From Rossellomorea orangium (GTDB lineage Bacteria > Bacillota > Bacilli > Bacillales > Bacillaceae_B), in assembly GCF_019334305.1 (NCBI RefSeq), contig NZ_JAHWGH010000001.1:62001-126000 (forward strand): a DNA stretch of 64,000 nt. Reading direction: 5' to 3'. Each line of letters opens with the position of its first letter. Positions within the stretch are counted from its first letter, which is position 1. The position numbers and the translations under genes were made by a program. The notes below the pieces were generated by a model, which saw nothing but the letters and a program-made list of their open reading frames with translations, was not told the DNA's origin and made no database searches. Shown one piece after another: positions 1 to 64,000 of the stretch.

Positions 1-1546
1 AGTACTCATATAATAATAAGTCACTTACTTCGCGAACCATTGTTCCGTAAAGAGACTTAGGATTCGTATCTACTAATACAGGAACTTTGATAAAAGTAAA
101 CGCCTTATAAACAATCTCTTTAAATGAATTAACCGGAAGATACAGTCCCCATGAGTTCTCCACTTCATTAGAAGATAATAGACCAAAAGAGTTGCCTATC
201 CTTTCAAGTTTCAGCTTAAGATTCATCATGTCCCTATTTCTTAAAGTATGGATAGGTTCCTCCCTATTATCTCTGTATAAAACTAAACCCTCATCATTTT
301 GCTCATAGTAAAAAGGTTCCTTAAAGATATCAAAAAGAATTTTCTCATTCTCAAATTCTTTAACATTTATAAAGGAAATGACATGTAGTTTTGATGAATC
401 CAATTCCAAACAGGCAAGGTTTTCATGATTCGTGACCAATAATAGATTACCGTCATTTATGAACGTAACGGTATCGACCATAATTGTTGTAATGGATAAT
501 TTTGTGATGTGATTGATAAGATGAATGGAATTTTCTGAAATAGCCGTATCCACTTGTTCTTTCATTTCAATCCCTTCCAACAATCCCTTTATGTACCCAG
601 TATTTTCAAAGTAATAAAATTCATTATCTTCGTGTACCTTTAGCGTAAACTGCTCCTTTACATTCTGCTTGGGCTGAATATAAAAATAATTTTCTCCTAT
701 TTTCAAAACAGTTTCCTTAGAGTCCTTATTAAAGTATTCTTCAACATCCTTTTTTTCTTTTGTTAAAAGGACCTTCAAATGATTGCGAAGGACAATCCTG
801 AATGAGGTATCGTCATCTAAAATATATACATCATAAGCAATATTTCTTGAGTCATTCAATTGACATTTTATAAAAGCTGCTGTGATACGTTCCTCATCAT
901 AAGCAATATTATAAATAGTCTCTCGATCGTTCATAATCGACAAGAATTCGAGCCTTTGCCGTTCATCCGGGACAAATAAATAGATACTATCTTGATAAAC
1001 ACCCATAAATTCAAGGTTGATATTAACCCGAATAATATGATTCTCTTCTTCAGAAATGTGCGCGATCTCCGCAATATCCAAAGTCATAAACTCCAAAGGC
1101 CTGTCGCTATTAATAATTTTAAAACATATTTCATGGTCCTTTATAAGAAACTCGGCAGAATATATGTTGCTTTCGTTTAAATCAGCAAAAAGAAAACAAT
1201 GCTGATTTTGATTGGGATCTAATTCAAAATGACTTGTACCAAATTGTTCAACTACTTCAAAATAGGTTTGTAAGTCCAAAGAAAAATCAAATTTGAAGTT
1301 CATTGTTTTCCCAACTAGATGTACCTTCTCATCTTCCAATTTCACACATATTTTTTTTGTTCTAGGAAAATAGTAAACTTTTTCCTCACTAAAGAATCCA
1401 CCTGTGTCATGCGCAATAATTCTACCCTGATTGGTCATGACAAGCGAATATACCCCAAAAGAAGATCCATTTTCAATCATAACCTCTGGAGCTTTCCCTT
1501 CAAATATCACGTATTCTCCATAATACAAATATTCTTCTATTCCCAT
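1..1546 (-). CDS. Unknown protein, C-terminal part beyond window
   Basis: An uninterrupted minus-strand reading frame runs from an ATG at 1546 to the left edge, giving at least 515 residues without a stop. A GGGTGAT-like ribosome site lies just upstream. The start reads MGIEEYLYYGEYVIFEGKAP. The protein is rich in acidic and aromatic residues, with no signal peptide, membrane segment or catalytic motif that I recognise. It alternates short beta-like stretches (VYYFPRTKKICVKLED, NHIIRVNINLEFMGVYQDS), which suggests a repetitive beta-rich fold, but that is inference. It stands alone, with a long gene-free stretch upstream. I cannot assign a function. The 3' end lies outside the window. Confidence 0.8.
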   Translation of the reverse strand, partial: MGIEEYLYYGEYVIFEGKAPEVMIENGSSFGVYSLVMTNQGRIIAHDTGGFFSEEKVYYFPRTKKICVKLEDEKVHLVGKTMNFKFDFSLDLQTYFEVVEQFGTSHFELDPNQNQHCFLFADLNESNIYSAEFLIKDHEICFKIINSDRPLEFMTLDIAEIAHISEEENHIIRVNINLEFMGVYQDSIYLFVPDERQRLEFLSIMNDRETIYNIAYDEERITAAFIKCQLNDSRNIAYDVYILDDDTSFRIVLRNHLKVLLTKEKKDVEEYFNKDSKETVLKIGENYFYIQPKQNVKEQFTLKVHEDNEFYYFENTGYIKGLLEGIEMKEQVDTAISENSIHLINHITKLSITTIMVDTVTFINDGNLLLVTNHENLACLELDSSKLHVISFINVKEFENEKILFDIFKEPFYYEQNDEGLVLYRDNREEPIHTLRNRDMMNLKLKLERIGNSFGLLSSNEVENSWGLYLPVNSFKEIVYKAFTFIKVPVLVDTNPKSLYGTMVREVSDLLLYEY

Positions 1547-2489
1547 CTGGCTATCACCCTTATGTGAAATTATTCATCGACAATATAATACCATATTATT
1601 CCACACTACGGTTCTTTTGATGTAGAAAAAATTCAATGTATACCAGGGATATTTTCAACCAAATCCCTTAATCTCATTTTATAAGTACATGGATAGAATA
1701 ATTTTGATCAACGAGAACTGCGTAGCAAGCTATGTTATCAATCAGTTGCCGGTAACACATTTTTCCATCAATAATCTAAATTCTATTGTTCCAATCAATA
1801 TAAGACAACTATCTCATGTTACACATTAAGTAACTCTATTTCTCTCAATTACCGTCTCAACTGTCCACAACAAATGGCTCTTAAGAGAGGTACTACTCAT
1901 GCGGACTTTTCTTTGGTGTAGGTTGGCCATTTTAAATATTTAAGTTTGCCGAAATCATTTTTCTCTAGTTAGAGAGTACATTGAAAAAAGATAAATGCAA
2001 ACCTTCCCTCGATTAACTAATTGAGATAGGTCAATCACCATTCTTTAATTAGAATTAAGCCATTTAATTATCGGCCCTGCAACCACCACGTAAATAAAAC
2101 TTGGGCACGAAACGAATACGAAAATGCTCCAACTTATATCCAGATCAGGAATAAAACAAACGATTGACATACTATAGAAAAAAACTAAGATTATTAACTT
2201 ACTGGCTGGGCTTCAGATAGCGGAATAGATCCGTCTCTATACTTGAACTTTTAAACATCATTTTTCTTTGAGTTTCCCAACTCTTCGAACCCTTGGCAAA
2301 TCGTCTATATTAAACTTGGATTTGATTACACATGCTGGGAGATATCTAAGATTTATCTGTACGGCAAATTAGACACGACACCATTTAACGATTGAAACAG
2401 ATATAATAATATTAAATTCCCAAATATGGTTGAATTGTAAAATTATTACTAGTAAAATGGTAAACTGGTACAATATTAGGAGGGGAATT
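1547..2489. other. Gene-free stretch
   Basis: About 940 bases of AT-rich sequence between the divergent unknown gene and the M23 peptidase. I see no convincing reading frame with a ribosome site, no tRNA and no strong hairpin. A TACAAT at 2469 lies too close to the peptidase ribosome site (2478-2485) to be its promoter. The stretch probably holds promoters for both flanking genes and decayed sequence. Confidence 0.5.
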
Positions 2490-4103
2490 ATGAAAAAAAA
2501 TATTTTTATTGTCACTTTTTTGTGTTTAGTGTTCTTTGTCATCAGTCCGACCATTAGTTTTGCAGCATCTGAATCTTCAGTAAAGATTAATTATAGTTTT
2601 AATACTTTTGATGAACCTAGTTTTAACTCTACAAAACTAAATAGTTACAACGCTACAACCGTAAATGTCTTAGAAAAACAGGGTGACTGGCTATTAATTG
2701 AGACCATAAACGGGAACGAATGGTTCTATAACGGGACTCTTTCCATAGATCACAATTTTGTTACATATGAACAACCAGAATTTACTTCTACCGAGGTGAA
2801 TACCTTTTCGGGTGGGAAAACAGTTAATATCGTGAATAAAAATGGACCGAATTGGTATCAAATTTATACAAGTGACGGTAATAAGTGGGTGTACTATGAT
2901 TCAAGCTTAGGAGATATCCAAATAGATCATTCATTTTATATATTTGATAGACCAACCTTTTCTTCATCAAAAGTAAGTGATAGTTCTGGGAAAATTGCCT
3001 ATTACGGCGCAACCTCAGCTAAAGCTGTAGCTAAAAGTGGAGATTGGTATCAAATCATTACAGATAAAGGAAATAAGTGGGTGTACACAGGAGAACTTAA
3101 TATTGATCATAGTTTCACTATTTATGAGAATGCATCATTTAGCTCACCGGAAATCGCCTCTTACACAAAGGCAAACGTGCATATAGTTGATAAAAAAGAG
3201 GATTACTGGTATTTAATACACACAGACAAAGGTAATAAATGGGTGTACCATGATCCAACACTTGGATCTATAACGATACCCCATGATTTTTATATTTTTA
3301 ATAGCCCCTCATTCACTTCTGGTAAAGTGACGGATGCCGGTGGGAAAATTGCTTATTACGGTAAAGGTACTGGCGTTCGAGTTGTAGCAAAATACAGCAA
3401 TTGGTATCAAATTCATACCGACAAGGGGAACAAATGGTATTATAACGGGACAATCAATATAGATCATAATTTCACCACCTATGAAGCAGCATCTTTTTCA
3501 TCAAATTCAATCTCAACCTATTCTCCTACAAACAATGTTAAAGTTGTTGACATAAAAGGCGACTGGTATCAAATTTATACCAATAGCACCATAAATAACG
3601 GAAATAACTGGGTTTATTTAGGGTCTGAAGGTTTCTCACTCATATGGCCACTACAATACCCTAGAGTATCGTATGACTTTATGGATCCAAGCTATCCTGA
3701 TCATAAGGGTGTAGATATGGTTGAAGAATATGGAAGTAACGTTTATGCAGCAGAATCCGGAACTGTTATTAAAGTATATAATTCATGCCCTAATTATAGA
3801 GTAGAAAAATGTGGAGGTGGGTTTGGAAATCATATTATCATTGATCATGGCAACAACCTTTATACAATTTATGCCCACTTAGATTCCAACACAAAAGGAC
3901 TATATGGGATGAGTGTTCAAAAGGGACAAGTAATTGGTTATCAAGGAAACAGTGGGGATACAACTGCAACTCACCTACACTTTCAAGTGAAACAAGGGGA
4001 AAGTTATAGCACAGCCATTACAGTTGATCCTGATCTTTACCTTCCTGGTCAAAATATTTATAGAGGCTATATGCCAATAACAAGTAATTGGTGGAATTAT
4101 TAA
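2490..4103 (+). CDS. Secreted M23 metallopeptidase with SH3-like repeats
   Basis: 537 residues from the ATG at 2490, chosen because AGGAGGGG at 2478-2485 precedes it. The N-terminus is a clear signal peptide (MKKNIFIVTFLCLVF to SFAAS). Residues about 30-390 hold six or so repeats of roughly 55-60 residues, each with a start like IDHSFTIYE.ASFSS and an end like WYQIHTDKGNKWVY, resembling bacterial SH3 wall-binding modules. The C-terminal domain is M23 (LytM/NlpD type): HKGVDM supplies the first His and Asp, YAHLD and HLHFQV the remaining active-site His residues. It likely acts outside the cell on peptidoglycan cross-bridges. It is a single gene ending in a hairpin terminator. Confidence 0.9.
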   Translation: MKKNIFIVTFLCLVFFVISPTISFAASESSVKINYSFNTFDEPSFNSTKLNSYNATTVNVLEKQGDWLLIETINGNEWFYNGTLSIDHNFVTYEQPEFTSTEVNTFSGGKTVNIVNKNGPNWYQIYTSDGNKWVYYDSSLGDIQIDHSFYIFDRPTFSSSKVSDSSGKIAYYGATSAKAVAKSGDWYQIITDKGNKWVYTGELNIDHSFTIYENASFSSPEIASYTKANVHIVDKKEDYWYLIHTDKGNKWVYHDPTLGSITIPHDFYIFNSPSFTSGKVTDAGGKIAYYGKGTGVRVVAKYSNWYQIHTDKGNKWYYNGTINIDHNFTTYEAASFSSNSISTYSPTNNVKVVDIKGDWYQIYTNSTINNGNNWVYLGSEGFSLIWPLQYPRVSYDFMDPSYPDHKGVDMVEEYGSNVYAAESGTVIKVYNSCPNYRVEKCGGGFGNHIIIDHGNNLYTIYAHLDSNTKGLYGMSVQKGQVIGYQGNSGDTTATHLHFQVKQGESYSTAITVDPDLYLPGQNIYRGYMPITSNWWNY

Positions 4104-4112
4104 TCTATCTTT

Positions 4113-4148
4113 AGAACAAAGGCAACCAGAATAGGTTGCCTTTGTTCT
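4113..4148 (+). terminator. Terminator after M23 peptidase
   Basis: Perfect 15-bp inverted repeat (AGAACAAAGGCAACC / GGTTGCCTTTGTTCT) with a 6-base loop. The GC core GGCAACC/GGTTGCC is followed by TTTGTTCT, so it fits a Rho-independent terminator for the upstream plus-strand gene. Confidence 0.8.
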
Positions 4149-4258
4149 AAAAAAATATACGGAATTCATTTATACGCCGATTCTTTCACTAATAACCCAC
4201 AAATTATCCGTCTAGAATCCTATACAGAAATTCGTTGGGTTATTTTAACAATATTTGC

Positions 4259-5023
4259 TTATATCGTAACAACTTTAGAGAAATATTCCATACCTTCTTC
4301 TAAGTAGTCGAAGTAGGAATCTCTTAAAGTATTATTTCTGCTAACTTGACTCATATGAACAAGAGGTATTACATGTACTTTTCTGTTTTCATTTTTTTCT
4401 TCTACTCCTATTTCTGTTCTGAATACATAACCATGAACTTGAGCTACCTTCTTACTCTCAACTTTAGACACTTGGATTTGTTTTAGATCGTACACAGAAT
4501 TAAAGGCTTCCCAACTTCTAGTACTAAAAACAAAAAGAAGCTTTAAATTTTCCAGAGCAAGAATCTCCCTTTTCAAATATTTCCCCATACAATATTTAAA
4601 GTGTTTATGAGAAAAGTCTTTAGTTTCTCCTCGGCATTTTAATCCATCAGTGAAATACACATCTTTGAAAACTTGACCAGAATCAACATACATCTTTAAA
4701 TCTTGAACATTTTGAATTTGACTACGTATAAGGTTATTTTTATATAAAAGGGAAAAGAATCTTAAGAAAAACTGTTGGTTACCATTACTCGTACTAACTA
4801 TCCACTTTTTTAATTCGCCTGAGTGGTAAGCTGCTTTTTCAGCATTATTCATACCTCTTAAAGATTTATTTTCTGCCTCTTTAATATCCTCAGGTGGTGT
4901 CCCTGGATTTTGCAATACTACTGCTATCTGAGGAATTTGCTGTTGTTCATATATAATTCGATCACAACTTTTTTTATGATTACAATCCGTACAATCATAA
5001 ACATCTTCTATTATTTCCCTCAT
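4259..5023 (-). CDS. Fe-S uracil-DNA-glycosylase-like protein
   Basis: 254 residues, with a GGAGAGGAG ribosome site before the ATG. The fold signature is that of the UDG superfamily with an iron-sulfur cluster (families 4/5, UdgX-like). Cys11 and Cys14 (DCTDC) plus Cys130 and Cys145 (LKCRG...KYC) give the two-near, two-far spacing of the 4Fe-4S ligands. IAVVLQNPGTPPED at about 33-46 replaces the family GEAPG.xED loop. YFTDGLKC matches the N-V-K-C strand, and VIPLVHMSQVSR near the C-terminus replaces the usual HPS motif. The altered loop (QNPG for GEAPG) makes its substrate uncertain. The next gene upstream (5131-5835) is on the same strand about 107 bases away, so the two probably form a unit. 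A role in DNA repair or in attack on modified phage DNA is inference. Confidence 0.7.
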   Translation of the reverse strand: MREIIEDVYDCTDCNHKKSCDRIIYEQQQIPQIAVVLQNPGTPPEDIKEAENKSLRGMNNAEKAAYHSGELKKWIVSTSNGNQQFFLRFFSLLYKNNLIRSQIQNVQDLKMYVDSGQVFKDVYFTDGLKCRGETKDFSHKHFKYCMGKYLKREILALENLKLLFVFSTRSWEAFNSVYDLKQIQVSKVESKKVAQVHGYVFRTEIGVEEKNENRKVHVIPLVHMSQVSRNNTLRDSYFDYLEEGMEYFSKVVTI

Positions 5024-5130
5024 AATTTCTCCTCTCCATTAAACTTATAACTCATCCATTCAAAGTATATTATTCAAGGAAAGCTCTCCATAACAAATGG
5101 GCCTGATTAAAAAGGAAGTTACTACTTAAT

Positions 5131-5835
5131 CTAAAGAACATCATCAATAGGTTTATTACCTAAAACATGATCTAAAGCTGCAAGTTGAAACCGATATCTA
5201 CCAAGATGATGATGACCATCATACCTCATATCTTCAGTTATCAATATATTTTTAATTAGTGCAAAGAAAGCCGCTACCGGAAGTTTATGATCCTCAAATC
5301 TACCTCTTACCATTCCAGCATATGCTTTTACATTTGGACCATATGACATATCGGTAAAATGACTATTTAGTAGTTCCTGTACACTAAAGTCAGTTCTTGT
5401 ACTTAACATATTATTTATCTCTTTAAAAATAGTCATGTATTCTTTCCCTGCATGACTGCAAAGATATTTTAAATCCTGAATTATTTCTTTATTCGTAGGG
5501 GTCCAAACTCTCATATCATTATTCTCAACATAAATTAATGAAACTCTTGTCTGGGGTCTATCTTTAGGTTTAGTCGAGCTTGGATTATCCGTCCCAATTT
5601 GGCGAGTGACTAAAAAGCTAGGGTAGCTTTGATTTTCGATAACATTTTTAGATACAACTACCTCTTCAATAATTTCATGTAAATTATTATGAGTGAATTC
5701 CCTATTGCTATCTACTTCCTTTATGTATTGTCCTTGATAGTTTAAGCAAGGCACAACCTTACCATTATAAAAACCGGTTTGGATATTATCCGTAATTTTC
5801 CTATCTAACTTTATCGAATCTCCTATCAATATCAT
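5131..5835 (-). CDS. Unknown partner of UDG-like protein
   Basis: 234 residues. I chose the ATG at 5835 because AAAGGAG lies 9 bases upstream. The in-frame GTG at 5844 abuts that site and is too close. Start MILIGDSIKLDRKITDNIQT. No membrane segment. Visible stretches are FLVTRQIGTDN, RVSLIYVENNDMRVW, and a histidine-rich GHHHLGRYRFQLAALDHVLG near the C-terminus. I do not recognise the family. It is cotranscribed with, and upstream of, the UDG-like gene. The AT-rich cassette is flanked by gene-free sequence and a transposase, which suggests an accessory import, possibly a defence module. Confidence 0.75.
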   Translation of the reverse strand: MILIGDSIKLDRKITDNIQTGFYNGKVVPCLNYQGQYIKEVDSNREFTHNNLHEIIEEVVVSKNVIENQSYPSFLVTRQIGTDNPSSTKPKDRPQTRVSLIYVENNDMRVWTPTNKEIIQDLKYLCSHAGKEYMTIFKEINNMLSTRTDFSVQELLNSHFTDMSYGPNVKAYAGMVRGRFEDHKLPVAAFFALIKNILITEDMRYDGHHHLGRYRFQLAALDHVLGNKPIDDVL

Positions 5836-6296
5836 ACAGATCACTCCTTTTTACCTCTAATCTACTTTTCATACTATGAATACTGATGCAAAAGTAGAAC
5901 TAAAATCTATCAACAAAAAAATCATAAACCCAATAGGCAGCAAAAAATCCCCTCCTTATAGAAAATTTCACCATTACTTTCATGTGAATTTATTAAATTT
6001 ATAAAAAATATATTCATATATGGGGGAAACTGTTAATCAAACCCAAATGCCCACACTTCCATGGAAAAAAATATTCCTCCAAAACTTTAACGCACTGACG
6101 CTGCACACTATAGATGGGTGGAGATCTCATTCCAGTGGTCAATTTATAGATGAAAATTTTATATGTTTGAATAAGTGTGGAATTAGCAATTCCGCTATAT
6201 GGTATATTATTACATATAAGTATGTTGTTTTATTGGGAGGGATACAAATAAAAAAAATAATATCATTATCTGCATTATGCTGAAACGTGCTGAAAC
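5836..6296. other. Gene-free stretch with decayed repeat copy
   Basis: AT-rich, with no supported gene. The stretch around 6081-6120 (TTTAACGCACTGACGCTGCACACT) resembles one at 10280-10305 (TTTAACACGCTAACGCTGTGCACT). Both lie beside REP-like copies, so this is probably an old repeat. A reading frame at 6020-6283 has no ribosome site and shows no protein-like pattern. Confidence 0.4.
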
Positions 6297-6351
6297 GGGG
6301 ACGGTTCCCACTCTACTTTTTCATGCTCTAGAGTAGGGTGGGAACCGTCCC
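6297..6351. repeat. REPIN-like inverted pair, GGGACGGTTCC family
   Basis: Arm 6298-6316 (GGGACGGTTCCCACTCTAC) pairs with 6333-6351 (GTAGGGTGGGAACCGTCCC), with one mismatch across 19 bases. It lies about 130 bases beyond the 3' end of RAYT-1, the position expected of the repeats a RAYT mobilises. Confidence 0.75.
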
Positions 6352-6373
6352 TGATTAACCTGAAATGACAAAA

Positions 6374-6406
6374 AAGGAAGCATGAGAACCGTCCCCTTGC
6401 TTCCCC
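6374..6406. repeat. Second REP copy, GGGACGGTTC family
   Basis: GAACCGTCCCC at 6386-6396 sits within a hairpin whose outer arms are GGAAGCA and TGCTTCC. It has the same core as the inverted pair immediately to its left and is adjacent to RAYT-1. Confidence 0.65.
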
Positions 6407-6483
6407 TACCAGCAATCAAAACCCTCTTCTATTTGCAGTGAAAGGGGAACGGACAGCGTACCCAGTTTAATCCCGCCCCCTCT

Positions 6484-7269
6484 CTACCCCTTCACCCTAT
6501 ACAAAAAATAAACCGCCACTCCCAAAATCCTCGCAGCCTGCAACTGAGACACCCCTTCAATTTTCTTTACCTTCCTCAACACCCCATCCCTCTCCTTCTT
6601 CGGCAAACTTTTCAATTGAGGAATTTCCAATGAGCCAAGGCACTTCCTAATTTCCTCGCGAGCTTCGTCATCCGATAGCCTCCTACTCGAATCACCATAG
6701 TCCTCCAGGCAATCGTCTTGATTAGTCCGCTCATTAAATTCTTTAAACCTCTGTATGGCAAGTGATCGACCGGAAGAGAACATAGTTAAAATGAAAAGGG
6801 AATCAAGAAGAGATGAGGGATAAACAGGTTCATCGTAATACCCACGGCAGCTGCTCCACTGCCAGTGGTGGGGTTTAGACACAATGCCTGCTTTAATGGG
6901 GTTCTGGTGGATGTATCTGGTCACGGTGAGGAGGTAGTTCACGTTTTCAACATTCTCGCTTTTGAACCGGTCTTGGAATAGATGGCCGTTGGTCTTGTAC
7001 TTCCAGTTATAATAATTCGCATATGTCACGCCGATCCTTTTCATGGCGACAGATATGCTTTCATGAGCTTCTTTAAGCAGAAGGTGGACATGATTCCCCA
7101 TCAGGCACCAGGCATAAACCGTCAGCCCAGATTTTTGTTTCACCTTCTGCAGAGTTTCAAGAAATGTAAGGCGGTCGTCGTCATCGTGGAAGATTTCCTG
7201 CCGGTTCGCGCCTCTGACAATGACGTGATATACTCCGCTCTTGCTCTTTTCTCTGGCTTTCCGAGCCAC
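6484..7269 (-). CDS. REP-associated tyrosine transposase (RAYT-1)
   Basis: 261 residues from a GTG at 7269, chosen because GGAGGTGG lies 6-7 bases upstream and the resulting start (MARKAREKSKSG) is typical of the family. An upstream ATG at 7284 overlaps that ribosome site. Y1 transposase (IS200/TnpA-like HUH) domain: GVYHVIVRGANRQEIFHDDDD, the HUH motif in MGNHVHLLLKE, and a tyrosine region YANYYNWKYKTNGHLFQDRF. RYIHQNPIKAGIV and WSSCRGYY are further RAYT signatures. The C-terminal 60 residues look like a helix-turn-helix (GVSQLQAARILGVAVYFLYRVKG). It starts 29 bases after the yifB stop, so it may be read from the yifB transcript. REP copies at 6297-6396 lie just past its 3' end. It has no terminal repeats of its own, as expected for a domesticated single-copy RAYT. 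Confidence 0.9.
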   Translation of the reverse strand: MARKAREKSKSGVYHVIVRGANRQEIFHDDDDRLTFLETLQKVKQKSGLTVYAWCLMGNHVHLLLKEAHESISVAMKRIGVTYANYYNWKYKTNGHLFQDRFKSENVENVNYLLTVTRYIHQNPIKAGIVSKPHHWQWSSCRGYYDEPVYPSSLLDSLFILTMFSSGRSLAIQRFKEFNERTNQDDCLEDYGDSSRRLSDDEAREEIRKCLGSLEIPQLKSLPKKERDGVLRKVKKIEGVSQLQAARILGVAVYFLYRVKG

Positions 7270-7298
7270 TTTCTCCACCTCCATTTCTTTTCATAGGA

Positions 7299-8843
7299 TT
7301 AGTCATACACCGCCCCTTGCTTCTCTCCTGTCATCAAAGCGGTGGAAAATGAAGGAAGCCTACGCAACAACAGAGCTTCGTTAATCGAAGCATCGGTAAT
7401 GGACTCCTCTCCCTGTAAGTCAGAAATCGTCCTTGCCAGCCGGATGATCTTGATCTGCACCCGGTTGCTGAGGCCTTGGGTGATCGATAACTGCTGTAGT
7501 TCACTCTGTTGGCCGGGAGTTAGCGAACTATTCCTGATCAACTCTTCGAACGGAACACTTCCGTTGCAAATCTCCCTTCCGTAACGAACATATTGCCTTT
7601 CCCTGGCCGAGCTTACCCGCTTCATTATGTCTTCAGATGATTCGATCTTGGTGAAATCATGATCTTTCATATTCACTGCCTCCAGGGAAAGCAACAGATC
7701 CATCCGGTCCAGAATAGGGCCGGACACCCTTCCTTTATAGGCTTTTATCTGTTTATCCGAACAGGTACAGTATTGATTCTTGGAACCGTAATAGCCGCAT
7801 GGACAAGGGTTCATGGCTGCAATGAAGATGAATTTGGCCGGGTAAGTCACGGTGGAGTGGGCCCTAGAGATGGTGACCGTTTCATTCTCGAGGGGCTGTC
7901 GTAACATATCGAGGGTTTTCTTTGAGAATTCTCCGAGTTCATCCAGAAACAGCACCCCTCGGTGAGCAAGGGACACTTCGCCTGGCTTGGGGTTTGACCC
8001 GCCTCCGATGATGGATACGGCTGATGCGGAATGATGAGGGTGACGGTAAGGGGGAAGGGTGATGGAGCTATAAGGGGCACCGGCTAATTGGTACAGGCTG
8101 ATCTTCTCGAGCTGGGCTTCTTTCGACAACAGCGGCAGAATCGAAGGAAACGTTTCCGCCAACAGGCTCTTCCCACATCCCGGAGGACCATCCATTAACA
8201 CGAAATGCTCCCCGCTAGCGGCAATCTCGAGTGCCCGCTTCGCAAATTCATGTCCGATGATCTGGTCAAAATTTCTTCCGATCACAGGTTGTTCTTCTGT
8301 ATTCTCAGTGTGCTGCGTAAATGGAAGCAGCAGCTGCCCCGACAGGACATCCATTACATCACGGATCGTCTCGATGTAGACCAATTCCAAGCCGGGGATC
8401 TCGATGGACGGTATGGACGGATCAAACGGAAGATAAAGCGTCCGGAGATTCAGCTTCTTAGCCGCAAGAATCGCCGCAATCATCCCCTCCACGGGAAGCA
8501 CCGTCCCATCCAGCGAAAGCGCCCCGATAAACCCTGCATCACCCGGTATCTCCTCCTTCAGGAACCCCCCGCTCTTTAATACACCGATTGCAATCGCCAA
8601 GTCAAACAACGGTCCGTTCTTCTTCTGCTCCGCAGGTGATAGATTGATGACCACTTTCATATCCACCAATGGAAATCCCAAACTCCGCAAAGCTGCCGAT
8701 ACCCGCTCCCTCGACTCCTTCACCGAAGCATCCGGAAGCCCTACCACCACAATCGACTCCATCCCCTCCATCACTTGGACCTGTACCTGCACACGGTAAC
8801 CTTCCAAGCCTTTTAATCCAATGCTTGTTACACTGCAAGACAT
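7299..8843 (-). CDS. YifB/ComM-family Mg-chelatase-like AAA ATPase
   Basis: 514 residues from the ATG at 8843, chosen because GGAGGA lies about 9 bases upstream. A longer frame to 8891 lacks a site. The N-terminal domain is Lon-protease-like ChlI (MSCSVTSIGLKGLEGYRVQV, SLGFPLVDMKVVINLSPAEQ). The AAA core has Walker A GPPGCGKS near residue 220, Walker B GVLFLDELGEF, and sensor region MNPCPCGYYGS. The four-cysteine CPCGYYG...YCTC stretch and the DRMDLLL motif are standard for YifB. The gamma-proteobacterial homologue ComM is a hexameric branch-migration helicase that extends recombination of incoming DNA. The role in bacilli is less clear. RAYT-1 follows 29 bases downstream. Confidence 0.92.
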   Translation of the reverse strand: MSCSVTSIGLKGLEGYRVQVQVQVMEGMESIVVVGLPDASVKESRERVSAALRSLGFPLVDMKVVINLSPAEQKKNGPLFDLAIAIGVLKSGGFLKEEIPGDAGFIGALSLDGTVLPVEGMIAAILAAKKLNLRTLYLPFDPSIPSIEIPGLELVYIETIRDVMDVLSGQLLLPFTQHTENTEEQPVIGRNFDQIIGHEFAKRALEIAASGEHFVLMDGPPGCGKSLLAETFPSILPLLSKEAQLEKISLYQLAGAPYSSITLPPYRHPHHSASAVSIIGGGSNPKPGEVSLAHRGVLFLDELGEFSKKTLDMLRQPLENETVTISRAHSTVTYPAKFIFIAAMNPCPCGYYGSKNQYCTCSDKQIKAYKGRVSGPILDRMDLLLSLEAVNMKDHDFTKIESSEDIMKRVSSARERQYVRYGREICNGSVPFEELIRNSSLTPGQQSELQQLSITQGLSNRVQIKIIRLARTISDLQGEESITDASINEALLLRRLPSFSTALMTGEKQGAVYD

Positions 8844-9144
8844 ATAGACAGTCCTCCGTTTCAATATGTATTTATTTATAGGGATGCTCATGAGAAAGAA
8901 AACATTGGATGAAGAAAAGAAATCCGTACGTTGTTACAGGGGAAAGTATGGCTGTTCGTTTAGTATAAAGGTGGGTATTGTCAGGAGTTGAGTGCCGTAC
9001 AGTTTAGAACATGGAAAGAAAATGAATAAGAACGGAGTAATTGAAAGAACAACAAAGGAGATGGTAGAACGAAAAGTAGTGGACACAGCTTAATTTACCA
9101 TATAATTTTAAATATTACAATTATTTACTCACACCTACTCATAG

Positions 9145-9186
9145 ACAGTTGATCCGCCTTTCACCCACAATAGGCGGATCAACTGT
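9145..9186. repeat. Perfect 15-bp inverted repeat
   Basis: ACAGTTGATCCGCCT (9145-9159) pairs with AGGCGGATCAACTGT (9172-9186) around a 12-base loop. It lies between two divergent genes and lacks a T-tract on either side, so it is not an obvious terminator. A leftover of a mobile element or a terminator of a lost gene are both possible. Confidence 0.6.
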
Positions 9187-9232
9187 ACGTAACCCTTTAC
9201 TACTAAGAGATGCAATACTCAAGTGAAAAAAG

Positions 9233-9258
9233 GTCAATTTGGAATCGTCTCTTTTGAC
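9233..9258. repeat. Decayed GTCAAATTGGAACCGTCCCC-type repeat
   Basis: GTCAATTTGGAATCGTCTCTTTTGAC closely resembles the copy at 10240-10266. The flanking GTCAA/TTGAC arms are kept, while the ACCGTCCC core has changed to ATCGTCTC. Confidence 0.55.
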
Positions 9259-9463
9259 TCCTTTTGGCCTGGTGCCTGCCCCACCCCTCCTTTATAACAA
9301 TTAATAGACATAAAAGAAAGAAGTTTTTGGTAATATGTAGTATATTAGAACAGTATAAATAAAGGTATGTTCCATGATTATATTGCATACCATTTCTGGG
9401 CGTTTTCTATTAGGCTTAAAAGTTTTTGAGAATTGTTTATCTTATAATTTGTGAGGTTAAGAT

Positions 9464-10108
9464 ATGAAAGAGAATCAGTCTATCATCTTTACTTTGTGGG
9501 AACGTATTTTCCACTATTTGAGGTATATTTCTTTGTTTGAGTGGTTGAGGTTAGCAGCAGGGAAATGGTCCTTTTTAAGCTTTGTTAAAACGTATACGTT
9601 TGTTGATCTTTGGGTATTGTTCCACTTCCTCTTTTCTTTTTCTGCCATTTTGATCTTTAAATACACTAGTTATCCCCCGCTTCATGTTGGGTTAGTGGTG
9701 TATGGGAGTCTGAGGATCCTAGAAATATTCGTCTATCAGATGAACGTTTTATTATTCGATGAATACCGTACAGAGGTTAAAGGCAGAACATATTTATTAA
9801 AGAGCGTCAGGAGAATGATTCTCTTATTACTTCATAATTTCATTGAAATCATTTTCTGGTTTGGGAGCACTTATATTTTCTTCACCCATAATTTTAGTGT
9901 GGATCTAAGGGAAGTCAGTACGATGGAAATCATTTATTTAAGCTTCATCCGTATGACCAATTTTGGATCAAGCAGTCTGAACTATACATCTGGGTTCGGC
10001 CTTCAACTAATGTGGTTTCAATCAATAATTGGTCTGTTTATGACGCTGATTGTGTTGGCTAGATTTCTCGGTACCCTGCCTAGCCCCAGGACTAAAGAGG
10101 AAAAATGA
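9464..10108 (+). CDS. Membrane protein with pore-loop-like C-terminus
   Basis: 214 residues, starting MKENQSIIFTLWERIFHY. About four hydrophobic helices are visible, at roughly residues 50-70, 75-95, 110-145 and 185-205. Between the last two lies SFIRMTNFGSSSLNYTSGFG, which sits where a re-entrant pore loop would be in two-helix ion channels, though the TxGYG filter itself is absent. The final helix (LMWFQSIIGLFMTLIVLARF) resembles the inner helix of Ion_trans_2 channels. That comparison is inference from layout. It is a single gene, flanked on both sides by REP-like remnants. Confidence 0.7.
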   Translation: MKENQSIIFTLWERIFHYLRYISLFEWLRLAAGKWSFLSFVKTYTFVDLWVLFHFLFSFSAILIFKYTSYPPLHVGLVVYGSLRILEIFVYQMNVLLFDEYRTEVKGRTYLLKSVRRMILLLLHNFIEIIFWFGSTYIFFTHNFSVDLREVSTMEIIYLSFIRMTNFGSSSLNYTSGFGLQLMWFQSIIGLFMTLIVLARFLGTLPSPRTKEEK

Positions 10109-10239
10109 TAATTATAGAAACAACAAGCTGGCTACAATGCAGAAACAGTAGTCACACTCCGCACTTGGTGGCTTTCCTGTCCGCATTATGTGGCTCAAAA
10201 GTATGCACTAATAGCTCATTCTGTCTGCAATAATCAAAA

Positions 10240-10328
10240 GTCAAATTGGAACCGTCCCCATTTGACCCCATTTGACACTCTTTAACACGCTAACGCTGTG
10301 CACTTTAGCTGAGCGGGGGTCTGACCCC
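10240..10328. repeat. REP-like cluster (ACCGTCCCC and GGGGTCTGACCCC)
   Basis: GTCAAAT-TGGAACCGTCCCC-ATTTGAC at 10240-10266 is an inverted-arm element with the same ACCGTCCC core as the repeats next to RAYT-1. At 10316-10328 lies the palindrome GGGGTCTGACCCC. Between them, TTTAACACGCTAACGCTGTGCACT matches a stretch near 6081. These are probably several short-repeat families accumulated in one intergenic gap. Confidence 0.65.
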
Positions 10329-10359
10329 AGAATTCTCTGAAAGTACATTTAAGTGGAGT

Positions 10360-10692
10360 GTGGAAAATACTGAAGAGAGATTTCGATTTCCCGATATGAT
10401 ACTTAACATTGACCACGAAGGGTACAATAGGTGGTATTTAGATTTCAAACCCAGTATCCCAGACCGTCGCCCTCCTGGTATTTACATATATCATCTTTAC
10501 GGTCGAATTGCGATGTTTGATTTACTTGAAACAGATAAATTTACTATTGTAGTTAATGATGAGAAGGAATTCGATATGTTAATGAAAAGAGTACCTTTAT
10601 CACTAAGAGCAAATTTGTATGTAATGCTAATAGATCTGGAATGGGGAAAAATTCTAAAGGAAGAGATTCTATGTAGATACAGGAAGGATTAA
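10360..10692 (+). CDS. Small unknown protein
   Basis: 110 residues from a GTG with AGTGGAGT just upstream. Start MENTEERFRFPDMILNIDHE, and a central stretch RRPPGIYIYHLYGRIAMFDL. The composition is that of a real soluble protein and the frame is intact, but the ribosome site and start are weak. No family recognised. It lies alone between repeats and the terminator of the EPS locus. Confidence 0.5.
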   Translation: MENTEERFRFPDMILNIDHEGYNRWYLDFKPSIPDRRPPGIYIYHLYGRIAMFDLLETDKFTIVVNDEKEFDMLMKRVPLSLRANLYVMLIDLEWGKILKEEILCRYRKD

Positions 10693-10783
10693 TCAAGAGG
10701 ATTATGCCAGTAATGCAGAGTCCTTTTTGTGTTTATGTTATTTTACCAAGTTAACGCACTAAAGCATAAAGTCGAAAAAACAT

Positions 10784-10822
10784 ACCCGCCGAGCTGCCAA
10801 ATAAGACAGCCCAGCGGGTAAA
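10784..10822 (-). terminator. Terminator of the EPS operon
   Basis: On the minus strand the arms TACCCGC and GCGGGTA enclose an inner CTG/CAG-containing stem and are followed by ATGTTTTTTCG. It lies just past the galE remnant and so would end the long minus-strand transcript. Confidence 0.65.
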
Positions 10823-10826
10823 TTTC

Positions 10827-10940
10827 CTATTCCTTATAATTTTTCTCAAAGCGCCATGCATCTCGACACATGGCAATAATATCACGTTTCGCTGTCCAGC
10901 CTAGTTCCCGCTTTGCTTTTGAAGCATCGGCATAGCATGA
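10827..10940 (-). pseudogene. C-terminal remnant of a second galE
   Basis: Directly after the galE stop, another minus-strand frame reads SCYADASKAKRELGWTAKRD followed by an IIAMCRDAWRFEKNYKE tail and a stop at 10827. This is the typical last 35 residues of a UDP-glucose 4-epimerase (compare SSEKAKRVLGWRPQF in the intact gene). The two tails differ at many positions, so this is a paralogue and not a recent tandem duplication. The rest of that gene has been replaced or lost, with the break point within 10 bases of the intact gene's stop. Confidence 0.8.
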
Positions 10941-10942
10941 TG

Positions 10943-11935
10943 TTATTGTTTGTCTGAATAACCTTCTGGATTATTCTTATGCCAACTCCATGCATCAGTA
11001 ATGATTTTCTCTAATGAATCAAACTGTGGTCTCCAACCTAGGACACGTTTTGCTTTCTCAGATGAAGCAATTAAGATTGCCGGATCTCCCGCTCTTCTCT
11101 CTTTTACTTCTGCTGGAATTGGGTGATTCGTCACTTTTCTTGCTACATCAATTACTTCTTTGACTGAGTAACCATTTCCGTTACCTAAATTGAAAATTTC
11201 ACTTGGATTGCCTTTTCTTAAGTATTCTAATGATTGATAATGAGCAGAAGCCAAGTCCATTACATGAACATAATCCCTTATACATGTACCATCTTCTGTA
11301 GGATAATCATCACCGAACATATAAATCCTATCTCTCTGACCAAGTGGCACTTGTAAAATCAAAGGAATAAGATGTGTTTCAGGATCATGATCTTCCCCAA
11401 TATTTCCACCTTCATGTGCTCCTGCAGCGTTAAAATATCTTAAAGATACGTATTTAATGCCATAAGCTTGATCAAACCATTTCATCATTTTTTCCATGGC
11501 TAGCTTTGTCTCGCCATAGGTATTGGTAGGAGTGGTTTCATTATCTTCAACAATAGGGATATTCTTAGGTTCTCCATAAGTTGCTGCCGTTGATGAAAAT
11601 ACAATCTTGCCTACATTATTTTCTTTCATAACATCTAAAAGACACATCATACCATACACATTGTTATGGTAATATTCATATGGCTTTTCCATACTTTCGC
11701 CGACTAAAGAGTTAGCCGCAAAGTGAATCACCGCTTCAATAATATGATTCTTAAAGACTCTATCTAAAGCATCTTTATCTCGAAGATCGATTTGATAGAA
11801 ATGTTCTACATCAACTGATTTTCTATGACCACTCTGTAAATTATCGACAACAATTACATCTTCATTATTCTCCAAAAAATACTTAGTAGCATTAGAACCT
11901 ATATATCCGGCTCCACCAGTAATTAATATTGACAT
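10943..11935 (-). CDS. galE: UDP-glucose 4-epimerase
   Basis: 330 residues, full length. TAGGAGG precedes the ATG. The Rossmann motif GGAGYIGSN sits at the start, the catalytic Tyr-Lys pair is in YGETK near residue 145, and a Ser-Thr-Ala stretch lies in VFSSTAATYGE. It interconverts UDP-glucose and UDP-galactose (or the N-acetyl forms) to feed the polysaccharide. It is the last gene of the EPS locus, followed by the tail of a second galE and a terminator. Confidence 0.95.
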   Translation of the reverse strand: MSILITGGAGYIGSNATKYFLENNEDVIVVDNLQSGHRKSVDVEHFYQIDLRDKDALDRVFKNHIIEAVIHFAANSLVGESMEKPYEYYHNNVYGMMCLLDVMKENNVGKIVFSSTAATYGEPKNIPIVEDNETTPTNTYGETKLAMEKMMKWFDQAYGIKYVSLRYFNAAGAHEGGNIGEDHDPETHLIPLILQVPLGQRDRIYMFGDDYPTEDGTCIRDYVHVMDLASAHYQSLEYLRKGNPSEIFNLGNGNGYSVKEVIDVARKVTNHPIPAEVKERRAGDPAILIASSEKAKRVLGWRPQFDSLEKIITDAWSWHKNNPEGYSDKQ

Positions 11936-12002
11936 TTTTGCCTCCTATGATTTATCCCATCTTAACTTTCATTTTAAGACGCATAATTAAAGCATAATCT
12001 AT

Positions 12003-13541
12003 TTATCTTCTAATAAATTGCTTGACATATCCGTTTAATTCCTTAAGCTCTTTATTTCTTAGATTCATCACCAGAAACATGCTACTTACAACAAAAAAGC
12101 ATAATATAATCTTTAATAAAATAAAACCTAACGAAATAGGCAGATCCTTAGTGATTAAAAGTACAATTCCAACTGCCAAAACAGAAGTTAAAATGTGCTT
12201 CGATTGCATTTTCCAGTAGTTCGTGATGGGTTTATTAAATTTAACTTTATATAATAGCTTGGGTTCATACCAAACTGTCGTAAATATTCTTGCTAATGCT
12301 GTTGAGATTATAATACCTTCGATTCCCCATCTCATGCCTAAAAAAACTGACAGTAATAAGTTTATAAGTGATGCATATAACATAAGGTATTTTATCTCAT
12401 TAAATAAACCCATCGTCTCTCTATAAATCCAAACTGGATTTATAATGTTTTGTATATAAAAATTAAATGTTATTGCAAAAACTATAGTAAAACCTAACAA
12501 ATATTCGTTACCAATCCATATAGTTATGAAGTCATTAAATACTAATAGAAAACAAGCCGAAATAAAAGCGCTTAACCAATGGAAAAATAATACTAAAACA
12601 TTGAAAAAATGATAAGAATTTAACGTATTACTCGAAGCATTCAAATTACCAATACTTGAATAAATAGCTTGAATAAAAATAGTTATAAAAGTTGTAATGG
12701 CAGATATAATTAATCCATAATTTGAATAATAACCAACGAAAATAGTTCCTACTATTATTGAAATTAATATATTATCTGTATTGTTCATAATAACAACACC
12801 GATTTTATATAAAAAGGTTGATTTTATTTTTTCCTTTATTTCTATTTTTAATTTGCTTATCTCTTCATTTTTATCATTAGTTACAAATTTAAATTTATTG
12901 ATAAATGGGTAATGTTTATCAGCAATTTTGCTTAAAATAATATTGTTTAAAATAGTACTAATTACAAGTAAGATTAAAAAAATATAATAACTTTTAATTG
13001 TAATTAATATTATTATTTGAGCAATGTCCCTAATCAAAAAAGTAAGTGTTTTAACAGATGTAATTATATAATTTTTTTGATCTGCATTTATTAATGCTAT
13101 TTTGTATGCAAAAAGATAAGATACTACAGAGTTTAGTAAAAAAAGTAAATAATATATTACCAACTCTCTGTATAGAAAAAGTTCACTGTTTATTATTAAA
13201 TTTAGGAAAGGAACAATCCCTAAACCAATAATGAGAATTGCAAAAGATATCTTTATATACAAACCTCTATAAAATTTTAATAAAGCCGAAATGGTGACTT
13301 CGTCATTTTTTGCAACTGGTTTATATAAACTAAAAATCATTACATTTGCAACGCCAAGTTCTGCTAGAGAAAGCACTAATATTATACTATTATATAATCC
13401 GTTAACTCCTAAATATTCAGCACCTAGAATAGCTATAAAAACTGTTCTACTTATAAAAGTAGAAAGTAGAATTAATATTTGGCTTCCCAGGCCTAAAATT
13501 ACATTTCTTAGCGAGTTAGCAGTTCTTGATTGTTTATTCAT
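12003..13541 (-). CDS. Polysaccharide flippase, Wzx type
   Basis: 512 residues, very hydrophobic, with about 12-14 membrane helices. The start MNKQSRTANSLRNVILGLGS and the later SRTVFIAILGAEYLGVNGLY are typical of the MATE-like RfbX/Wzx family in Gram-positive capsule loci. It would move lipid-linked repeat units across the membrane for the Wzy polymerase. The stop of the preceding gene is 8 bases upstream. Low GC, like its neighbours. Confidence 0.88.
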   Translation of the reverse strand: MNKQSRTANSLRNVILGLGSQILILLSTFISRTVFIAILGAEYLGVNGLYNSIILVLSLAELGVANVMIFSLYKPVAKNDEVTISALLKFYRGLYIKISFAILIIGLGIVPFLNLIINSELFLYRELVIYYLLFLLNSVVSYLFAYKIALINADQKNYIITSVKTLTFLIRDIAQIIILITIKSYYIFLILLVISTILNNIILSKIADKHYPFINKFKFVTNDKNEEISKLKIEIKEKIKSTFLYKIGVVIMNNTDNILISIIVGTIFVGYYSNYGLIISAITTFITIFIQAIYSSIGNLNASSNTLNSYHFFNVLVLFFHWLSAFISACFLLVFNDFITIWIGNEYLLGFTIVFAITFNFYIQNIINPVWIYRETMGLFNEIKYLMLYASLINLLLSVFLGMRWGIEGIIISTALARIFTTVWYEPKLLYKVKFNKPITNYWKMQSKHILTSVLAVGIVLLITKDLPISLGFILLKIILCFFVVSSMFLVMNLRNKELKELNGYVKQFIRR

Positions 13542-13549
13542 AACTTCTT

Positions 13550-15043
13550 CTAACCCCTCAGGGATTTATAGATCCTCTTAACATAGTTGTAAACTCCCAT
13601 TTTCTTTACGCTAATTATTATTAACTTTTTTATATTCATTTTTATATTTCTTACTGTCCTCTTAATAGAACTTTCCAGCTTTAATAAAGCTAAATTTAGT
13701 TTACTCTTTTTTTTCATTATATTTTCAATTAGTTTAACATCTACTTGATCCTTATACTCAAATCTATTTTTTTTAAACTCCAGTATGACATCTAACGTTG
13801 TAAATTTTAAATCACTGAAATAAAAATAGTTTTGTGGATTTAAAACAAGATTATCCAATGTCTGATTGTAATATTTTACGAAATCGTGATGATTATGAAA
13901 GTAATCGTCCTCTAATACTTTATACTCCTTTGATATAGTCAGAAAGTCAATATCTTCAACATCCCTCAAGCCGTATAATGCCATAGTACTACTCGAATCA
14001 ATAGTAAACTCTTCTAACGGAAGGTTATATTCAATCAACTTAGCTTTAAGTTTATCTATAAAGTGATTAAACTGCACATAATGGTTAGGTTTCCCATTAT
14101 TCAAAAATTGTACGGAGTTTTCATTTAATAAAAGATTTACCATTTGTACAACTTCTTCTTTAGTATCGGTAATATGAATCGAGTGATTGCCTATATTAAA
14201 AATATCCCTAATTTTCTTCTTTAGGTTTAAAACATCCTCAAAACTTATATTTTCTATAACATAAGCTGTTAGTATCTCATTTTTGTCATAACAAGCATCC
14301 CTTTTATTCTTAGCTCCTTCAAAATTATTCTTAATATTGCCAATCCAACCTTGTCCTGAATAGATTTGGAACATCAAATTATGAAGGCCATCATAACCTA
14401 CTTTTATTTTCTTTTTATATATAACCTCACACGAATTATTTATAAGAGCATCTAGCTCTTTTCTTTTATCTTTGTCCTTTGCTTTAGGCCAAACACATGC
14501 AACAAATTGATTCCCCTTTAATTTACAATATTCATTTACTAAGTAGTCAATATATCTCTCATCAAGTAACCTTTCTTTGAAATATTTTACATCATATGTC
14601 GCACTCAAATTGTTAAAACGAATAATTGGAACTTTTAATTTATAATAGGCTGCGATCGCAACACGGTGAGCCCCATCTAAAATGGCGTTATTGTAACCTA
14701 CAGGAATAACAGATTTATCTTTATTTATTCCATTATTTTTAATATTATCTATTAGATTATCAAAAGTTTTAATATATTTTTCTATAGTATTTTTTTCTGA
14801 ATTACCAGGTTCTGAAAAGCTCCCTAAAGAAAATGCTTCTATATGTGCAGCATACAATTCCTTGATAAAGGACAAATCATATCCCTTATCTTTAAACTCT
14901 ACATATTTTATTTTAGCGACAAGGTCAATTCTTTCTTTAACTAGTAAATCACAAGCATCAACAATTTCTATGCTATAACATTTATTTAAATCAATATTAT
15001 TTATCCTGCAAAAATAGCTTGATAGTAACTTTTCTATATCCAT
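13550..15043 (-). CDS. ParB-like plus nucleotidyltransferase-like protein of EPS locus
   Basis: 497 residues from the ATG at 15043, chosen because AATGGAGGATATT precedes it. The longer frame to 15130 lacks a ribosome site. Around residues 105-140 lies a ParB/Srx-like motif, PVGYNNAILDGAHRVAIAAY, as in ParB-fold free-amino-acid kinases. Near residue 350, DSSSTMALYGLRDVEDIDFL resembles the GS-x-GxxDxDF metal-binding motif of nucleotidyltransferases. A third segment, HSIHITDTKEEVVQMVNLLL, lies between them. The C-terminus is lysine-rich and may lie on the membrane. The position between a GT2 and Wzx suggests it decorates the repeat unit, perhaps with a phospho- or amino-acid group. That is inference. 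Confidence 0.75.
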   Translation of the reverse strand: MDIEKLLSSYFCRINNIDLNKCYSIEIVDACDLLVKERIDLVAKIKYVEFKDKGYDLSFIKELYAAHIEAFSLGSFSEPGNSEKNTIEKYIKTFDNLIDNIKNNGINKDKSVIPVGYNNAILDGAHRVAIAAYYKLKVPIIRFNNLSATYDVKYFKERLLDERYIDYLVNEYCKLKGNQFVACVWPKAKDKDKRKELDALINNSCEVIYKKKIKVGYDGLHNLMFQIYSGQGWIGNIKNNFEGAKNKRDACYDKNEILTAYVIENISFEDVLNLKKKIRDIFNIGNHSIHITDTKEEVVQMVNLLLNENSVQFLNNGKPNHYVQFNHFIDKLKAKLIEYNLPLEEFTIDSSSTMALYGLRDVEDIDFLTISKEYKVLEDDYFHNHHDFVKYYNQTLDNLVLNPQNYFYFSDLKFTTLDVILEFKKNRFEYKDQVDVKLIENIMKKKSKLNLALLKLESSIKRTVRNIKMNIKKLIIISVKKMGVYNYVKRIYKSLRG

Positions 15044-15110
15044 AATATCCTCCATTTGCTTTTGATCAAAATGAGAATAATTAAAGCAAGAACTTTTATA
15101 ATAAAATACT

Positions 15111-16073
15111 TTAATGTTTTTTCCCCTCATAATTTAACAATAATTTATACTTAAGAACATCTAGCATTATCATTAAACATTTGATGTTTGTAAAAGCAGA
15201 TTTTATTAATAAGTAAATTCCACTTAAAAATTTCTTATTATAAATTTTCTCTAACCCATTTCCAAAAACGTGGTATGCCTTATTAAATTTATCCCTATAT
15301 TGGACGCTATAATAATTATTTTCCTTTAAATATTTTTCAATACTAGTTATTATAGATTCATCATTTATCTCATTTTTCCTATAAGCAATTTTTAAATATT
15401 TACTTATTAACAGTTGTTTACATAAATCCTTCCTTGATATGCTATCCATCCTAATTCTGTAATAAATTAGGTATTCATTTAATATTCCTAGTTTATATCC
15501 ATTTTGTATCATTCTTAGCCATAAATCATAATCCTCCGCTGACGGCACATCTCTATATCCATGTAAATTTTCAAGAACTTCTTTCTTAATTAATACACTG
15601 GGATGTGTTATAAAACAATTATACGGTAAAATTTTTTTTACATTTTCCGGATTCATTGCAAATAACGGTTTTTTACTAATAACTTTGCCATTTTCATCTA
15701 TTTCGATTTTATTAGTAGCCACTAAATCATAATCTTTCTCCTCTATATAATTCAATTGCTTTTCCAAACGATCTGGAAAGGAAATATCATCAGCATCCAT
15801 TCTAGCAACGTATCTCCCCTTAGCAATACTTATGCCTTTATTTAAACTAGGAGCTAAACCAATATTAATTTCATTAATTATGACCTTGACCCTACGATCA
15901 ACTCTTTCATATTCCTTCAAAATATCTAAAATGGAAGAGTTATCAGGATTATCTAAAACTATTATAAACTCTAAATTCTTATACGTTTGGTTTAGAATTG
16001 AATCTATAGAAGCTCTTAAGTCAGATTCTTTTTCGTTATAAGTACTCATAATTACACTTATCACTTTATTCAT
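15111..16073 (-). CDS. Family 2 glycosyltransferase
   Basis: 320 residues from the ATG at 16073 (MNKVISVIMSTYNEKESDLR). A TTG at 16085 is also possible. No strong ribosome site is seen for either. GT-A fold: the STYNE start, LNKGISIAKGRYVARMDADD with the DxD motif near residue 90, and the acceptor-region SAEDYDLWLRM (ED motif). It adds a sugar to the lipid-linked repeat unit at the cytosolic face. Confidence 0.9.
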   Translation of the reverse strand: MNKVISVIMSTYNEKESDLRASIDSILNQTYKNLEFIIVLDNPDNSSILDILKEYERVDRRVKVIINEINIGLAPSLNKGISIAKGRYVARMDADDISFPDRLEKQLNYIEEKDYDLVATNKIEIDENGKVISKKPLFAMNPENVKKILPYNCFITHPSVLIKKEVLENLHGYRDVPSAEDYDLWLRMIQNGYKLGILNEYLIYYRIRMDSISRKDLCKQLLISKYLKIAYRKNEINDESIITSIEKYLKENNYYSVQYRDKFNKAYHVFGNGLEKIYNKKFLSGIYLLIKSAFTNIKCLMIMLDVLKYKLLLNYEGKKH

Positions 16074-16127
16074 ATCATTTAACAATAGTTGACTATTTCA
16101 GACAAGTTCCTTTGACAACTATTGGAT

Positions 16128-17378
16128 TCACTCCCCTTGGTTAAAACTGGTATTTTTCGTCTTTTTTGTAAAAATAATTATAAAAAATATTGTCACCGCA
16201 GCTGCTGGGAACAATAACCTATAAGTGAATGTGGAACGTAGTAAGACACTGATTACAAATATATATAAACCAAATAGCCTCATACTTCCGAATTTAATAA
16301 AGCTTTTTTCAATAAAACTTGTAAATCCGGAAAGGAAACATGCACCTATAACTACTCCAAAAAACCCTAAATCTTTAATAAATGGATATAGAATTGTTGT
16401 ATTTGCATTAGTCATTAAAGTAGGAGATATATACCTAGGAATAGAAGTTATACTGGTTATAATATAATCTGATCCATTATATTCAATGCCGAATATTACT
16501 GAAAATACCATTAAAAATAGATTGACAATAAAACCAAACGTAGCGGTGCCCCATAAGAATTGTTCATCATTAACTTCATTCAAAATGACACTTAAATGAT
16601 TAAATCCACTAGTAAAATATTGAACAATACTTTCTATAAAGCTAATATCTCCCCAAGACCTAGAAACTGTTAGTCCAAAAAGAGCAATGACTAAAGTTAA
16701 GACTAACTTCTTATTCATCTTTACTTTTTTAAATCCACCGTTTAATGATTTGTAAATAATGAATGCAGCAAAATAAAACAAAACTACATTGAAGGGAAGT
16801 TCTCTACCGCCAAACAATAATGTATACATACAAATATCAATAATTGCAATAATAGATAATTTATAATTATACTTTTTGGTAACTAAAGTAATTACAAAAA
16901 GTATTGCTGTTACAGTAAATATAGAGTTTACAAAAATTTGGAGTATCAGTAATTCAGAGGTAGTTCCCAATCCCATTTCAGAGTTAAAAGCGTATAATCT
17001 TAAAACTTTAAAGCCACCTCTATTTAAAATTATATCGAGGGATTCTAATAAAAATTTTAAAGAATATATCCATGCAATTAGATTAAAAACTACTATTAAT
17101 TTTAAGTTTATACCACCAGAAATTAAGAATGGCTTCTTTGTAATTTTTAACCTATTCCATGAAAAGTAACTTATATTAAAAATTAAAATGAGTGTAATTG
17201 AATAGAATTGAACTAAATCTGAAGGTTTATAAATTCCAAATAATCCGATTGATGCAATACTTGCTGCAATACACCATATAGAACTAAAGAGTACGTTAGG
17301 CTTTAGAATCGAATTATAAAGGGTTTTTGTAACTATTAAGATATTAACTAAAATAACTAAGTAAAGAATGGAATACAT
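16128..17378 (-). CDS. O-antigen/EPS polymerase, Wzy type
   Basis: 416 residues with about 10-12 membrane helices and a large central loop. Start MYSILYLVILVNILIVTKTL. Motif GGRELPFNVVLFYFAAF and a later SITSIPRYISPTL loop are of the kind seen in oligosaccharide repeat-unit polymerases. Wzy proteins share little sequence, so the call rests on topology and on its place among Wzx and glycosyltransferases. Confidence 0.75.
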   Translation of the reverse strand: MYSILYLVILVNILIVTKTLYNSILKPNVLFSSIWCIAASIASIGLFGIYKPSDLVQFYSITLILIFNISYFSWNRLKITKKPFLISGGINLKLIVVFNLIAWIYSLKFLLESLDIILNRGGFKVLRLYAFNSEMGLGTTSELLILQIFVNSIFTVTAILFVITLVTKKYNYKLSIIAIIDICMYTLLFGGRELPFNVVLFYFAAFIIYKSLNGGFKKVKMNKKLVLTLVIALFGLTVSRSWGDISFIESIVQYFTSGFNHLSVILNEVNDEQFLWGTATFGFIVNLFLMVFSVIFGIEYNGSDYIITSITSIPRYISPTLMTNANTTILYPFIKDLGFFGVVIGACFLSGFTSFIEKSFIKFGSMRLFGLYIFVISVLLRSTFTYRLLFPAAAVTIFFIIIFTKKTKNTSFNQGE

Positions 17379-17449
17379 ATCCTAAAGCTCCTATTAATGG
17401 CTCAAACTCAACCAATTGAAATATAGTCTATTAGCTTTTAACTTAGAGA

Positions 17450-18661
17450 CTAAGATATTGATTCATTATTATACAAATTAATATATTTATTAAAATTAAT
17501 TTCTTTATTGTAATATTGATGAGATCTCTCAACACACATTTTGGAGAATTTCTTCTTTCCTGTATCTTTAATTTTTAAAATTGCATTCCAAAGACTACTC
17601 GTATCTCCTTTTGGAATAATAAAACCTGTATTGGTATCAACAATCTCACCACTTCCTCCTGTTTCAAAAGTTATAACAGGCGTTCCACAGGCCAATGATT
17701 CTATATTTGTAGTAGGGAAATTGTCTTCTAAGGTTGGGTTTACAAAAACATCAGCCGTTGAATAAATTTCTGCTAATTCTTTGGTACTATTTGTTCGTTT
17801 TATACCTATAATGTTATTAGGTAGATTGTTTATCTGACTCTCATCAAGACCTACTAAAACGATTTTTTCATCATTGCTAAGGGTATTTGACATCTCTAAA
17901 AAATATTTATAACCTTTTCTTGTCTCCCAATCGCTTGCAACACCTAATATAATGAACTTACCTTCCAAGTTATATTTAATTCTAAAATTACTTTTAGTTG
18001 GTTTAAAAATATCCAAATCTATCCCATTGTTTATTACTTTCACAGGATATTCTTTTAGGAATGATTTTTTAACTAATTCTGCAAGCCATTTTGATGGGGT
18101 AACAATAGTTAAATTTTTTACACCTGTAAACGCTATTCTCTTTCTTTTAAAATTACTCCTAGAACTATTGAACAGCATACTTGATGGATAGCTTCTCTTT
18201 TGAATACATCTATGATTTCCCTCTATTCTCCAACAGTCACAACCTGTAAATTCAAAATATGTGCAATGGCCTGTAAAAGGCCAACAGTCATGTAATGTCC
18301 ATATTATTGGCTTTCCAATTTGCTTTAAATATTCGAATAAGATTTCAACGTTGATATAATAACCATGAATATTATGCAAATGAATTAAATCGGGATTTAA
18401 TTCATTTACCTCAGCAATAAATTTCTTAGTTGCTCTTTTAGAGCCAAAACCGTGTTTGTCAAAAATTCTTGTTTTAGCAACATGAATATAATTATCATAC
18501 TTATTTCCTATTCTTATAGCAGTATCACAATTAATCGCATTGCCTCTTCCATAGGCTATATAGCTTTCGTGACCTTGTTCATTTAAGATTGCATGTATAT
18601 CAGTTGCTATTCTTCCTGTACTTCCTATTCCACATACTGAATTTATCTGTAATACTTTCAC
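17450..18661 (-). CDS. Family 4 glycosyltransferase
   Basis: 403 residues from a GTG that overlaps the capG stop by 4 bases (GTGA), so translation is probably coupled. GT-B fold: N-terminal QINSVCGIGSTGRIATDIHA, WTLHDCWPFTGHC in the acceptor half, and the donor half with VASDWETRKGYKYFLEMS and EDNFPTTNIESLACGTPVIT (E-x7-E motif). WRIEGNHRC is typical of the WcaC/WbpX-type group. Confidence 0.92.
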   Translation of the reverse strand: MKVLQINSVCGIGSTGRIATDIHAILNEQGHESYIAYGRGNAINCDTAIRIGNKYDNYIHVAKTRIFDKHGFGSKRATKKFIAEVNELNPDLIHLHNIHGYYINVEILFEYLKQIGKPIIWTLHDCWPFTGHCTYFEFTGCDCWRIEGNHRCIQKRSYPSSMLFNSSRSNFKRKRIAFTGVKNLTIVTPSKWLAELVKKSFLKEYPVKVINNGIDLDIFKPTKSNFRIKYNLEGKFIILGVASDWETRKGYKYFLEMSNTLSNDEKIVLVGLDESQINNLPNNIIGIKRTNSTKELAEIYSTADVFVNPTLEDNFPTTNIESLACGTPVITFETGGSGEIVDTNTGFIIPKGDTSSLWNAILKIKDTGKKKFSKMCVERSHQYYNKEINFNKYINLYNNESIS

Positions 18662-19788
18662 TGAGTTATCCCCCAGACAACTCTATTCACATAATCAGTA
18701 TATGATAATATTATTCTAAGAACCTTATCGGATACATTAGGCATGCTATAATCGTTAACAAGATTTAACGTGTCATTTTCTTGTGTTTCTAATATTTTCA
18801 ATCCTTGTAAGACCCTCTCTTTCCTTAAGCCAACCATCATAACTGCTGCTTCTTCCATTGCCTCTGGTCTTTCATGTGCTTGTCTAATATTAAGTGCTCT
18901 AAACCCAAGAATTGAAGATTCCTCACTAATTGTTCCGCTATCACTTAAAACTGCTTTCGCCTTAATTTGGAGTTTAACATAATCATTAAACCCTAAAGGC
19001 TTCATAATTTTCACTAAAGGATTGAACTCAACGCCTTTATTCTCAATCATTTTTCTAGTCCTTGGATGAGTACTCACAATTACAGGCATATTATATTTTT
19101 CCGCAATCGCATTTATACTATCAACCAAATCAAGGAAATTCACTTCTGCGTTAATATTTTCCTCTCTATGGGCTGATACTACAAAATAATTACCTTCTTT
19201 TAAGTCTAATCTTTCTAATACATCTGAATTCTCAATGTCAGCTTTTCTAGAGTTAAGAACTTCAAACATAGGGCTTCCAGTTTTAATAATTCGATCAGAA
19301 GGAAAACCTTCTCTAAGAAGATATTCTCTAGCTATATCACTGTAAGTTAGGTTAATATCAGCTGTATGATCAACTATTTTACGATTTGTCTCTTCTGGTA
19401 CCCTTTGGTCAAAACATCTATTACCTGCTTCCATATGAAAAATTGGAATATGCCTTCTTTTAGCTGCAATTGCAGTTAAACAACTGTTTGTATCACCCAG
19501 GACCAAGAAGGCATCTGGTTTTACCTCTTCAAAAATCGGATCTATTTTAACCAAAATATTACCGATAGTTTCTACTGCTGTTCCTGTAGCGGCATTCAAA
19601 AAATAATCTGGCTTTCTTAAATTAAAATCTTTAAAGAACACTTCGTTCAATTCATAATCATAATTTTGCCCTGTATGGACAAGTGTATGTTCAATTGCAT
19701 TTGATTCCTCTAGTTTATTTATTACAGCTGATAATCTTATAATCTCAGGTCTAGTTCCAACAACCGTCATGACTTTTAATTTCTTCAT
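18658..19788 (-). CDS. capG: UDP-sugar 2-epimerase of UDP-L-FucNAc pathway
   Basis: 376 residues. Start MKKLKVMTVVGTRPEIIRLS is the hallmark of the WecB/CapG (FnlC) family. Further motifs are HTGQNYDYELNEVFF, HMEAGNRCFDQRVPEE and DSGTISEESSILG. It carries out the last step to UDP-N-acetyl-L-fucosamine, after CapE and CapF. The order capE-capF-capG is the classic one of Staphylococcus type 5/8 capsules. Confidence 0.93.
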   Translation of the reverse strand: MKKLKVMTVVGTRPEIIRLSAVINKLEESNAIEHTLVHTGQNYDYELNEVFFKDFNLRKPDYFLNAATGTAVETIGNILVKIDPIFEEVKPDAFLVLGDTNSCLTAIAAKRRHIPIFHMEAGNRCFDQRVPEETNRKIVDHTADINLTYSDIAREYLLREGFPSDRIIKTGSPMFEVLNSRKADIENSDVLERLDLKEGNYFVVSAHREENINAEVNFLDLVDSINAIAEKYNMPVIVSTHPRTRKMIENKGVEFNPLVKIMKPLGFNDYVKLQIKAKAVLSDSGTISEESSILGFRALNIRQAHERPEAMEEAAVMMVGLRKERVLQGLKILETQENDTLNLVNDYSMPNVSDKVLRIILSYTDYVNRVVWGITQ

Positions 19789-19791
19789 TAT

Positions 19792-20901
19792 TTATACCTC
19801 CACGAAATAAGTGTCCGGCTTTTCTGGGTCAAAACATTCATTTGCCCACATTACTGTTACGAGATCACTCTCTCCTACGTTTACAATTGAGTGCGTATAG
19901 CCAATGGGAATATCCACAACTTGTAACTTTTTCCCACTAACTCTATATTCAATAATTTCTTTAGAATCTATCTTTCTAAAGCGAATTAAACCTTCTCCAC
20001 TAACAACTAAAAATTTCTCGTTTTTAGTATGATGCCAATGGTTTCCTTTTGTAATTCCAGGTTTTGAAACATTTACAGATACCTGCCCTCTTTCAGGTGT
20101 TCTCATAAATTCTGTAAAAGAGCCTCTATGATCGCAATTCATTTTAAGATCATATGAGAATTGGCCTTCAGGTAAAAAGCTTAAATAAGTGCTATAAAGT
20201 TTCTTAGTTAATGCATCTTCCATATTAGGAATATCTAAATTTGTTCTACTTTCTTTGAAACTTTTTATAAGGCTAGCCAATTCTCCGAGTTTAATATTAT
20301 GTGTCACTGGCACAACACAGAAATCATTTTGTGTTGTGGGGGTTCCCTCAATAGCCCTTATAAACTCATCTAATACATCATCTATATAACAAAGATTTAG
20401 TTCTACATCTGGATTGTTTATTTGAATATCTAAGCCTCTTGCTATATTATGACAAAATGTAGCTACTACAGTATTATAGTTAGGTTTGCTCCATTTACCA
20501 AATAGGTTTGATAGTCGATATATATAAACTTTCGTATCAGTTTCAAAATAATAATTGAATAATAAATCTTCCCCAGCCTTTTTACTTCTTCCATAAGGAT
20601 TGTCCTTTTCTGCTTGAATAGAAGAAGTAAGAAGAACAGGAGCTTTATTATTATGTTTCTTTAAAAGTTCTAGCAATTGAGAGGTGAAATCAAAATTACC
20701 TTTCATAAATTCATTTTCATCTTGAGGCCTGTTTATCCCCGCTAAATGAAAGACAAAATCACATTCTTTTGTATATTTTTCAAGTAGTGAATATTCACTT
20801 TCTCTAGTAAACTCAAATATTTCGTTATATCCCCTATTTTTTAGCTCCGCGATAAGGTTTTTTCCTACAAAGCCTTTTGCACCAGTTACAAGAATTTTCA
20901 T
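19792..20901 (-). CDS. capF: Bifunctional reductase/epimerase of UDP-L-FucNAc pathway
   Basis: 369 residues from the ATG at 20901, chosen because AAGGTGG lies upstream. A GTG at 20913 would add four residues. The N-terminal SDR domain has MKILVTGAKGFVGKNLI and the Tyr-Lys pair in NPYGRSKKAGE. The C-terminal cupin (from about residue 245) carries the metal-type motif GNHWHHTKNEKFLVV. The cupin epimerises C3 and the SDR reduces C4. It overlaps neither neighbour, with 3-13 base gaps, consistent with a tight operon. Confidence 0.93.
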   Translation of the reverse strand: MKILVTGAKGFVGKNLIAELKNRGYNEIFEFTRESEYSLLEKYTKECDFVFHLAGINRPQDENEFMKGNFDFTSQLLELLKKHNNKAPVLLTSSIQAEKDNPYGRSKKAGEDLLFNYYFETDTKVYIYRLSNLFGKWSKPNYNTVVATFCHNIARGLDIQINNPDVELNLCYIDDVLDEFIRAIEGTPTTQNDFCVVPVTHNIKLGELASLIKSFKESRTNLDIPNMEDALTKKLYSTYLSFLPEGQFSYDLKMNCDHRGSFTEFMRTPERGQVSVNVSKPGITKGNHWHHTKNEKFLVVSGEGLIRFRKIDSKEIIEYRVSGKKLQVVDIPIGYTHSIVNVGESDLVTVMWANECFDPEKPDTYFVEV

Positions 20902-20914
20902 AATTAGCACCACC

Positions 20915-21952
20915 TTAGCTCATTACATGAACTTTTTTATTCCATTCTTTTAGCTCATTCTTCACATAATCTAATTCAAGTAGTTTTTCTTTGATCTGCT
21001 CAACTGTAAGAATTTCTGTATTGTCAGAATTATATTCCTCTACAGTAGTAAGTTTTTGATCACCTTCAGCAAAATATTTATCATAGTTAAGATCTCTTTG
21101 ATCAGCAGGAACCCTATAAAAACCAGGTAAATCTTCTGCCTTTACATATTCTTCTTTTGTAAGAAGTGTTTCATAGCGTTTTTCGCCATGACGAGTTCCA
21201 ATAATTTTTATTTCATTGTCTGCATTAAAGATCTCCTTTACTGCTTGAGCAAGGTCACCAATTGTACTAGCCGGAGATTTTTGAACCATAATATCTCCCG
21301 CCTCGGCATTTTCAAATGCAAAAACAACTAATTCGACTGCTTCTTCTAAACTCATTAAGAACCTTGTCATATTAGGATCTGTAACAGTTAAAGGATCTCC
21401 ATTTTTAATCTGTTCAATAAATAATGGAATGACTGACCCACGGGATGCCATTACATTGCCATATCTCGTACCACATATAAGTGTTCTTTCCGGTGATACT
21501 GTTTTTGATTTTGCAACAAAAACCTTTTCCATCATTGCTTTTGAAATTCCCATTGCATTGATAGGGTATGCTGCTTTATCGGTTGATAGACAAATTACCT
21601 TTTTAACTTCATAATCAATAGCAGCTGTTAGTACATTGTCAGTCCCTATAATATTCGTTTTTACTGCTTCTAAAGGGAAGAATTCGCAAGATGGTACTTG
21701 CTTGAGTGCAGCAGCATGGAAAATATAATCAACCCCATGCATTGCGTTTTTCACACTTGCTATATCCCTTACATCTCCTATATAAAACTTTAATTTATCA
21801 TCTTTATATAATTTACGCATATCATCTTGCTTTTTTTCATCACGAGAGAAAATTCTAATCTCTTTTATTTCACTATCTAAGAATCTTTCCATAACAGCAT
21901 TACCGAATGAACCGGTTCCTCCAGTAATTAATAATGTTTTATCTTTAAACAT
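20915..21952 (-). CDS. capE: UDP-GlcNAc inverting 4,6-dehydratase
   Basis: 345 residues from the ATG at 21952, chosen because GAGGTAGAG precedes it. This places the start within 15 bases of the upstream stop. Soluble SDR of the CapE/FnlA/FlaA1 type: TGGTGSFGNAVMERF, the catalytic MGISKAMMEK in place of YxxxK, and STDKAAYPINAMG. It makes the 2-acetamido-2,6-dideoxy-4-keto sugar that CapF and CapG turn into UDP-L-FucNAc. Confidence 0.93.
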   Translation of the reverse strand: MFKDKTLLITGGTGSFGNAVMERFLDSEIKEIRIFSRDEKKQDDMRKLYKDDKLKFYIGDVRDIASVKNAMHGVDYIFHAAALKQVPSCEFFPLEAVKTNIIGTDNVLTAAIDYEVKKVICLSTDKAAYPINAMGISKAMMEKVFVAKSKTVSPERTLICGTRYGNVMASRGSVIPLFIEQIKNGDPLTVTDPNMTRFLMSLEEAVELVVFAFENAEAGDIMVQKSPASTIGDLAQAVKEIFNADNEIKIIGTRHGEKRYETLLTKEEYVKAEDLPGFYRVPADQRDLNYDKYFAEGDQKLTTVEEYNSDNTEILTVEQIKEKLLELDYVKNELKEWNKKVHVMS

Positions 21953-21966
21953 GATCTCTACCTCAC

Positions 21967-23166
21967 TCACTTTTTGAAATGACTCTCTAAAATCTGAACC
22001 GAACGATTTACATTAAAGTTATCTTCTAAATACTTACGACCATTGGTCCCCATCAAATTCAATCGTTTTGACATGGACATCTCCTTAGCCTTATTAATAA
22101 GGGCATTTACATCTCCTGACCAAACCCACTCACCACAGTCAGCCTCTTCAATTAGCTCTTTTAAATCAGTAACTTTATCTGTAGCTGCAAGTACTGGCTT
22201 GGCATACTCCAAATACGACAGGATGCGAGATGGATAATTTGGTATAGAGAATCGTGGATCTAATACAATCAGTCCAACATCACATTCCTTTGTTATCTGT
22301 TCATACTCAGTTCTTGGTAGGTTTTCAATCACAAGAGCATTGTTAATATCCTTTTCCTTTATTGTCTGCTCTAATTTATGTCTATCAGTTCCTCTACCAA
22401 TAAAAAGAAAGAACATGTCTTGTTCATTCTTGCAACCATCAATAACCTTACATAAAAAATCAATATACTGTGGTCTACCCATATTTCCACCAAACAAAAA
22501 AACACACGACTCTTTAGGAATACCAAACTGCTCTCTCATCGGTAATTCACTAACCTTTATACTATTTGTCATTTTTTTAGTATTAGGGAATATTTCAACC
22601 TTTGAAGAATTAATCCACGAGTTATGTTTTATTACGTATTGCAAATTAGCATTAGACATACACCCGATGTAATCAGCGGTTTGTAACAATTTCTTTTCCT
22701 TTGATTTAAAAAATTGATGAAACAAACCATTTTGCTTTATAATTTCTAAATCTACAGCATTTTGAGGGAATATATCTTTAAGCATTAGATATGCCGGACA
22801 ATTGAATTGTTTTTTCGCCCATGCTACCAAACCTGCATTGGTCACTGGTGGAGATTCAAATAAAATGAAGTCAAATTCTCTTTTTCCTAAAAACTTTTTT
22901 ATACCATGTCTCATAAGTAATGGTATTTTTAAAGTTGTTATACCTTTTTCTATAAAACCTACATCGTAGTAGTTTCCAGTTACAATACGTAGGACATCAA
23001 AACCTCGTTCTTTCTTCATTTCAGTATGTTGTTTATTTCTAGCTTGTTCCGATACAGCTACTGTTATTTCATGACCAGCTTCATATAATGCCTCTGCTAA
23101 ATCTGTATAAATAGTAGCCCCCTTATCTGGCTCTGGAAAAGAAGTCGCAATGTATAGTACTCTCAA
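21967..23166 (-). CDS. Family 4 glycosyltransferase, WbuB-like
   Basis: 399 residues. Start MRVLYIATSFPEPDKGATIY. GT-B motifs include HQFFKSKEKKLLQTADYIGC, FPNTKKM and FLFGGNMGRPQYIDFL. It matches the WbuB group, which transfers L-FucNAc from the UDP donor and typically sits next to fnlA-fnlB-fnlC. That makes it the likely user of the CapEFG product. The stop overlaps the leader of capE. Confidence 0.9.
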   Translation of the reverse strand: MRVLYIATSFPEPDKGATIYTDLAEALYEAGHEITVAVSEQARNKQHTEMKKERGFDVLRIVTGNYYDVGFIEKGITTLKIPLLMRHGIKKFLGKREFDFILFESPPVTNAGLVAWAKKQFNCPAYLMLKDIFPQNAVDLEIIKQNGLFHQFFKSKEKKLLQTADYIGCMSNANLQYVIKHNSWINSSKVEIFPNTKKMTNSIKVSELPMREQFGIPKESCVFLFGGNMGRPQYIDFLCKVIDGCKNEQDMFFLFIGRGTDRHKLEQTIKEKDINNALVIENLPRTEYEQITKECDVGLIVLDPRFSIPNYPSRILSYLEYAKPVLAATDKVTDLKELIEEADCGEWVWSGDVNALINKAKEMSMSKRLNLMGTNGRKYLEDNFNVNRSVQILESHFKK

Positions 23167-23219
23167 AAATATCTCTCCTCATTTTCTGCCGGACACTTTA
23201 TATAATTAGTAAATATAAT

Positions 23220-23945
23220 CTATAAATTCCACAAATGATAAACTTGGTGGCAGCCTACCTGTTTACATCCAACTTTATGGTAAAAGTTAATTGCGCCCAA
23301 GTTTCGTACTTGGGTACCAACCTTAATCTCGTTAATACCTTGTTGATGTGCTTCATATTCTACTGCCTTAAATAGGCTAGTACCAATGCCACCTTTAGTT
23401 TCTTTCTGGGACACAGCAATTAGCTCAATTACACATGTACTATCTGCATATGAAAATAATAAAAAACCATTAATATTGCCCATTTCATCTTTAGATAGTG
23501 CATAAAACTTATCAGTCTTTCCAAAAGAATTAATAACCCATTGATGATAGACCTGATCTCCACCTCGTTTTGCTAATTCAGGGTCCTCTGTAAATTTCGA
23601 GAACTGGAAATCTGCTATTCCAATGACTTGATCATTCTTTTCTAGTGCTTGGTGTATTGTTACGTTCTTTGGTTTTCCATCTAAACCTAATAGTTTTTTC
23701 TCAAATTGTATATTTATATCTGCCAAAAAAGCTGAGGTATCTTTCCCAATTAACTGTGCATTTATGGGTTCAGAATTCATATTCATGATTGAAATAAACT
23801 GATAATCTTTAAACCTAGTTTTTAATTCAAGCCATTTATTTAATGTAAGAGGTTTATGCAGAGTAGATTTAGCACTAGCAACACCAAAAAAGTCTGTATC
23901 CCACTTCAATTCATTAAAGGTCGCTACATCTTCTATGTTTTTCAT
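23220..23945 (-). CDS. GNAT acetyltransferase, WecD/RffC-like
   Basis: 241 residues. The C-terminal half is a GNAT domain (ELIAVSQKETKGGIGTSLFK, with the acetyl-CoA loop QKETKGGIG, then GTQVRNLGAINFYHKVGCKQ). The N-terminal half resembles dTDP-4-amino-sugar acetyltransferase WecD (FNELKWDTDFFGVASAK). It sits next to an EpsN-type aminotransferase and a PglC-type transferase, so it probably N-acetylates the 4-amino sugar. In the usual bacillosamine pathway this is done by a left-handed beta-helix enzyme (PglD), so this would be a swap of enzyme class. Confidence 0.8.
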   Translation of the reverse strand: MKNIEDVATFNELKWDTDFFGVASAKSTLHKPLTLNKWLELKTRFKDYQFISIMNMNSEPINAQLIGKDTSAFLADINIQFEKKLLGLDGKPKNVTIHQALEKNDQVIGIADFQFSKFTEDPELAKRGGDQVYHQWVINSFGKTDKFYALSKDEMGNINGFLLFSYADSTCVIELIAVSQKETKGGIGTSLFKAVEYEAHQQGINEIKVGTQVRNLGAINFYHKVGCKQVGCHQVYHLWNL

Positions 23946-23956
23946 AAGAAATCCCC

Positions 23957-24577
23957 CTACATTCCTACACCTTTATTTTTATTTGACTTTTCAGTAACAA
24001 AAACATCTTCTCGTTTCAAAACTGATATAGCTGTTTTGAAAAATATCTTAATATCGAGACACCAAGACAGGTGATCAATATAGTAAATATCATTTTGAAT
24101 TCTTTCTTTCCAAGGCACAGTGTTTCTAAAGTAGGCCTGATTATATCCCGTAACACCAGGCTTAATTTCAAGCTTTCTTTCCTCGTTACCTTCATATAGT
24201 TCACGATGTTCTGGTAAATCAGGTCTAGGACCAATAATACTCATATCACCCTTAATAATATTTAAGAGCTGTGGTGTTTCATCAAGACTTGTCTTACGAA
24301 TAAACTTCCCGATCCTAGTTAATCTAGGGTCGTCTTCTGCATTAAAAGTTGATCCATCATCATTTCTTAGATCAGGAGCATTCATTTTCATGGAACGGAA
24401 TTTATACATTTTATATACTTTTCCATTTTTACCTAGTCGTGGTGCATTATAAAAAATTGAGCCTTTGTCTTGAAAGTAAATAATTGACCCTACAATAACT
24501 AAAATAATGAACCAAAATGGTAGGGCTATTAAAGCTAGTATTAAATCAAATACTCTTTTAAAGAAATACTTATACAT
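23957..24577 (-). CDS. Initiating sugar phosphate transferase, EpsL/PglC-like
   Basis: 206 residues with a single N-terminal membrane helix (FDLILALIALPFWFIILVIV). Monotopic phosphoglycosyl transferase family: YKMYKFRSMKMNAP, the catalytic DE pair in RKTSLDETPQLLNIIKGDMS, and IIGPRPDLPEH. It starts the repeat unit by moving a phospho-sugar onto undecaprenyl phosphate. AAGGTGGGGGGAA precedes the start. Confidence 0.95.
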   Translation of the reverse strand: MYKYFFKRVFDLILALIALPFWFIILVIVGSIIYFQDKGSIFYNAPRLGKNGKVYKMYKFRSMKMNAPDLRNDDGSTFNAEDDPRLTRIGKFIRKTSLDETPQLLNIIKGDMSIIGPRPDLPEHRELYEGNEERKLEIKPGVTGYNQAYFRNTVPWKERIQNDIYYIDHLSWCLDIKIFFKTAISVLKREDVFVTEKSNKNKGVGM

Positions 24578-24592
24578 GCTGTTCCCCCCACC

Positions 24593-25810
24593 TTAGACTT
24601 CATTTAGTGCTCCTTTTAAATTTTCAATAACGTACTCCACATCCTCATCAGTCAATAAAGTATGAAGCGGAAGTGTAATTTCATTAACGTACTGACCAAA
24701 TGCATTTGGGTAATCCTTAATATTAAATCCTAAATTCTTATAAGCAGTAAACATTGGCAATGGCTTATAATGGACGTTACAAGCAACACCCACTTCAGCC
24801 ATCTTAACGATTATTTCATTTCTCTGTTCTTCACTGATCCCAGGAATCCTAACCAAATAAAGATGTCCAGACGAAGCAAAGTCCTCACCATAATGCTGTA
24901 ACCCTTGGATACCTAATGGTAAAAGCGCTCTATCATACATTTGAATTATTTCTCTACGTCTTTCTAGTAAACCGTCATATCTATTAAGCTGTATTAATCC
25001 AAAACCAGCCATAATATCAGTCATATTACACTTATAGGCAGGATAAACAATATCATACTCCCACGCACCTTTTTGTGTTTTGGCAAGTGCATCTTTAGAT
25101 TGGCCATGTAGACTATATAGCATAAATTGTTTATAGAGCCACTCATCATCCAAACCCCAGTTACCACGCCATACAACAGCTCCACCTTCAGCTGTTGTCA
25201 GATTTTTTACTGCATGGAAAGAGAAGCAAGTAAAATCTGCTACTTGACCACACTTCATTCCATTTCTATTAGCCCCAAATGCATGAGCAGCATCAGTCAT
25301 TACAACTACTCTATTAAATAATTCTTGAAGTTCATTGTTGGCCTTAAATAAATTTTTCTTACTTTCTACTATTTCGTATATTGTATCGTAATCACACATT
25401 TTCCCAGCAATATCAACTGGAATAATCACTTTTGTCTTCTCTGTAATAGCATCAGCCAATTTAGAATAATCCATTTCAAATGAATCTGGAGCAGTGTCCA
25501 CTAAAACAATTTTCGCTCCAACATGATCTATTATTGAGGCGGATGCTGTATAGGTATAAGCGGAAGTAATGACTTCATCACCAGGTCCTACCCCTAAAAT
25601 ACGAAGAGTAAGTTCCATTGCTGCTGTTGCGGAATTTAAGCAGACAGCTTTATTTACACCGACATATTCTGCAATTCTTTTTTCAAACTCTTTAGTTCTA
25701 GGTCCAGTAGTGATCCACCCAGATTTCATTGCCTTTATAACTTCTTCAATCTCCGCATCTGTTACATCAGGTGGAGAAAATGGGATATTTCTTAATTCAG
25801 TATCTATCAT
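24593..25810 (-). CDS. PLP-dependent sugar aminotransferase, DegT family
   Basis: 405 residues. Start MIDTELRNIPFSPPDVTDAE. The cofactor lysine is in SFHAVKNLTTAEGGAV near residue 200. VVMTDAAHAFGANRNG and VCLNSATAAMELTLRILGVG are family motifs. It is of the EpsN/PglE type and should aminate C4 of the keto-sugar made by the large dehydratase at 27595. GCGAGGAAAA precedes the ATG. Confidence 0.93.
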   Translation of the reverse strand: MIDTELRNIPFSPPDVTDAEIEEVIKAMKSGWITTGPRTKEFEKRIAEYVGVNKAVCLNSATAAMELTLRILGVGPGDEVITSAYTYTASASIIDHVGAKIVLVDTAPDSFEMDYSKLADAITEKTKVIIPVDIAGKMCDYDTIYEIVESKKNLFKANNELQELFNRVVVMTDAAHAFGANRNGMKCGQVADFTCFSFHAVKNLTTAEGGAVVWRGNWGLDDEWLYKQFMLYSLHGQSKDALAKTQKGAWEYDIVYPAYKCNMTDIMAGFGLIQLNRYDGLLERRREIIQMYDRALLPLGIQGLQHYGEDFASSGHLYLVRIPGISEEQRNEIIVKMAEVGVACNVHYKPLPMFTAYKNLGFNIKDYPNAFGQYVNEITLPLHTLLTDEDVEYVIENLKGALNEV

Positions 25811-26173
25811 TTTATTTTCCTCGCTTTATTTAAGTTTTATATTTAAAGCTTATGAGTTGTATTTAGTTTGCTAAGACTTAATTGGAATCTGTGAATTTCT
25901 CTTTCCAACCAACTACTAACATACTAAATTATCTACCTCTGATAGCCACCTCGTAATATCTATTCAATCAACCAACCAAATACGAAATAGATATTCTTGC
26001 ATTTTTCACCCTGTACCGAGTTTCTTCCTAATTATATATTCCATTCAATCAATCTATAAATCTCACTAAAATCCCCTCAAACCCTTATCCCACAAGTCTT
26101 TCAGTACGTTATCTAAGCACGATAGTCAGTTCCCATCCACTATTCAATCCAGTAAAGCATGCAAAAAGGTCCC
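25811..26173. other. Gap in EPS operon, no gene seen
   Basis: About 360 AT-rich bases between the pseudopilin and the aminotransferase. I find no reading frame with a ribosome site and no strong hairpin. An internal promoter for the downstream biosynthesis genes is possible. Confidence 0.4.
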
Positions 26174-26551
26174 TCACAAATAAGGAACCCCACCATCATC
26201 CCCAGAATCCTCTTCCTCATCAATATCCTCACCATGAACACTACACTCTACAACTCCGTCCAGATAAGTAATAACTCCACCAACCGGACACAACTCAGAA
26301 CCATTCTCAGTTAAAAAGTCATTAAACACAGCATCACTATGATCCGCATCCACCAAAGTCAAATGAGCACCATACTGCTTTTCCAACTCCAACCGATTAG
26401 CAGCACAAACATCCGCCTCTGCTTTCTCTTTAGTACCACCCAAAGAAATCACAGCAATAGAAAATACAATCCCAAGTATCACAATAACAGCTAATAACTC
26501 CACAAGAGTAAAACCTCTCTCGCTATCCACCAGCCGCATATTCTTCAACAT
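26174..26551 (-). CDS. Type IV pilin-like (pseudopilin) protein
   Basis: 125 residues from the ATG at 26551, preceded by TTGGGAGTG. A longer frame to 26623 would put an unrelated hydrophobic stretch ahead of the leader. The prepilin peptidase site is RGFTLVELLAV (Gly, then Phe at +1 and Glu at +5), followed by a hydrophobic helix as in ComGC. The body has cysteines in DVCAANR, SELCPVGG and VECSVHG, and ends in the acidic GEDIDEEEDSGDDGGVPYL. No other pilus gene is near. It would need the prepilin peptidase and assembly ATPase of the com locus or another system. Confidence 0.85.
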   Translation of the reverse strand: MLKNMRLVDSERGFTLVELLAVIVILGIVFSIAVISLGGTKEKAEADVCAANRLELEKQYGAHLTLVDADHSDAVFNDFLTENGSELCPVGGVITYLDGVVECSVHGEDIDEEEDSGDDGGVPYL

Positions 26552-26688
26552 CTTCACTCCCAACATTGATCCTATCACCAATGCTGTCTCAACAAAGAAG
26601 TACATTACCCAAGTCATTGCCACGAAGGGGAAAACACTCTTTTCACCAAGTCTAAACTAGCAACCTGCCAAGTAAGAGGCAGAAGGTC

Positions 26689-27582
26689 CTACCCCTCAAC
26701 CCTCTCCCCAGCAACCAACCTCTCCAAATACTCCATCACCTGAGGTCTTAAATCCTCTCTATCCAACGCAAACTCCAAAGTAGCCCGAATAAACCCAAAC
26801 TTATCCCCCACATCATGCCTCACACCATCAAACTCATACCCAACAACCATCTGCAACTCATTCAACCTCTTAATAGCATCCGTCAACTGAATCTCATTCC
26901 CAGCCCCAGGCGTCTGTTTTTCCAAAATCTCGAAAACCTCCGGCCGCAACACATAACGCCCCATAATCGCATAATTAGACGGTGCATCTTCCACCTTTGG
27001 CTTCTCAACCAAATCATTAATGTGGAACACACCATTATCCATCTCATGATTATTAATCGAAATCACACCATACTTCGAAACTTCCTGCTGAGGCACTTCT
27101 TGAACACCAATCACAGAAGAATTATACCGCTCATACACATCAATCAACTGCTTCAAACAAGGCTTCTCCGGCGAATGAACAATATCATCTCCTAATAGAA
27201 CTGCGAATGGCTCATCCCCAATAAACCGACTCGCACACGAAATCGCATGCCCCAATCCAAGAGGTTCCTTCTGACGAATATAATGAATATTAGCCAACTT
27301 CGAAATCCCCTGAACCTCTTCCAAAATGTCGTACTTTTCTTTCTTAGCCAGAGTCTCCTCCAACTCATACGACTTATCAAAATGATCCTCAATCGCTCTC
27401 TTCCCACGACCCGTCACAATAATAATATCCTCAATCCCAGAAGCAACAGCCTCTTCAATAATATATTGAATGGTAGGTTTATCAACGATTGGCAGCATTT
27501 CCTTCGGCTGTGCCTTTGTAGCCGGTAAGAATCTTGTCCCTAAACCGGCCGCCGGTATTATCGCTTTTCTCACTTTTTGCAT
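26689..27582 (-). CDS. galU: UTP-glucose-1-phosphate uridylyltransferase
   Basis: 297 residues from the ATG at 27582, chosen because GAGGGGTGG precedes it. A GTG at 27591 lies inside that site. Motifs: [20 protein letters not shown] (nucleotide loop), [26 protein letters not shown], and [12 protein letters not shown]. It makes UDP-glucose, the GalE substrate. The coding strand is unusually rich in G-ending codons compared with the AT-rich sugar genes downstream. Confidence 0.96.
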
Positions 27583-27594
27583 TTCTTCCACCCC

Positions 27595-29415
27595 TCAATT
27601 CACATTCTGTACTAATACTTTCTCTCTCTTATTCGCCAACCCCAACACATAATCAGCCAAATACTGAGGATCAAACTCCGCATGATTCTCAATCAAATTC
27701 GAAACCCGCTCATACTCAAAATCAACCGTCTTCCCAATAAAAATCTTAGGAAAAATCGCTTCATTATGAACTTCATTCTCACCCAAAAGTTCCTCATACA
27801 TCTTCTCACCAGGACGAATCCCCGCAAATTTAATCCCGATTTCTTCTATTGTATAACCCGATAGGTTAATCAAGTTCTTCGCAAGATCCACGATCTTCAC
27901 CGGTTCACCCATATCAAGGACGAAAATCTCTCCACCTCGTGCCAGGGCACCAGCCTGCATTACAAGTCGTGATGCTTCTGGTATGGTCATGAAGTATCTC
28001 GTCATATCAGGATGAGTGACCGTTACCGGGCCACCTGCCTGGATCTGATTTTTGAATAGTGGGATGACACTTCCACGGCTGCCGAGTACGTTACCGAAAC
28101 GGACGGCCACGAAGTTTGTCTGGCTGTGCTTATCCAGATTCTGAATCACCATTTCAGCAATCCTTTTCGTCGATCCCATGACGTTTGTCGGGTTCACGGC
28201 TTTATCCGTCGACACAAGGACAAACGTTCTGACGCCAAATGTATCGGCGGCTTCCGCTACGTTTTTGGTCCCGATGACGTTGTTCTTCACCGCTTCTTTC
28301 GGATTGTATTCCATCAGTGGCACATGCTTATGAGCCGCGGCATGATACACCACGTCCGGTTTGTGCGTCTCCATCACTTCGAAGATACGGGAACGGTCCT
28401 GTACGTCGGCAATGATCGGAATAATCTCAAACTCTGTTTTATACTTATTTCGAAGGTACATATCGATTCCATAAATGGAGTTTTCTCCGTGTCCCAATAA
28501 TAGAAGCTTATTCGGTTTGAACTTACTCACCTGACGGCAGATCTCGGATCCGATTGATCCCCCTGCCCCCGTTACAAGAATCGTTTTTCCTGTGAGCTTT
28601 TCTGAAATGGTTTTCGTATCAAGCTCCACTGGGTCTCTTCCTAACAAGTCTTCAACTTGTACATCACGGAATTGATTAACGGAAACCTTACCAGAAACGA
28701 TGTCTTCTAGCATCGGCATGATCTGCGTCTTAGCGTTCGTCTTGCTGCATTCCTGATACACTTTCTGGATTTCCAACTTACTCATGGACGGAATCGCAAT
28801 AATAATCGTTTCCACGTTCAGTTTCTCCACGAGCTTCGGTATATCTTTCGTTCTTCCTACTACCGTGACGCCGTAGATTTGAAGCCTCTGTTTCTTCGGA
28901 TCGTCATCGACGAAACCTACAGGAAGTATCTCCGCATCATGATTTTTCATGAACTGGCGGACCAGCATGGAACCTGCTGCACCTGCCCCGATGATGAGGG
29001 CACGTGCCTTTTCCTGCTTTGTTTTTATGTAATAGTCTCTGTACATCCTCCAGGAGAACCGAGATCCCCCGATCAGGATGACGTGAAGCATCCAGGTGAT
29101 GCCGAGTACGCGGACATAGACGTTTCCATTCACTAAGAATTGGATGACTGCCGCAGTCGCGATCGACCAGGTAACGGCACGCACGATGGCGAGCATCTCT
29201 CCCACACTCGCATATTCCCATGCTTTATGGTACAGACGGTAAATGAAAGCAAATAGATGATGACTGACCAATAAAGCGATGGAGCTCACGATGAGGGTTG
29301 GTAGAGTATAAATGCTGAAGTACGGATTAAGAGTATAATATCCAATATAAATAGCAGTTAACACAATGACGGAATCCAATAACATCAGCAGTGATACTCG
29401 TTTCGAATAGCTCAT
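27595..29415 (-). CDS. Membrane UDP-GlcNAc 4,6-dehydratase, EpsC/PglF/CapD type
   Basis: 606 residues, the normal length. Four N-terminal membrane helices (residues 10-120), then a CoA-binding-like Rossmann domain (ARALIIGAGAAGSMLVRQFM) and an SDR domain (TILVTGAGGSIGSEICRQV) with the catalytic stretch STDKAVNPTNVMGSTKR. It makes the 4-keto-6-deoxy sugar aminated by the DegT protein. AAAAAGGAGG precedes the ATG. It is the first of the biosynthetic genes after the tyrosine-kinase trio. Confidence 0.93.
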   Translation of the reverse strand: MSYSKRVSLLMLLDSVIVLTAIYIGYYTLNPYFSIYTLPTLIVSSIALLVSHHLFAFIYRLYHKAWEYASVGEMLAIVRAVTWSIATAAVIQFLVNGNVYVRVLGITWMLHVILIGGSRFSWRMYRDYYIKTKQEKARALIIGAGAAGSMLVRQFMKNHDAEILPVGFVDDDPKKQRLQIYGVTVVGRTKDIPKLVEKLNVETIIIAIPSMSKLEIQKVYQECSKTNAKTQIMPMLEDIVSGKVSVNQFRDVQVEDLLGRDPVELDTKTISEKLTGKTILVTGAGGSIGSEICRQVSKFKPNKLLLLGHGENSIYGIDMYLRNKYKTEFEIIPIIADVQDRSRIFEVMETHKPDVVYHAAAHKHVPLMEYNPKEAVKNNVIGTKNVAEAADTFGVRTFVLVSTDKAVNPTNVMGSTKRIAEMVIQNLDKHSQTNFVAVRFGNVLGSRGSVIPLFKNQIQAGGPVTVTHPDMTRYFMTIPEASRLVMQAGALARGGEIFVLDMGEPVKIVDLAKNLINLSGYTIEEIGIKFAGIRPGEKMYEELLGENEVHNEAIFPKIFIGKTVDFEYERVSNLIENHAEFDPQYLADYVLGLANKREKVLVQNVN

Positions 29416-29963
29416 TTGATTTCCTCCTTTTTATATTCACAATGGTTCTTTATGACGAAATTAAATACCTAAGGGAAGAGTATAACGTCTTACATCCTTC
29501 CCTTATGCATTTATACCTTCTAAGTAAAACAGTGTCTGAGCGAAAACGCAGGTATGGCTTCCTGCATTCGGAACAACCACATCTTTCAAATAAAGCTAGC
29601 TGGCATTCTATTCTTACATTGGATTCCTTATTTCAATCGAATGTTCTTAATAACGCATAAACTAGTTATTAATAAGGAGGTCTGCCCCTGTTTAAGGGAC
29701 AGTCCCCCTCATCAAAATAAAAGCGTTTTCATTGTTTTTTCATTACTTATTACTACGAATCAAACTACGGGCATCTAACCCTCCCTCACATCCCACCACT
29801 GACGACGAGCGTCTAAGGTAAAGCTTTTCTCCACCCACGGCGTGACCGAGTGCCTCCATCGATAATGGTAAGGAGACATTCCCAACATTCTACTATTGTC
29901 TTGTGATATCGATTTACATCTTTCAACTAACGACAATAGTACCTCAGGGTTCTACCTGAACGA
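29416..29963 (-). ncRNA. Candidate structured leader (possible EAR-type element)
   Basis: 548 bases between ywqE and the EpsC-like gene without a protein gene. On the minus strand a 10-bp stem TACTATTGTC/GACAATAGTA (29891-29941) is followed by CCAT-TATCG-ATGG and by CTCGG-TCACG-CCG, two hairpins with five-base loops. The B. subtilis eps operon carries the antitermination RNA EAR between epsB and epsC, the same position. I could not test the EAR consensus, so this is a candidate only. A GGGACAGTCCCC-type palindrome lies at 29696-29707. Confidence 0.35.
29696..29707. repeat. GGGACAGTCCCC short palindrome
   Basis: GGGACAGTCCCC lies between GGTCTGCCCCTG and CCTC in the ywqE/epsC-like gap. It resembles the short GC-rich repeats elsewhere in the window, sharing GGGAC and GTCCC arms, but lacks their full core. 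Confidence 0.5.
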
Positions 29964-30731
29964 TTAGAAGATTCCTAGGAACTTCTTCTTCTTGATCAAT
30001 TCAGGTATTTCTTTATAAATATTTTTCCCGTCAATCAGTAATTCAGCATTCTCTGTAAAGTAATAGACCATGTCTATTCCGTACTTTTTCTCTATATGGT
30101 CCAATGCTTCTTCCATCTTGAAGGAGCGATTATGTATGTTGTGTGCGTCTGACGCGACCAAGTGTGCCAGGTTGGCCTGGATCATCTGATCTGAAAATTT
30201 TTGAATGTTTTTACCGAAGTATCCTGTCAGGCTGGAGGCGGTGATCTGGGTAATGGCCCCGTTTTTGACCAGTTTGTACAATTTCTCTGGTCGTTCAATT
30301 AACTCTGCGTTTCGCTCTGGGTGAACGATGACAGGTATCAGTCCTTTTAGTTGAATATCGTAAAGAAGTCTCTCGGCATATCTCGGAACGGAATTTGAAG
30401 GAAATTCAATGATCAGGTACTGCGTTGACTGATTAAGGGTCAGGATGTCTCCCTTTTGGACGTCTTCCAAAATCTCACCATAGATGCGGCATTCCTGCCC
30501 GGGTAACACTTGAAGATTGATACTTTCCTGTTTAAATGTTTCGTTCAGTTCATTTACGAGGGGAAGGATATCGGATGCGACATTCTCATACTTTCCATTC
30601 ATATGATGAGGAGTCGCGATGATCGTATGGATGCCTTCAGAAACCGCCTGTTTCGCCATATCGATGCTTTCTTCGATATTTTTCGCACCGTCATCGACAC
30701 CGGGCAGGATATGACTGTGTATATCGACCAT
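29964..30731 (-). CDS. ywqE: Tyrosine-protein phosphatase of PHP family, YwqE-like
   Basis: 255 residues with AAAGGAGGAGTCAAC before the ATG. PHP metal site: MVDIHSHILPGVDDGAKN at the N-terminus, IIATPHHMNGKYEN, then VIVHPERNAEL and VASDAHNIHNR supplying further metal ligands. It removes phosphate from the tyrosine kinase YwqD and its targets. It is the third gene of the ywqC-ywqD-ywqE unit. Confidence 0.94.
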   Translation of the reverse strand: MVDIHSHILPGVDDGAKNIEESIDMAKQAVSEGIHTIIATPHHMNGKYENVASDILPLVNELNETFKQESINLQVLPGQECRIYGEILEDVQKGDILTLNQSTQYLIIEFPSNSVPRYAERLLYDIQLKGLIPVIVHPERNAELIERPEKLYKLVKNGAITQITASSLTGYFGKNIQKFSDQMIQANLAHLVASDAHNIHNRSFKMEEALDHIEKKYGIDMVYYFTENAELLIDGKNIYKEIPELIKKKKFLGIF

Positions 30732-30833
30732 GTTGACTCCTCCTTTTATAGGAAATTCGACTTATTTTTACCCACTCTTTCATTGTACGTTAGTGGGTAT
30801 ATTTGTAAAGGGGTGAAGATTGTCGAATGCCGA

Positions 30834-31532
30834 CTATTTTTTTCCATAATAGTAATAATAGCTTGTATCTTTTAGTTCCCTATTATTTAATACGACGCCA
30901 AGCAGCTTTCCTTTTGTTGAAGAAAGCATCTCTTTCGCTTTTACCGCACTGTCAATTTCTGTTGTACCTGAGCTGACGACGAGGACCGTTCCGTCTACTT
31001 GGTTCGCGAGTACTTGTGCATCTGTTACGGCAAGGATCGGCGGGGTATCAAAGATGAGCATGTCATATGCCTGATACGCTTCTACAAGGAAATGCTCCAT
31101 GGCCCTTGAGCTCATTAACTCAGCCGGGTTAGGCGGCACCGGACCACATGTTAAGATGCTTAGATTTTCTACATCTGATGGATTCGTTACTTCCGATAAC
31201 GTATGCTGCTTTGTTAGGACTGTCGTTAATCCGAATGTGTTCGTCAAGTTAAAGGTGTAATGAGCGGTCGGCTTTCTCATATCCGAGTCGACGAGCAGGA
31301 CCTTTTTACCCTGTTGGGCAAATACGACGGCTAGATTGGCGGCTGTTGTCGATTTTCCTTCTCCTGGTCCCGCTGAGGTTACAAGGATTGAACGTATTTC
31401 ACGGTCGACAGAAGAGAAATTAATGTTCGTACGGATCGTTTTATACTGTTCGGAGATCGGAGACTTCGGATCCGTTTTCGTTACGAGCTTCCGCTTGGTG
31501 TTCATCAGTAGCTTCTTCTTATTTTTGGCCAA
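30834..31532 (-). CDS. ywqD: Bacterial tyrosine kinase, YwqD-like
   Basis: About 232 residues from a TTG at 31532, chosen because AGAGGTG lies 6-7 bases upstream and MAKNKKK fits the B. subtilis start. A GTG at 31541 overlaps that ribosome site. Walker A GPGEGKSTTAANLA near residue 55, Walker A' VLLVDSDMRKP, Walker B MLIFDTPPILAVTD. The C-terminus YYYYYGKK is the autophosphorylated tyrosine cluster. The start overlaps the ywqC stop by 14 bases. It is activated by YwqC and phosphorylates enzymes of polysaccharide synthesis. Confidence 0.94.
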   Translation of the reverse strand: MAKNKKKLLMNTKRKLVTKTDPKSPISEQYKTIRTNINFSSVDREIRSILVTSAGPGEGKSTTAANLAVVFAQQGKKVLLVDSDMRKPTAHYTFNLTNTFGLTTVLTKQHTLSEVTNPSDVENLSILTCGPVPPNPAELMSSRAMEHFLVEAYQAYDMLIFDTPPILAVTDAQVLANQVDGTVLVVSSGTTEIDSAVKAKEMLSSTKGKLLGVVLNNRELKDTSYYYYYGKK

Positions 31533-32265
31533 CGGTTTCACCTCTTACACGTGATTTTCTTTCAGTGCGACTTGTCGTTTTCTCTTCTTGGTCGCTGATT
31601 TTGGTGATGGACCCCAACACCGGTACGCCAAGTAATTTCTCGACTTCCTGCTCGGTTTTGATGGTGTTATCAAGGAATTCTAATAAGAAGGCAAGTCCCA
31701 CTCCAATCATTAAGCCGACTACGGTGGCGATGGCGATGTTTAAGATCGGCTGCGGTTTAATCGGCGCCTGATTCTCACCTACTTCAGCTTTTGCCAGCAC
31801 GCTGACATTATCTACGTTCATGATTTTCACGATTTCTTTCTGGAACACTTCTGCCGTCTTGTTCGCAATCTTGGCAGCTTGATAAGGATCCGTATCCTGT
31901 ACAGACAGATTGATGACTTGTGACTCATTCTCACTTGAAACAGTCAATTTCCCGTTTAACTGAGAGGCATTCATCTTTAAATCCAGATCCGAAATGACCT
32001 TTTCCAGAATGGCCGGACTTTTCATAATGACGTTGTATGTATTGATCAATTGAAGATTCGTCTGGATTTCCCCTGGATTATAAGCTGGCTGTTCCGACTT
32101 GGATTGATTGACCAGGAGCTGGGTGGATGATTGGTAAATAGGGGTCAAAAGAAAAAAACTTACCCCTGCACTGACGATGATGGCTGTAAGAGTAATCAAT
32201 AAAATCAATTTCATTCGCTTTTTTAATGTATCCATCAATTCCCGTAAACTGATTGTTTCTTCCAT
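31519..32265 (-). CDS. ywqC: Tyrosine-kinase modulator, YwqC-like (Wzz domain)
   Basis: 248 residues. Wzz topology: helix 1 at about 20-40 (LILLITLTAIIVSAGVSFFL), an extracellular part, and helix 2 at about 175-195 (ILNIAIATVVGLMIGVGLAF) ending in LLEFLDNTIKTEQEVEKLLG. The cytosolic tail contacts and activates YwqD. AGGAGGAGCTT precedes the ATG. It is the first gene of the locus, so the main promoter should lie in 32266-32460. Confidence 0.94.
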   Translation of the reverse strand: MEETISLRELMDTLKKRMKLILLITLTAIIVSAGVSFFLLTPIYQSSTQLLVNQSKSEQPAYNPGEIQTNLQLINTYNVIMKSPAILEKVISDLDLKMNASQLNGKLTVSSENESQVINLSVQDTDPYQAAKIANKTAEVFQKEIVKIMNVDNVSVLAKAEVGENQAPIKPQPILNIAIATVVGLMIGVGLAFLLEFLDNTIKTEQEVEKLLGVPVLGSITKISDQEEKTTSRTERKSRVRGETVGQK

Positions 32266-32309
32266 AAGCTCCTCCTAATTTTCAGAAAATATGTAATATT
32301 ATATCATAC

Positions 32310-32324
32310 AGTATATTGTATACT
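32310..32324. promoter_or_regulatory. Palindrome in the ywqC/SGNH divergent region
   Basis: AGTATA-TTG-TATACT is a perfect 6-bp inverted repeat about 45 bases upstream of ywqC and 140 upstream of the divergent gene. It could be an operator for the EPS locus. The sequence is AT-rich, so chance is not excluded. Confidence 0.35.
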
Positions 32325-32466
32325 TTATCTTTTCTTGTAATATTATTAATAAACTTGTCATTTCAAGCTACTATTATATTAAACTATACATACCCCCCTA
32401 TGGAAAGGGAGTCACATAAGTTGGTAATAATTACTTACTTTTTCCCAAAAAGATGGAGGTTTACAT

Positions 32467-33237
32467 ATGAAGAATTTTTTACTAGTACTATTAACAATTG
32501 GCTGCGGAGTGATTCTTTTCTTTGGTAACATGTATTGGCAGGATCGCACGGCGGTTTCTTCATCCAATCAATTGTCCCTTGCAGAGTCAAAACCGGATTC
32601 TGTCCCTGCTGAACAACATGCGTTCCCTTATTCAAATTGGCCGGAGAAAGCAAAGGTTGCCTATAAAGCGGCAGTGGAGAGCGGGGAAGCGTTTAAGCTG
32701 GCCATTGTGGGTTCCACCGCTTTAGGTAAAGAGGAAAATGGTTGGAGTGTGCAGCTGAAGGATGCGTTGGAAGAAGAATTCGGGAGTACATTAGACGTCT
32801 CGATCTTCCAATGGGATACGGACTCCCTCCAATTTGTTAACGGGGAAGACGTGGACGAAGTCATTTCCCTTGCTCCGGATATGGTCTTATATGAGCCATT
32901 CGCTTTGAATAATAATAGTGTCGGTGTAAATGCAGAGGATAACCTCGATAGCATCGACATCTTCAGACGAAAATTGATGGAAACAAACGAAGATACCGTC
33001 CTAATTCTTCAACCGACTCACCCAATCTACGGGGCAACCTATTATCCAAGGGATGTCGGGAAATTGAAGGAATATGCAGAAGAAAAGGAAATACCCTACC
33101 TTGATCATTGGAAGGCCTGGCCGAGTGACGAATCACTCAAGGACTACCTGGTGGATACACAGGATACGCCGAATGAAGAAGGCCACTCGTTATGGGCTGG
33201 ATACTTGGAAGATTACTTTATCTCGCATCAGGAATAA
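32467..33237 (+). CDS. Exported SGNH-hydrolase-like protein
   Basis: 256 residues with GATGGAGG upstream. An N-terminal membrane anchor or uncleaved signal (NFLLVLLTIGCGVILFFGNM). The domain begins FKLAIVGSTALGKEENGWSV, where GST stands in place of the usual GDS, and ends with the PNEEGHSLWAGYL block that carries the His. A conventional GDSL serine is therefore uncertain. Proteins of this kind sit beside tyrosine-kinase polysaccharide loci and may add or remove acyl groups on the sugar. It is divergent from ywqC. Confidence 0.75.
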   Translation: MKNFLLVLLTIGCGVILFFGNMYWQDRTAVSSSNQLSLAESKPDSVPAEQHAFPYSNWPEKAKVAYKAAVESGEAFKLAIVGSTALGKEENGWSVQLKDALEEEFGSTLDVSIFQWDTDSLQFVNGEDVDEVISLAPDMVLYEPFALNNNSVGVNAEDNLDSIDIFRRKLMETNEDTVLILQPTHPIYGATYYPRDVGKLKEYAEEKEIPYLDHWKAWPSDESLKDYLVDTQDTPNEEGHSLWAGYLEDYFISHQE

Positions 33238-33324
33238 GTGTGAGAAATCACTATCCATTCTCCTATTAATTTGATATGTTAATAAGTAGTCTAAACATTA
33301 TAAATAAATGAGGGTCATAACCAT

Positions 33325-34263
33325 ATGAGAAGCGAAAAACATAAGAAACGAAAGAAACGGACCTGGGTCAAGGTCCTTGGGATCCTGGTGGTCCTGCTGG
33401 TGCTTGGCGGCGGCGCCTATGCATATACTGTCTATCATTCTCTTAATAAGGCTGTGGACACCATGCACTCCCCTATTGAACGGGATGTTTCGGATAAGCG
33501 TACGAAGGAAGTCGAATTTAACGACAAAGAGCCTTTCTCTGTACTCCTCCTCGGGGTCGATGAGCGGGAAAATGATAAGGGGCGCTCTGACTCTATGATT
33601 GTTCTAACCGTTAATCCTGAAGTGAAGTCCGTAAAGATGCTCAGTATCCCACGTGACACCCTGACGGATATCATCGGACACGGAACAGAGGATAAGATCA
33701 ACCACGCCTATGCCTTCGGCGGTGTGGAGATGTCCATGGATACGGTGGAGAATCTATTGGATATTCCGATTGACTACTATGTGAAGATCAATATGGAAGG
33801 TTTCGAGGACATCGTGAATGCCGTTGGTGGTGTGACGGTTCAAAATGATATTGATTTCTCCGTTGATGGACATAATTTCAATAAGGGCGAACTTACGCTG
33901 AATGGGAAAGAGGCCCTTGCGTTTACACGCATGCGCCACGAAGATCCTCGCGGTGACTTCGGACGTCAGCTTCGTCAGCGTGAGATCATCCAGGCTGTCA
34001 TTAATGAAGGCGCGAGCGTGTCCAGTCTTTGGAAGTTTGATGATATCTTCGACGCGCTGGGGAATAATGTGAAAACGAATATGACATTTGAAGAGATGGT
34101 GGATATTCAGAAGCATTATAAAGCTGCTGCGAAGGAAATCGAGCAGATCCGGATCAAGGATGGTACCGGTACGAAAATCGATGGGATTTATTATTATTTG
34201 ATTCCAGACGAGGAACTTGATGAAATACAGGAAATATTAAAGAAGCACTTGGAGATATCGTAA
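33325..34263 (+). CDS. tagU: LytR-CpsA-Psr (TagU-type) glycopolymer transferase
   Basis: 312 residues. A basic N-terminus, one membrane helix (VKVLGILVVLLVLGGGAYAY), then the LCP domain: FSVLLLGVDERENDKGRSDS, SIPRDTLTDIIGHGTEDKIN, and ALAFTRMRHEDPRGDFGRQL with the arginines that bind the pyrophosphate lipid. It attaches teichoic acid or capsular polymer to peptidoglycan outside the membrane. Its place next to the EPS locus suggests the polymer made there as a substrate. Confidence 0.93.
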   Translation: MRSEKHKKRKKRTWVKVLGILVVLLVLGGGAYAYTVYHSLNKAVDTMHSPIERDVSDKRTKEVEFNDKEPFSVLLLGVDERENDKGRSDSMIVLTVNPEVKSVKMLSIPRDTLTDIIGHGTEDKINHAYAFGGVEMSMDTVENLLDIPIDYYVKINMEGFEDIVNAVGGVTVQNDIDFSVDGHNFNKGELTLNGKEALAFTRMRHEDPRGDFGRQLRQREIIQAVINEGASVSSLWKFDDIFDALGNNVKTNMTFEEMVDIQKHYKAAAKEIEQIRIKDGTGTKIDGIYYYLIPDEELDEIQEILKKHLEIS

Positions 34264-34266
34264 AAA

Positions 34267-34313
34267 AAGGGGCGTCGAAAAGTCAGGAGCCACTGACTCT
34301 TCGACGCCCCTTC
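34267..34313. terminator. Bidirectional terminator, tagU / PlcR-like gene
   Basis: AAGGGGCGTCGAA plus an inner AGTCA pairs with TGACT plus TTCGACGCCCCTT, a stem of about 18-20 bp between convergent genes. A-tract on the left and TTCTT on the right serve both strands. Confidence 0.85.
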
Positions 34314-35195
34314 TTAAATCAGAGCACTTAATTCCTTAATTCTGTTTTTAATGAATTGTATATGCCTCGTATCCTGTTGAAGGTCAAAAACGATGATGGC
34401 TTTCTTCATAAAATTAACGGCGTCTTCCGGTTTATTCATCAGCTCCATGTTATATCCCATTTGATAATGTAATTCACCTAATAGGAATACACTATCTTTC
34501 TGCAGACACCATTTTATCCCCTCTTCACAATATTCATTTGATTCTTCCAGTCTATTAAGACGGGTTAACACCCTCGTAATATGATAATAATGCCGTGTTT
34601 TTATTGTATAATCATTCAAATGGGGAAGAAGCTGAAGATGATCCTTGACTTCCTCAAAGACCTCCAGCGCCTTATGAATGTCTTCTTTAAAGTAAATGGC
34701 CCCCAATGCCACGTAAATTTCCAATTCTCGTTCAAGCAGTATCTTCCCTTTTTTATGGGTGAGATGGATGGCTTCTTTTAGAGTCTCAACTGATTTACTT
34801 AAATCTTTCTTTACTTCATATAAGTAGATTCCTTTATGCCACAACAACAACTGTAAGTTTTTGTTGTTTTGTGAAAATAACGGATTATCCAGTTCGGCTC
34901 TTACAATATCCATCATTTCTTCATATCTCCCACTTCTACGGAGTATCTGGAGCTGTTGGAAGACTTCCTGAAAGTAATCAAGCCGTGGAGTTGTCCCGAT
35001 ATCAAAAAAGTAGTTCACATCTACTCCCAACTTCTGAGAAATTTGATACAATGTAGAAGCATAAGGATAGACATCTCCTTTTTCAATTTTACTGATCTGC
35101 GCTTGTGTACATATCCCCTCTGCAAGATCTTCTTGAGAAAGACCACTCGTTTTTCTTAACTCTTTTATTTTGTTTCCCACTGCTTTAAAATCCAT
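34314..35195 (-). CDS. PlcR-like (RRNPP) quorum-sensing regulator
   Basis: 293 residues from the ATG at 35195, chosen because AGGGGTGG precedes it. The N-terminal HTH (residues 5-60) has VGNKIKELRKTSGLSQEDLA and TQAQISKIEKGDVYPYASTL. The rest is a run of TPR-like helix pairs (LLWHKGIYLYEVKKDLSKSV, AIYFKEDIHKALEVFEEV, ELHYQMGYNMELMNKPEDAV). That is the layout of PlcR and NprR, which bind a re-imported peptide in the TPR groove. A PapR-like peptide gene is divergent, about 200 bases away, and 16-base matching sites flank the pair. Confidence 0.85.
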   Translation of the reverse strand: MDFKAVGNKIKELRKTSGLSQEDLAEGICTQAQISKIEKGDVYPYASTLYQISQKLGVDVNYFFDIGTTPRLDYFQEVFQQLQILRRSGRYEEMMDIVRAELDNPLFSQNNKNLQLLLWHKGIYLYEVKKDLSKSVETLKEAIHLTHKKGKILLERELEIYVALGAIYFKEDIHKALEVFEEVKDHLQLLPHLNDYTIKTRHYYHITRVLTRLNRLEESNEYCEEGIKWCLQKDSVFLLGELHYQMGYNMELMNKPEDAVNFMKKAIIVFDLQQDTRHIQFIKNRIKELSALI

Positions 35196-35211
35196 AACAT
35201 CCACCCCTAAA

Positions 35212-35227
35212 TATGCCTAGAGTTATA
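35212..35227. promoter_or_regulatory. Candidate operator 1 of the PlcR-like regulator
   Basis: TATGCCTAGAGTTATA lies 17 bases upstream of the regulator's start. A second copy differing at two positions is at 35597-35612. The 16-base length and TATG start recall the PlcR box (TATGNANNNNTNCATA), but the inner symmetric bases do not match, so only the repetition is solid. Confidence 0.45.
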
Positions 35228-35392
35228 TTTTTGAAGAAATCAAATGAAAAGCCTATTAATTGGCTTTTAAATTAGGTAATTTGGTACCATATTCAGAATG
35301 TACAAAATGTGAATATGTGTTTTAATTATTATAACAAATATTTCTTTTATTTTACCGAACATTGTTTCGAACAAGAAAGGGAGGAAAGTCCT

Positions 35393-35530
35393 ATGAAAAA
35401 ACGTTTTCTTACAATTTTAACAGCATCGGTTCTTCTTTTTGGTATTGCAGGACTTGCAAACAACGATACTGAAACTGCAGCTGCAAATGTACAGATTCAA
35501 CAAGTAGAACTTCCAACAACTCAACATTAA
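35393..35530 (+). CDS. PapR-like signalling peptide precursor
   Basis: 45 residues from the ATG at 35393, preceded by GGGAGGAAAGTCCT. An in-frame ATG further upstream lacks a site. MKKRFLTILTASVLLFGIAG is a Sec signal, followed by a short polar tail ending VQIQQVELPTTQH. Length, signal and tail match the PapR layout (48 residues, active heptapeptide at the C-terminus). The gene is divergent from the PlcR-like regulator, whereas papR usually follows plcR. It probably yields an exported and re-imported peptide that the regulator senses. The exact active peptide cannot be told from sequence. Confidence 0.75.
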   Translation: MKKRFLTILTASVLLFGIAGLANNDTETAAANVQIQQVELPTTQH

Positions 35531-35541
35531 TTAATATGTTA

Positions 35542-35570
35542 AAGCTTCCTGCACTCCAGGAAGCTTTTTT
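35542..35570 (+). terminator. Terminator after signalling peptide gene
   Basis: AAGCTTCCTG (35542-35551) pairs with CAGGAAGCTT (35557-35566), a perfect 10-bp stem with a 5-base loop, followed by TTTTCTTT. Confidence 0.9.
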
Positions 35571-35596
35571 CTTTCAGCATAATATTCTTATAGGAA

Positions 35597-35612
35597 TATG
35601 CTTAGAGTTATG
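35597..35612. promoter_or_regulatory. Candidate operator 2 of the PlcR-like regulator
   Basis: TATGCTTAGAGTTATG matches 14 of 16 bases of the site at 35212. It lies about 130 bases before the 105-residue gene at 35741, which may therefore be a target. Confidence 0.45.
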
Positions 35613-35740
35613 AAAATAAAGAAAAGAAAACGTTTTACCCATTATATATAAGTTTTTCAGCTCCTACGCATTTATGAGTCAAAATACACATTTCCCTCGG
35701 GCGTGATAGGATAAAAGTACATTAAAAGAAAGGGGGCTTC

Positions 35741-36058
35741 ATGATGAAAAGCATAAACATGAAAGTAAATCCTCTATACTCGGACATCGACCTGTCGATC
35801 CAGTTCCATTTCGAATTCTCAAAAGGTGATTGTAAAGTCGGGGAAGCCATGGTATCTACGTACTCCCTTAACAACAACGTGACGTATCGCAAGTCCCAAG
35901 GTATAACACAAGCCAAGCAGGAAAAATGTGCGGTCATCGACCATTTCGAAGTCGTCCCTGACCTGTCGAAACCCTGCATGAACAAACTGAACCATTTCCT
36001 CAAAGTAATCGATATGAAAGAAATCCACTCAGGATACGACTTAACACTCGAGCAGTGA
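35741..36058 (+). CDS. Small unknown protein
   Basis: 105 residues. Two adjacent ATGs (35741 and 35744) follow AAAGGGGGCTTC, and the second has better spacing. Start MKSINMKVNPLYSDIDLSIQ. The body is polar with two cysteines and no membrane segment (KVGEAMVSTYSLNNNVTYRK, FEVVPDLSKPCMNKLNHFLK). No family recognised. Its stop is 5 bases before a REP hairpin that probably ends its transcript. Confidence 0.75.
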   Translation: MMKSINMKVNPLYSDIDLSIQFHFEFSKGDCKVGEAMVSTYSLNNNVTYRKSQGITQAKQEKCAVIDHFEVVPDLSKPCMNKLNHFLKVIDMKEIHSGYDLTLEQ

Positions 36059-36062
36059 TGGT

Positions 36063-36093
36063 GAGGGACGGACCTTGTAAAGGTCCGTCCCTC
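36063..36093. repeat. GAGGGACGGACCT inverted pair forming a terminator
   Basis: Two copies face each other: GAGGGACGGACCT at 36063-36075 and AGGTCCGTCCCTC at 36081-36093, forming a 14-bp stem with a 3-base loop. It is followed by TTTTTG, so the REP pair is well placed to end transcription of the upstream small gene. It is the leftmost occurrence of the family in the window. Confidence 0.9.
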
Positions 36094-36217
36094 TTTTTGT
36101 GAAGTTTGTGTCTTTATGACTATTTTTTGTTAAGTTTTAATTTTTTATGTATTACAACAATTCCCCGTGTGGTATCATTATCCTGTTTGACACTACACAA
36201 TTAAGGGGAGATTTTTT

Positions 36218-38716
36218 TTGAAAAAGAAGACACTCGCAGGTGCTGCTCTCGCTTTAGGTTTAATTGTTCCTCAAGTTTCACCCTCTATTACATATGCAGA
36301 AGTTATGGACAAAGACATTGTCAATCTTCGCATTCTTGAAACAACAGACATCCACGTGAACCTCGTCAATTATGATTACTACCAGGATAAGGCGACTGAT
36401 AAGTATGGTCTCGCCAAAACGGCAACCCTGATCAAACAGGCCCGTTCTGAATCCAAGAACAGCTTATTGTTCGATAACGGCGACCTCATTCAGGGGAATC
36501 CCCTTGGTGATTATGTAGCAAAGGAAAATCCTCTCCAAGATGGCGAAACTCACCCGGTCTATAAAGCCATGAATCTACTAAACTATGATGCCGGAAACAT
36601 CGGTAATCACGAATTCAACTATGGGCTTGATTTCCTGGGTACATCGTTAAAAGGATCGAACTTCCCATATGTGAACGCCAATGTGTACGTAGATGATCAA
36701 GACGATAACCCTGACAATGACAAGAACTACTTCAAACCATATGAAATCCTTGACCGTACAGTGACAGATGAAGATGGTGACGAACATGCCATCAAGGTTG
36801 GCGTGATCGGATTCGTTCCGCCACAGATCATGCAGTGGGATAAAGCAAACCTTGAAGGAAAAGTCGTGGCAAAAGACATCATCGAAACAGCCAACAAATT
36901 CATTCCACAAATGAAAGCTGAAGGAGCCGACGTCATCGTTGCCATCCCTCACTCCGGTATCGGAAATGTCACACAAGAAGGCATGGAAGAAAACGCAACA
37001 TATGATCTTTCGAAAGTAGAAGGCATCAATGCGATCCTATTCGGTCATTCTCATGGGGTATTTCCTTCTGAAACATACGCCGGGATCGAAGGCGTCGATG
37101 TGAAAAAAGGGACGATCAACGGTGTTGGATCAGTTATGCCTGGTTCATGGGGAGACCATCTCGGTTTGGTTGACCTTGAATTGGAATTGGTAGATGGAAA
37201 ATGGAATGTGACGAATACAGAAGCTTCCACTCGTTCGATTCTGAAAGAAGACGGTACCCCTGCTGTTGAGGCAGATCAAGATATCCTTGACGCCGTGAAG
37301 GAAGATCATGACGCGACGATTGAATGGGTGCGCAGTGCAGTCGGGGAAACAACCTCTCCTATTAACAGCTACTTTGCTTTGGTGAGCGATGATCCTTCCG
37401 TTCAAATCGTAACCAATGCCCAGAAGTGGTATGTAGAGAAGTATATAAAGGGAACTGAATATGACGGTATTCCTGTCTTATCTGCAGGGGCACCATTCAA
37501 AGCCGGTACCCGCGCAAATCCTGACTACTACACAGATATCCCTGCAGGGGAAATCGCGATTAAGAACGTATCTGACTTATATCTGTATCCAAACACGCTT
37601 CAAGCTGTTCTGTTGACAGGTGCTGACGTGAAAGAATGGCTTGAGATGTCTGCCGGACAATTTAATCAAATCGATCCTGATAAATCAGACGAACAGAATC
37701 TTGTGAATGGGGATTACCGCTCGTACAACTTTGATGTAATCGATGGAGTGACTTACGAGATCGACGTAACAGAGCCCACGAAGTATGATGCAGAGGGTGT
37801 GCTGGTGAACAAAGACTCCAGCCGGATTAAGAACCTGATGTTTGACGGAAAACCGATCGATATGGACCAAAAATTCATCGTGGCAACGAATAACTACCGT
37901 GCCAGTGGAAAATTTCCTGGAGTGAAGAACTCAGAAATTATCGTCCAATCTCCTGATGAGAACCGTAATGTCATTATCGACTACATCATGGAGAAAAAGA
38001 CGATCGACCCTCAAGCAGACGGAAACTGGTCATTTGCACCGGTGAAAGGAAATGCAAATGTTGTTTTTGAAACGTCTTTAAAAGCACAAGATTACATTAA
38101 GGATTCAAGTACGTATAAATTCCTTGGCAAACAGGACAGCGGATTCGGAAAATATTCGATTAAGCTGAAACAAAGTGACTCTGTGAAGAAGTTCAGCGAT
38201 GTGGCTGCCGGACATTGGGCTGAAGATTATATTTATGCCCTGGTTGAAAAAGGAATCGTGCACGGGAAAACAGACACTACGTTTGAGCCAAAAGGTTCTA
38301 TCACCCGAGGTGAATTCGTTTCTTTACTTGCACGTGCCCTGGATTTAAAAGCTGAAGGTAATCACTTCAAGGATGTTGGTGGAGTACTGGCTGATGATAT
38401 CAATGCTGCATATGAAGCAGGCATTACAAAAGGGATTACGAAGGACTCGTTTGCACCGAAACGATTGATTACACGAGAAGAAATGGCTGCCATGATCGTC
38501 CGTGCTTACGAGGTGAAAGATGGAAAAACTTATACACCAACTATTAAGAATAGCTATAAGGACGGAAAATCAATTTCTTCACGATTTGTAGAAGACGTCC
38601 TTTCTGCGCAAGAGTTGGAGTTCATGACGGGATATGGAAGCGGACGCTTTGCTCCTAAAGAGAATGCTACTCGTGCTCAGGCAGCGAAGACGGTTTATAT
38701 GATGTGGAATAAATAA
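36218..38716 (+). CDS. Secreted 5'-nucleotidase/cyclic phosphodiesterase with SLH anchors
   Basis: 832 residues from a TTG preceded by AAGGGGAGA. Signal peptide (TLAGAALALGLIVPQV to TYAEV). Metallophosphatase domain: ETTDIHVNLVNYDY, LLFDNGDLIQGNPLGDY, NIGNHEFNYGLDFL, VAIPHSGIG and LFGHSHGVFP give the five metal motifs. The 5'-nucleotidase C-terminal domain spans about 370-620. Three SLH modules (FSDVAAGHWAEDYIYALVEK and two more) end the protein and bind pyruvylated wall polymer. It resembles YfkN-type enzymes that recover phosphate and nucleosides outside the cell, with SLH anchoring in place of LPXTG. Confidence 0.93.
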   Translation: MKKKTLAGAALALGLIVPQVSPSITYAEVMDKDIVNLRILETTDIHVNLVNYDYYQDKATDKYGLAKTATLIKQARSESKNSLLFDNGDLIQGNPLGDYVAKENPLQDGETHPVYKAMNLLNYDAGNIGNHEFNYGLDFLGTSLKGSNFPYVNANVYVDDQDDNPDNDKNYFKPYEILDRTVTDEDGDEHAIKVGVIGFVPPQIMQWDKANLEGKVVAKDIIETANKFIPQMKAEGADVIVAIPHSGIGNVTQEGMEENATYDLSKVEGINAILFGHSHGVFPSETYAGIEGVDVKKGTINGVGSVMPGSWGDHLGLVDLELELVDGKWNVTNTEASTRSILKEDGTPAVEADQDILDAVKEDHDATIEWVRSAVGETTSPINSYFALVSDDPSVQIVTNAQKWYVEKYIKGTEYDGIPVLSAGAPFKAGTRANPDYYTDIPAGEIAIKNVSDLYLYPNTLQAVLLTGADVKEWLEMSAGQFNQIDPDKSDEQNLVNGDYRSYNFDVIDGVTYEIDVTEPTKYDAEGVLVNKDSSRIKNLMFDGKPIDMDQKFIVATNNYRASGKFPGVKNSEIIVQSPDENRNVIIDYIMEKKTIDPQADGNWSFAPVKGNANVVFETSLKAQDYIKDSSTYKFLGKQDSGFGKYSIKLKQSDSVKKFSDVAAGHWAEDYIYALVEKGIVHGKTDTTFEPKGSITRGEFVSLLARALDLKAEGNHFKDVGGVLADDINAAYEAGITKGITKDSFAPKRLITREEMAAMIVRAYEVKDGKTYTPTIKNSYKDGKSISSRFVEDVLSAQELEFMTGYGSGRFAPKENATRAQAAKTVYMMWNK

Positions 38717-38841
38717 TATTTGGATGACCGGACTCCTTTGGGGGTTCGGTTTTTTTATGTGGAAATATAAGAGATTGTCGATTTTTCTATCGGTTTGAAA
38801 CTGGTAAAATATGCTACTATTTTGAAAAAGGGGTTGTTAGC

Positions 38842-39255
38842 ATGAATCGATCTACATATATGATCTTTGCAATGGTCCTTCTTCTGTACGGATGTAATCC
38901 AATCAACACTTCAAAAGAGGACGTTGATGAGGAACAAATAGACTATATTTCCTCATTTGATTGGATGGTTGATTCGAAAATCGGTGAAGAATCCGTCACA
39001 TTACACCACGGTCCTGAACATATCGAGAAATTGAAAGCTGCCGGAATTGATTTTAGTCCGTATCAAGGAAAAGATGCGACCATTACCACTTATCAATTGA
39101 AAGAAAAGCAAACGACGGGCGATGACTTGGAACTGGTGATATATGAAGTGGACGATAAGATTATCGGAGGATATGGGGTATTAGAGGGGTGGGATCCCGG
39201 GTTATTTTCTTTAAATGATAAAGAACGGTTGGTGAAGGATGATATTATTCGCTGA
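38842..39255 (+). CDS. Small lipoprotein
   Basis: 137 residues. Signal with lipobox LLLYGC (Cys18), then an acidic linker and a DUF-like domain with DLELVIYEVDDKIIGGYGVL. AAAAAGGGG lies upstream of the ATG. The C-terminal half looks like a small beta-rich extracytoplasmic domain that I cannot name. It is a single gene with its own terminator. Confidence 0.85.
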   Translation: MNRSTYMIFAMVLLLYGCNPINTSKEDVDEEQIDYISSFDWMVDSKIGEESVTLHHGPEHIEKLKAAGIDFSPYQGKDATITTYQLKEKQTTGDDLELVIYEVDDKIIGGYGVLEGWDPGLFSLNDKERLVKDDIIR

Positions 39256-39265
39256 TTGAATAGGT

Positions 39266-39313
39266 AAAAAGCTTTGGCGGGGTATTTCTGATCCCATCGC
39301 CAAAGCTTTTTTT
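39266..39313 (+). terminator. Terminator after lipoprotein gene
   Basis: AAAAAGCTTTGGCG pairs with CGCCAAAGCTTTT, a 13-14 bp stem followed by TTTTTT. The A-tract on the left means it could also work on the other strand. Confidence 0.9.
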
Positions 39314-39375
39314 TAGATGAGTAGGGACACAATCCGACTGGTCATGTCCCTGTGATGGCTTTTACTTCGTCGGCG

Positions 39376-39421
39376 AGGTCCGTCCCTCTATGGATATTGT
39401 AGAATCTTGAGGGACGGACCT
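39376..39421. repeat. GAGGGACGGACCT inverted pair, outward type
   Basis: AGGTCCGTCCCTC at 39376-39388 and GAGGGACGGACCT at 39409-39421, 20 bases apart. The pair ends 7 bases before the stop of the anti-sigma gene, so it lies in its 3' leader. Confidence 0.9.
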
Positions 39422-39427
39422 TAGTGA

Positions 39428-40813
39428 TTAGAATTCGTGCCATGCGATTTCAGGCGGGTAGGTGCCGGTTGTTTGGTGTGGCTTTTCGCCAGGTGGAACG
39501 TCTGCCAGTTTTCTTCCGTACATATTGAGTCCGTAGCCTTCGACGATAAGCTTAGGAGTAGAGGTCACTAGGATGCGGTATGCGAAATAGTCCCAAACGC
39601 GCTCCTCCCCAGTATCATTCTCAGAAATACGTGTTATTTCCTGGATCAGCTCATTTGTCAGCTCTTTTCCTCTTTCTGACGTCGTTCCTTCTTTTACTTT
39701 CAATTGGAAGATAAGTGAGGCTTCAGCATCAATTTTTTTCATTGTTACGTCTTCTACTTCATCGTAGTTCATCACTTTTTCTTTAGCTTGGGAGAACCAT
39801 GTATTGTTGAACTGCATGGGTAGCTTGAGATCTGCTTCTGTGATGAAGCGGACTTCTTTCGTGAGAAATTCTATTGGCATTTTTTTCGAATCCAACTCAA
39901 CTCGGACTACCTTTGCCTCTAAATCAATTCCTTCGACTTTATAATCACTGCCTGTTTTATCTAGCTTATACAGCCCTTCCACTATCAGTGATATTTCGTA
40001 ATCTCCAATGATATATTCGAGAGAGACATGATCATTCATCTCGTTATAAAAGTAGTACGGATCCCCTAAAGCGTTGATCACTTGCTTTACAGTGACTGAA
40101 GAATCACCTTGAAATTTCACCCCTGACTTATGGAGAGTCCCTCCCTGCTTTTCTGTGAAACTTAACAAGTAATTATCCCCTAAGCTGTAGACTGGCCCCC
40201 CCTCATACATTACAGCTAAATTTATATTCCCATATTTATCGGTAACACTCTCGTATGTGTCTCCAATTTCGACACCTGATCCATGTAGGATTCCTTTTGA
40301 TGCCTGGTCTTTAAATTCACCCGGATTCTCGATAATGGAAGAGAAGTCGAATGCGGGTGGAGTCAAGGTTACTTCTTCTCCCGTCTCCTTTTCTTCTTTT
40401 TTTTCGTTAGCCGGCTTATTTATATCATCCGTGTCAGGTCCTTCTTCCCTCACCGGCGATTGGCGTTTTTTATTTTGGGTGTCTTGTTTTTCTTCATCGA
40501 TTTTCTTTTGGAGGTCGTCCTCCGGTATGAAGGCCGAGTGGTCATTATCATCCTGGGGCTCTTGATTTTCTTCCATTTGATCCTTATCGGCCAGTTCATC
40601 TTTCGGTAAGTAGCTGCTGCCGAGAATGGATACGATGAAAATGATGGCGGCCGCTATTCCTACGTTGAGAACCATATTCCAGTTGAAGCCCTTCTTCTTC
40701 TTTTGTTTCTGGATTTTCGTCAAGATCGTTCGCTTCTGGCTTGGGATATCTATGTTTTGAAACAGTTCTTTATCTAATTCGTCTTTGAGATTGTGTAAAG
40801 GATCTTTATTCAT
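39428..40813 (-). CDS. Anti-sigma factor with long extracytoplasmic domain
   Basis: 461 residues. The ATG overlaps the sigma gene stop by 8 bases, so translation is coupled. Cytosolic part about 45 residues, one membrane helix (MVLNVGIAAAIIFIVSILGS), a highly charged linker (about 70-150), then a DUF4309-like segment (GVEIGDTYESVTDKYGNINL, DPYYFYNEMNDHVSLEYIIG) and a further C-terminal domain. It would hold the ECF sigma factor at the membrane until an outside signal is met. The signal is unknown. Confidence 0.8.
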   Translation of the reverse strand: MNKDPLHNLKDELDKELFQNIDIPSQKRTILTKIQKQKKKKGFNWNMVLNVGIAAAIIFIVSILGSSYLPKDELADKDQMEENQEPQDDNDHSAFIPEDDLQKKIDEEKQDTQNKKRQSPVREEGPDTDDINKPANEKKEEKETGEEVTLTPPAFDFSSIIENPGEFKDQASKGILHGSGVEIGDTYESVTDKYGNINLAVMYEGGPVYSLGDNYLLSFTEKQGGTLHKSGVKFQGDSSVTVKQVINALGDPYYFYNEMNDHVSLEYIIGDYEISLIVEGLYKLDKTGSDYKVEGIDLEAKVVRVELDSKKMPIEFLTKEVRFITEADLKLPMQFNNTWFSQAKEKVMNYDEVEDVTMKKIDAEASLIFQLKVKEGTTSERGKELTNELIQEITRISENDTGEERVWDYFAYRILVTSTPKLIVEGYGLNMYGRKLADVPPGEKPHQTTGTYPPEIAWHEF

Positions 40814-41381
40814 CGGTACCCCTCCCTTGCAGCAAGGTTTTTAATTTCTGTCTGCCCCTGTCCAGACGGGTCCTTACGGTGGAAGCTTTAAGATTTAGTA
40901 GTTCGCCAATTTCGTCGGTTGTTAGTTCTTCATAATAATATAATAAGATGATTTCCCTATACTTCATGGGAAGTGCGAAGATTTGTGCTGACACGCTGTT
41001 GTTTTCCTCTGTTTGAATGAGCTCCTGCTCGGGTGTAGCGGCGATTTCTTTGTTGAACATGCGGTGGAATTTATCCACCACGGTGTTTCTTCTGAAGTAT
41101 GCAGACTTCTTATAGTCCTTGCATTGGTTCACGGCAATTCGGTATATCCACGTTTTGTAGGATGAATTCTGGTTGAAGCTGCCCAGTGAATGGTACGCCT
41201 TAATGAAAACCTCCTGGCATATATCCTGTGCTGTCGACCAATCCTGCACGTATATATAAGCAAGCTTCGTAATCTGAGTTTCATACTGATCAATCAGTGT
41301 CTCAATCAAATGATCACTATGTGTCTTCGTATCGTCCAAGCGCCCAAGCCCCCCTCTCACCTGATGTAATATCTCTGTCAT
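40806..41381 (-). CDS. ECF sigma factor
   Basis: 191 residues with GGGAGAGGG before the ATG. Region 2: DQYETQITKLAYIYVQDWST and DICQEVFIKAYHSLGSF, region 2.3-2.4 SSYKTWIYRIAVNQCKDYKK. Region 4: LPMKYREIILLYYYEELTTD and LLNLKASTVRTRLDRGRQKL. SigV/SigM-like group. It is paired with the membrane protein downstream. Confidence 0.93.
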   Translation of the reverse strand: MTEILHQVRGGLGRLDDTKTHSDHLIETLIDQYETQITKLAYIYVQDWSTAQDICQEVFIKAYHSLGSFNQNSSYKTWIYRIAVNQCKDYKKSAYFRRNTVVDKFHRMFNKEIAATPEQELIQTEENNSVSAQIFALPMKYREIILLYYYEELTTDEIGELLNLKASTVRTRLDRGRQKLKTLLQGRGTDE

Positions 41382-41446
41382 AAAAACCCTCTCCCTAATG
41401 TTTACTATAAATGCACCGAGTTGTAAATAAATGGATAGTGCTTGTT

Positions 41447-41555
41447 GAGGGACGGACCTCCCTTTTCAGCGCTTATTTCGCAGGTAGTCATTTGGAACGT
41501 TGGAGTGGTGCGGTTGCGTGGTTCTCGTTCCGAGATGGCGGGAGGTCCGTCCCTC
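41447..41555. repeat. GAGGGACGGACCT pair
   Basis: GAGGGACGGACCT at 41447-41459 and AGGTCCGTCCCTC at 41543-41555 face each other across 83 bases, upstream of the sigma gene. The inner stretch carries no gene. Confidence 0.85.
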
Positions 41556-41650
41556 CATATATTAAAGAAATTCCATATCCTTATTGTTTTTCCATTTCAT
41601 GTTAGACGAAATGGATAAGAGCAATGTCTCACTTTTTCTGAATAAATTTG

Positions 41651-41690
41651 AAAGAGGTCCGTCCCTTAAATGTGTGGGGCGGACCTCTTT
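41651..41690. repeat. GAGGGACGGACCT inverted pair, diverged copy
   Basis: AAAGAGGTCCGTCCC at 41651-41665 pairs with GGGGCGGACCTCTTT at 41676-41690. One arm has GGGGCGG for GGGACGG, with a single mismatch opposite. A hairpin of about 15 bp between the sigma gene and the hut terminator. Confidence 0.85.
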
Positions 41691-41761
41691 GGTTAATATT
41701 AACGATAACTTATTAGACTAGGGAGAATGGTTGGTTATCTCAACTTTTTTCGAAGAAAAGT

Positions 41762-41798
41762 CAAAATGTGCATTCCGATGTTTGGAATGCACATTTTG
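41762..41798 (-). terminator. Terminator of the hut operon
   Basis: CAAAATGTGCATTCC (41762-41776) pairs with GGAATGCACATTTTG (41784-41798), a perfect 15-bp stem. On the minus strand it is followed by ACTTTTCTTCG. It lies 5 bases past the hutG stop. Confidence 0.9.
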
Positions 41799-41802
41799 AG
41801 TA

Positions 41803-45678
<3,876 letters not shown>

Positions 45679-45686
<8 letters not shown>

Positions 45687-47211
45687 TTGTCGTTTCCTCC
45701 TTTGTTTTGGTTGGTTTGATGAGTGTGCTTAGGGTTGTTTGCTGCAGCCATTCGTTTGCTTTTTCTATGTCTTTCGAGAAGATCCGGTCCTTTGTAATGG
45801 ACGGAATGACCTTTCTCGCTGCTTCGTAAAATTGTTTTGTCTTGCTTGCCATGAGGTCCGTCCCTCGATGTTCTGCTGCCTGTAAGTTGCAGATGAGTTC
45901 TACGGCGAGGACTCTTCTTGTGTTCTGCAAGATTTGATAGGCGTGGCGTGATCCGATCGTTCCCATGCTGACGTGGTCTTCCTGGTTGGCTGATGACGGA
46001 ATCGAGTCAACGCTCGCCGGGTGGGCCAGGGTTTTGTTTTCGGATACGAGTGATGCCGCACAGTACTGCATGATCATGGCTCCTGACTGCAGACCCGGCT
46101 GCGGGCTTAAGAAAGGCGGCAGGTCGTTGAGCTGCGGGTTCACGAGACGTTCGATCCGTCGTTCTGAGATGTTGGCGAGTTCTGCGACGGCGATTTTCAT
46201 GAAGTCCATGGCGAATGCGATCGGCTGGCCGTGGAAGTTCCCACCTGATATGATTTTTTCACCATCGTCGAAGATCAGTGGGTTATCCGTTGCTGCGTTC
46301 ATTTCGATTTCGAGCTTTTCTTTTACGTAGTCAAGGGCCTGCCAGGATGCTCCGTGAACCTGAGGGATGCACCTTAGAGAGTAGGCGTCCTGGACCCGGA
46401 GCTCCCCTTGCTTCGTTGTAAGCTTGCTATCTTGTAAGTAGTCTCTGATTCTTTGAGCAGTAGCGACCTGCTGAGGATATCCCCTCACTAAATGAATATC
46501 TTCGTCGAAGGCATCCATGATTCCTCTTAATCCTTCCAAGGTCAGACTGGCGATCATTTCACTTTGGTAGGCGAGTTCCTCCGCTTCCAGGTATCCGATG
46601 ACGCCCATAGCCGTCATCGCCTGTGTTCCGTTGATGAGTGCCAATCCTTCTTTCGCCTGTAGCTGGATTGGGAAAATGTTTTCTTTTGATAGGACTGGCA
46701 GGGTTTGATGTACTTCACCCTGATAGTGGACCTCACCTTCACCCATCAAAGCCAGTGCTAAATGGGAAAGAGGCGCTAAGTCTCCACTTGCTCCAAGTGA
46801 ACCCTGTTGTGGGATCACTGGATGGATTCCCTTGTTGAGGAACTCCGCTAATCGTTCAACGATGACCGGTCTAACACCGGAATACCCTTTTAACAGAGCA
46901 TTACACCTTAGCAGAAGCATCGCACGTGAAACGTTCTCAGGGAATGGATCACCCACTCCACACGCATGAGAATGAATCAGGTTCAACTGAAGCTCCTCTA
47001 CATCATCCGCATCGATCAGCACATCACTGAACTTCCCAAAGCCCGTGTTGATCCCATACACCACACGCTTCTCCTTCACAATCCTCTCAACCGCCGCACG
47101 ACTCTTCCTCACCCGCTCCATACTCAGCGGCGAAAGCTCCACGTGCTCCTTCCCATAAATAACCCTCTTCGCCTCATCCAAACTCAAACTACAACCCGTC
47201 AACTCCACCAT
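45679..47211 (-). CDS. hutH: Histidine ammonia-lyase
   Basis: 510 residues with GAAGGAGTGA upstream. [20 protein letters not shown] near residue 140 holds the Ala-Ser-Gly triad that forms the MIO cofactor. [15 protein letters not shown] and [14 protein letters not shown] are family motifs. It deaminates histidine to urocanate. It is the first structural gene after the HutP-controlled terminator. One exact GAGGGACGGACCT copy is read HRGTDLM. Confidence 0.97.
45854..45866 (-). repeat. GAGGGACGGACCT copy inside hutH
   Basis: Exact copy, read [14 protein letters not shown]. The B. subtilis protein, as I recall it, has VEYRGIEHAASYTK at this position with no gap, so the motif replaced codons in place. 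Confidence 0.85.
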
Positions 47212-47233
47212 TTCGGTTCACTCCTTCTATATT

Positions 47234-47245
47234 AGGGACGGACCT
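47234..47245. repeat. AGGGACGGACCT copy in hutP-hutH gap
   Basis: A 12-base copy 23 bases upstream of the hutH start codon, on the plus strand, so it lies within the hut leader RNA just before the ribosome site. Confidence 0.8.
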
Positions 47246-47327
47246 AAAAAAACAAGCTATCTTCGGTTCATTCCCATTGATATTTGCTGTCATTACTCGT
47301 TTTTTCTCTTTAACGCTTTAACCTGCC

Positions 47328-47340
47328 GAGGGACGGACCT
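47328..47340. repeat. GAGGGACGGACCT copy in hutP-hutH gap
   Basis: Exact copy in the same orientation as the one at 47234, so this is a direct pair and not an inverted one. It lies between the HutP-controlled terminator and hutH. Confidence 0.85.
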
Positions 47341-47362
47341 CCCGGCTCACATTCCCACACAA

Positions 47363-47412
47363 AAAGGAGGCTCGACCAAAGACAGACTTCTGCCTTTGGT
47401 CGAGCCTCCTTT
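47363..47412 (-). terminator. HutP-controlled terminator between hutP and hutH
   Basis: A perfect 19-bp stem (AAAGGAGGCTCGACCAAAG / CTTTGGTCGAGCCTCCTTT) followed on the minus strand by TTGTGTGG after the T-rich arm. In B. subtilis, HutP with histidine and Mg binds NAG triplets here to prevent termination. Just upstream in the minus-strand RNA there are several NAG triplets (GAGAGCCTAGAGATATTAG). This is the regulatory switch of the operon. Confidence 0.9.
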
Positions 47413-47439
47413 CAACTAATATCTCTAGGCTCTCATTAT

Positions 47440-47886
47440 TTAAATATGATTGATTCCAAGTCCGATCGTTTCGTGCTCCAATCCCTTGATGGGCGCACCG
47501 ATCGTCCCGTATAACGCTACAGCGATCCATTCGCCTTCCTCTTCACTTTCATATGGAGTGCCCCTTACAACAGAGAATCGCAATCCCACGGTTCGAAGGA
47601 TCTCCCCAAGTTGCGTATGTCCCCGGGTGACTCCGGTTAAGGCTTCCATAATCGCGTGGTACAAGGCGTGCATCTCCCGGTAAAGATCTTCCCGGACAAG
47701 GTCACTCCGCTTCGCCGCCGTTTCAATCGCGGCCACGATCTTCTGACTGTCCATCGATCCGATCTTCCCGGTGCAATAGCTCCAATTCAGTTCATTGAAA
47801 TGACGATTCCACTCTTCTTCCTCCCTGTCTAACAGGAGAAGAAGCATGGCATTCTTTCCGATACGAGTATGATCTGTCTTATCCAA
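47440..47886 (-). CDS. hutP: Hut operon antiterminator
   Basis: 148 residues from a TTG, with AAGGTG about 10 bases upstream. No ATG is available in frame. HutP fold: [18 protein letters not shown] with the His pair that bind Mg and histidine, and the family tail [20 protein letters not shown]. With L-histidine it binds the leader RNA and lets RNA polymerase pass the terminator before hutH. Confidence 0.95.
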
Positions 47887-47937
47887 GTGGCATTCGCACC
47901 TTACATGAAAATTCTAAAAATACTAATAACTACTTTC

Positions 47938-47966
47938 ATTGTATGGTCTGATTCTTAAGAGGTCAA
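47938..47966 (-). promoter_or_regulatory. Sigma-A type promoter of the hut operon
   Basis: On the minus strand TTGACC, 17 bases, then TACAAT, about 50 bases upstream of the hutP start. Five of six bases match the consensus in each box and the spacing is ideal. Confidence 0.8.
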
Positions 47967-48055
47967 CGAAAAAAGTGGTGATTTTAGAAACTTAGAGAGG
48001 TAGTTTGGTAGCGTGGTAAAGGGTTTTTGTAGCGGAGCCAAAGAACGGGATGTGG

Positions 48056-48068
48056 AGGTCCGTCCCTC
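48056..48068. repeat. Single GAGGGACGGACCT copy before RAYT-2 region
   Basis: AGGTCCGTCCCTC on the plus strand, followed by AAAAAAAG, between hutP and the unknown minus-strand gene at 48113. No partner is nearby. Confidence 0.85.
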
Positions 48069-48112
48069 AAAAAAAGACGTACCTATTCAGATTAGGTTCG
48101 CCTGATCCTCCT

Positions 48113-48595
48113 TTACTCTTCTTGTTTTTTGCCTTTTCCTTTGAATATTTTAGGGTTGTTCATGAGGTAGGTGACGGTGCTGTCATCGGACTTCAGGCAC
48201 AGGTAGGAGAGGATGTCCTGTGTGTCTTCTTGTGAAAGTGGCCCATCCACAGGATAGAGAGGCAGGATTTTCAATTGGTCGACACCTTCTCGCCTTTCCA
48301 GTACAACTTTGCAGTCCTTTGGTGTGTTATCCCCGATTCGGACAAACTTAAACGGGATCGAATGCTGTCGGTCGATGGGGACGGCAAACAATGTGGTGAA
48401 CCCGACTGTTTCAAGAATCTTGTCCGAATACATGATGCTCTCGAGTGCATGGGAGAACCCCGGAGGCTGATTCACAACAACCAGCTTATTGTAATAATGC
48501 TGCCCCTGAAAGACGACTAGAGGCTTCTTTGATTTTTTGACACTTCTTTTGGTAACATAAAAATCCTCGAATACCAGAATATATTCCTTTTTCAT
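48113..48595 (-). CDS. Unknown protein
   Basis: 160 residues with GGGGAGGAAACA before the ATG. Start MKKEYILVFEDFYVTKRSVK. Soluble, alternating strands and loops (FTTLFAVPIDRQHSIPFKFV, YNKLVVVNQPPGFSHALESI) and a lysine-rich C-terminus. No family recognised. It lies downstream of RAYT-2 on the same strand, 101 bases away. Confidence 0.8.
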   Translation of the reverse strand: MKKEYILVFEDFYVTKRSVKKSKKPLVVFQGQHYYNKLVVVNQPPGFSHALESIMYSDKILETVGFTTLFAVPIDRQHSIPFKFVRIGDNTPKDCKVVLERREGVDQLKILPLYPVDGPLSQEDTQDILSYLCLKSDDSTVTYLMNNPKIFKGKGKKQEE

Positions 48596-48696
48596 TGTTT
48601 CCTCCCCTTGGAAATAGTTATTTTGTCCTACACAATATGAATTTCGACATAATTATAGATAATCCTCTAAACTTTTCCAAAAATATATACTTTTTT

Positions 48697-49269
48697 TCAC
48701 TTTTTAATTGTATTTTTGTCGAGAGCTTCGTCGTGGACTTCTTTTTCTACGTAATTCTTATAATGTTCGACCTGAGGTATCGGAAAGTAATTGAGAGTAC
48801 GTTCCTTCGAAAGAAGTGGGTTATCGATGGAGTGAATGTAGGAAGGATAACTGCTCCAAGGGTAAGACTCGGGGCGGATGGTGAGCTTGCCTTCTACGGG
48901 ATTTTGATGAATATATCTGCTCGCTTTGATGAAATAGGATGGTGTATCGATTTTAGTGGACCCATACCGTCCTTGGAAAACATGTCCGACATAGTCATAT
49001 TTTTTGTTGAAATACACGGCGTAGCGGGTGTGGAGGATGCGAATGATCTTCTCCAGCGGGACATCGTGGGTTTCGATCAGCAGATGAATGTGGTTGGGCA
49101 TCAAACAGTATGCGTGGATGGTAAATGGATATTTGTCCTTCGTCTCTTGCAAATACAATAAGTATTTCTTGCGGTCCTCATCATCATGGAACAGATCCTG
49201 CTTCCTGTTCCCTCTTGCGGTCACATGGTAAGTCGTTCCCGGACTCCAATCCCGAGGGGTTCGAACCAT
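48697..49269 (-). CDS. REP-associated tyrosine transposase (RAYT-2)
   Basis: 190 residues with GAAGGAGTGATGTT before the ATG. Y1 transposase domain: GTTYHVTARGNRKQDLFHDD, the HUH pair in LMPNHIHLLIE, RYAVYFNKKYDYVGHVFQGR with the tyrosine, and SRYIHQNPVEGKL. Shorter than RAYT-1 and without its C-terminal HTH. An inverted pair of GAGGGACGGACCT copies lies 80-120 bases upstream (49350-49391) and a single copy lies beyond the next gene (48056), the normal setting for a RAYT and its cognate repeats. Confidence 0.9.
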   Translation of the reverse strand: MVRTPRDWSPGTTYHVTARGNRKQDLFHDDEDRKKYLLYLQETKDKYPFTIHAYCLMPNHIHLLIETHDVPLEKIIRILHTRYAVYFNKKYDYVGHVFQGRYGSTKIDTPSYFIKASRYIHQNPVEGKLTIRPESYPWSSYPSYIHSIDNPLLSKERTLNYFPIPQVEHYKNYVEKEVHDEALDKNTIKK

Positions 49270-49349
49270 AACATCACTCCTTCTCTAATTTTCATCATCG
49301 TACCCTAATATCTATTCGACACAACTTCCCAAAATCCTCTTTTTTGTTT

Positions 49350-49391
49350 GAGGGACGGACCTTTAATGAACCGGGTAGAGGTCCGTCCCTC
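49350..49391. repeat. GAGGGACGGACCT inverted pair upstream of RAYT-2
   Basis: GAGGGACGGACCT (49350-49362) and AGGTCCGTCCCTC (49379-49391) are separated by 16 bases. This is the typical REPIN arrangement and the closest pair to RAYT-2. Confidence 0.92.
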
Positions 49392-49743
49392 AAGATTTTA
49401 GTAGTTGTCCCTTTTGTAATAGATTAATAGATGATTCCCACTATATTTTGTGCTGAGTACTAAGGATGAGTTTGATTTAAAACGGACCCATGTGACCTGT
49501 TTCTTTTCTCCCCTTATGGTCAGAAGTCCGATTCTCCCCTTTTTTCTTTCCCCCATTCCATCTCCACCTTTACCCCCAAATCGACAAAATTACAATTATA
49601 TTTACATTTTAATACGATTTACTGTAGTTTTGTATACTTTTTCCAATTTATTTATATTCGTAATCAAAATAAGCATTTCAAAACGTGTAATTTTCTAATA
49701 CCTGCACACAAAACCTTTATCTTGAAGAAAAAAGGGATAGTCG
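49392..49743. other. AT-rich intergenic stretch
   Basis: No gene seen. Pyrimidine-rich runs (for example CCCCTTTTTTCTTTCCCCC near 49536) and AT-rich sequence precede the XRE regulator gene. The promoter of that gene should lie here. Confidence 0.4.
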
Positions 49744-50166
49744 GTGAAAACAATGGATTTACATGTAGAGCTACAACATTACCGCAATGACGTACTAGAA
49801 CTTACCCAGAGAGAAGCCGCCCTTCGTTTAAATATCAACCAAAGTACGCTATCAAATTATGAAAATGGCACAAGAGACATCCCCTACAAGATGCTCCTTA
49901 CCTTTAAAGAAGTCTATAAAATCCCGACCCACGAAATGAACCGGATCATGTACGGGGAGAAGAGCGACGGCCTCGGACAAAGTCACGACCCCATGATCCT
50001 GCGTGAACACTTCGAAGACGATGAGACAAGAGAAATCATGAAAATCCTTCAAGATTACCCAAAACTCAAGCGAACCCTGTCATCCCTCTCCTACTTCACA
50101 GAAAAACGCAAAGAGAAATTCACTTCTCAGGTCTACCACCTCTACCAAACGATGAAGGACTGGTAG
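49744..50166 (+). CDS. XRE-family transcription regulator
   Basis: 140 residues from a GTG after AAAGGGATAGTCG. An ATG nine bases on is also possible. HTH at residues 10-65 (DVLELTQREAALRLNINQST, LSNYENGTRDIPYKMLLTFK). The C-terminal half (about 85-140) is helical (DDETREIMKILQDYPKLKRT) and unlike SinR. A 53-residue gene that resembles SinI converges on it from the other side of a terminator. The stop codon G is shared with a REP copy. Confidence 0.88.
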   Translation: MKTMDLHVELQHYRNDVLELTQREAALRLNINQSTLSNYENGTRDIPYKMLLTFKEVYKIPTHEMNRIMYGEKSDGLGQSHDPMILREHFEDDETREIMKILQDYPKLKRTLSSLSYFTEKRKEKFTSQVYHLYQTMKDW

Positions 50167-50253
50167 AGGGACGGACTTCCATTTCAGGAACCGAAGCCTT
50201 GTTAAATCAAGGATTTGGTTCCTTTTTAGCTTTGAGATAGAGGTCCGTCCCTC
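50166..50253. repeat. REP pair flanking a terminator
   Basis: GAGGGACGGACTT (50166-50178, last bases changed) and AGGTCCGTCCCTC (50241-50253) face each other around a hairpin terminator. The left copy overlaps the stop codon of the XRE gene. Confidence 0.85.
50186..50227 (+). terminator. Terminator after XRE regulator gene
   Basis: AGGAACC and GGTTCCT pair around an inner CCTTG/CAAGG stem, followed by TTTTTAG. It is nested inside the REP pair. Confidence 0.75.
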
Positions 50254-50256
50254 AAA

Positions 50257-50298
50257 AAAAGCGCTTAGATCCCTGATTTCGGGGTCTAGAGCGCTTTT
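50257..50298 (-). terminator. Terminator of the 53-residue gene
   Basis: AAAAGCGCTTAGATCCC and GGGGTCTAGAGCGCTTTT form a long stem with an A-tract on one side and T-tract on the other. On the minus strand it ends the small gene, overlapping its last codons. Confidence 0.85.
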
Positions 50299-50447
50299 TG
50301 GTTTGAATCTATTGTATATCCTGATTGTAGTTCTTTTTTTAGCCAGTGGATCATTGTGTTAGTATCCATGTTTCCTTGTTGACCTTTGTCGAACGCTTTT
50401 TGTATCACGTTCAGTATATGCTGATCATTGTTCGCATTTCCTTTCAA
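50286..50447 (-). CDS. 53-residue protein, possibly SinI-like antagonist
   Basis: TTG start at 50447 with AGGAGG seven bases upstream. 53 residues, starting MKGNANNDQHILNVIQKAFD. The pattern VIQKAFDKG...TMIHWLKKEL resembles the SinI core (LIKQALDAGISKNEIREFL) with a short insertion. It is convergent to the XRE regulator gene, the same layout as sinR and sinI at 61.9-62.4 kb. The proposal that it binds that regulator is inference. The gene itself is well supported by its ribosome site and terminator. Confidence 0.65.
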   Translation of the reverse strand: MKGNANNDQHILNVIQKAFDKGQQGNMDTNTMIHWLKKELQSGYTIDSNQKAL

Positions 50448-50628
50448 AATGACAACCTCCTACACGTAAAAACATTTTATATCACTTTATTACACTATTA
50501 GACGAGGTTTCAAACATCAATTTTATGCTATATTACCAAAAAAAACCACTTTTTAAAAGATAAAATTTAATAAGAATTATCTGAGAAAACTACTATTTAC
50601 CTATTCATCTTGGGTACTATTGTGTCGA

Positions 50629-50634
50629 TATAAT
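50629..50634 (+). promoter_or_regulatory. -10 element before the c-di-GMP riboswitch
   Basis: A consensus TATAAT about 10 bases before the riboswitch. No good -35 match at the right distance is seen. Confidence 0.5.
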
Positions 50635-50644
50635 AGGGTATGGA

Positions 50645-50718
50645 CGGAAACAAGGCAAAATCATCGAAAGGTGATGACGCAAAGCTATAGGGGCTACTCA
50701 TGCCAGCCAGCTGCCAAA
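50645..50718 (+). ncRNA. Cyclic di-GMP-I (GEMM-I) riboswitch
   Basis: Conserved blocks in order: AAGGCAAA, a hairpin ATCATC-GAAA-GGTGAT with GAAA tetraloop, GACGCAAAGC, TATAGGGG, then CAGCCAGCTGCC. These are the diagnostic GEMM-I positions. It sits directly before the AAGGAGGG ribosome site of a 42-residue gene with no terminator between, so control of translation is most likely. Confidence 0.93.
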
Positions 50719-50734
50719 CCAAGGAGGGATTGTT

Positions 50735-50863
50735 TTGTCGTTTTTAACACCCGAAGAAATAGTAGAGAGAAAAAAAGCTCGAAAAATGTGGATGTACATA
50801 GGGCTATTTATTTTTACAATTGTATTAATCGCTGGAACCACATATTTAACGTACCACATATGA
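50735..50863 (+). CDS. 42-residue membrane protein under c-di-GMP control
   Basis: TTG start at 50735 with AAGGAGGG seven bases upstream. 42 residues: a polar N-terminus MSFLTPEEIVERKKARKMWM followed by one membrane helix (YIGLFIFTIVLIAGTTYLTYHI). The only gene between the riboswitch and the next terminator, so it is the direct target of c-di-GMP. No family recognised. Confidence 0.8.
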   Translation: MSFLTPEEIVERKKARKMWMYIGLFIFTIVLIAGTTYLTYHI

Positions 50864-50887
50864 AAGCGTCAATAGACGCTTTTTTAT
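50863..50887 (+). terminator. Terminator after 42-residue gene
   Basis: AAAGCGTC (50863-50870) pairs with GACGCTTT (50875-50882) with a 4-base loop, then TTTATTTT. It overlaps the stop codon. Confidence 0.85.
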
Positions 50888-50980
50888 TTTCTTTGATTTT
50901 CATTCTACAATTTATGGAAAGTTCCGAGGTTTTTCGATAGAATAAGAGAAGTAATCTAAACTAGTTGGAGGCAACCATTT

Positions 50981-51646
50981 ATGCATAAAGAAGTTAAACT
51001 CATCCGGGGATTGAGACAACCATCCTACTTCTTTTATCAATTGAAAGAAATGGAAGTATTAAGAGGATATAGACAAAAAATCCTCCTTGTTTTCATATTG
51101 TCTGCCCTTGTCTTTGGACTCATATCTTCACTTGGAATTGGAATGGATCCTCTATCAAAAGAACTAACCACCCTCTCACCCTTTACATTCGAGATGGAGA
51201 AGTTCTTATTTCTATTAGGAAGAATCATCTCAGGTCTATTATATGCGGCGATCATCCTTTTTGTACCAGCCCTGATTTTCTGGACCATTTCAGACGAAGG
51301 AGAATATCGCAAGCTTGTCATCACCCAAAGCTTGGTCCTGCTCATTTTATTGATTGAAAGACTAACCTATATTCCATTGTCACTTTTTCTTTCACTTGAT
51401 TGGTTCTCGTCCCCTCTATCACTCGGAGTCATTGCTCAGTACATAACAAGTAAACCACTTTTTATTTACTTACTTGGCTGCTTCTCCTTGTTTAAGATAT
51501 GGGTTTTCTATATCCAATACAAAGGAGTCAAAAGACTGACTCAGCAAAAAAACTGGCTCATCTGGCTCGTTATTCTGTTAACAAACCTATTATTCTGGAG
51601 TGTTACCGCATTTATGGCATTCCTTGATTTTTCAAAATTAATCTAA
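50981..51646 (+). CDS. Yip1-like membrane protein
   Basis: 221 residues with TTGGAGG upstream. A soluble N-terminus with PSYFFYQLKEMEVLRGYRQK, then five membrane helices, as in the YIP1 domain family found beside MFP adaptors in bacilli. Its helices include ISGLLYAAIILFVPALIFW and LIWLVILLTNLLFWSVTAFM. It lies 24 bases before the HlyD-like gene, so the two form an operon. Confidence 0.8.
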   Translation: MHKEVKLIRGLRQPSYFFYQLKEMEVLRGYRQKILLVFILSALVFGLISSLGIGMDPLSKELTTLSPFTFEMEKFLFLLGRIISGLLYAAIILFVPALIFWTISDEGEYRKLVITQSLVLLILLIERLTYIPLSLFLSLDWFSSPLSLGVIAQYITSKPLFIYLLGCFSLFKIWVFYIQYKGVKRLTQQKNWLIWLVILLTNLLFWSVTAFMAFLDFSKLI

Positions 51647-51669
51647 CTATCTAAAGGCTGTGAACAAAC

Positions 51670-52905
51670 ATGCATAAACGAACCCTATTCTATACCACCC
51701 TCACCGTGTCGCTCCTTTTTATAGGTGCCAATACATATCTCATCGAAAAGGCGGACAGCAAGGTCGACCGGGAAGTCCGCGTCGCCGAATGGGAACCCGT
51801 CAACAAAGGGGACCTGGCAAAAGAACTGCCAAAAGCAGGTGTGGTTGCATCAGAAGAAGAAAGCTACCTCTATTTCAATGACGAATTCGGTTCATTCAAA
51901 AAGTTCCTCGTCAAAGAAGGAGATCAAATTAAATCCGGGACCCCTCTTTATGAATATGAAGTAACCGATCAAACCCAGCAAAAAAGCTTACTGGAATCAG
52001 AGGCCGATCAGCTGGAAGATGAAATTGACAGCATCGAAGACAATATTTCAGATTTGAAACGACTGGAATCTTCTCTTCCATCTGACTCTAGCGACGACAA
52101 AGAAATTCCCATCAACGCAAGCGCCCTTCAATCGGAATATGATCTAAAGAAAGAGATTGCCGACAAGGAACTTGAAATCGACCGCCTGGAGAGTCAGATC
52201 GATAATCTGGAACGTCAAATCAAGGATATCGAATCGTACGAAACGACCCTGACCGTGCAAAGCAGCGTGGACGGAACCATCAAAGACCTTTCACATGCCG
52301 TCGAGAATCCTTTAATCACGATTGCATCTCAGTCCACCATCGTCACAACGGACCTTACGGAAAAAGAAATTACGACAGTCGATGAAAACATGAACGCAAC
52401 CGTCCAATCGGATGTTGAGAAAAAGACCCAAAAAGGTACGGTCACCAAAGTGGCCTCCCTGCCTAAAAACGATCCGCACATCCAAACAGACAGCATGTAT
52501 CCTGTCGAAATCAAACTTCAGGACACAAAGAACGAGTTGCTCCCAGGACATCACGTCTTCTTATCTATCATCACGGAAGAAGTGAAGGGTGCGTTTGTCG
52601 TTCCAGTAACGGCAGTTGAGAAAGATGGAAAATCAAAATATATGTGGATCCTGAATTCAAAAGGCACCGTCGAAAAGCGCAAAGTGGAAACGGGACTTGC
52701 AGTCGACGGACAGCAGCAGATCACATCCGGAGTGAAGGCTGGGGAATACTATATCGTATATCCTGACGACATTCCCGCGTTACAAAAAGGCGCAGCGTTC
52801 ATCACGGCCCTTGATTGGGATAAAGTTAAGCTGAGAGATTTGAAGAAATTTAATCGACCGACGATTCTTGAGAATTTATTGTTGGGGATTTTGGAACGTA
52901 AATAA
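51670..52905 (+). CDS. HlyD/RND-type membrane-fusion adaptor
   Basis: 411 residues. N-terminal anchor (LFYTTLTVSLLFIGANTYLI). Lipoyl-like half at about 75-100 (LVKEGDQIKSGTPLYEYEV), a long coiled coil at about 105-190 (LLESEADQLEDEIDSIEDNI, ELEIDRLESQIDNLERQIKD), then barrel domains ending in VVPVTAVEKDGKSKYMW. In Gram-positives such proteins couple ABC exporters to the wall side. No exporter gene follows; the Yip1-like gene is the partner at hand. Confidence 0.9.
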   Translation: MHKRTLFYTTLTVSLLFIGANTYLIEKADSKVDREVRVAEWEPVNKGDLAKELPKAGVVASEEESYLYFNDEFGSFKKFLVKEGDQIKSGTPLYEYEVTDQTQQKSLLESEADQLEDEIDSIEDNISDLKRLESSLPSDSSDDKEIPINASALQSEYDLKKEIADKELEIDRLESQIDNLERQIKDIESYETTLTVQSSVDGTIKDLSHAVENPLITIASQSTIVTTDLTEKEITTVDENMNATVQSDVEKKTQKGTVTKVASLPKNDPHIQTDSMYPVEIKLQDTKNELLPGHHVFLSIITEEVKGAFVVPVTAVEKDGKSKYMWILNSKGTVEKRKVETGLAVDGQQQITSGVKAGEYYIVYPDDIPALQKGAAFITALDWDKVKLRDLKKFNRPTILENLLLGILERK

Positions 52906-52910
52906 TATAA

Positions 52911-52951
52911 AAAAACCAAGAATGAGCTGTCACTACATTCTTGGTTTTTTT
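52911..52951. terminator. Bidirectional terminator
   Basis: AAAACCAAGAATG pairs with CATTCTTGGTTTT, a 13-bp stem with A-tract on the left and TTTTT on the right, between convergent genes. Confidence 0.9.
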
Positions 52952-52957
52952 GTATTT

Positions 52958-53467
52958 TCAATGATTTCTTCTAATTCTTTCATCCATTATAAAGAATAGG
53001 ATCGAACAGCACACTGCAGCTGCAGAAAAGCCGGGATTATAAAAATACGTCACTGCCCCAAATCCAATATGTATAAGACCAGACACCCAAAGTCGATTTC
53101 CCATAAACCTCATTGCTATCGCTTCAGCTACGATTGAAGCAGGTATACCATACAAAAAATTCCCCAGCAGACTAAATAGAAGGATCATCAGCATCGAAAG
53201 GAAATCGATACTATACACATCTCCATCAAAAAGGGATACGAAAAAGTAAAAGACGAATAATCCAATAGTAAAGCCGATCGATGTATAAAGCGCTGCCCTC
53301 ACTTTACGGGGACCGTATATTAATAATATATTCCTCATACCTGGGAGCACCAGGACTCCGAGCGCCAATGCCACCAAGCCTAAGACCTCTAAAGGAGTTT
53401 GCGAGACCATTAAAATCGTCACGACAACCACCATCGAAAAAATAATCATGAAATTCTTTTTAAACAC
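52958..53467 (-). CDS. Membrane protein of unknown function
   Basis: 169 residues from a GTG. About five membrane helices (MIIFSMVVVVTILMV, VLGLVALALGVLVLPGM, LYTSIGFTIGLFVFYFFVSL, FLSMLMILLFSLLGNFLYG). Ends MDERIRRNH. No family recognised. Its ribosome site is weak. Confidence 0.75.
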   Translation of the reverse strand: MFKKNFMIIFSMVVVVTILMVSQTPLEVLGLVALALGVLVLPGMRNILLIYGPRKVRAALYTSIGFTIGLFVFYFFVSLFDGDVYSIDFLSMLMILLFSLLGNFLYGIPASIVAEAIAMRFMGNRLWVSGLIHIGFGAVTYFYNPGFSAAAVCCSILFFIMDERIRRNH

Positions 53468-53601
53468 GTTCTTTCACAAACCTTTTTATTTTCATTGTAC
53501 AACAGCATAGAACACGCAGAAAACCCCTTTTACATACATACTCCTCCCTAACCAACAAATACTAACTTTTAACACTCAACAAAAAGGAGCGCTCCACAAA
53601 C

Positions 53602-55212
53602 ATGAAAACACTCAAACGCCTCACCACCCTAACCATCCTCCTCTCCCTACTCTCCTTCACCCTGCCCTCCACCTGCCTCTTCGCCGCCCAATCCAACAAA
53701 AACGTCATCCTCCTCATCATGGACGGCACCAACTCCGACATCCTCACCCTCTCCCGCTGGTATCGAGGGACGGACCTCCAACTGGATAAGGTTCTGACAG
53801 GCGGCGTCCGTACATACTCCGCACAATCAGCCATCACCGATTCGGCTGCAGCGGGATCGGCTATGGCAACGGGTGTGAAAACCAAAGCGGATTACATCGG
53901 AATGAACCCTGATGGACGCCCCGCTCTCACCGTCCTTGAAGGGGCAAAGCTGTCAGGCTACCGGACCGGCATCGTGTCGACCTCCCCTGTCCAGCACGCC
54001 ACCCCTGCAGCCTTCACCTCCCACACCTTGAACCGGGATGAATTCGGTGATATCGGTGAACAGCAGGTGTACCAGGGTCTGGACGTGGTGTTAGGAGGCG
54101 GTGCTGCGTGGCTAAAACCACAATCCAAAGACCACGCAAAAGACGACGACGGCATGCTGAAAACGAAGGAAGTCAGCCGTGAAGACGGGGAAAACCTGGT
54201 TAAGGAGATTTCGGCCTCCGGCTACGATATGGCCCTGAATAGGGACGGACTTCTGAGAAAAGCCGTATCTTCCAAGCTGTGGGGAGTGTTTGCGGACGAA
54301 GACATTTCATATGAATTCGACCGAAAGACGTTAAAGCCTGATGAACCTTCCCTGGCGGAGATGACACGCGCCGCCATGAACCGGCTCTCTCAAGGGGAAA
54401 AGGGTTTCTTTCTCATGGTCGAAGGAAGCAAGGTGGATTGGGCAGCTCATAAAAACGATCCTGTCGGGATGATCAGTGAGGTGTTGAGCTTTGACGATGC
54501 AGTGGGAGAAGCACTCGACTTTGCCCGTAAAGACCGGAATACCTTGGTTGTTGCCGTGACGGATCACGGAAACAGCGGTTTGACCCTCGGGAATCAGGGA
54601 ACGAATGGGGATTATAAAAATCTGCCTGCCGAGAAGTTCATTGAGCCATTGAAGAAAGCCAAACTGACTGTTAAGGGCGCGACCTCCCAGCTTAAAAAGA
54701 ATCGGACTAATTTAAAAGAGGTTCTTTCAAGCTATGGGTTGGGGAACCTGAGCAGTAAAGAGTATTGTGCGATGGAAGATGCGAAAAGTGTCGAGGATCT
54801 CGAGAGTGAAATGGTGAGGCTGATGGCAAAGCGGGCAAACCTCGGATTCACTACCCATGGTCATACCGGTGAAGACGTTTTCCTTTATGCTTATGGGCCG
54901 GGGAAACCGATGGGGTTAATTGAGAATATAGACATTCCGAAGGTGATCTCTTCGTATATGGGATTTTCATTAACGACTGGGAAATTCGCTTCCTGGTATG
55001 TGGACGGAAAAGAATTTTATCGTGGTAAGGGATTTAAGGTGAAAATTGAGGGACGGACCTCCAAAAATCCAGTAATGGTGGCGACGCGTGATGACCAAGT
55101 GCTACGTTTTCCGGAAAATAAAGATTTTTATTGGAGAAACGGTGACAAAGTGGGGTTGAAGAGCGTGAATGTGTATGATGGTGAGACGTTTTATGTGCAT
55201 GTGGAGGAGTAA
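53602..55212 (+). CDS. Secreted alkaline phosphatase
   Basis: 536 residues with AAAAAGGAGCG upstream. Signal peptide LTTLTILLSLLSFTLPST to LFAAQ. Alkaline phosphatase motifs: VILLIMDGTNSD (first Asp ligand), ITDSAAAGSAMATG with the catalytic Ser, FLMVEGSKVDWAAHKND, VAVTDHGNSG and TTHGHTGEDV for the two-zinc/magnesium site. Releases phosphate outside the cell, matching the nucleotidase at 36.2 kb. The first 150 coding bases are strikingly C-rich compared with the rest. Three copies of the GGGACGGAC motif lie in the gene. Confidence 0.93.
   Translation: MKTLKRLTTLTILLSLLSFTLPSTCLFAAQSNKNVILLIMDGTNSDILTLSRWYRGTDLQLDKVLTGGVRTYSAQSAITDSAAAGSAMATGVKTKADYIGMNPDGRPALTVLEGAKLSGYRTGIVSTSPVQHATPAAFTSHTLNRDEFGDIGEQQVYQGLDVVLGGGAAWLKPQSKDHAKDDDGMLKTKEVSREDGENLVKEISASGYDMALNRDGLLRKAVSSKLWGVFADEDISYEFDRKTLKPDEPSLAEMTRAAMNRLSQGEKGFFLMVEGSKVDWAAHKNDPVGMISEVLSFDDAVGEALDFARKDRNTLVVAVTDHGNSGLTLGNQGTNGDYKNLPAEKFIEPLKKAKLTVKGATSQLKKNRTNLKEVLSSYGLGNLSSKEYCAMEDAKSVEDLESEMVRLMAKRANLGFTTHGHTGEDVFLYAYGPGKPMGLIENIDIPKVISSYMGFSLTTGKFASWYVDGKEFYRGKGFKVKIEGRTSKNPVMVATRDDQVLRFPENKDFYWRNGDKVGLKSVNVYDGETFYVHVEE
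53765..53777 (+). repeat. GAGGGACGGACCT copy in phosphatase gene, 5'
   Basis: Exact copy read WYRGTDLQLDK. Alkaline phosphatases tend to have WY(K/R)G here, so the motif again lies on permissive codons. Confidence 0.85.
54241..54252 (+). repeat. AGGGACGGACTT copy in phosphatase gene, middle
   Basis: 12-base variant read N-R-D-G-L-L in another frame. It ends TT for CT, like the copy at 50166. Confidence 0.65.
55048..55060 (+). repeat. GAGGGACGGACCT copy in phosphatase gene, 3'
   Basis: Exact copy read in the third frame (E-G-R-T-S), within KVKIEGRTSKNPV. Confidence 0.85.
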
Positions 55213-55542
55213 GGTGGGGATAGGGTAGGGTAGGGTTTAATTGGGATTGTTTATTTTCGGGGAGTTTATTTTCAATTCTCTTCACAGAGTATAAAGATAC
55301 AACACTTTTGCGTAATCAATACGATATTGATTAGCGACTAGCCGGATGTATTCTCGACTCGCCCTCCCCTCCCCACGGTACCTGGCACCAACACGACCAA
55401 CCGTGCCAGGCACCACCTCCTCACACCATTCGACAAACTCCCCACCCTCCTTTCCACCACTTCCCCCACCACATGTTCCTTTTCCCCCTCCTTTTGCGTT
55501 ATAATAAAAGAATGCGATTTTATAGATTGGAGAGGTTGGTTG
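55213..55542. other. Intergenic stretch with GGTGCCTGGCACC-type repeat
   Basis: No gene seen. At 55375-55415 two near-palindromic copies face each other: GGTACCTGGCACC and CCGTGCCAGGCACC. A degraded copy lies at 9271-9285 (GGTGCCTGCCCCACC). The stretch on either side is strongly C-rich on the plus strand. The ywqB promoter should lie near 55490-55525. Confidence 0.6.
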
Positions 55543-57177
55543 ATGTCGATTCGTATTCAGGAGTTGAAGGATAAGTTGCTTCCCATGAGTCAGTCGATAC
55601 AGGGTGAGCTGGACCCGAATCTGGATGAGAGCAAGAACGTCGTCTCGAAGGGCCTTCTTTTGTTCCGTCAGAATCTGGTTTCGAACGTGAAGGTCCGGGA
55701 TGATGAGGTGACGGCGGAGGTGCAGGATGTGACGCCTGTGACCCTTGAGCTGAACTTGTTGTTCCCCCTGTTAAGCAAGTGCTCGTGCCCGCAGAATCAA
55801 TGGTGCCGGCATCAAATGGCGACTTTTTTTATGCTCTATAACAAGGTCGGCCGGGTCAGTGAGTGGATACAGAATTGGCGGAGTCAGTCACAGCCTGCCA
55901 CTCAACAGGAGCAATCACTGGATGATCTCATGAAGAAGCACGGCAACCTGAAGAAAGCCAGTGATCTATTAAATGAACGGAAAACACGGGGCAACACGCC
56001 TGATGAATGGTGGCAGTTCTTTGACTCCCTTCTTAAAAATGAAGATTTGGAGTTACTTGAAAGACAGCCCTATTTAATGGATGTCCTCGTGCAGAATATT
56101 ACGAAGCGATTTATGAAGGAAGCTCCCTTCGAACGGGAATGGAAGCCCCTTTATCAGCTTTTCGCGACCCTATATCTATCGATTCACATCGACCTTTATT
56201 TAAAAAAACGGAACGTCGAGCTGAGCCGGGAGCAATACAGTATGTATGATTTCCTGTTAGGCGAAATGGAAGACGCTGTGGAAAAACTGTCCATCCACGC
56301 CATGCCGTTCAGCTTCGATCCGTATATTGCTTTTTTGAAAAAGAAGACGATCGAGATGAGCGATTCCACCGAGAACAGTACGATGATGAAGGCGGAAGTA
56401 TACCGCTTCCTCTGGTACTACCTGTTCAAGCAGAAATCGTGGCGCCGTGAAGAAGTGGCGCGGTTGGAAGAGACGGACAATGAGGATACGACCTTTTACA
56501 ACGTTGCCCTCCTACATCAATATCTCCTCCTGGAGGATCTGAATAAAGCAAGTGAAGTGGTAGATGAGCTCGGGACAGAACTCGTCGCTTTCAGTGAATT
56601 CTGGCTCCGTAAATTTTTTGTCGGCAAGCGGTACGAAGTCGGCTTCTTCCTGGTCCGGAATATCCTCTCAAGGATGCCGGATCACCTCGGGACCCTGGAT
56701 TATTATGAGGCAACCCGGTTCGTCCGCTGGTTCGTACGGATATTGCCGATGGATTGGCTCATGGAAAAGGACAGCGCCCTCGTGAATGAGCTCCTGCTCT
56801 CCATGTTGCCGTACAGCTTCTTTTCGTACAATGAGTACTTAATCAGCGCGAAGGCCTATCGTGAGTGGGTCGAGCTGCAAAGATATATGAACTACAGCAT
56901 CGGTGAGATGGAAGGCATGGGGCTCCGAGATGTGACGAAGGAAGCGCCTGAATTAGCCCTTCCCATCTATTACACCGGCGTCATCACAGCGATCGACCAG
57001 AAGAACCGTGACAGCTACAAGCTGGCTGTCCGTTATATGAAGAAAATCCGGACGATTTATAAAAAAACGAAGAAAACGGATAAGTGGGACGTCTATCTCA
57101 CCTATATCCTCGACAAATACAAGCGATTACGTGCGTTCCAAGAGGAGTGCAGAAAGGGTAAGTTAATCGATGCTTAA
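55543..57177 (+). CDS. ywqB: SWIM zinc-finger protein, YwqB-like
   Basis: 544 residues from the ATG at 55543, with GGAGAGG seven bases upstream. The SWIM motif is CSCPQNQWCRHQMATFFML near residue 82-100 (CxC, then CxH). The rest is helical (LWYYLFKQKSWRREEVARL). The stop overlaps the start of the SNF2 helicase gene by 8 bases. SWIM/SNF2 pairs act together on DNA, but the role of this one in bacilli is not established. Confidence 0.9.
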   Translation: MSIRIQELKDKLLPMSQSIQGELDPNLDESKNVVSKGLLLFRQNLVSNVKVRDDEVTAEVQDVTPVTLELNLLFPLLSKCSCPQNQWCRHQMATFFMLYNKVGRVSEWIQNWRSQSQPATQQEQSLDDLMKKHGNLKKASDLLNERKTRGNTPDEWWQFFDSLLKNEDLELLERQPYLMDVLVQNITKRFMKEAPFEREWKPLYQLFATLYLSIHIDLYLKKRNVELSREQYSMYDFLLGEMEDAVEKLSIHAMPFSFDPYIAFLKKKTIEMSDSTENSTMMKAEVYRFLWYYLFKQKSWRREEVARLEETDNEDTTFYNVALLHQYLLLEDLNKASEVVDELGTELVAFSEFWLRKFFVGKRYEVGFFLVRNILSRMPDHLGTLDYYEATRFVRWFVRILPMDWLMEKDSALVNELLLSMLPYSFFSYNEYLISAKAYREWVELQRYMNYSIGEMEGMGLRDVTKEAPELALPIYYTGVITAIDQKNRDSYKLAVRYMKKIRTIYKKTKKTDKWDVYLTYILDKYKRLRAFQEECRKGKLIDA

Positions 57178-59995
57178 ACTGTCTTCCGTCAAGATCAATG
57201 TCCATACAACTGAATACGAAGACCGTTTCTTCATCACTGCGGAAAACGACAAAGGAGAGCTTCTCCCTCCAAAGGATTGGAAGGGCCAGCTGTTTCTTTG
57301 GCATGAAGAAAGCTATTATGGGACCCTCCTTGAGGAAACCGATGGCGGAATTCCCGTCACCCAGTGGCAGTTCCTGACGTTACTTGCAGGCGAGCACTTC
57401 AGCGGCATGATCCAGTGGGACTGGGATGAAACCGGGCAGGCGTGTATCGCCATCGCCCCGGTCATTTACGAATCGGTGGAAGCCGGACGCTGGCTCCCGC
57501 GGTTCGAGGAATGGCAGGAAAAAGGACTGCAGTTCCACATCCCCAATGAAGTCTGGTCGAACTTCAACGACGAATTCTGGGAGGAAGAGCTCCCCGGTGG
57601 AGGTCCGTCCCTCAAATCGTTGACCGAATCCTGGTTTCAGGGTGCGTTGAATGAGGCGATGGCTTCAGGCGGGTCTAGTGCGATGAAGCGGATCCAGAAG
57701 CTGAAGGAGAGTACGCTGACTTCAGAGGAGTTGGATGCTTACTTTGATGAGAGACGGTGGAGTGAGTGGATTTCAGGCGGCGATGAAGAGCTGCCATTCT
57801 CCATTGGGCTCCGCATAACAGAACCCCTCGATGAGGATCAGTCTTGGGAGCTTGAAACGGTATTGCGGGACAGAAAGAAAGCGAGTCGAATCATATCCCT
57901 GACTGAGGACACGGTCCCTCCTTCCTGGAAAAAGCATCTCTCCGACGTTTCGGAAGAACAGGAACGCTGGATAAAGATGATGCCGATTCTCCGTGACACG
58001 GACGGTTCCCTGCGGACGGCTCTCGGTGAGCACGATGCATGGGATTTTCTATCCGTTCTGAGCGAGAAGCTCATCGACCTTGATATCGAAATCCTCCTGC
58101 CATCGTGGTGGGAAGCGATGAAGGACGCACAGGTACTGGTGAAAGCCAAGCTTAAGAATACCGACACCAGCTACCGTCCTTCTTTCGTTGGATTGAACGC
58201 CATGCTCGATTTCGACTGGCGCTTGTCCATGAACGGCGTCAATTTATCGGAAGATGACTTTAATCAACTTGTGGACGATCAACGTCGCTTGGTGAAAATC
58301 CGCGGTCAGTGGATGAAGCTCGACCCTGCCATGATCCGCCGTATACAGCAGATGATGACGAAAGCGAAGGCTGAAGGAATCTCAATTCAGGATATGCTGG
58401 AGCAGGAACTGGTCCCACGTGATGGTGATGAGTCAGAGTTGGATCCTGATGATGACGAGCATGATCCATATAAATACGCCCGCATTCAGCTGGAACTCAA
58501 CCGATCGATGAAAAAAATGATCCATCAACTGACAAATGTGTCATCAATTCCGCTGACGGAAACGCCTGATGATTTTATCGGCGAGCTCCGTTCTTATCAG
58601 CAGCTTGGGATGAGCTGGATGCTCTTTTTACGGAAATTTGAATTCGGTGCATGTCTGGCCGATGACATGGGTCTCGGAAAAACGGTTCAGCTGATTACGT
58701 ATCTGCAGCATGTGAAGAAAACCGAGAAACCGGAGACACCTTCTCTGATCATCGCTCCAACCTCAGTACTCGGAAACTGGCAGCGCGAGTTGGAGAAGTT
58801 CGCACCGGATTTGAAGGTTCACCTTCATTATGGACCGACCCGTGCGAAAGGCGAAGACTTTGCCGCTACGATCAAGGATGTCGATGTGGTACTCACTTCA
58901 TACGGCTTGTCTCATATTGATTTCGATGAGCTGTCGCTTGTCGAATGGACCTCGATTTCCCTTGATGAGGCGCAGAATATCAAGAATGCCAATACGAAGC
59001 AATCCCGGGCGATCCGCAAGCTGAAGGGTAAGCATCATATTGCGTTAACGGGGACCCCGATGGAAAACCGTCTATCGGAACTCTGGTCCATCTTTGACTT
59101 CCTGAACCACGGCTATCTCGGTGGTTTCACACAGTATCAGAAAAATTACATCGCTCCCATCGAAAAAGACGAGGACGAAGCAAAGGTCAAAGAGCTTCAG
59201 GCCAAGATTAAGCCTTTCTTATTGCGTCGAACGAAGAAAGACCCTGAAGTCGAGTTGAATCTTCCTGAAAAGCTCGAGCAGAAAGAGTATTGTCATTTGA
59301 CGGCTGAGCAGGCGGCACTTTATGAGCAGCTCGTGAAAGACACTCTTGCGAAAATCGAGACTTTGAGCGGATTTGAGCGCAAAGGTCTGATCCTGCAGAT
59401 GCTGAATCAGTTGAAGCAATTATGCAATCACCCTGCTCTCTATCTGAAGGAACCGGATCCAAAATCGATCCTGTCCCGGTCTGAAAAAATGCAGAAGCTG
59501 AAGGATATCGTGGAAACCGCTCTTGAATCCGGAGAAGCCTGCCTAATTTTCACACAGTATATTTCCATGGGTGAGATGATCCAGGAAGTGATGAAGGAAG
59601 AGTTCAATGTGAAGGTGCCGTTCCTGAACGGTAGCATGGCAAAAGGTAAACGGGATGAGCTTGTGGAGAAATTCCAGAACGGCGAGTTCCCTGTCTTCCT
59701 GCTATCACTGAAAGCCGGCGGTACCGGATTGAATTTGACTGCCGCCAATCACGTCGTCCACTACGACCGCTGGTGGAATCCCGCCGTTGAAAACCAGGCG
59801 ACGGACCGTGCCTACAGGATCGGACAGAAACGATTCGTACACGTGCATAAGCTCGTATCATCAGGTACGCTTGAAGAAAAAATCGATGCCATGCTGATGA
59901 AAAAGCAGGCTCTGAACGATGAGATCATCCGCAGCGATCAGTGGGTGACAGAATTGTCGGATCAGGATTTGGAATCTTTGTTGGTGTTGGAGTAG
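57170..59995 (+). CDS. ywqA: SNF2-family helicase, YwqA-like
   Basis: 941 residues. The N-terminal half (SNF2_assoc type) is less conserved. Helicase core: CLADDMGLGKTVQLITYL (motif I) near residue 500, SLDEAQNIKN (DEAQ, motif II), ALTGTPMENRLSELWSIFDF (III), and GTGLNLTAANHVVHYDRWWN with TDRAYRIGQ (V-VI). ATP-driven DNA translocase. One GGTCCGTCCCTC copy lies at 57601, read G-G-P-S-L in the variable N-terminal half. Confidence 0.93.
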   Translation: MLKLSSVKINVHTTEYEDRFFITAENDKGELLPPKDWKGQLFLWHEESYYGTLLEETDGGIPVTQWQFLTLLAGEHFSGMIQWDWDETGQACIAIAPVIYESVEAGRWLPRFEEWQEKGLQFHIPNEVWSNFNDEFWEEELPGGGPSLKSLTESWFQGALNEAMASGGSSAMKRIQKLKESTLTSEELDAYFDERRWSEWISGGDEELPFSIGLRITEPLDEDQSWELETVLRDRKKASRIISLTEDTVPPSWKKHLSDVSEEQERWIKMMPILRDTDGSLRTALGEHDAWDFLSVLSEKLIDLDIEILLPSWWEAMKDAQVLVKAKLKNTDTSYRPSFVGLNAMLDFDWRLSMNGVNLSEDDFNQLVDDQRRLVKIRGQWMKLDPAMIRRIQQMMTKAKAEGISIQDMLEQELVPRDGDESELDPDDDEHDPYKYARIQLELNRSMKKMIHQLTNVSSIPLTETPDDFIGELRSYQQLGMSWMLFLRKFEFGACLADDMGLGKTVQLITYLQHVKKTEKPETPSLIIAPTSVLGNWQRELEKFAPDLKVHLHYGPTRAKGEDFAATIKDVDVVLTSYGLSHIDFDELSLVEWTSISLDEAQNIKNANTKQSRAIRKLKGKHHIALTGTPMENRLSELWSIFDFLNHGYLGGFTQYQKNYIAPIEKDEDEAKVKELQAKIKPFLLRRTKKDPEVELNLPEKLEQKEYCHLTAEQAALYEQLVKDTLAKIETLSGFERKGLILQMLNQLKQLCNHPALYLKEPDPKSILSRSEKMQKLKDIVETALESGEACLIFTQYISMGEMIQEVMKEEFNVKVPFLNGSMAKGKRDELVEKFQNGEFPVFLLSLKAGGTGLNLTAANHVVHYDRWWNPAVENQATDRAYRIGQKRFVHVHKLVSSGTLEEKIDAMLMKKQALNDEIIRSDQWVTELSDQDLESLLVLE
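57601..57613 (+). repeat. AGGTCCGTCCCTC copy inside ywqA
   Basis: Exact copy in the reverse orientation relative to the gene, the only in-gene copy of that kind, read G-G-G-P-S-L-K. It is the rightmost member of the family in the window. Confidence 0.8.
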
Positions 59996-60002
59996 TAGGA
60001 TT

Positions 60003-60037
60003 TGCCTCTTTCCTTTTTGGGGAAGAGGTTTTTTTGC
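60003..60037 (+). terminator. Terminator after ywqA
   Basis: GCCTCTTTCC and GGGGAAGAGG pair, followed by TTTTTTTGC. Confidence 0.85.
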
Positions 60038-60090
60038 TGGTTTGGGTCGCTTGGATAATGGATATATTTGGATAAATACGCTATTAATGA

Positions 60091-60168
60091 AAAAATGACG
60101 CAATTACCCGCGGAAATGACGCAATAAATTTGAAAATGACGCAATCACCCATTAAAATGACGCAATTA
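60091..60168. repeat. Four tandem ATGACGCAAT repeats, 20-21 bp apart
   Basis: ATGACGCAAT starts at 60095, 60116, 60136 and 60157, each preceded by AAA or AAAA. The gaps of 21, 20 and 21 bases place all copies on one face of the helix. The spacer sequences differ. No gene overlaps them. Suggests a binding-site array or a local repeat expansion. Confidence 0.85.
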
Positions 60169-60333
60169 ATCTTCAGAGCGACTTCATCCTCACTAATACA
60201 GCCCCAATTAATCATAAAATCAAAGCCAGAACCCGGTTCAAACGGGGTATTCACTTTCCCAGCCGCCAAGTTTCTCTCAATTCTGTCTCATTTTACACCA
60301 AAACTGTACACACCCATCGTAATCTCACGCCAC

Positions 60334-60355
60334 TTTTACAAGTATAATTGTAAAA
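60334..60355. promoter_or_regulatory. Palindrome TTTTACAA-N6-TTGTAAAA
   Basis: A perfect 8-bp inverted repeat around GTATAA in the gap between ywqA and the small coiled-coil gene. An operator-like site, though no adjacent gene clearly starts from it. Confidence 0.4.
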
Positions 60356-60559
60356 CCCACCCAACCTAAAAAAACACCAGCCTCCCCAAAAGGAAACCGG
60401 CTCAACATGAAGATAATAAGGGGAATAAATCACTTGCTCACTTGCTACACATGTTTATGTCTAATGAGGCACTACAGAGGCATCTTGCGGTGACCGTTGG
60501 AATTTGAGACATAGCTTATAGGTTGGATCATGCGTATGGAATGAATTCTGGGTTGAGGC

Positions 60560-60727
60560 TTAAGATGAGGTTTTCATCGTAGGGTATTCGTACCCTTGTT
60601 CAAGGGCTGTCACACGTTGTGATAGGTAGAAATGTTCGACATTGAGTCTTGCTACTTTTTTAATGAGATCCTCCGTCATTTTTTCCAATCGATCGATTCT
60701 TTGTTCAAGATCTTGCAGTGTGGTCAC
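60560..60727 (-). CDS. 55-residue coiled-coil protein next to ssbB
   Basis: GTG start at 60727 after AAAGGAGAGGGA. 55 residues beginning MTTLQDLEQRIDRLEKMTED, with leucine/isoleucine heptads through LIKKVARLNVEHFYLSQRV. It follows ssbB on the same strand, 24 bases after the stop, so it is probably cotranscribed. B. subtilis has a small gene (ywpG) near ssbB, but I cannot show they are related. Confidence 0.75.
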   Translation of the reverse strand: MTTLQDLEQRIDRLEKMTEDLIKKVARLNVEHFYLSQRVTALEQGYEYPTMKTSS

Positions 60728-60751
60728 GACTCCCTCTCCTTTTTTATCATG

Positions 60752-61129
60752 TTAAAATGGTAATTCAATTGGCTCTTTCTTACTCGATTCTGAAGAAATT
60801 GTTGTGGATGGCTTACTGTCCAGGAAGCGCACATTTTCAGCGATGACTTCCGTAATATACGTTCGTTTTCCCTGATCATTATCAAAATAGCGGGTCTGGA
60901 TCCTCCCCGTCACTCCAACGACTGATCCTTTCCTGCAGTATTTTTCCGTGTTTTCGGCGGCACGATCCCATATCGTACAGAGCACGAAATCCGCGTCAAC
61001 TTGCCCTTGCTGATTTTTAAATGGCCTTTTCATGGCGATCGTGACACTAAGTACAGATTTTCCTTCCATTGTTTTTCTTGCTTCGGGATCTTTGGTCAGC
61101 CTTCCCACCAGGGTCACTTGGTTGATCAA
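60752..61129 (-). CDS. ssbB: Single-stranded DNA-binding protein, SsbB-like
   Basis: 125 residues from a TTG at 61129, chosen because AAAGGAGGA lies 6 bases upstream and MINQVTLVGRLTKDPE is the family start. The GTG at 61135 touches the site. OB fold (LVGRLTKDPEARKT, RYFDNDQGKRTYITEV). The acidic tail ends IELPF, near the DDDLPF-type tip that binds partner proteins. The short length matches the competence-linked SsbB rather than the replicative SsbA. Confidence 0.9.
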   Translation of the reverse strand: MINQVTLVGRLTKDPEARKTMEGKSVLSVTIAMKRPFKNQQGQVDADFVLCTIWDRAAENTEKYCRKGSVVGVTGRIQTRYFDNDQGKRTYITEVIAENVRFLDSKPSTTISSESSKKEPIELPF

Positions 61130-61392
61130 TCTCACTCCTCCTTTCTCCTAAGCTGTTTTCATCTTACAACCACTATGCAAATCTTGTAAAATCGTGAATT
61201 TCCGAAATTCGAGGCAAAAAGGGCTTGAATTTTGGAAATTCCCCTAGGGAGATTTGGTGACATTTGATCAAAAACGAACAAAAATACACAAAATTACAAC
61301 TTTCGTCCTTTTTTTCATCAGCGATTGTATTAGGGAAACATTTCGCCCTGTGATATAATTTGATAAAACCTTTTAATGGGAGATGTTCGTTC

Positions 61393-61833
61393 ATGAAAAC
61401 CTTTAAAGTGATTTCACTGCAAGTTGTGGAGAATGATGAACTGCGTGACTTTGAGCTTGTGGACGGTCTGATTATCAATAAAGAAGACGGACAAAAAACG
61501 TGGCTTGTCGAAACGTATTTGTCAAATGAATACATCGAATTTTTCCAAAAAGCCCAGCAACAAAAGGAAGACTTGGAAATCCAGGTTGTTATTTCTCACG
61601 AAGCCAATGATCCCGCTGCCTTTATGACATCCATCCGCTGCATCAAGGAGATGGATGAGCATATCAGCATCATGTTTGAAGGGAAATTGAAGAAACAGCG
61701 GAACGAATATGCGGAAATTCTGCTTGATGACTTAGTGCAAAAAGGATATTCCGGGGATGAATTAGTTCGCGAGTTCCGTGAGAAGATGGTCTCGAAGCCA
61801 AGGATTCCTGCTACGGCAAAGCCGAGCGTGTAA
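61393..61833 (+). CDS. ywpF: YwpF-like protein
   Basis: 146 residues from the ATG at 61393, with GGGAGATG upstream. A longer frame from 61360 has no site. Start MKTFKVISLQVVENDELRDF, then LNKEDGQKTWLVETYLSN-like beta strands. Matches B. subtilis YwpF by position beside ssbB and by its opening. Function unknown. Confidence 0.8.
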   Translation: MKTFKVISLQVVENDELRDFELVDGLIINKEDGQKTWLVETYLSNEYIEFFQKAQQQKEDLEIQVVISHEANDPAAFMTSIRCIKEMDEHISIMFEGKLKKQRNEYAEILLDDLVQKGYSGDELVREFREKMVSKPRIPATAKPSV

Positions 61834-61926
61834 TAATACGAGATTAAGTAATTTAATAGGAGATTTTATGATATAATTGGAATTAATATTGTGACTTCTT
61901 ACAAGAAGTTCAAGGTGGTGTCCCTA

Positions 61927-62247
61927 GTGATTGGTGAAAGAGTTAAAAAATACAGATTAGAAAAAAGAATGTCTATGACAGAGCTCGCCGAAAAAGCGGG
62001 AGTGGCCAAGTCATATTTGAGTTCTATCGAACGTAATCTTCAGCAAAACCCTTCCATCCAGTTCCTGGAGAAAGTGTCAGCTGCTTTAAGAATTCCAATA
62101 GATGCACTTCTGCATGATCAACCGGAAGATCAAAATATTGATCATGAGTGGCTTAAAATTACAGAAGAAGCGATGGATTCTGGAATTTCCAAGGAGCAAT
62201 TCAGGGAATTCATTGAATTCAACAAGTGGAAATTAGAGAATAAATAA
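61927..62247 (+). CDS. sinR: Biofilm master repressor SinR
   Basis: 106 residues from a GTG with AAGGTGG upstream. HTH half: IGERVKKYRLEKRMSMTELA and KSYLSSIERNLQQNPSIQFL, nearly identical to B. subtilis SinR as I recall it. C-terminal SinI-binding half: EWLKITEEAMDSGISKEQFR. It represses matrix genes. sinI is convergent and not upstream. Confidence 0.93.
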   Translation: MIGERVKKYRLEKRMSMTELAEKAGVAKSYLSSIERNLQQNPSIQFLEKVSAALRIPIDALLHDQPEDQNIDHEWLKITEEAMDSGISKEQFREFIEFNKWKLENK

Positions 62248-62284
62248 AGTCTTGCGAGAAGGTTCGCAAGACTTTATTTATATT
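62243..62284. terminator. Bidirectional terminator between sinR and sinI
   Basis: AAATAAAGTCTTGCGA pairs with TCGCAAGACTTTATTT, a 16-bp perfect stem serving both convergent genes. Confidence 0.9.
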
Positions 62285-62420
62285 AAATCACTTTGTACTC
62301 GGCATTCGTATTCGGGGATTGGCTGTGAAGAAATTCCCTGATTTCATTTTTAGAAATTCCCGCGTCAAGTGCTTGTTTAATTAGTTCCATCCATTCCAGA
62401 TCCAGTTCACGATTTGTCAT
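62283..62420 (-). CDS. sinI: SinR antagonist SinI
   Basis: 45 residues from the ATG at 62420, seven bases from GGGAGGG. A further ATG lies 3 bases upstream. The core DLEWMELIKQALDAGISKNE followed by IREFL is the SinI dimerisation helix pair, which displaces SinR dimers. Tail SPNTNAEYKVI. Placed tail-to-tail with sinR, unlike the sinI-sinR order of B. subtilis, so the two have separate promoters. Confidence 0.9.
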   Translation of the reverse strand: MTNRELDLEWMELIKQALDAGISKNEIREFLHSQSPNTNAEYKVI

Positions 62421-62452
62421 CATTTTTCCCTCCCAAAATACGATTAAGTATT

Positions 62453-62605
62453 TCAGGCAGTCCAGCCATCATAGTCTTCAAATAAACATATTCCCCTCAT
62501 CATTCTTTGTCGTTTCATCATGAAGCCATGCTTATTTTCCAACCTTAGATCTGTGACTTTGCGTCCCCATTTTTCAATGAGTTTGCCTTTGTCTGACTCT
62601 TCCAT
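62453..62605 (-). CDS. Possible small protein beside sinI
   Basis: 50 residues starting MEESDKGKLIEKWGRKVTDL, rich in charged residues and methionine. A TATAAT lies at 62619-62624 on the minus strand, only 13 bases before the start, leaving almost no leader. No clear ribosome site. Weak call; it may be noncoding. Confidence 0.3.
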   Translation of the reverse strand: MEESDKGKLIEKWGRKVTDLRLENKHGFMMKRQRMMRGICLFEDYDGWTA

Positions 62606-62750
62606 TCGAACTACTTCCATTATACTAATAAACACTTTGACATCGTGTTGTTTTTTGTCTATTCTGTTAATTTACTTTACACCATTTTCTTACATTTTAA
62701 ACCGTTTTCCGACAATCGTTACCTATTATCTACAAATCCACTTAAACAGA

Positions 62751-62951
62751 TCATGTCGAAACATTATTCTTGTACCTTTCTAGCTTTTTCTTAAGAGGCA
62801 GAACTTGATCATTGATATTTTGATAATGACTACTGGGATTATAAAACGCATGATCGGATAAATCCATCCTACACGCCGGACATAGCCATTCACCCGTTTC
62901 TGCACTGCTATAGGAAGGTCTGGTACAGCGACTACAGATTTTTTTGTACAC
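62751..62951 (-). CDS. Zinc-ribbon small protein
   Basis: 66 residues from a GTG with AGAGGTGATGAT upstream. Two CxxC knuckles: ICSRCTRPS and LCPACRMD, 17 residues apart, typical of a zinc ribbon. C-terminal basic helix (LPLKKKLERYKNNVST). Function unknown. Confidence 0.7.
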   Translation of the reverse strand: MYKKICSRCTRPSYSSAETGEWLCPACRMDLSDHAFYNPSSHYQNINDQVLPLKKKLERYKNNVST

Positions 62952-63118
62952 ATCATCACCTCTTACTTTATTTATATGTTTTTTTAAACTCAATAGACAT
63001 ATTTTATATAACACTCAATTTGTTCTCATTAAAGAACATCGGTTTATTATATATTCTCTTTCACTAGATAGAATCCCTTTATCAATTACAATATTTTCTA
63101 ATATATTTTTCCATAACG

Positions 63119-63154
63119 AAAAAACCTCTTCCAAATGGAAAAGAGGTTTTTCAA
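63119..63154 (-). terminator. Terminator after the gene at 63164
   Basis: AAAAACCTCTTCC and GGAAAAGAGGTTTTT pair, with T-rich sequence following on the minus strand (TTTTTTCG). Confidence 0.8.
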
Positions 63155-63163
63155 AATAATAGC

Positions 63164-63544
63164 TTATTTATTTTCATCTAAACGTTCAATCAAATATTTA
63201 GCTTCAAGCTTACAAGAATAATCATAGTCCGTACCTGATTGCTTCTGTAAGTTTTCCAGCATGTCAATTTGTTCTGATGTCGGTTCTTCCGATAGAATTT
63301 TTTCCATCGTTTCATTGATCTTTAGTGCTAATTCTTGATGGAATTCATCATCATTTTTAGTCTCATCACTGAGATTCTTGTACCAGGAAGCATGTTCATT
63401 TATGTATGTACGCCAACTAGAGATGAAGTCCTGGATATCGAATTTATCTTCCTGCCACTGAATCGAAGCCATGTATTGTTCGAATGAGGTTTTTATTGAA
63501 CGGGTAATACTTATTTTTGTACCCGATGATAAGTTTTTTAACAT
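63164..63544 (-). CDS. Unknown soluble protein
   Basis: 126 residues from the ATG at 63544 (MLKNLSSGTKISITRSIKTS). The frame continues to 63658 without a convincing site. Helical and acidic (QEDKFDIQDFISSWRTYINE, EEPTSEQIDMLENLQKQSGT). No family recognised. Single gene with its own terminator. Confidence 0.65.
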   Translation of the reverse strand: MLKNLSSGTKISITRSIKTSFEQYMASIQWQEDKFDIQDFISSWRTYINEHASWYKNLSDETKNDDEFHQELALKINETMEKILSEEPTSEQIDMLENLQKQSGTDYDYSCKLEAKYLIERLDENK

Positions 63545-63716
63545 GTATGTAAAGTACCCCCTAATCAGTATCCTATACGCGATATTATTTTTACTATAAC
63601 ATAACCGTTTGATGATATGTAGGTAATGAAGTGCTGAAAAATATGGTAATGCTCCCAAAATATATTATACTATTATATTTTACAGTAATGCGTAAACTAC
63701 TGCAAATATCAGGAAA

Positions 63717-63749
63717 AAAGCAGAGGCGACCTTCCGTCACCTCTGCTTC
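63717..63749 (-). terminator. Terminator after the edge lipoprotein
   Basis: AAGCAGAGGCGAC and GTCACCTCTGCTT pair with one mismatch, and TTTTTTCC follows on the minus strand. Confidence 0.85.
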
Positions 63750-63755
63750 CTATTC

Positions 63756-64000
63756 TTACTCGTCCTTATTATCCTTATCCTTCATATCAATATCATCTTC
63801 TATAACGTCTTCTTCAGGCGTGTTTTTATCCTTCGCCGCATCTTTGTCGCCGTCGACATTCTTGTCTTCAGACTCAGGGTATTTCTCTTCATTCATGTCC
63901 CCGTTGTCGTTCATGTCGTCATTTTCATCCATGTTGTCGTTCTCTTCCATTGGCGCTTCGTCTTCCGGAGGAGGCTCCTGGTTAGCGTTACATCCAACTA
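63756..64000 (-). CDS. Acidic lipoprotein, N-terminus beyond window
   Basis: The visible part begins VGCNANQEPPPEDEAP, with the lipobox cysteine three residues in, so nearly the whole mature protein is here. The rest is a low-complexity run of Asp, Glu, Asn and Met ending DIDMKDKDNKDE. The start codon and signal lie past the right edge. No enzymatic domain. Confidence 0.8.
   Translation of the reverse strand, partial: VGCNANQEPPPEDEAPMEENDNMDENDDMNDNGDMNEEKYPESEDKNVDGDKDAAKDKNTPEEDVIEDDIDMKDKDNKDE

What the first reader, a model, noticed from the sequence alone, without database searches (positions are those of the whole stretch)
36063..57613. A 13-base motif, GAGGGACGGACCT, repeated about 24 times in 21.5 kb
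I count exact or near-exact copies at 36063, 36081, 39376, 39409, 41447, 41543, 41655, 41676, 42512, 43937, 44158, 45637, 45854, 47234, 47328, 48056, 49350, 49379, 50166, 50241, 53765, 54241, 55048 and 57601. None was seen in the first 36 kb or after 57.6 kb. A given 13-mer is expected far less than once here by chance. Between genes the copies mostly form inverted pairs. The field covers the interval between ywqC and ywqA, which in B. subtilis as I recall are neighbours, so it coincides with a block inserted relative to that genome.
Basis: partly seen in the sequence, partly recalled or inferred. Interest (0 to 1): 0.85.

Follow-up and report, generated by a model that had tools for sequence, protein, structure and literature searches.

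The report
Transposase repeat written into neighbouring genes
A short DNA word that travels with a domesticated transposase is scattered through a Bacillus-like bacterium's genome, and around the transposase gene it has been built letter by letter inside ordinary working genes and kept there, which is not how such repeats are known to spread.

Summary
In detail: 25 copies (17 exact) between 36063 and 57613, 0.58 expected. They are not a unique block: the genome has 298 exact copies, but the field is about 12 times denser than average and surrounds a REP-associated tyrosine transposase gene (RAYT) at 48697-49269. The motif is the REP of a REPIN/RAYT family in Rossellomorea; other RAYTs of the genus have other motif dialects.

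The surprise is the copies inside genes (hutG, hutI, hutU twice, hutH, an alkaline phosphatase, a SNF2 helicase). They are not REP insertions: relatives align there with no or small gaps and differ by substitutions, several changing amino acids. They are conserved in 17-21 of 20-21 motif-rich genomes, synonymous positions included: 16 of 17 four-fold sites fixed versus 77 of 931 elsewhere. At two such sites a species with another RAYT dialect carries its own dialect. In a sampled complete genome, in-gene copies are about 16 times denser near the RAYT.

Gain and upkeep resemble DNA uptake sequences; the force behind them, and that RAYT reads these copies, are inferred.

The parts
48697..49269 (-). 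RAYT-B, REP-associated tyrosine transposase, 190 aa; the presumed reader of the motif
   Evidence: PF01797 E 2.8e-16; NF047646 81 bits, cut-off 80; orthologues 78-91% in named Rossellomorea loci L034-L047
36063..36093 (.). inverted pair (REPIN-like)
   Evidence: two exact copies; folds with a 14-bp stem, z -8.6
39376..39421 (.). inverted pair (REPIN-like)
   Evidence: two exact copies; hairpin z -5.5
41447..41555 (.). inverted pair between the ECF sigma gene and hutG
   Evidence: two exact copies
41655..41686 (.). inverted pair, 1 and 2 mismatches
42512..42524 (-). copy inside hutG, codon 76, reads RGTDL
   Evidence: core in 15 of 15 motif-rich loci examined, 0 of 7 motif-poor
43937..43949 (-). 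copy inside hutI, codon 22, reads GDGP; exact 11-base core, 2 mismatches in the 13-mer
   Evidence: core in 21 of 21 motif-rich loci
44158..44170 (-). copy inside hutU, codon 506, reads DGTDL; exact core, 2 mismatches in the 13-mer
   Evidence: core in 19 of 21 motif-rich
45637..45649 (-). copy inside hutU, codon 13, reads RGTDL
   Evidence: core in 21 of 21 motif-rich; motif-poor read mostly KGTEI and the like, no gap
45854..45866 (-). copy inside hutH, codon 449, reads RGTDL
   Evidence: core in 20 of 21 motif-rich
47233..47245 (+). single copy upstream of hutH (1 mismatch)
47328..47340 (+). single copy between hutP and hutH
   Evidence: HutP PF09021 at 47440-47886
48056..48068 (-). single copy between hutP and a 160-aa frame next to RAYT
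49350..49391 (.). inverted pair directly upstream of RAYT-B
   Evidence: two exact copies; hairpin z -4.9
50166..50253 (.). inverted pair (1 mismatch and exact) at the end of the HTH gene 49744-50166
53765..53777 (+). copy inside the alkaline phosphatase gene, codon 55, reads RGTDL
   Evidence: core in 17 of 20 motif-rich, motif-poor read K-G-x-x-L without gap
54240..54252 (+). near-copy inside the alkaline phosphatase gene, codon 213; the G024 orthologue carries the exact G024 dialect here
   Evidence: GGGACGGACTT in 18 of 20
55048..55060 (+). copy inside the alkaline phosphatase gene, codon 483, reads EGRTS
   Evidence: core in 18 of 20 motif-rich, not in G025
57601..57613 (-). copy inside the SNF2 helicase gene, antisense, codons GGPSL; the G024 orthologue carries the exact G024 dialect here
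   Evidence: core in 20 of 20 motif-rich

Best explanation
The 13-mer is the REP unit of a REP/REPIN family served by the RAYT at 48697-49269. Inverted pairs between genes are REPINs, and the field is the RAYT-proximal concentration of the family. In this Rossellomorea clade the motif is also a DNA-level signal that is selected, or driven, inside coding sequence: point mutations that build it were fixed even where they changed amino acids, and it is then kept at synonymous positions, most of all in the genes that flank the RAYT. Shown: the RAYT, its dialect partners, origin by substitution, conservation, enrichment near the RAYT. Inferred: that RAYT itself reads the in-gene copies. Inferred and uncertain (about 0.3 on its own): that motif-bearing alleles gain by biased recombination or transformation in the manner of DNA uptake sequences, so that motifs linked to the RAYT gain most.
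For: RAYT models. Field around RAYT: in the complete genome G003, 19 copies in the 40 kb at RAYT, 0-6 per 20 kb in the 18 other stretches within 200 kb, and in 20 spaced samples 0-3 in 18, 5 in one, 10 in one. Dialects go with RAYT: GAGGGACGTACCT 185 in G024 and 0-3 in 35 others; GGGACGGTTCTCG 115 and 118 in G019 and G002, 0-22 in 34 others; the hut-linked RAYTs form one supported clade (99/97) split by dialect. Substitution: sites aligned to motif-poor species without gap in hutU, hutH, phosphatase and prmC. Four-fold sites 16 of 17 versus 77 of 931, P 3e-16. All 8 core-exact in-gene sites of the window are conserved. Dialect tracking at two coding sites in G024. In-gene copies near RAYT 8 in 34 kb coding versus 9 in 623 kb, P 8e-7; even the 9 exceed permuted 13-mers (mean 0.38, maximum 3 of 60). 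Two of those 9 were followed: prmC core in 18 of 21 motif-rich (G031 apart) and 0 of 8 motif-poor; an ABC-F-type gene 12 of 18 and 0 of 8.
Against: No binding data. In-gene copies are mostly absent in other RAYT fields: 16 of 22 field-motif tests have none, 6 have 1-3. In G024, 23 of 23 unpaired distant copies sampled are intergenic (one paired copy is called in-gene); in G019 none of 28 is in a gene. G031 has this RAYT type and 206 copies but one in-gene copy among 15 in the 40 kb fetched. G001 lacks the RAYT at this locus, yet its hutH has the exact 11-base core, either a relic or the protein's own RGTDL. RAYT lies near the inferred origin, where copies are denser anyway, so the two are confounded. 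The four-fold test took sites with the core in at least 15 genomes, so it is partly circular. SNF2 has a one-codon gap and hutG a two-codon gap beside the site, and hutI small length differences. Copy number is low and uneven for an uptake signal.
Confidence: 0.8

Rival explanations
1. Ordinary REPIN/RAYT family: copies spread by RAYT-mediated transposition, and the in-gene copies are tolerated insertions.
For: RAYT, inverted pairs, genome-wide intergenic copies, dialects. In most other RAYT fields the copies are intergenic.
Against: In-gene sites align to motif-poor species without gap or with one or two codons' difference, not a REP-sized insertion; synonymous positions are fixed.
Confidence: 0.1
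2. RAYT-directed conversion: RAYT releases REP single strands that overwrite partly matching sites, mostly near its own gene, so the motif is rewritten rather than selected.
For: Gap-free replacement, enrichment close to RAYT, dialect tracking.
Against: Flanks of in-gene copies share nothing beyond the motif, so an incoming strand would lack homology arms; sites differing at positions 1-2 keep the native bases while the core is fixed (hutU codon 506, hutI).
Confidence: 0.12
3. RNA-level or regulatory signal in the hut and phosphatase messages.
For: In-gene core copies of the window are 7 sense and 1 antisense; every hut enzyme gene has one.
Against: SNF2 and prmC copies are antisense and as well conserved; distant in-gene copies are 5 sense, 4 antisense; the same motif is the genome-wide repeat.
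Confidence: 0.08
4. Chromosome-architecture signal of the Chi, KOPS or macrodomain type, with RAYT nearby by accident.
For: Density falls away from the origin side of the chromosome, apart from a field near the terminus.
Against: Unpaired copies show no clear strand bias (24 leading, 18 lagging); dialects follow the RAYT type.
Confidence: 0.05
5. Protein-level constraint: RGTDL, GDGP and EGRT are simply conserved peptides.
For: Three sites were near-matches beforehand (hutU codon 506, hutI, hutH).
Against: Wobble positions are fixed, and motif-poor relatives have other residues at hutU codon 13, hutG and the phosphatase sites.
Confidence: 0.03

Closest known systems
REP/REPIN families with a cognate RAYT (TnpA-REP), e.g. 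Pseudomonas fluorescens SBW25 and Escherichia coli
   Same: A RAYT gene, hundreds of short repeats, inverted pairs forming hairpins, the RAYT flanked by its repeat, repeat type following RAYT type.
   Different: In SBW25 only 14 of 1,067 of the commonest 16-mers overlap genes (passage of PMC3116915). Here in-gene copies arose by substitution, are conserved between species and concentrate near the RAYT; no common GTAG is seen 5 prime of the motif.
DNA uptake sequences (DUS) of Neisseriaceae
   Different: No uptake sequence is known to me from Bacillaceae (recalled).
Intragenic REPs, e.g. Opitutus terrae and the Rickettsia RPE elements
   Same: REP-like sequence read as part of proteins.
   Different: Described there as insertions, many adding 20-30 residues and clusters up to 82 (section 15 of PMC3733652), with no link to a RAYT locus mentioned in that section.

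Membership tests
REP/REPIN-RAYT | RAYT gene of the Y1/HUH family | tested here: met
   PF01797 E 2.8e-16; NF047646 81 bits, cut-off 80; no solved relative by sequence at E 0.1; HIH and Tyr read from the translation, motif names recalled
REP/REPIN-RAYT | Short repeat in copy numbers far above chance | tested here: met
   298 exact, control 0
REP/REPIN-RAYT | Inverted pairs forming hairpins | tested here: met
   33 of 76 core copies in the G003 sample are intergenic and paired; three window pairs folded, z -8.6, -5.5, -4.9
REP/REPIN-RAYT | Repeats flank the RAYT and co-vary with RAYT type | tested here: met
REP/REPIN-RAYT | Each unit an imperfect palindrome | tested here: inconclusive
   GAGG and CCTC ends pair, but -1.2 kcal/mol and z -1.1
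REP/REPIN-RAYT | GTAG tag beside the palindrome (marks one large REP superfamily) | tested here: not met
   the 25 flanks printed show no common GTAG; only the GTAG superfamily is excluded by this
REP/REPIN-RAYT | Extragenic placement | tested here: not met
   8 of 19 copies near RAYT and 9 of 57 elsewhere in the G003 sample are in genes; most other fields do meet it
REP/REPIN-RAYT | RAYT binds and cuts its repeat as single strand | not testable with these tools
   needs protein
DNA uptake sequence | Raises uptake or transformation of DNA that carries it | not testable with these tools
   needs transformation assays
DNA uptake sequence | Copies in genes that arose without insertion and are conserved between species | tested here: met
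DNA uptake sequence | Dialects matching the reader protein | tested here: inconclusive
   dialects match RAYT types, but RAYT is not known to be an uptake protein
DNA uptake sequence | Very many copies spread over the genome | tested here: not met
   298 exact copies; none in 9 of 20 spaced 20-kb samples of G003
DNA uptake sequence | Competence machinery with a sequence-specific DNA receptor | not tested
   no search made

The most novel reading that the evidence does not exclude
A domesticated transposase and its repeat have become a sequence-marked recombination or transformation system in Gram-positive bacteria: a RAYT-read counterpart of DNA uptake sequences that drives its own motif into the coding sequence of the genes linked to it, so that the RAYT locus and its homology arms are preferentially inherited.
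Probability: 0.2. Interest if true: 0.92.

Novelty: new variant of a known kind. Interest (0 to 1): 0.72.

Why it matters
Why RAYTs persist in single copy for very long times without moving is an open question of the field. A RAYT whose motif is built by substitution into neighbouring genes, follows its dialect and is kept at silent positions shows that some process, selective or driven, rewards motif-bearing DNA, and it makes that process testable: bind, cut, recode silently, delete the RAYT, transform with and without the motif. If the DNA-uptake-like reading is right, it would be a sequence-specific exchange system in Gram-positive bacteria, where none is known to me (recalled).

Tried and rejected
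In-gene copies as REP insertions: rejected by alignments with no or small gaps. Chance: rejected. Protein-level conservation alone: rejected by wobble positions. Strand-biased signal of the Chi/KOPS type: 24 leading, 18 lagging, not supported. Lower synonymous divergence near RAYT as a sign of exchange: four-fold divergence between the window and G003 is 0.34-0.40 in several field genes but 0.45-0.56 in others beside RAYT, and 0.49-0.76 in most genes further off with hits; inconclusive, codon bias not excluded. A general rule that RAYTs drive their motif into genes: not supported, 16 of 22 other field-motif tests had no in-gene copy, 6 had 1-3, some above the permuted control, and distant copies in G024 and G019 are intergenic. 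Solved relatives of the RAYT by sequence: none at E 0.1. G016 looked like a locus without RAYT, but its contig ends before the place where RAYT would lie, so it was dropped; three loci (G001, G021, G027) remain.

Literature: searches (REPIN+RAYT; Rossellomorea+repeat; tyrosine transposase+REP sequences+coding sequence; DNA uptake sequence+Bacillus+codon; REP-associated tyrosine transposase+Bacillus; RAYT+natural transformation) listed no title or abstract describing this; the library lacks most subscription journals.

Rows dropped before counts: hutU, 30 loci of 33 genomes with a match; phosphatase, 30 loci of 35 genomes, with G035 split in two pieces left out and G031 counted apart; SNF2, 29 of 30 loci, the truncated G035 left out; hutG, 22 chosen loci, 15 motif-rich (two of them named loci) and 7 motif-poor; ABC-F-type gene, 26 of 30 loci, partial or paralogous ones left out. 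Gene calls outside the window are from my own simple script, not from an annotation. Some named loci are probably the same assemblies as G handles (equal contig lengths, e.g. L034 and G007), so they are not added up.
Full report
OBSERVATION. The 13-mer GAGGGACGGACCT occurs 25 times with up to 2 mismatches in the window (17 exact), all between 36063 and 57613; shuffles give 0.58. The genome of 4.57 Mb has 298 exact copies, and the reversed pattern none. That is 65 per Mb against about 790 per Mb exact in the field. Among 36 genomes of the genus, 22 have 169-298 exact copies and 14 have 0-13; 25 other genera of the order, one genome each, have none. The genus is Rossellomorea, by the record titles of the closest RAYT loci.

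WHAT IT IS. A search for the Y1 transposase family finds three genes in the genome; one is in the field at 48697-49269 and one at 6487-7290 in the window. Both pass NCBI's REP-associated tyrosine transposase model. Around other RAYTs the commonest words differ: for example Halobacillus 17 copies of TGACCTGAGGTG, 16 of them in inverted pairs, and within Rossellomorea the dialects GAGGGACGTACCT (G024), GGGACGGTTCTCG (G002, G019), GGGGACTGTCCCC (G008) and GGGACAGGTAC (G001, G021). Genome-wide counts follow: 185 of the G024 dialect in G024 and 0-3 in the other 35 genomes; 118 and 115 of the second in G002 and G019 and 0-22 in the other 34. The hut-linked RAYTs form one clade (99/97) with G024, G002 and G019 apart from the motif-rich ones; inner supports are 87/88 and 92/89. 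G031, whose SNF2 and phosphatase are only 72% and 62% identical, has a RAYT of the motif-rich type and 206 copies. So the motif is a REP and the pairs between genes are REPINs; three pairs fold into hairpins.

THE FIELD. In the complete genome G003, 40 stretches of 20 kb (800 kb of 4.51 Mb) were read. The two that meet at the RAYT have 9 and 10 copies; the 18 others within 200 kb have 0-6; of 20 spaced samples 18 have 0-3, one 5 and one 10, the last with many inverted pairs near the terminus. Copies in genes are 8 in 34 kb of coding sequence near RAYT and 9 in 623 kb elsewhere (P 8e-7); copies between genes are 11 and 48 (P 1.5e-4). The origin, inferred from GC skew, is about 0.3 Mb from RAYT, and copies are denser on that side, so nearness to RAYT and to the origin are not separated.

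COPIES INSIDE GENES. The window has eight core-exact copies in genes: hutG, hutI, hutU twice, hutH, alkaline phosphatase twice, SNF2, and a third, weaker one in the phosphatase (54240). The core GGGACGGACCT is present in hutU codon 13 in 21 of 21 motif-rich genomes, hutU codon 506 19 of 21, hutH 20 of 21, phosphatase 17 and 18 of 20, SNF2 20 of 20, hutI 21 of 21 and hutG 15 of 15 examined. Motif-poor relatives align at hutU, hutH and the phosphatase without a gap: hutU codon 13 reads AAGGAACGGAAAT or similar, phosphatase codon 55 K-G-[SAQ]-x-L in place of R-G-T-D-L. SNF2 has one codon more and hutG two codons more than most relatives beside the site. One exception: G001, which lacks the RAYT here, has the exact core in hutH.

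SELECTION ON DNA. In hutU, hutH, phosphatase and SNF2, 16 of 17 four-fold sites inside the cores are fixed (95% or more one base) against 77 of 931 elsewhere in the same genes (P 3e-16). The sites were taken with the core in at least 15 genomes, which favours the result; but every core-exact in-gene copy of the window is conserved. Two species of the clade (window and G003) differ at 36-45% of four-fold sites in hutG, hutI, hutU, hutH and SNF2, so silent change has had time. G024, with another RAYT dialect, has exactly its own dialect at phosphatase codon 213 and at the SNF2 site. Three syntenic loci without a RAYT (G001, G021, G027) lack the core at the examined sites, save hutH of G001 (the phosphatase of G027 was not in the alignment).

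FAR FROM THE RAYT. The 9 distant in-gene copies (up to one mismatch) of the G003 sample exceed permuted 13-mers (mean 0.38, maximum 3 of 60). I followed two, chosen as exact 13-mers in long genes. In prmC (by Pfam) the core is in 18 of 21 motif-rich genomes (G031 apart, which lacks it) and 0 of 8 motif-poor; in an ABC-F-type ATPase gene in 12 of 18 and 0 of 8, absent from one subgroup, so gained later. Gains therefore went on after the clade arose and are not confined to the RAYT locus.

LIMITS. The in-gene habit is nearly confined to this clade. Of 22 field-motif tests at other RAYTs 16 had no in-gene copy and 6 had 1-3, while five main-clade fields had 7-10 against permuted means of 0.13-0.37. 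In G024, 23 of 23 unpaired distant copies sampled are between genes, one paired copy is called in a gene, and the two in-gene copies at RAYT stand alone; in G019 none of 28 sampled is in a gene. G031 has one in-gene copy among 15 near its RAYT.

MECHANISM. The motif's partner is the RAYT, by linkage and dialect. REP hairpins are bound and cut as single strands by RAYTs of other bacteria (abstract and discussion of PMC8266576). What rewards the motif in genes is not shown. I rank highest a bias in exchange, as for DNA uptake sequences, because these too sit in genes, are better conserved than their surroundings, face motif-free sequence in relatives and have dialects matching their reader (passages of PMC3630211 and PMC2397512). 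Linkage to RAYT would follow if RAYT must be present for the motif to gain, or if the protein acts mainly near its gene. Rewriting by released REP strands and a regulatory role remain possible.

PAPERS. Seen: PMC3733652 (passages and section 15), PMC8266576 (abstract, part 1 of the discussion), PMC3630211, PMC2397512, PMC3116915 and PMC8049555 (passages); PMC6006769 and PMC3686654 in search listings only.

Noticed in passing
window 6487-7290 (-), and 1-20000: A second RAYT (268 aa) in the window with another word nearby, GGGACGGTTC, 4 times in the first 20 kb: two RAYT types about 42 kb apart.
   Followed up: partly
window 58000-64000: ATTGCGTCATTT occurs 4 times in 6 kb after the field; not identified.
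   Followed up: no
L060, L057, L058: Halobacillus RAYT loci: up to 17 copies of TGACCTGAGGTG in 20 kb, nearly all as inverted pairs with a constant spacing of 25: a very regular REPIN field around a RAYT.
   Followed up: partly
L123 (G033, 20 kb with two RAYTs): CTTAGATATGT 11 times, perhaps an array; not examined.
   Followed up: no
L185-L186 (G031): A distant species carries a RAYT of the motif-rich type next to its phosphatase gene and 206 motif copies, hinting at horizontal replacement of the RAYT.
   Followed up: partly
L205 (G005) 12427-12956: RAYT-B reads in two adjacent frames, so it is broken or misread, while the in-gene motifs are still there.
   Followed up: partly
L084 (G003 1238001-1258000): 13 copies of GGGACGGTTC in 20 kb, about 60-80 kb from the second RAYT of G003; which gene they belong to was not found.
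   Followed up: no
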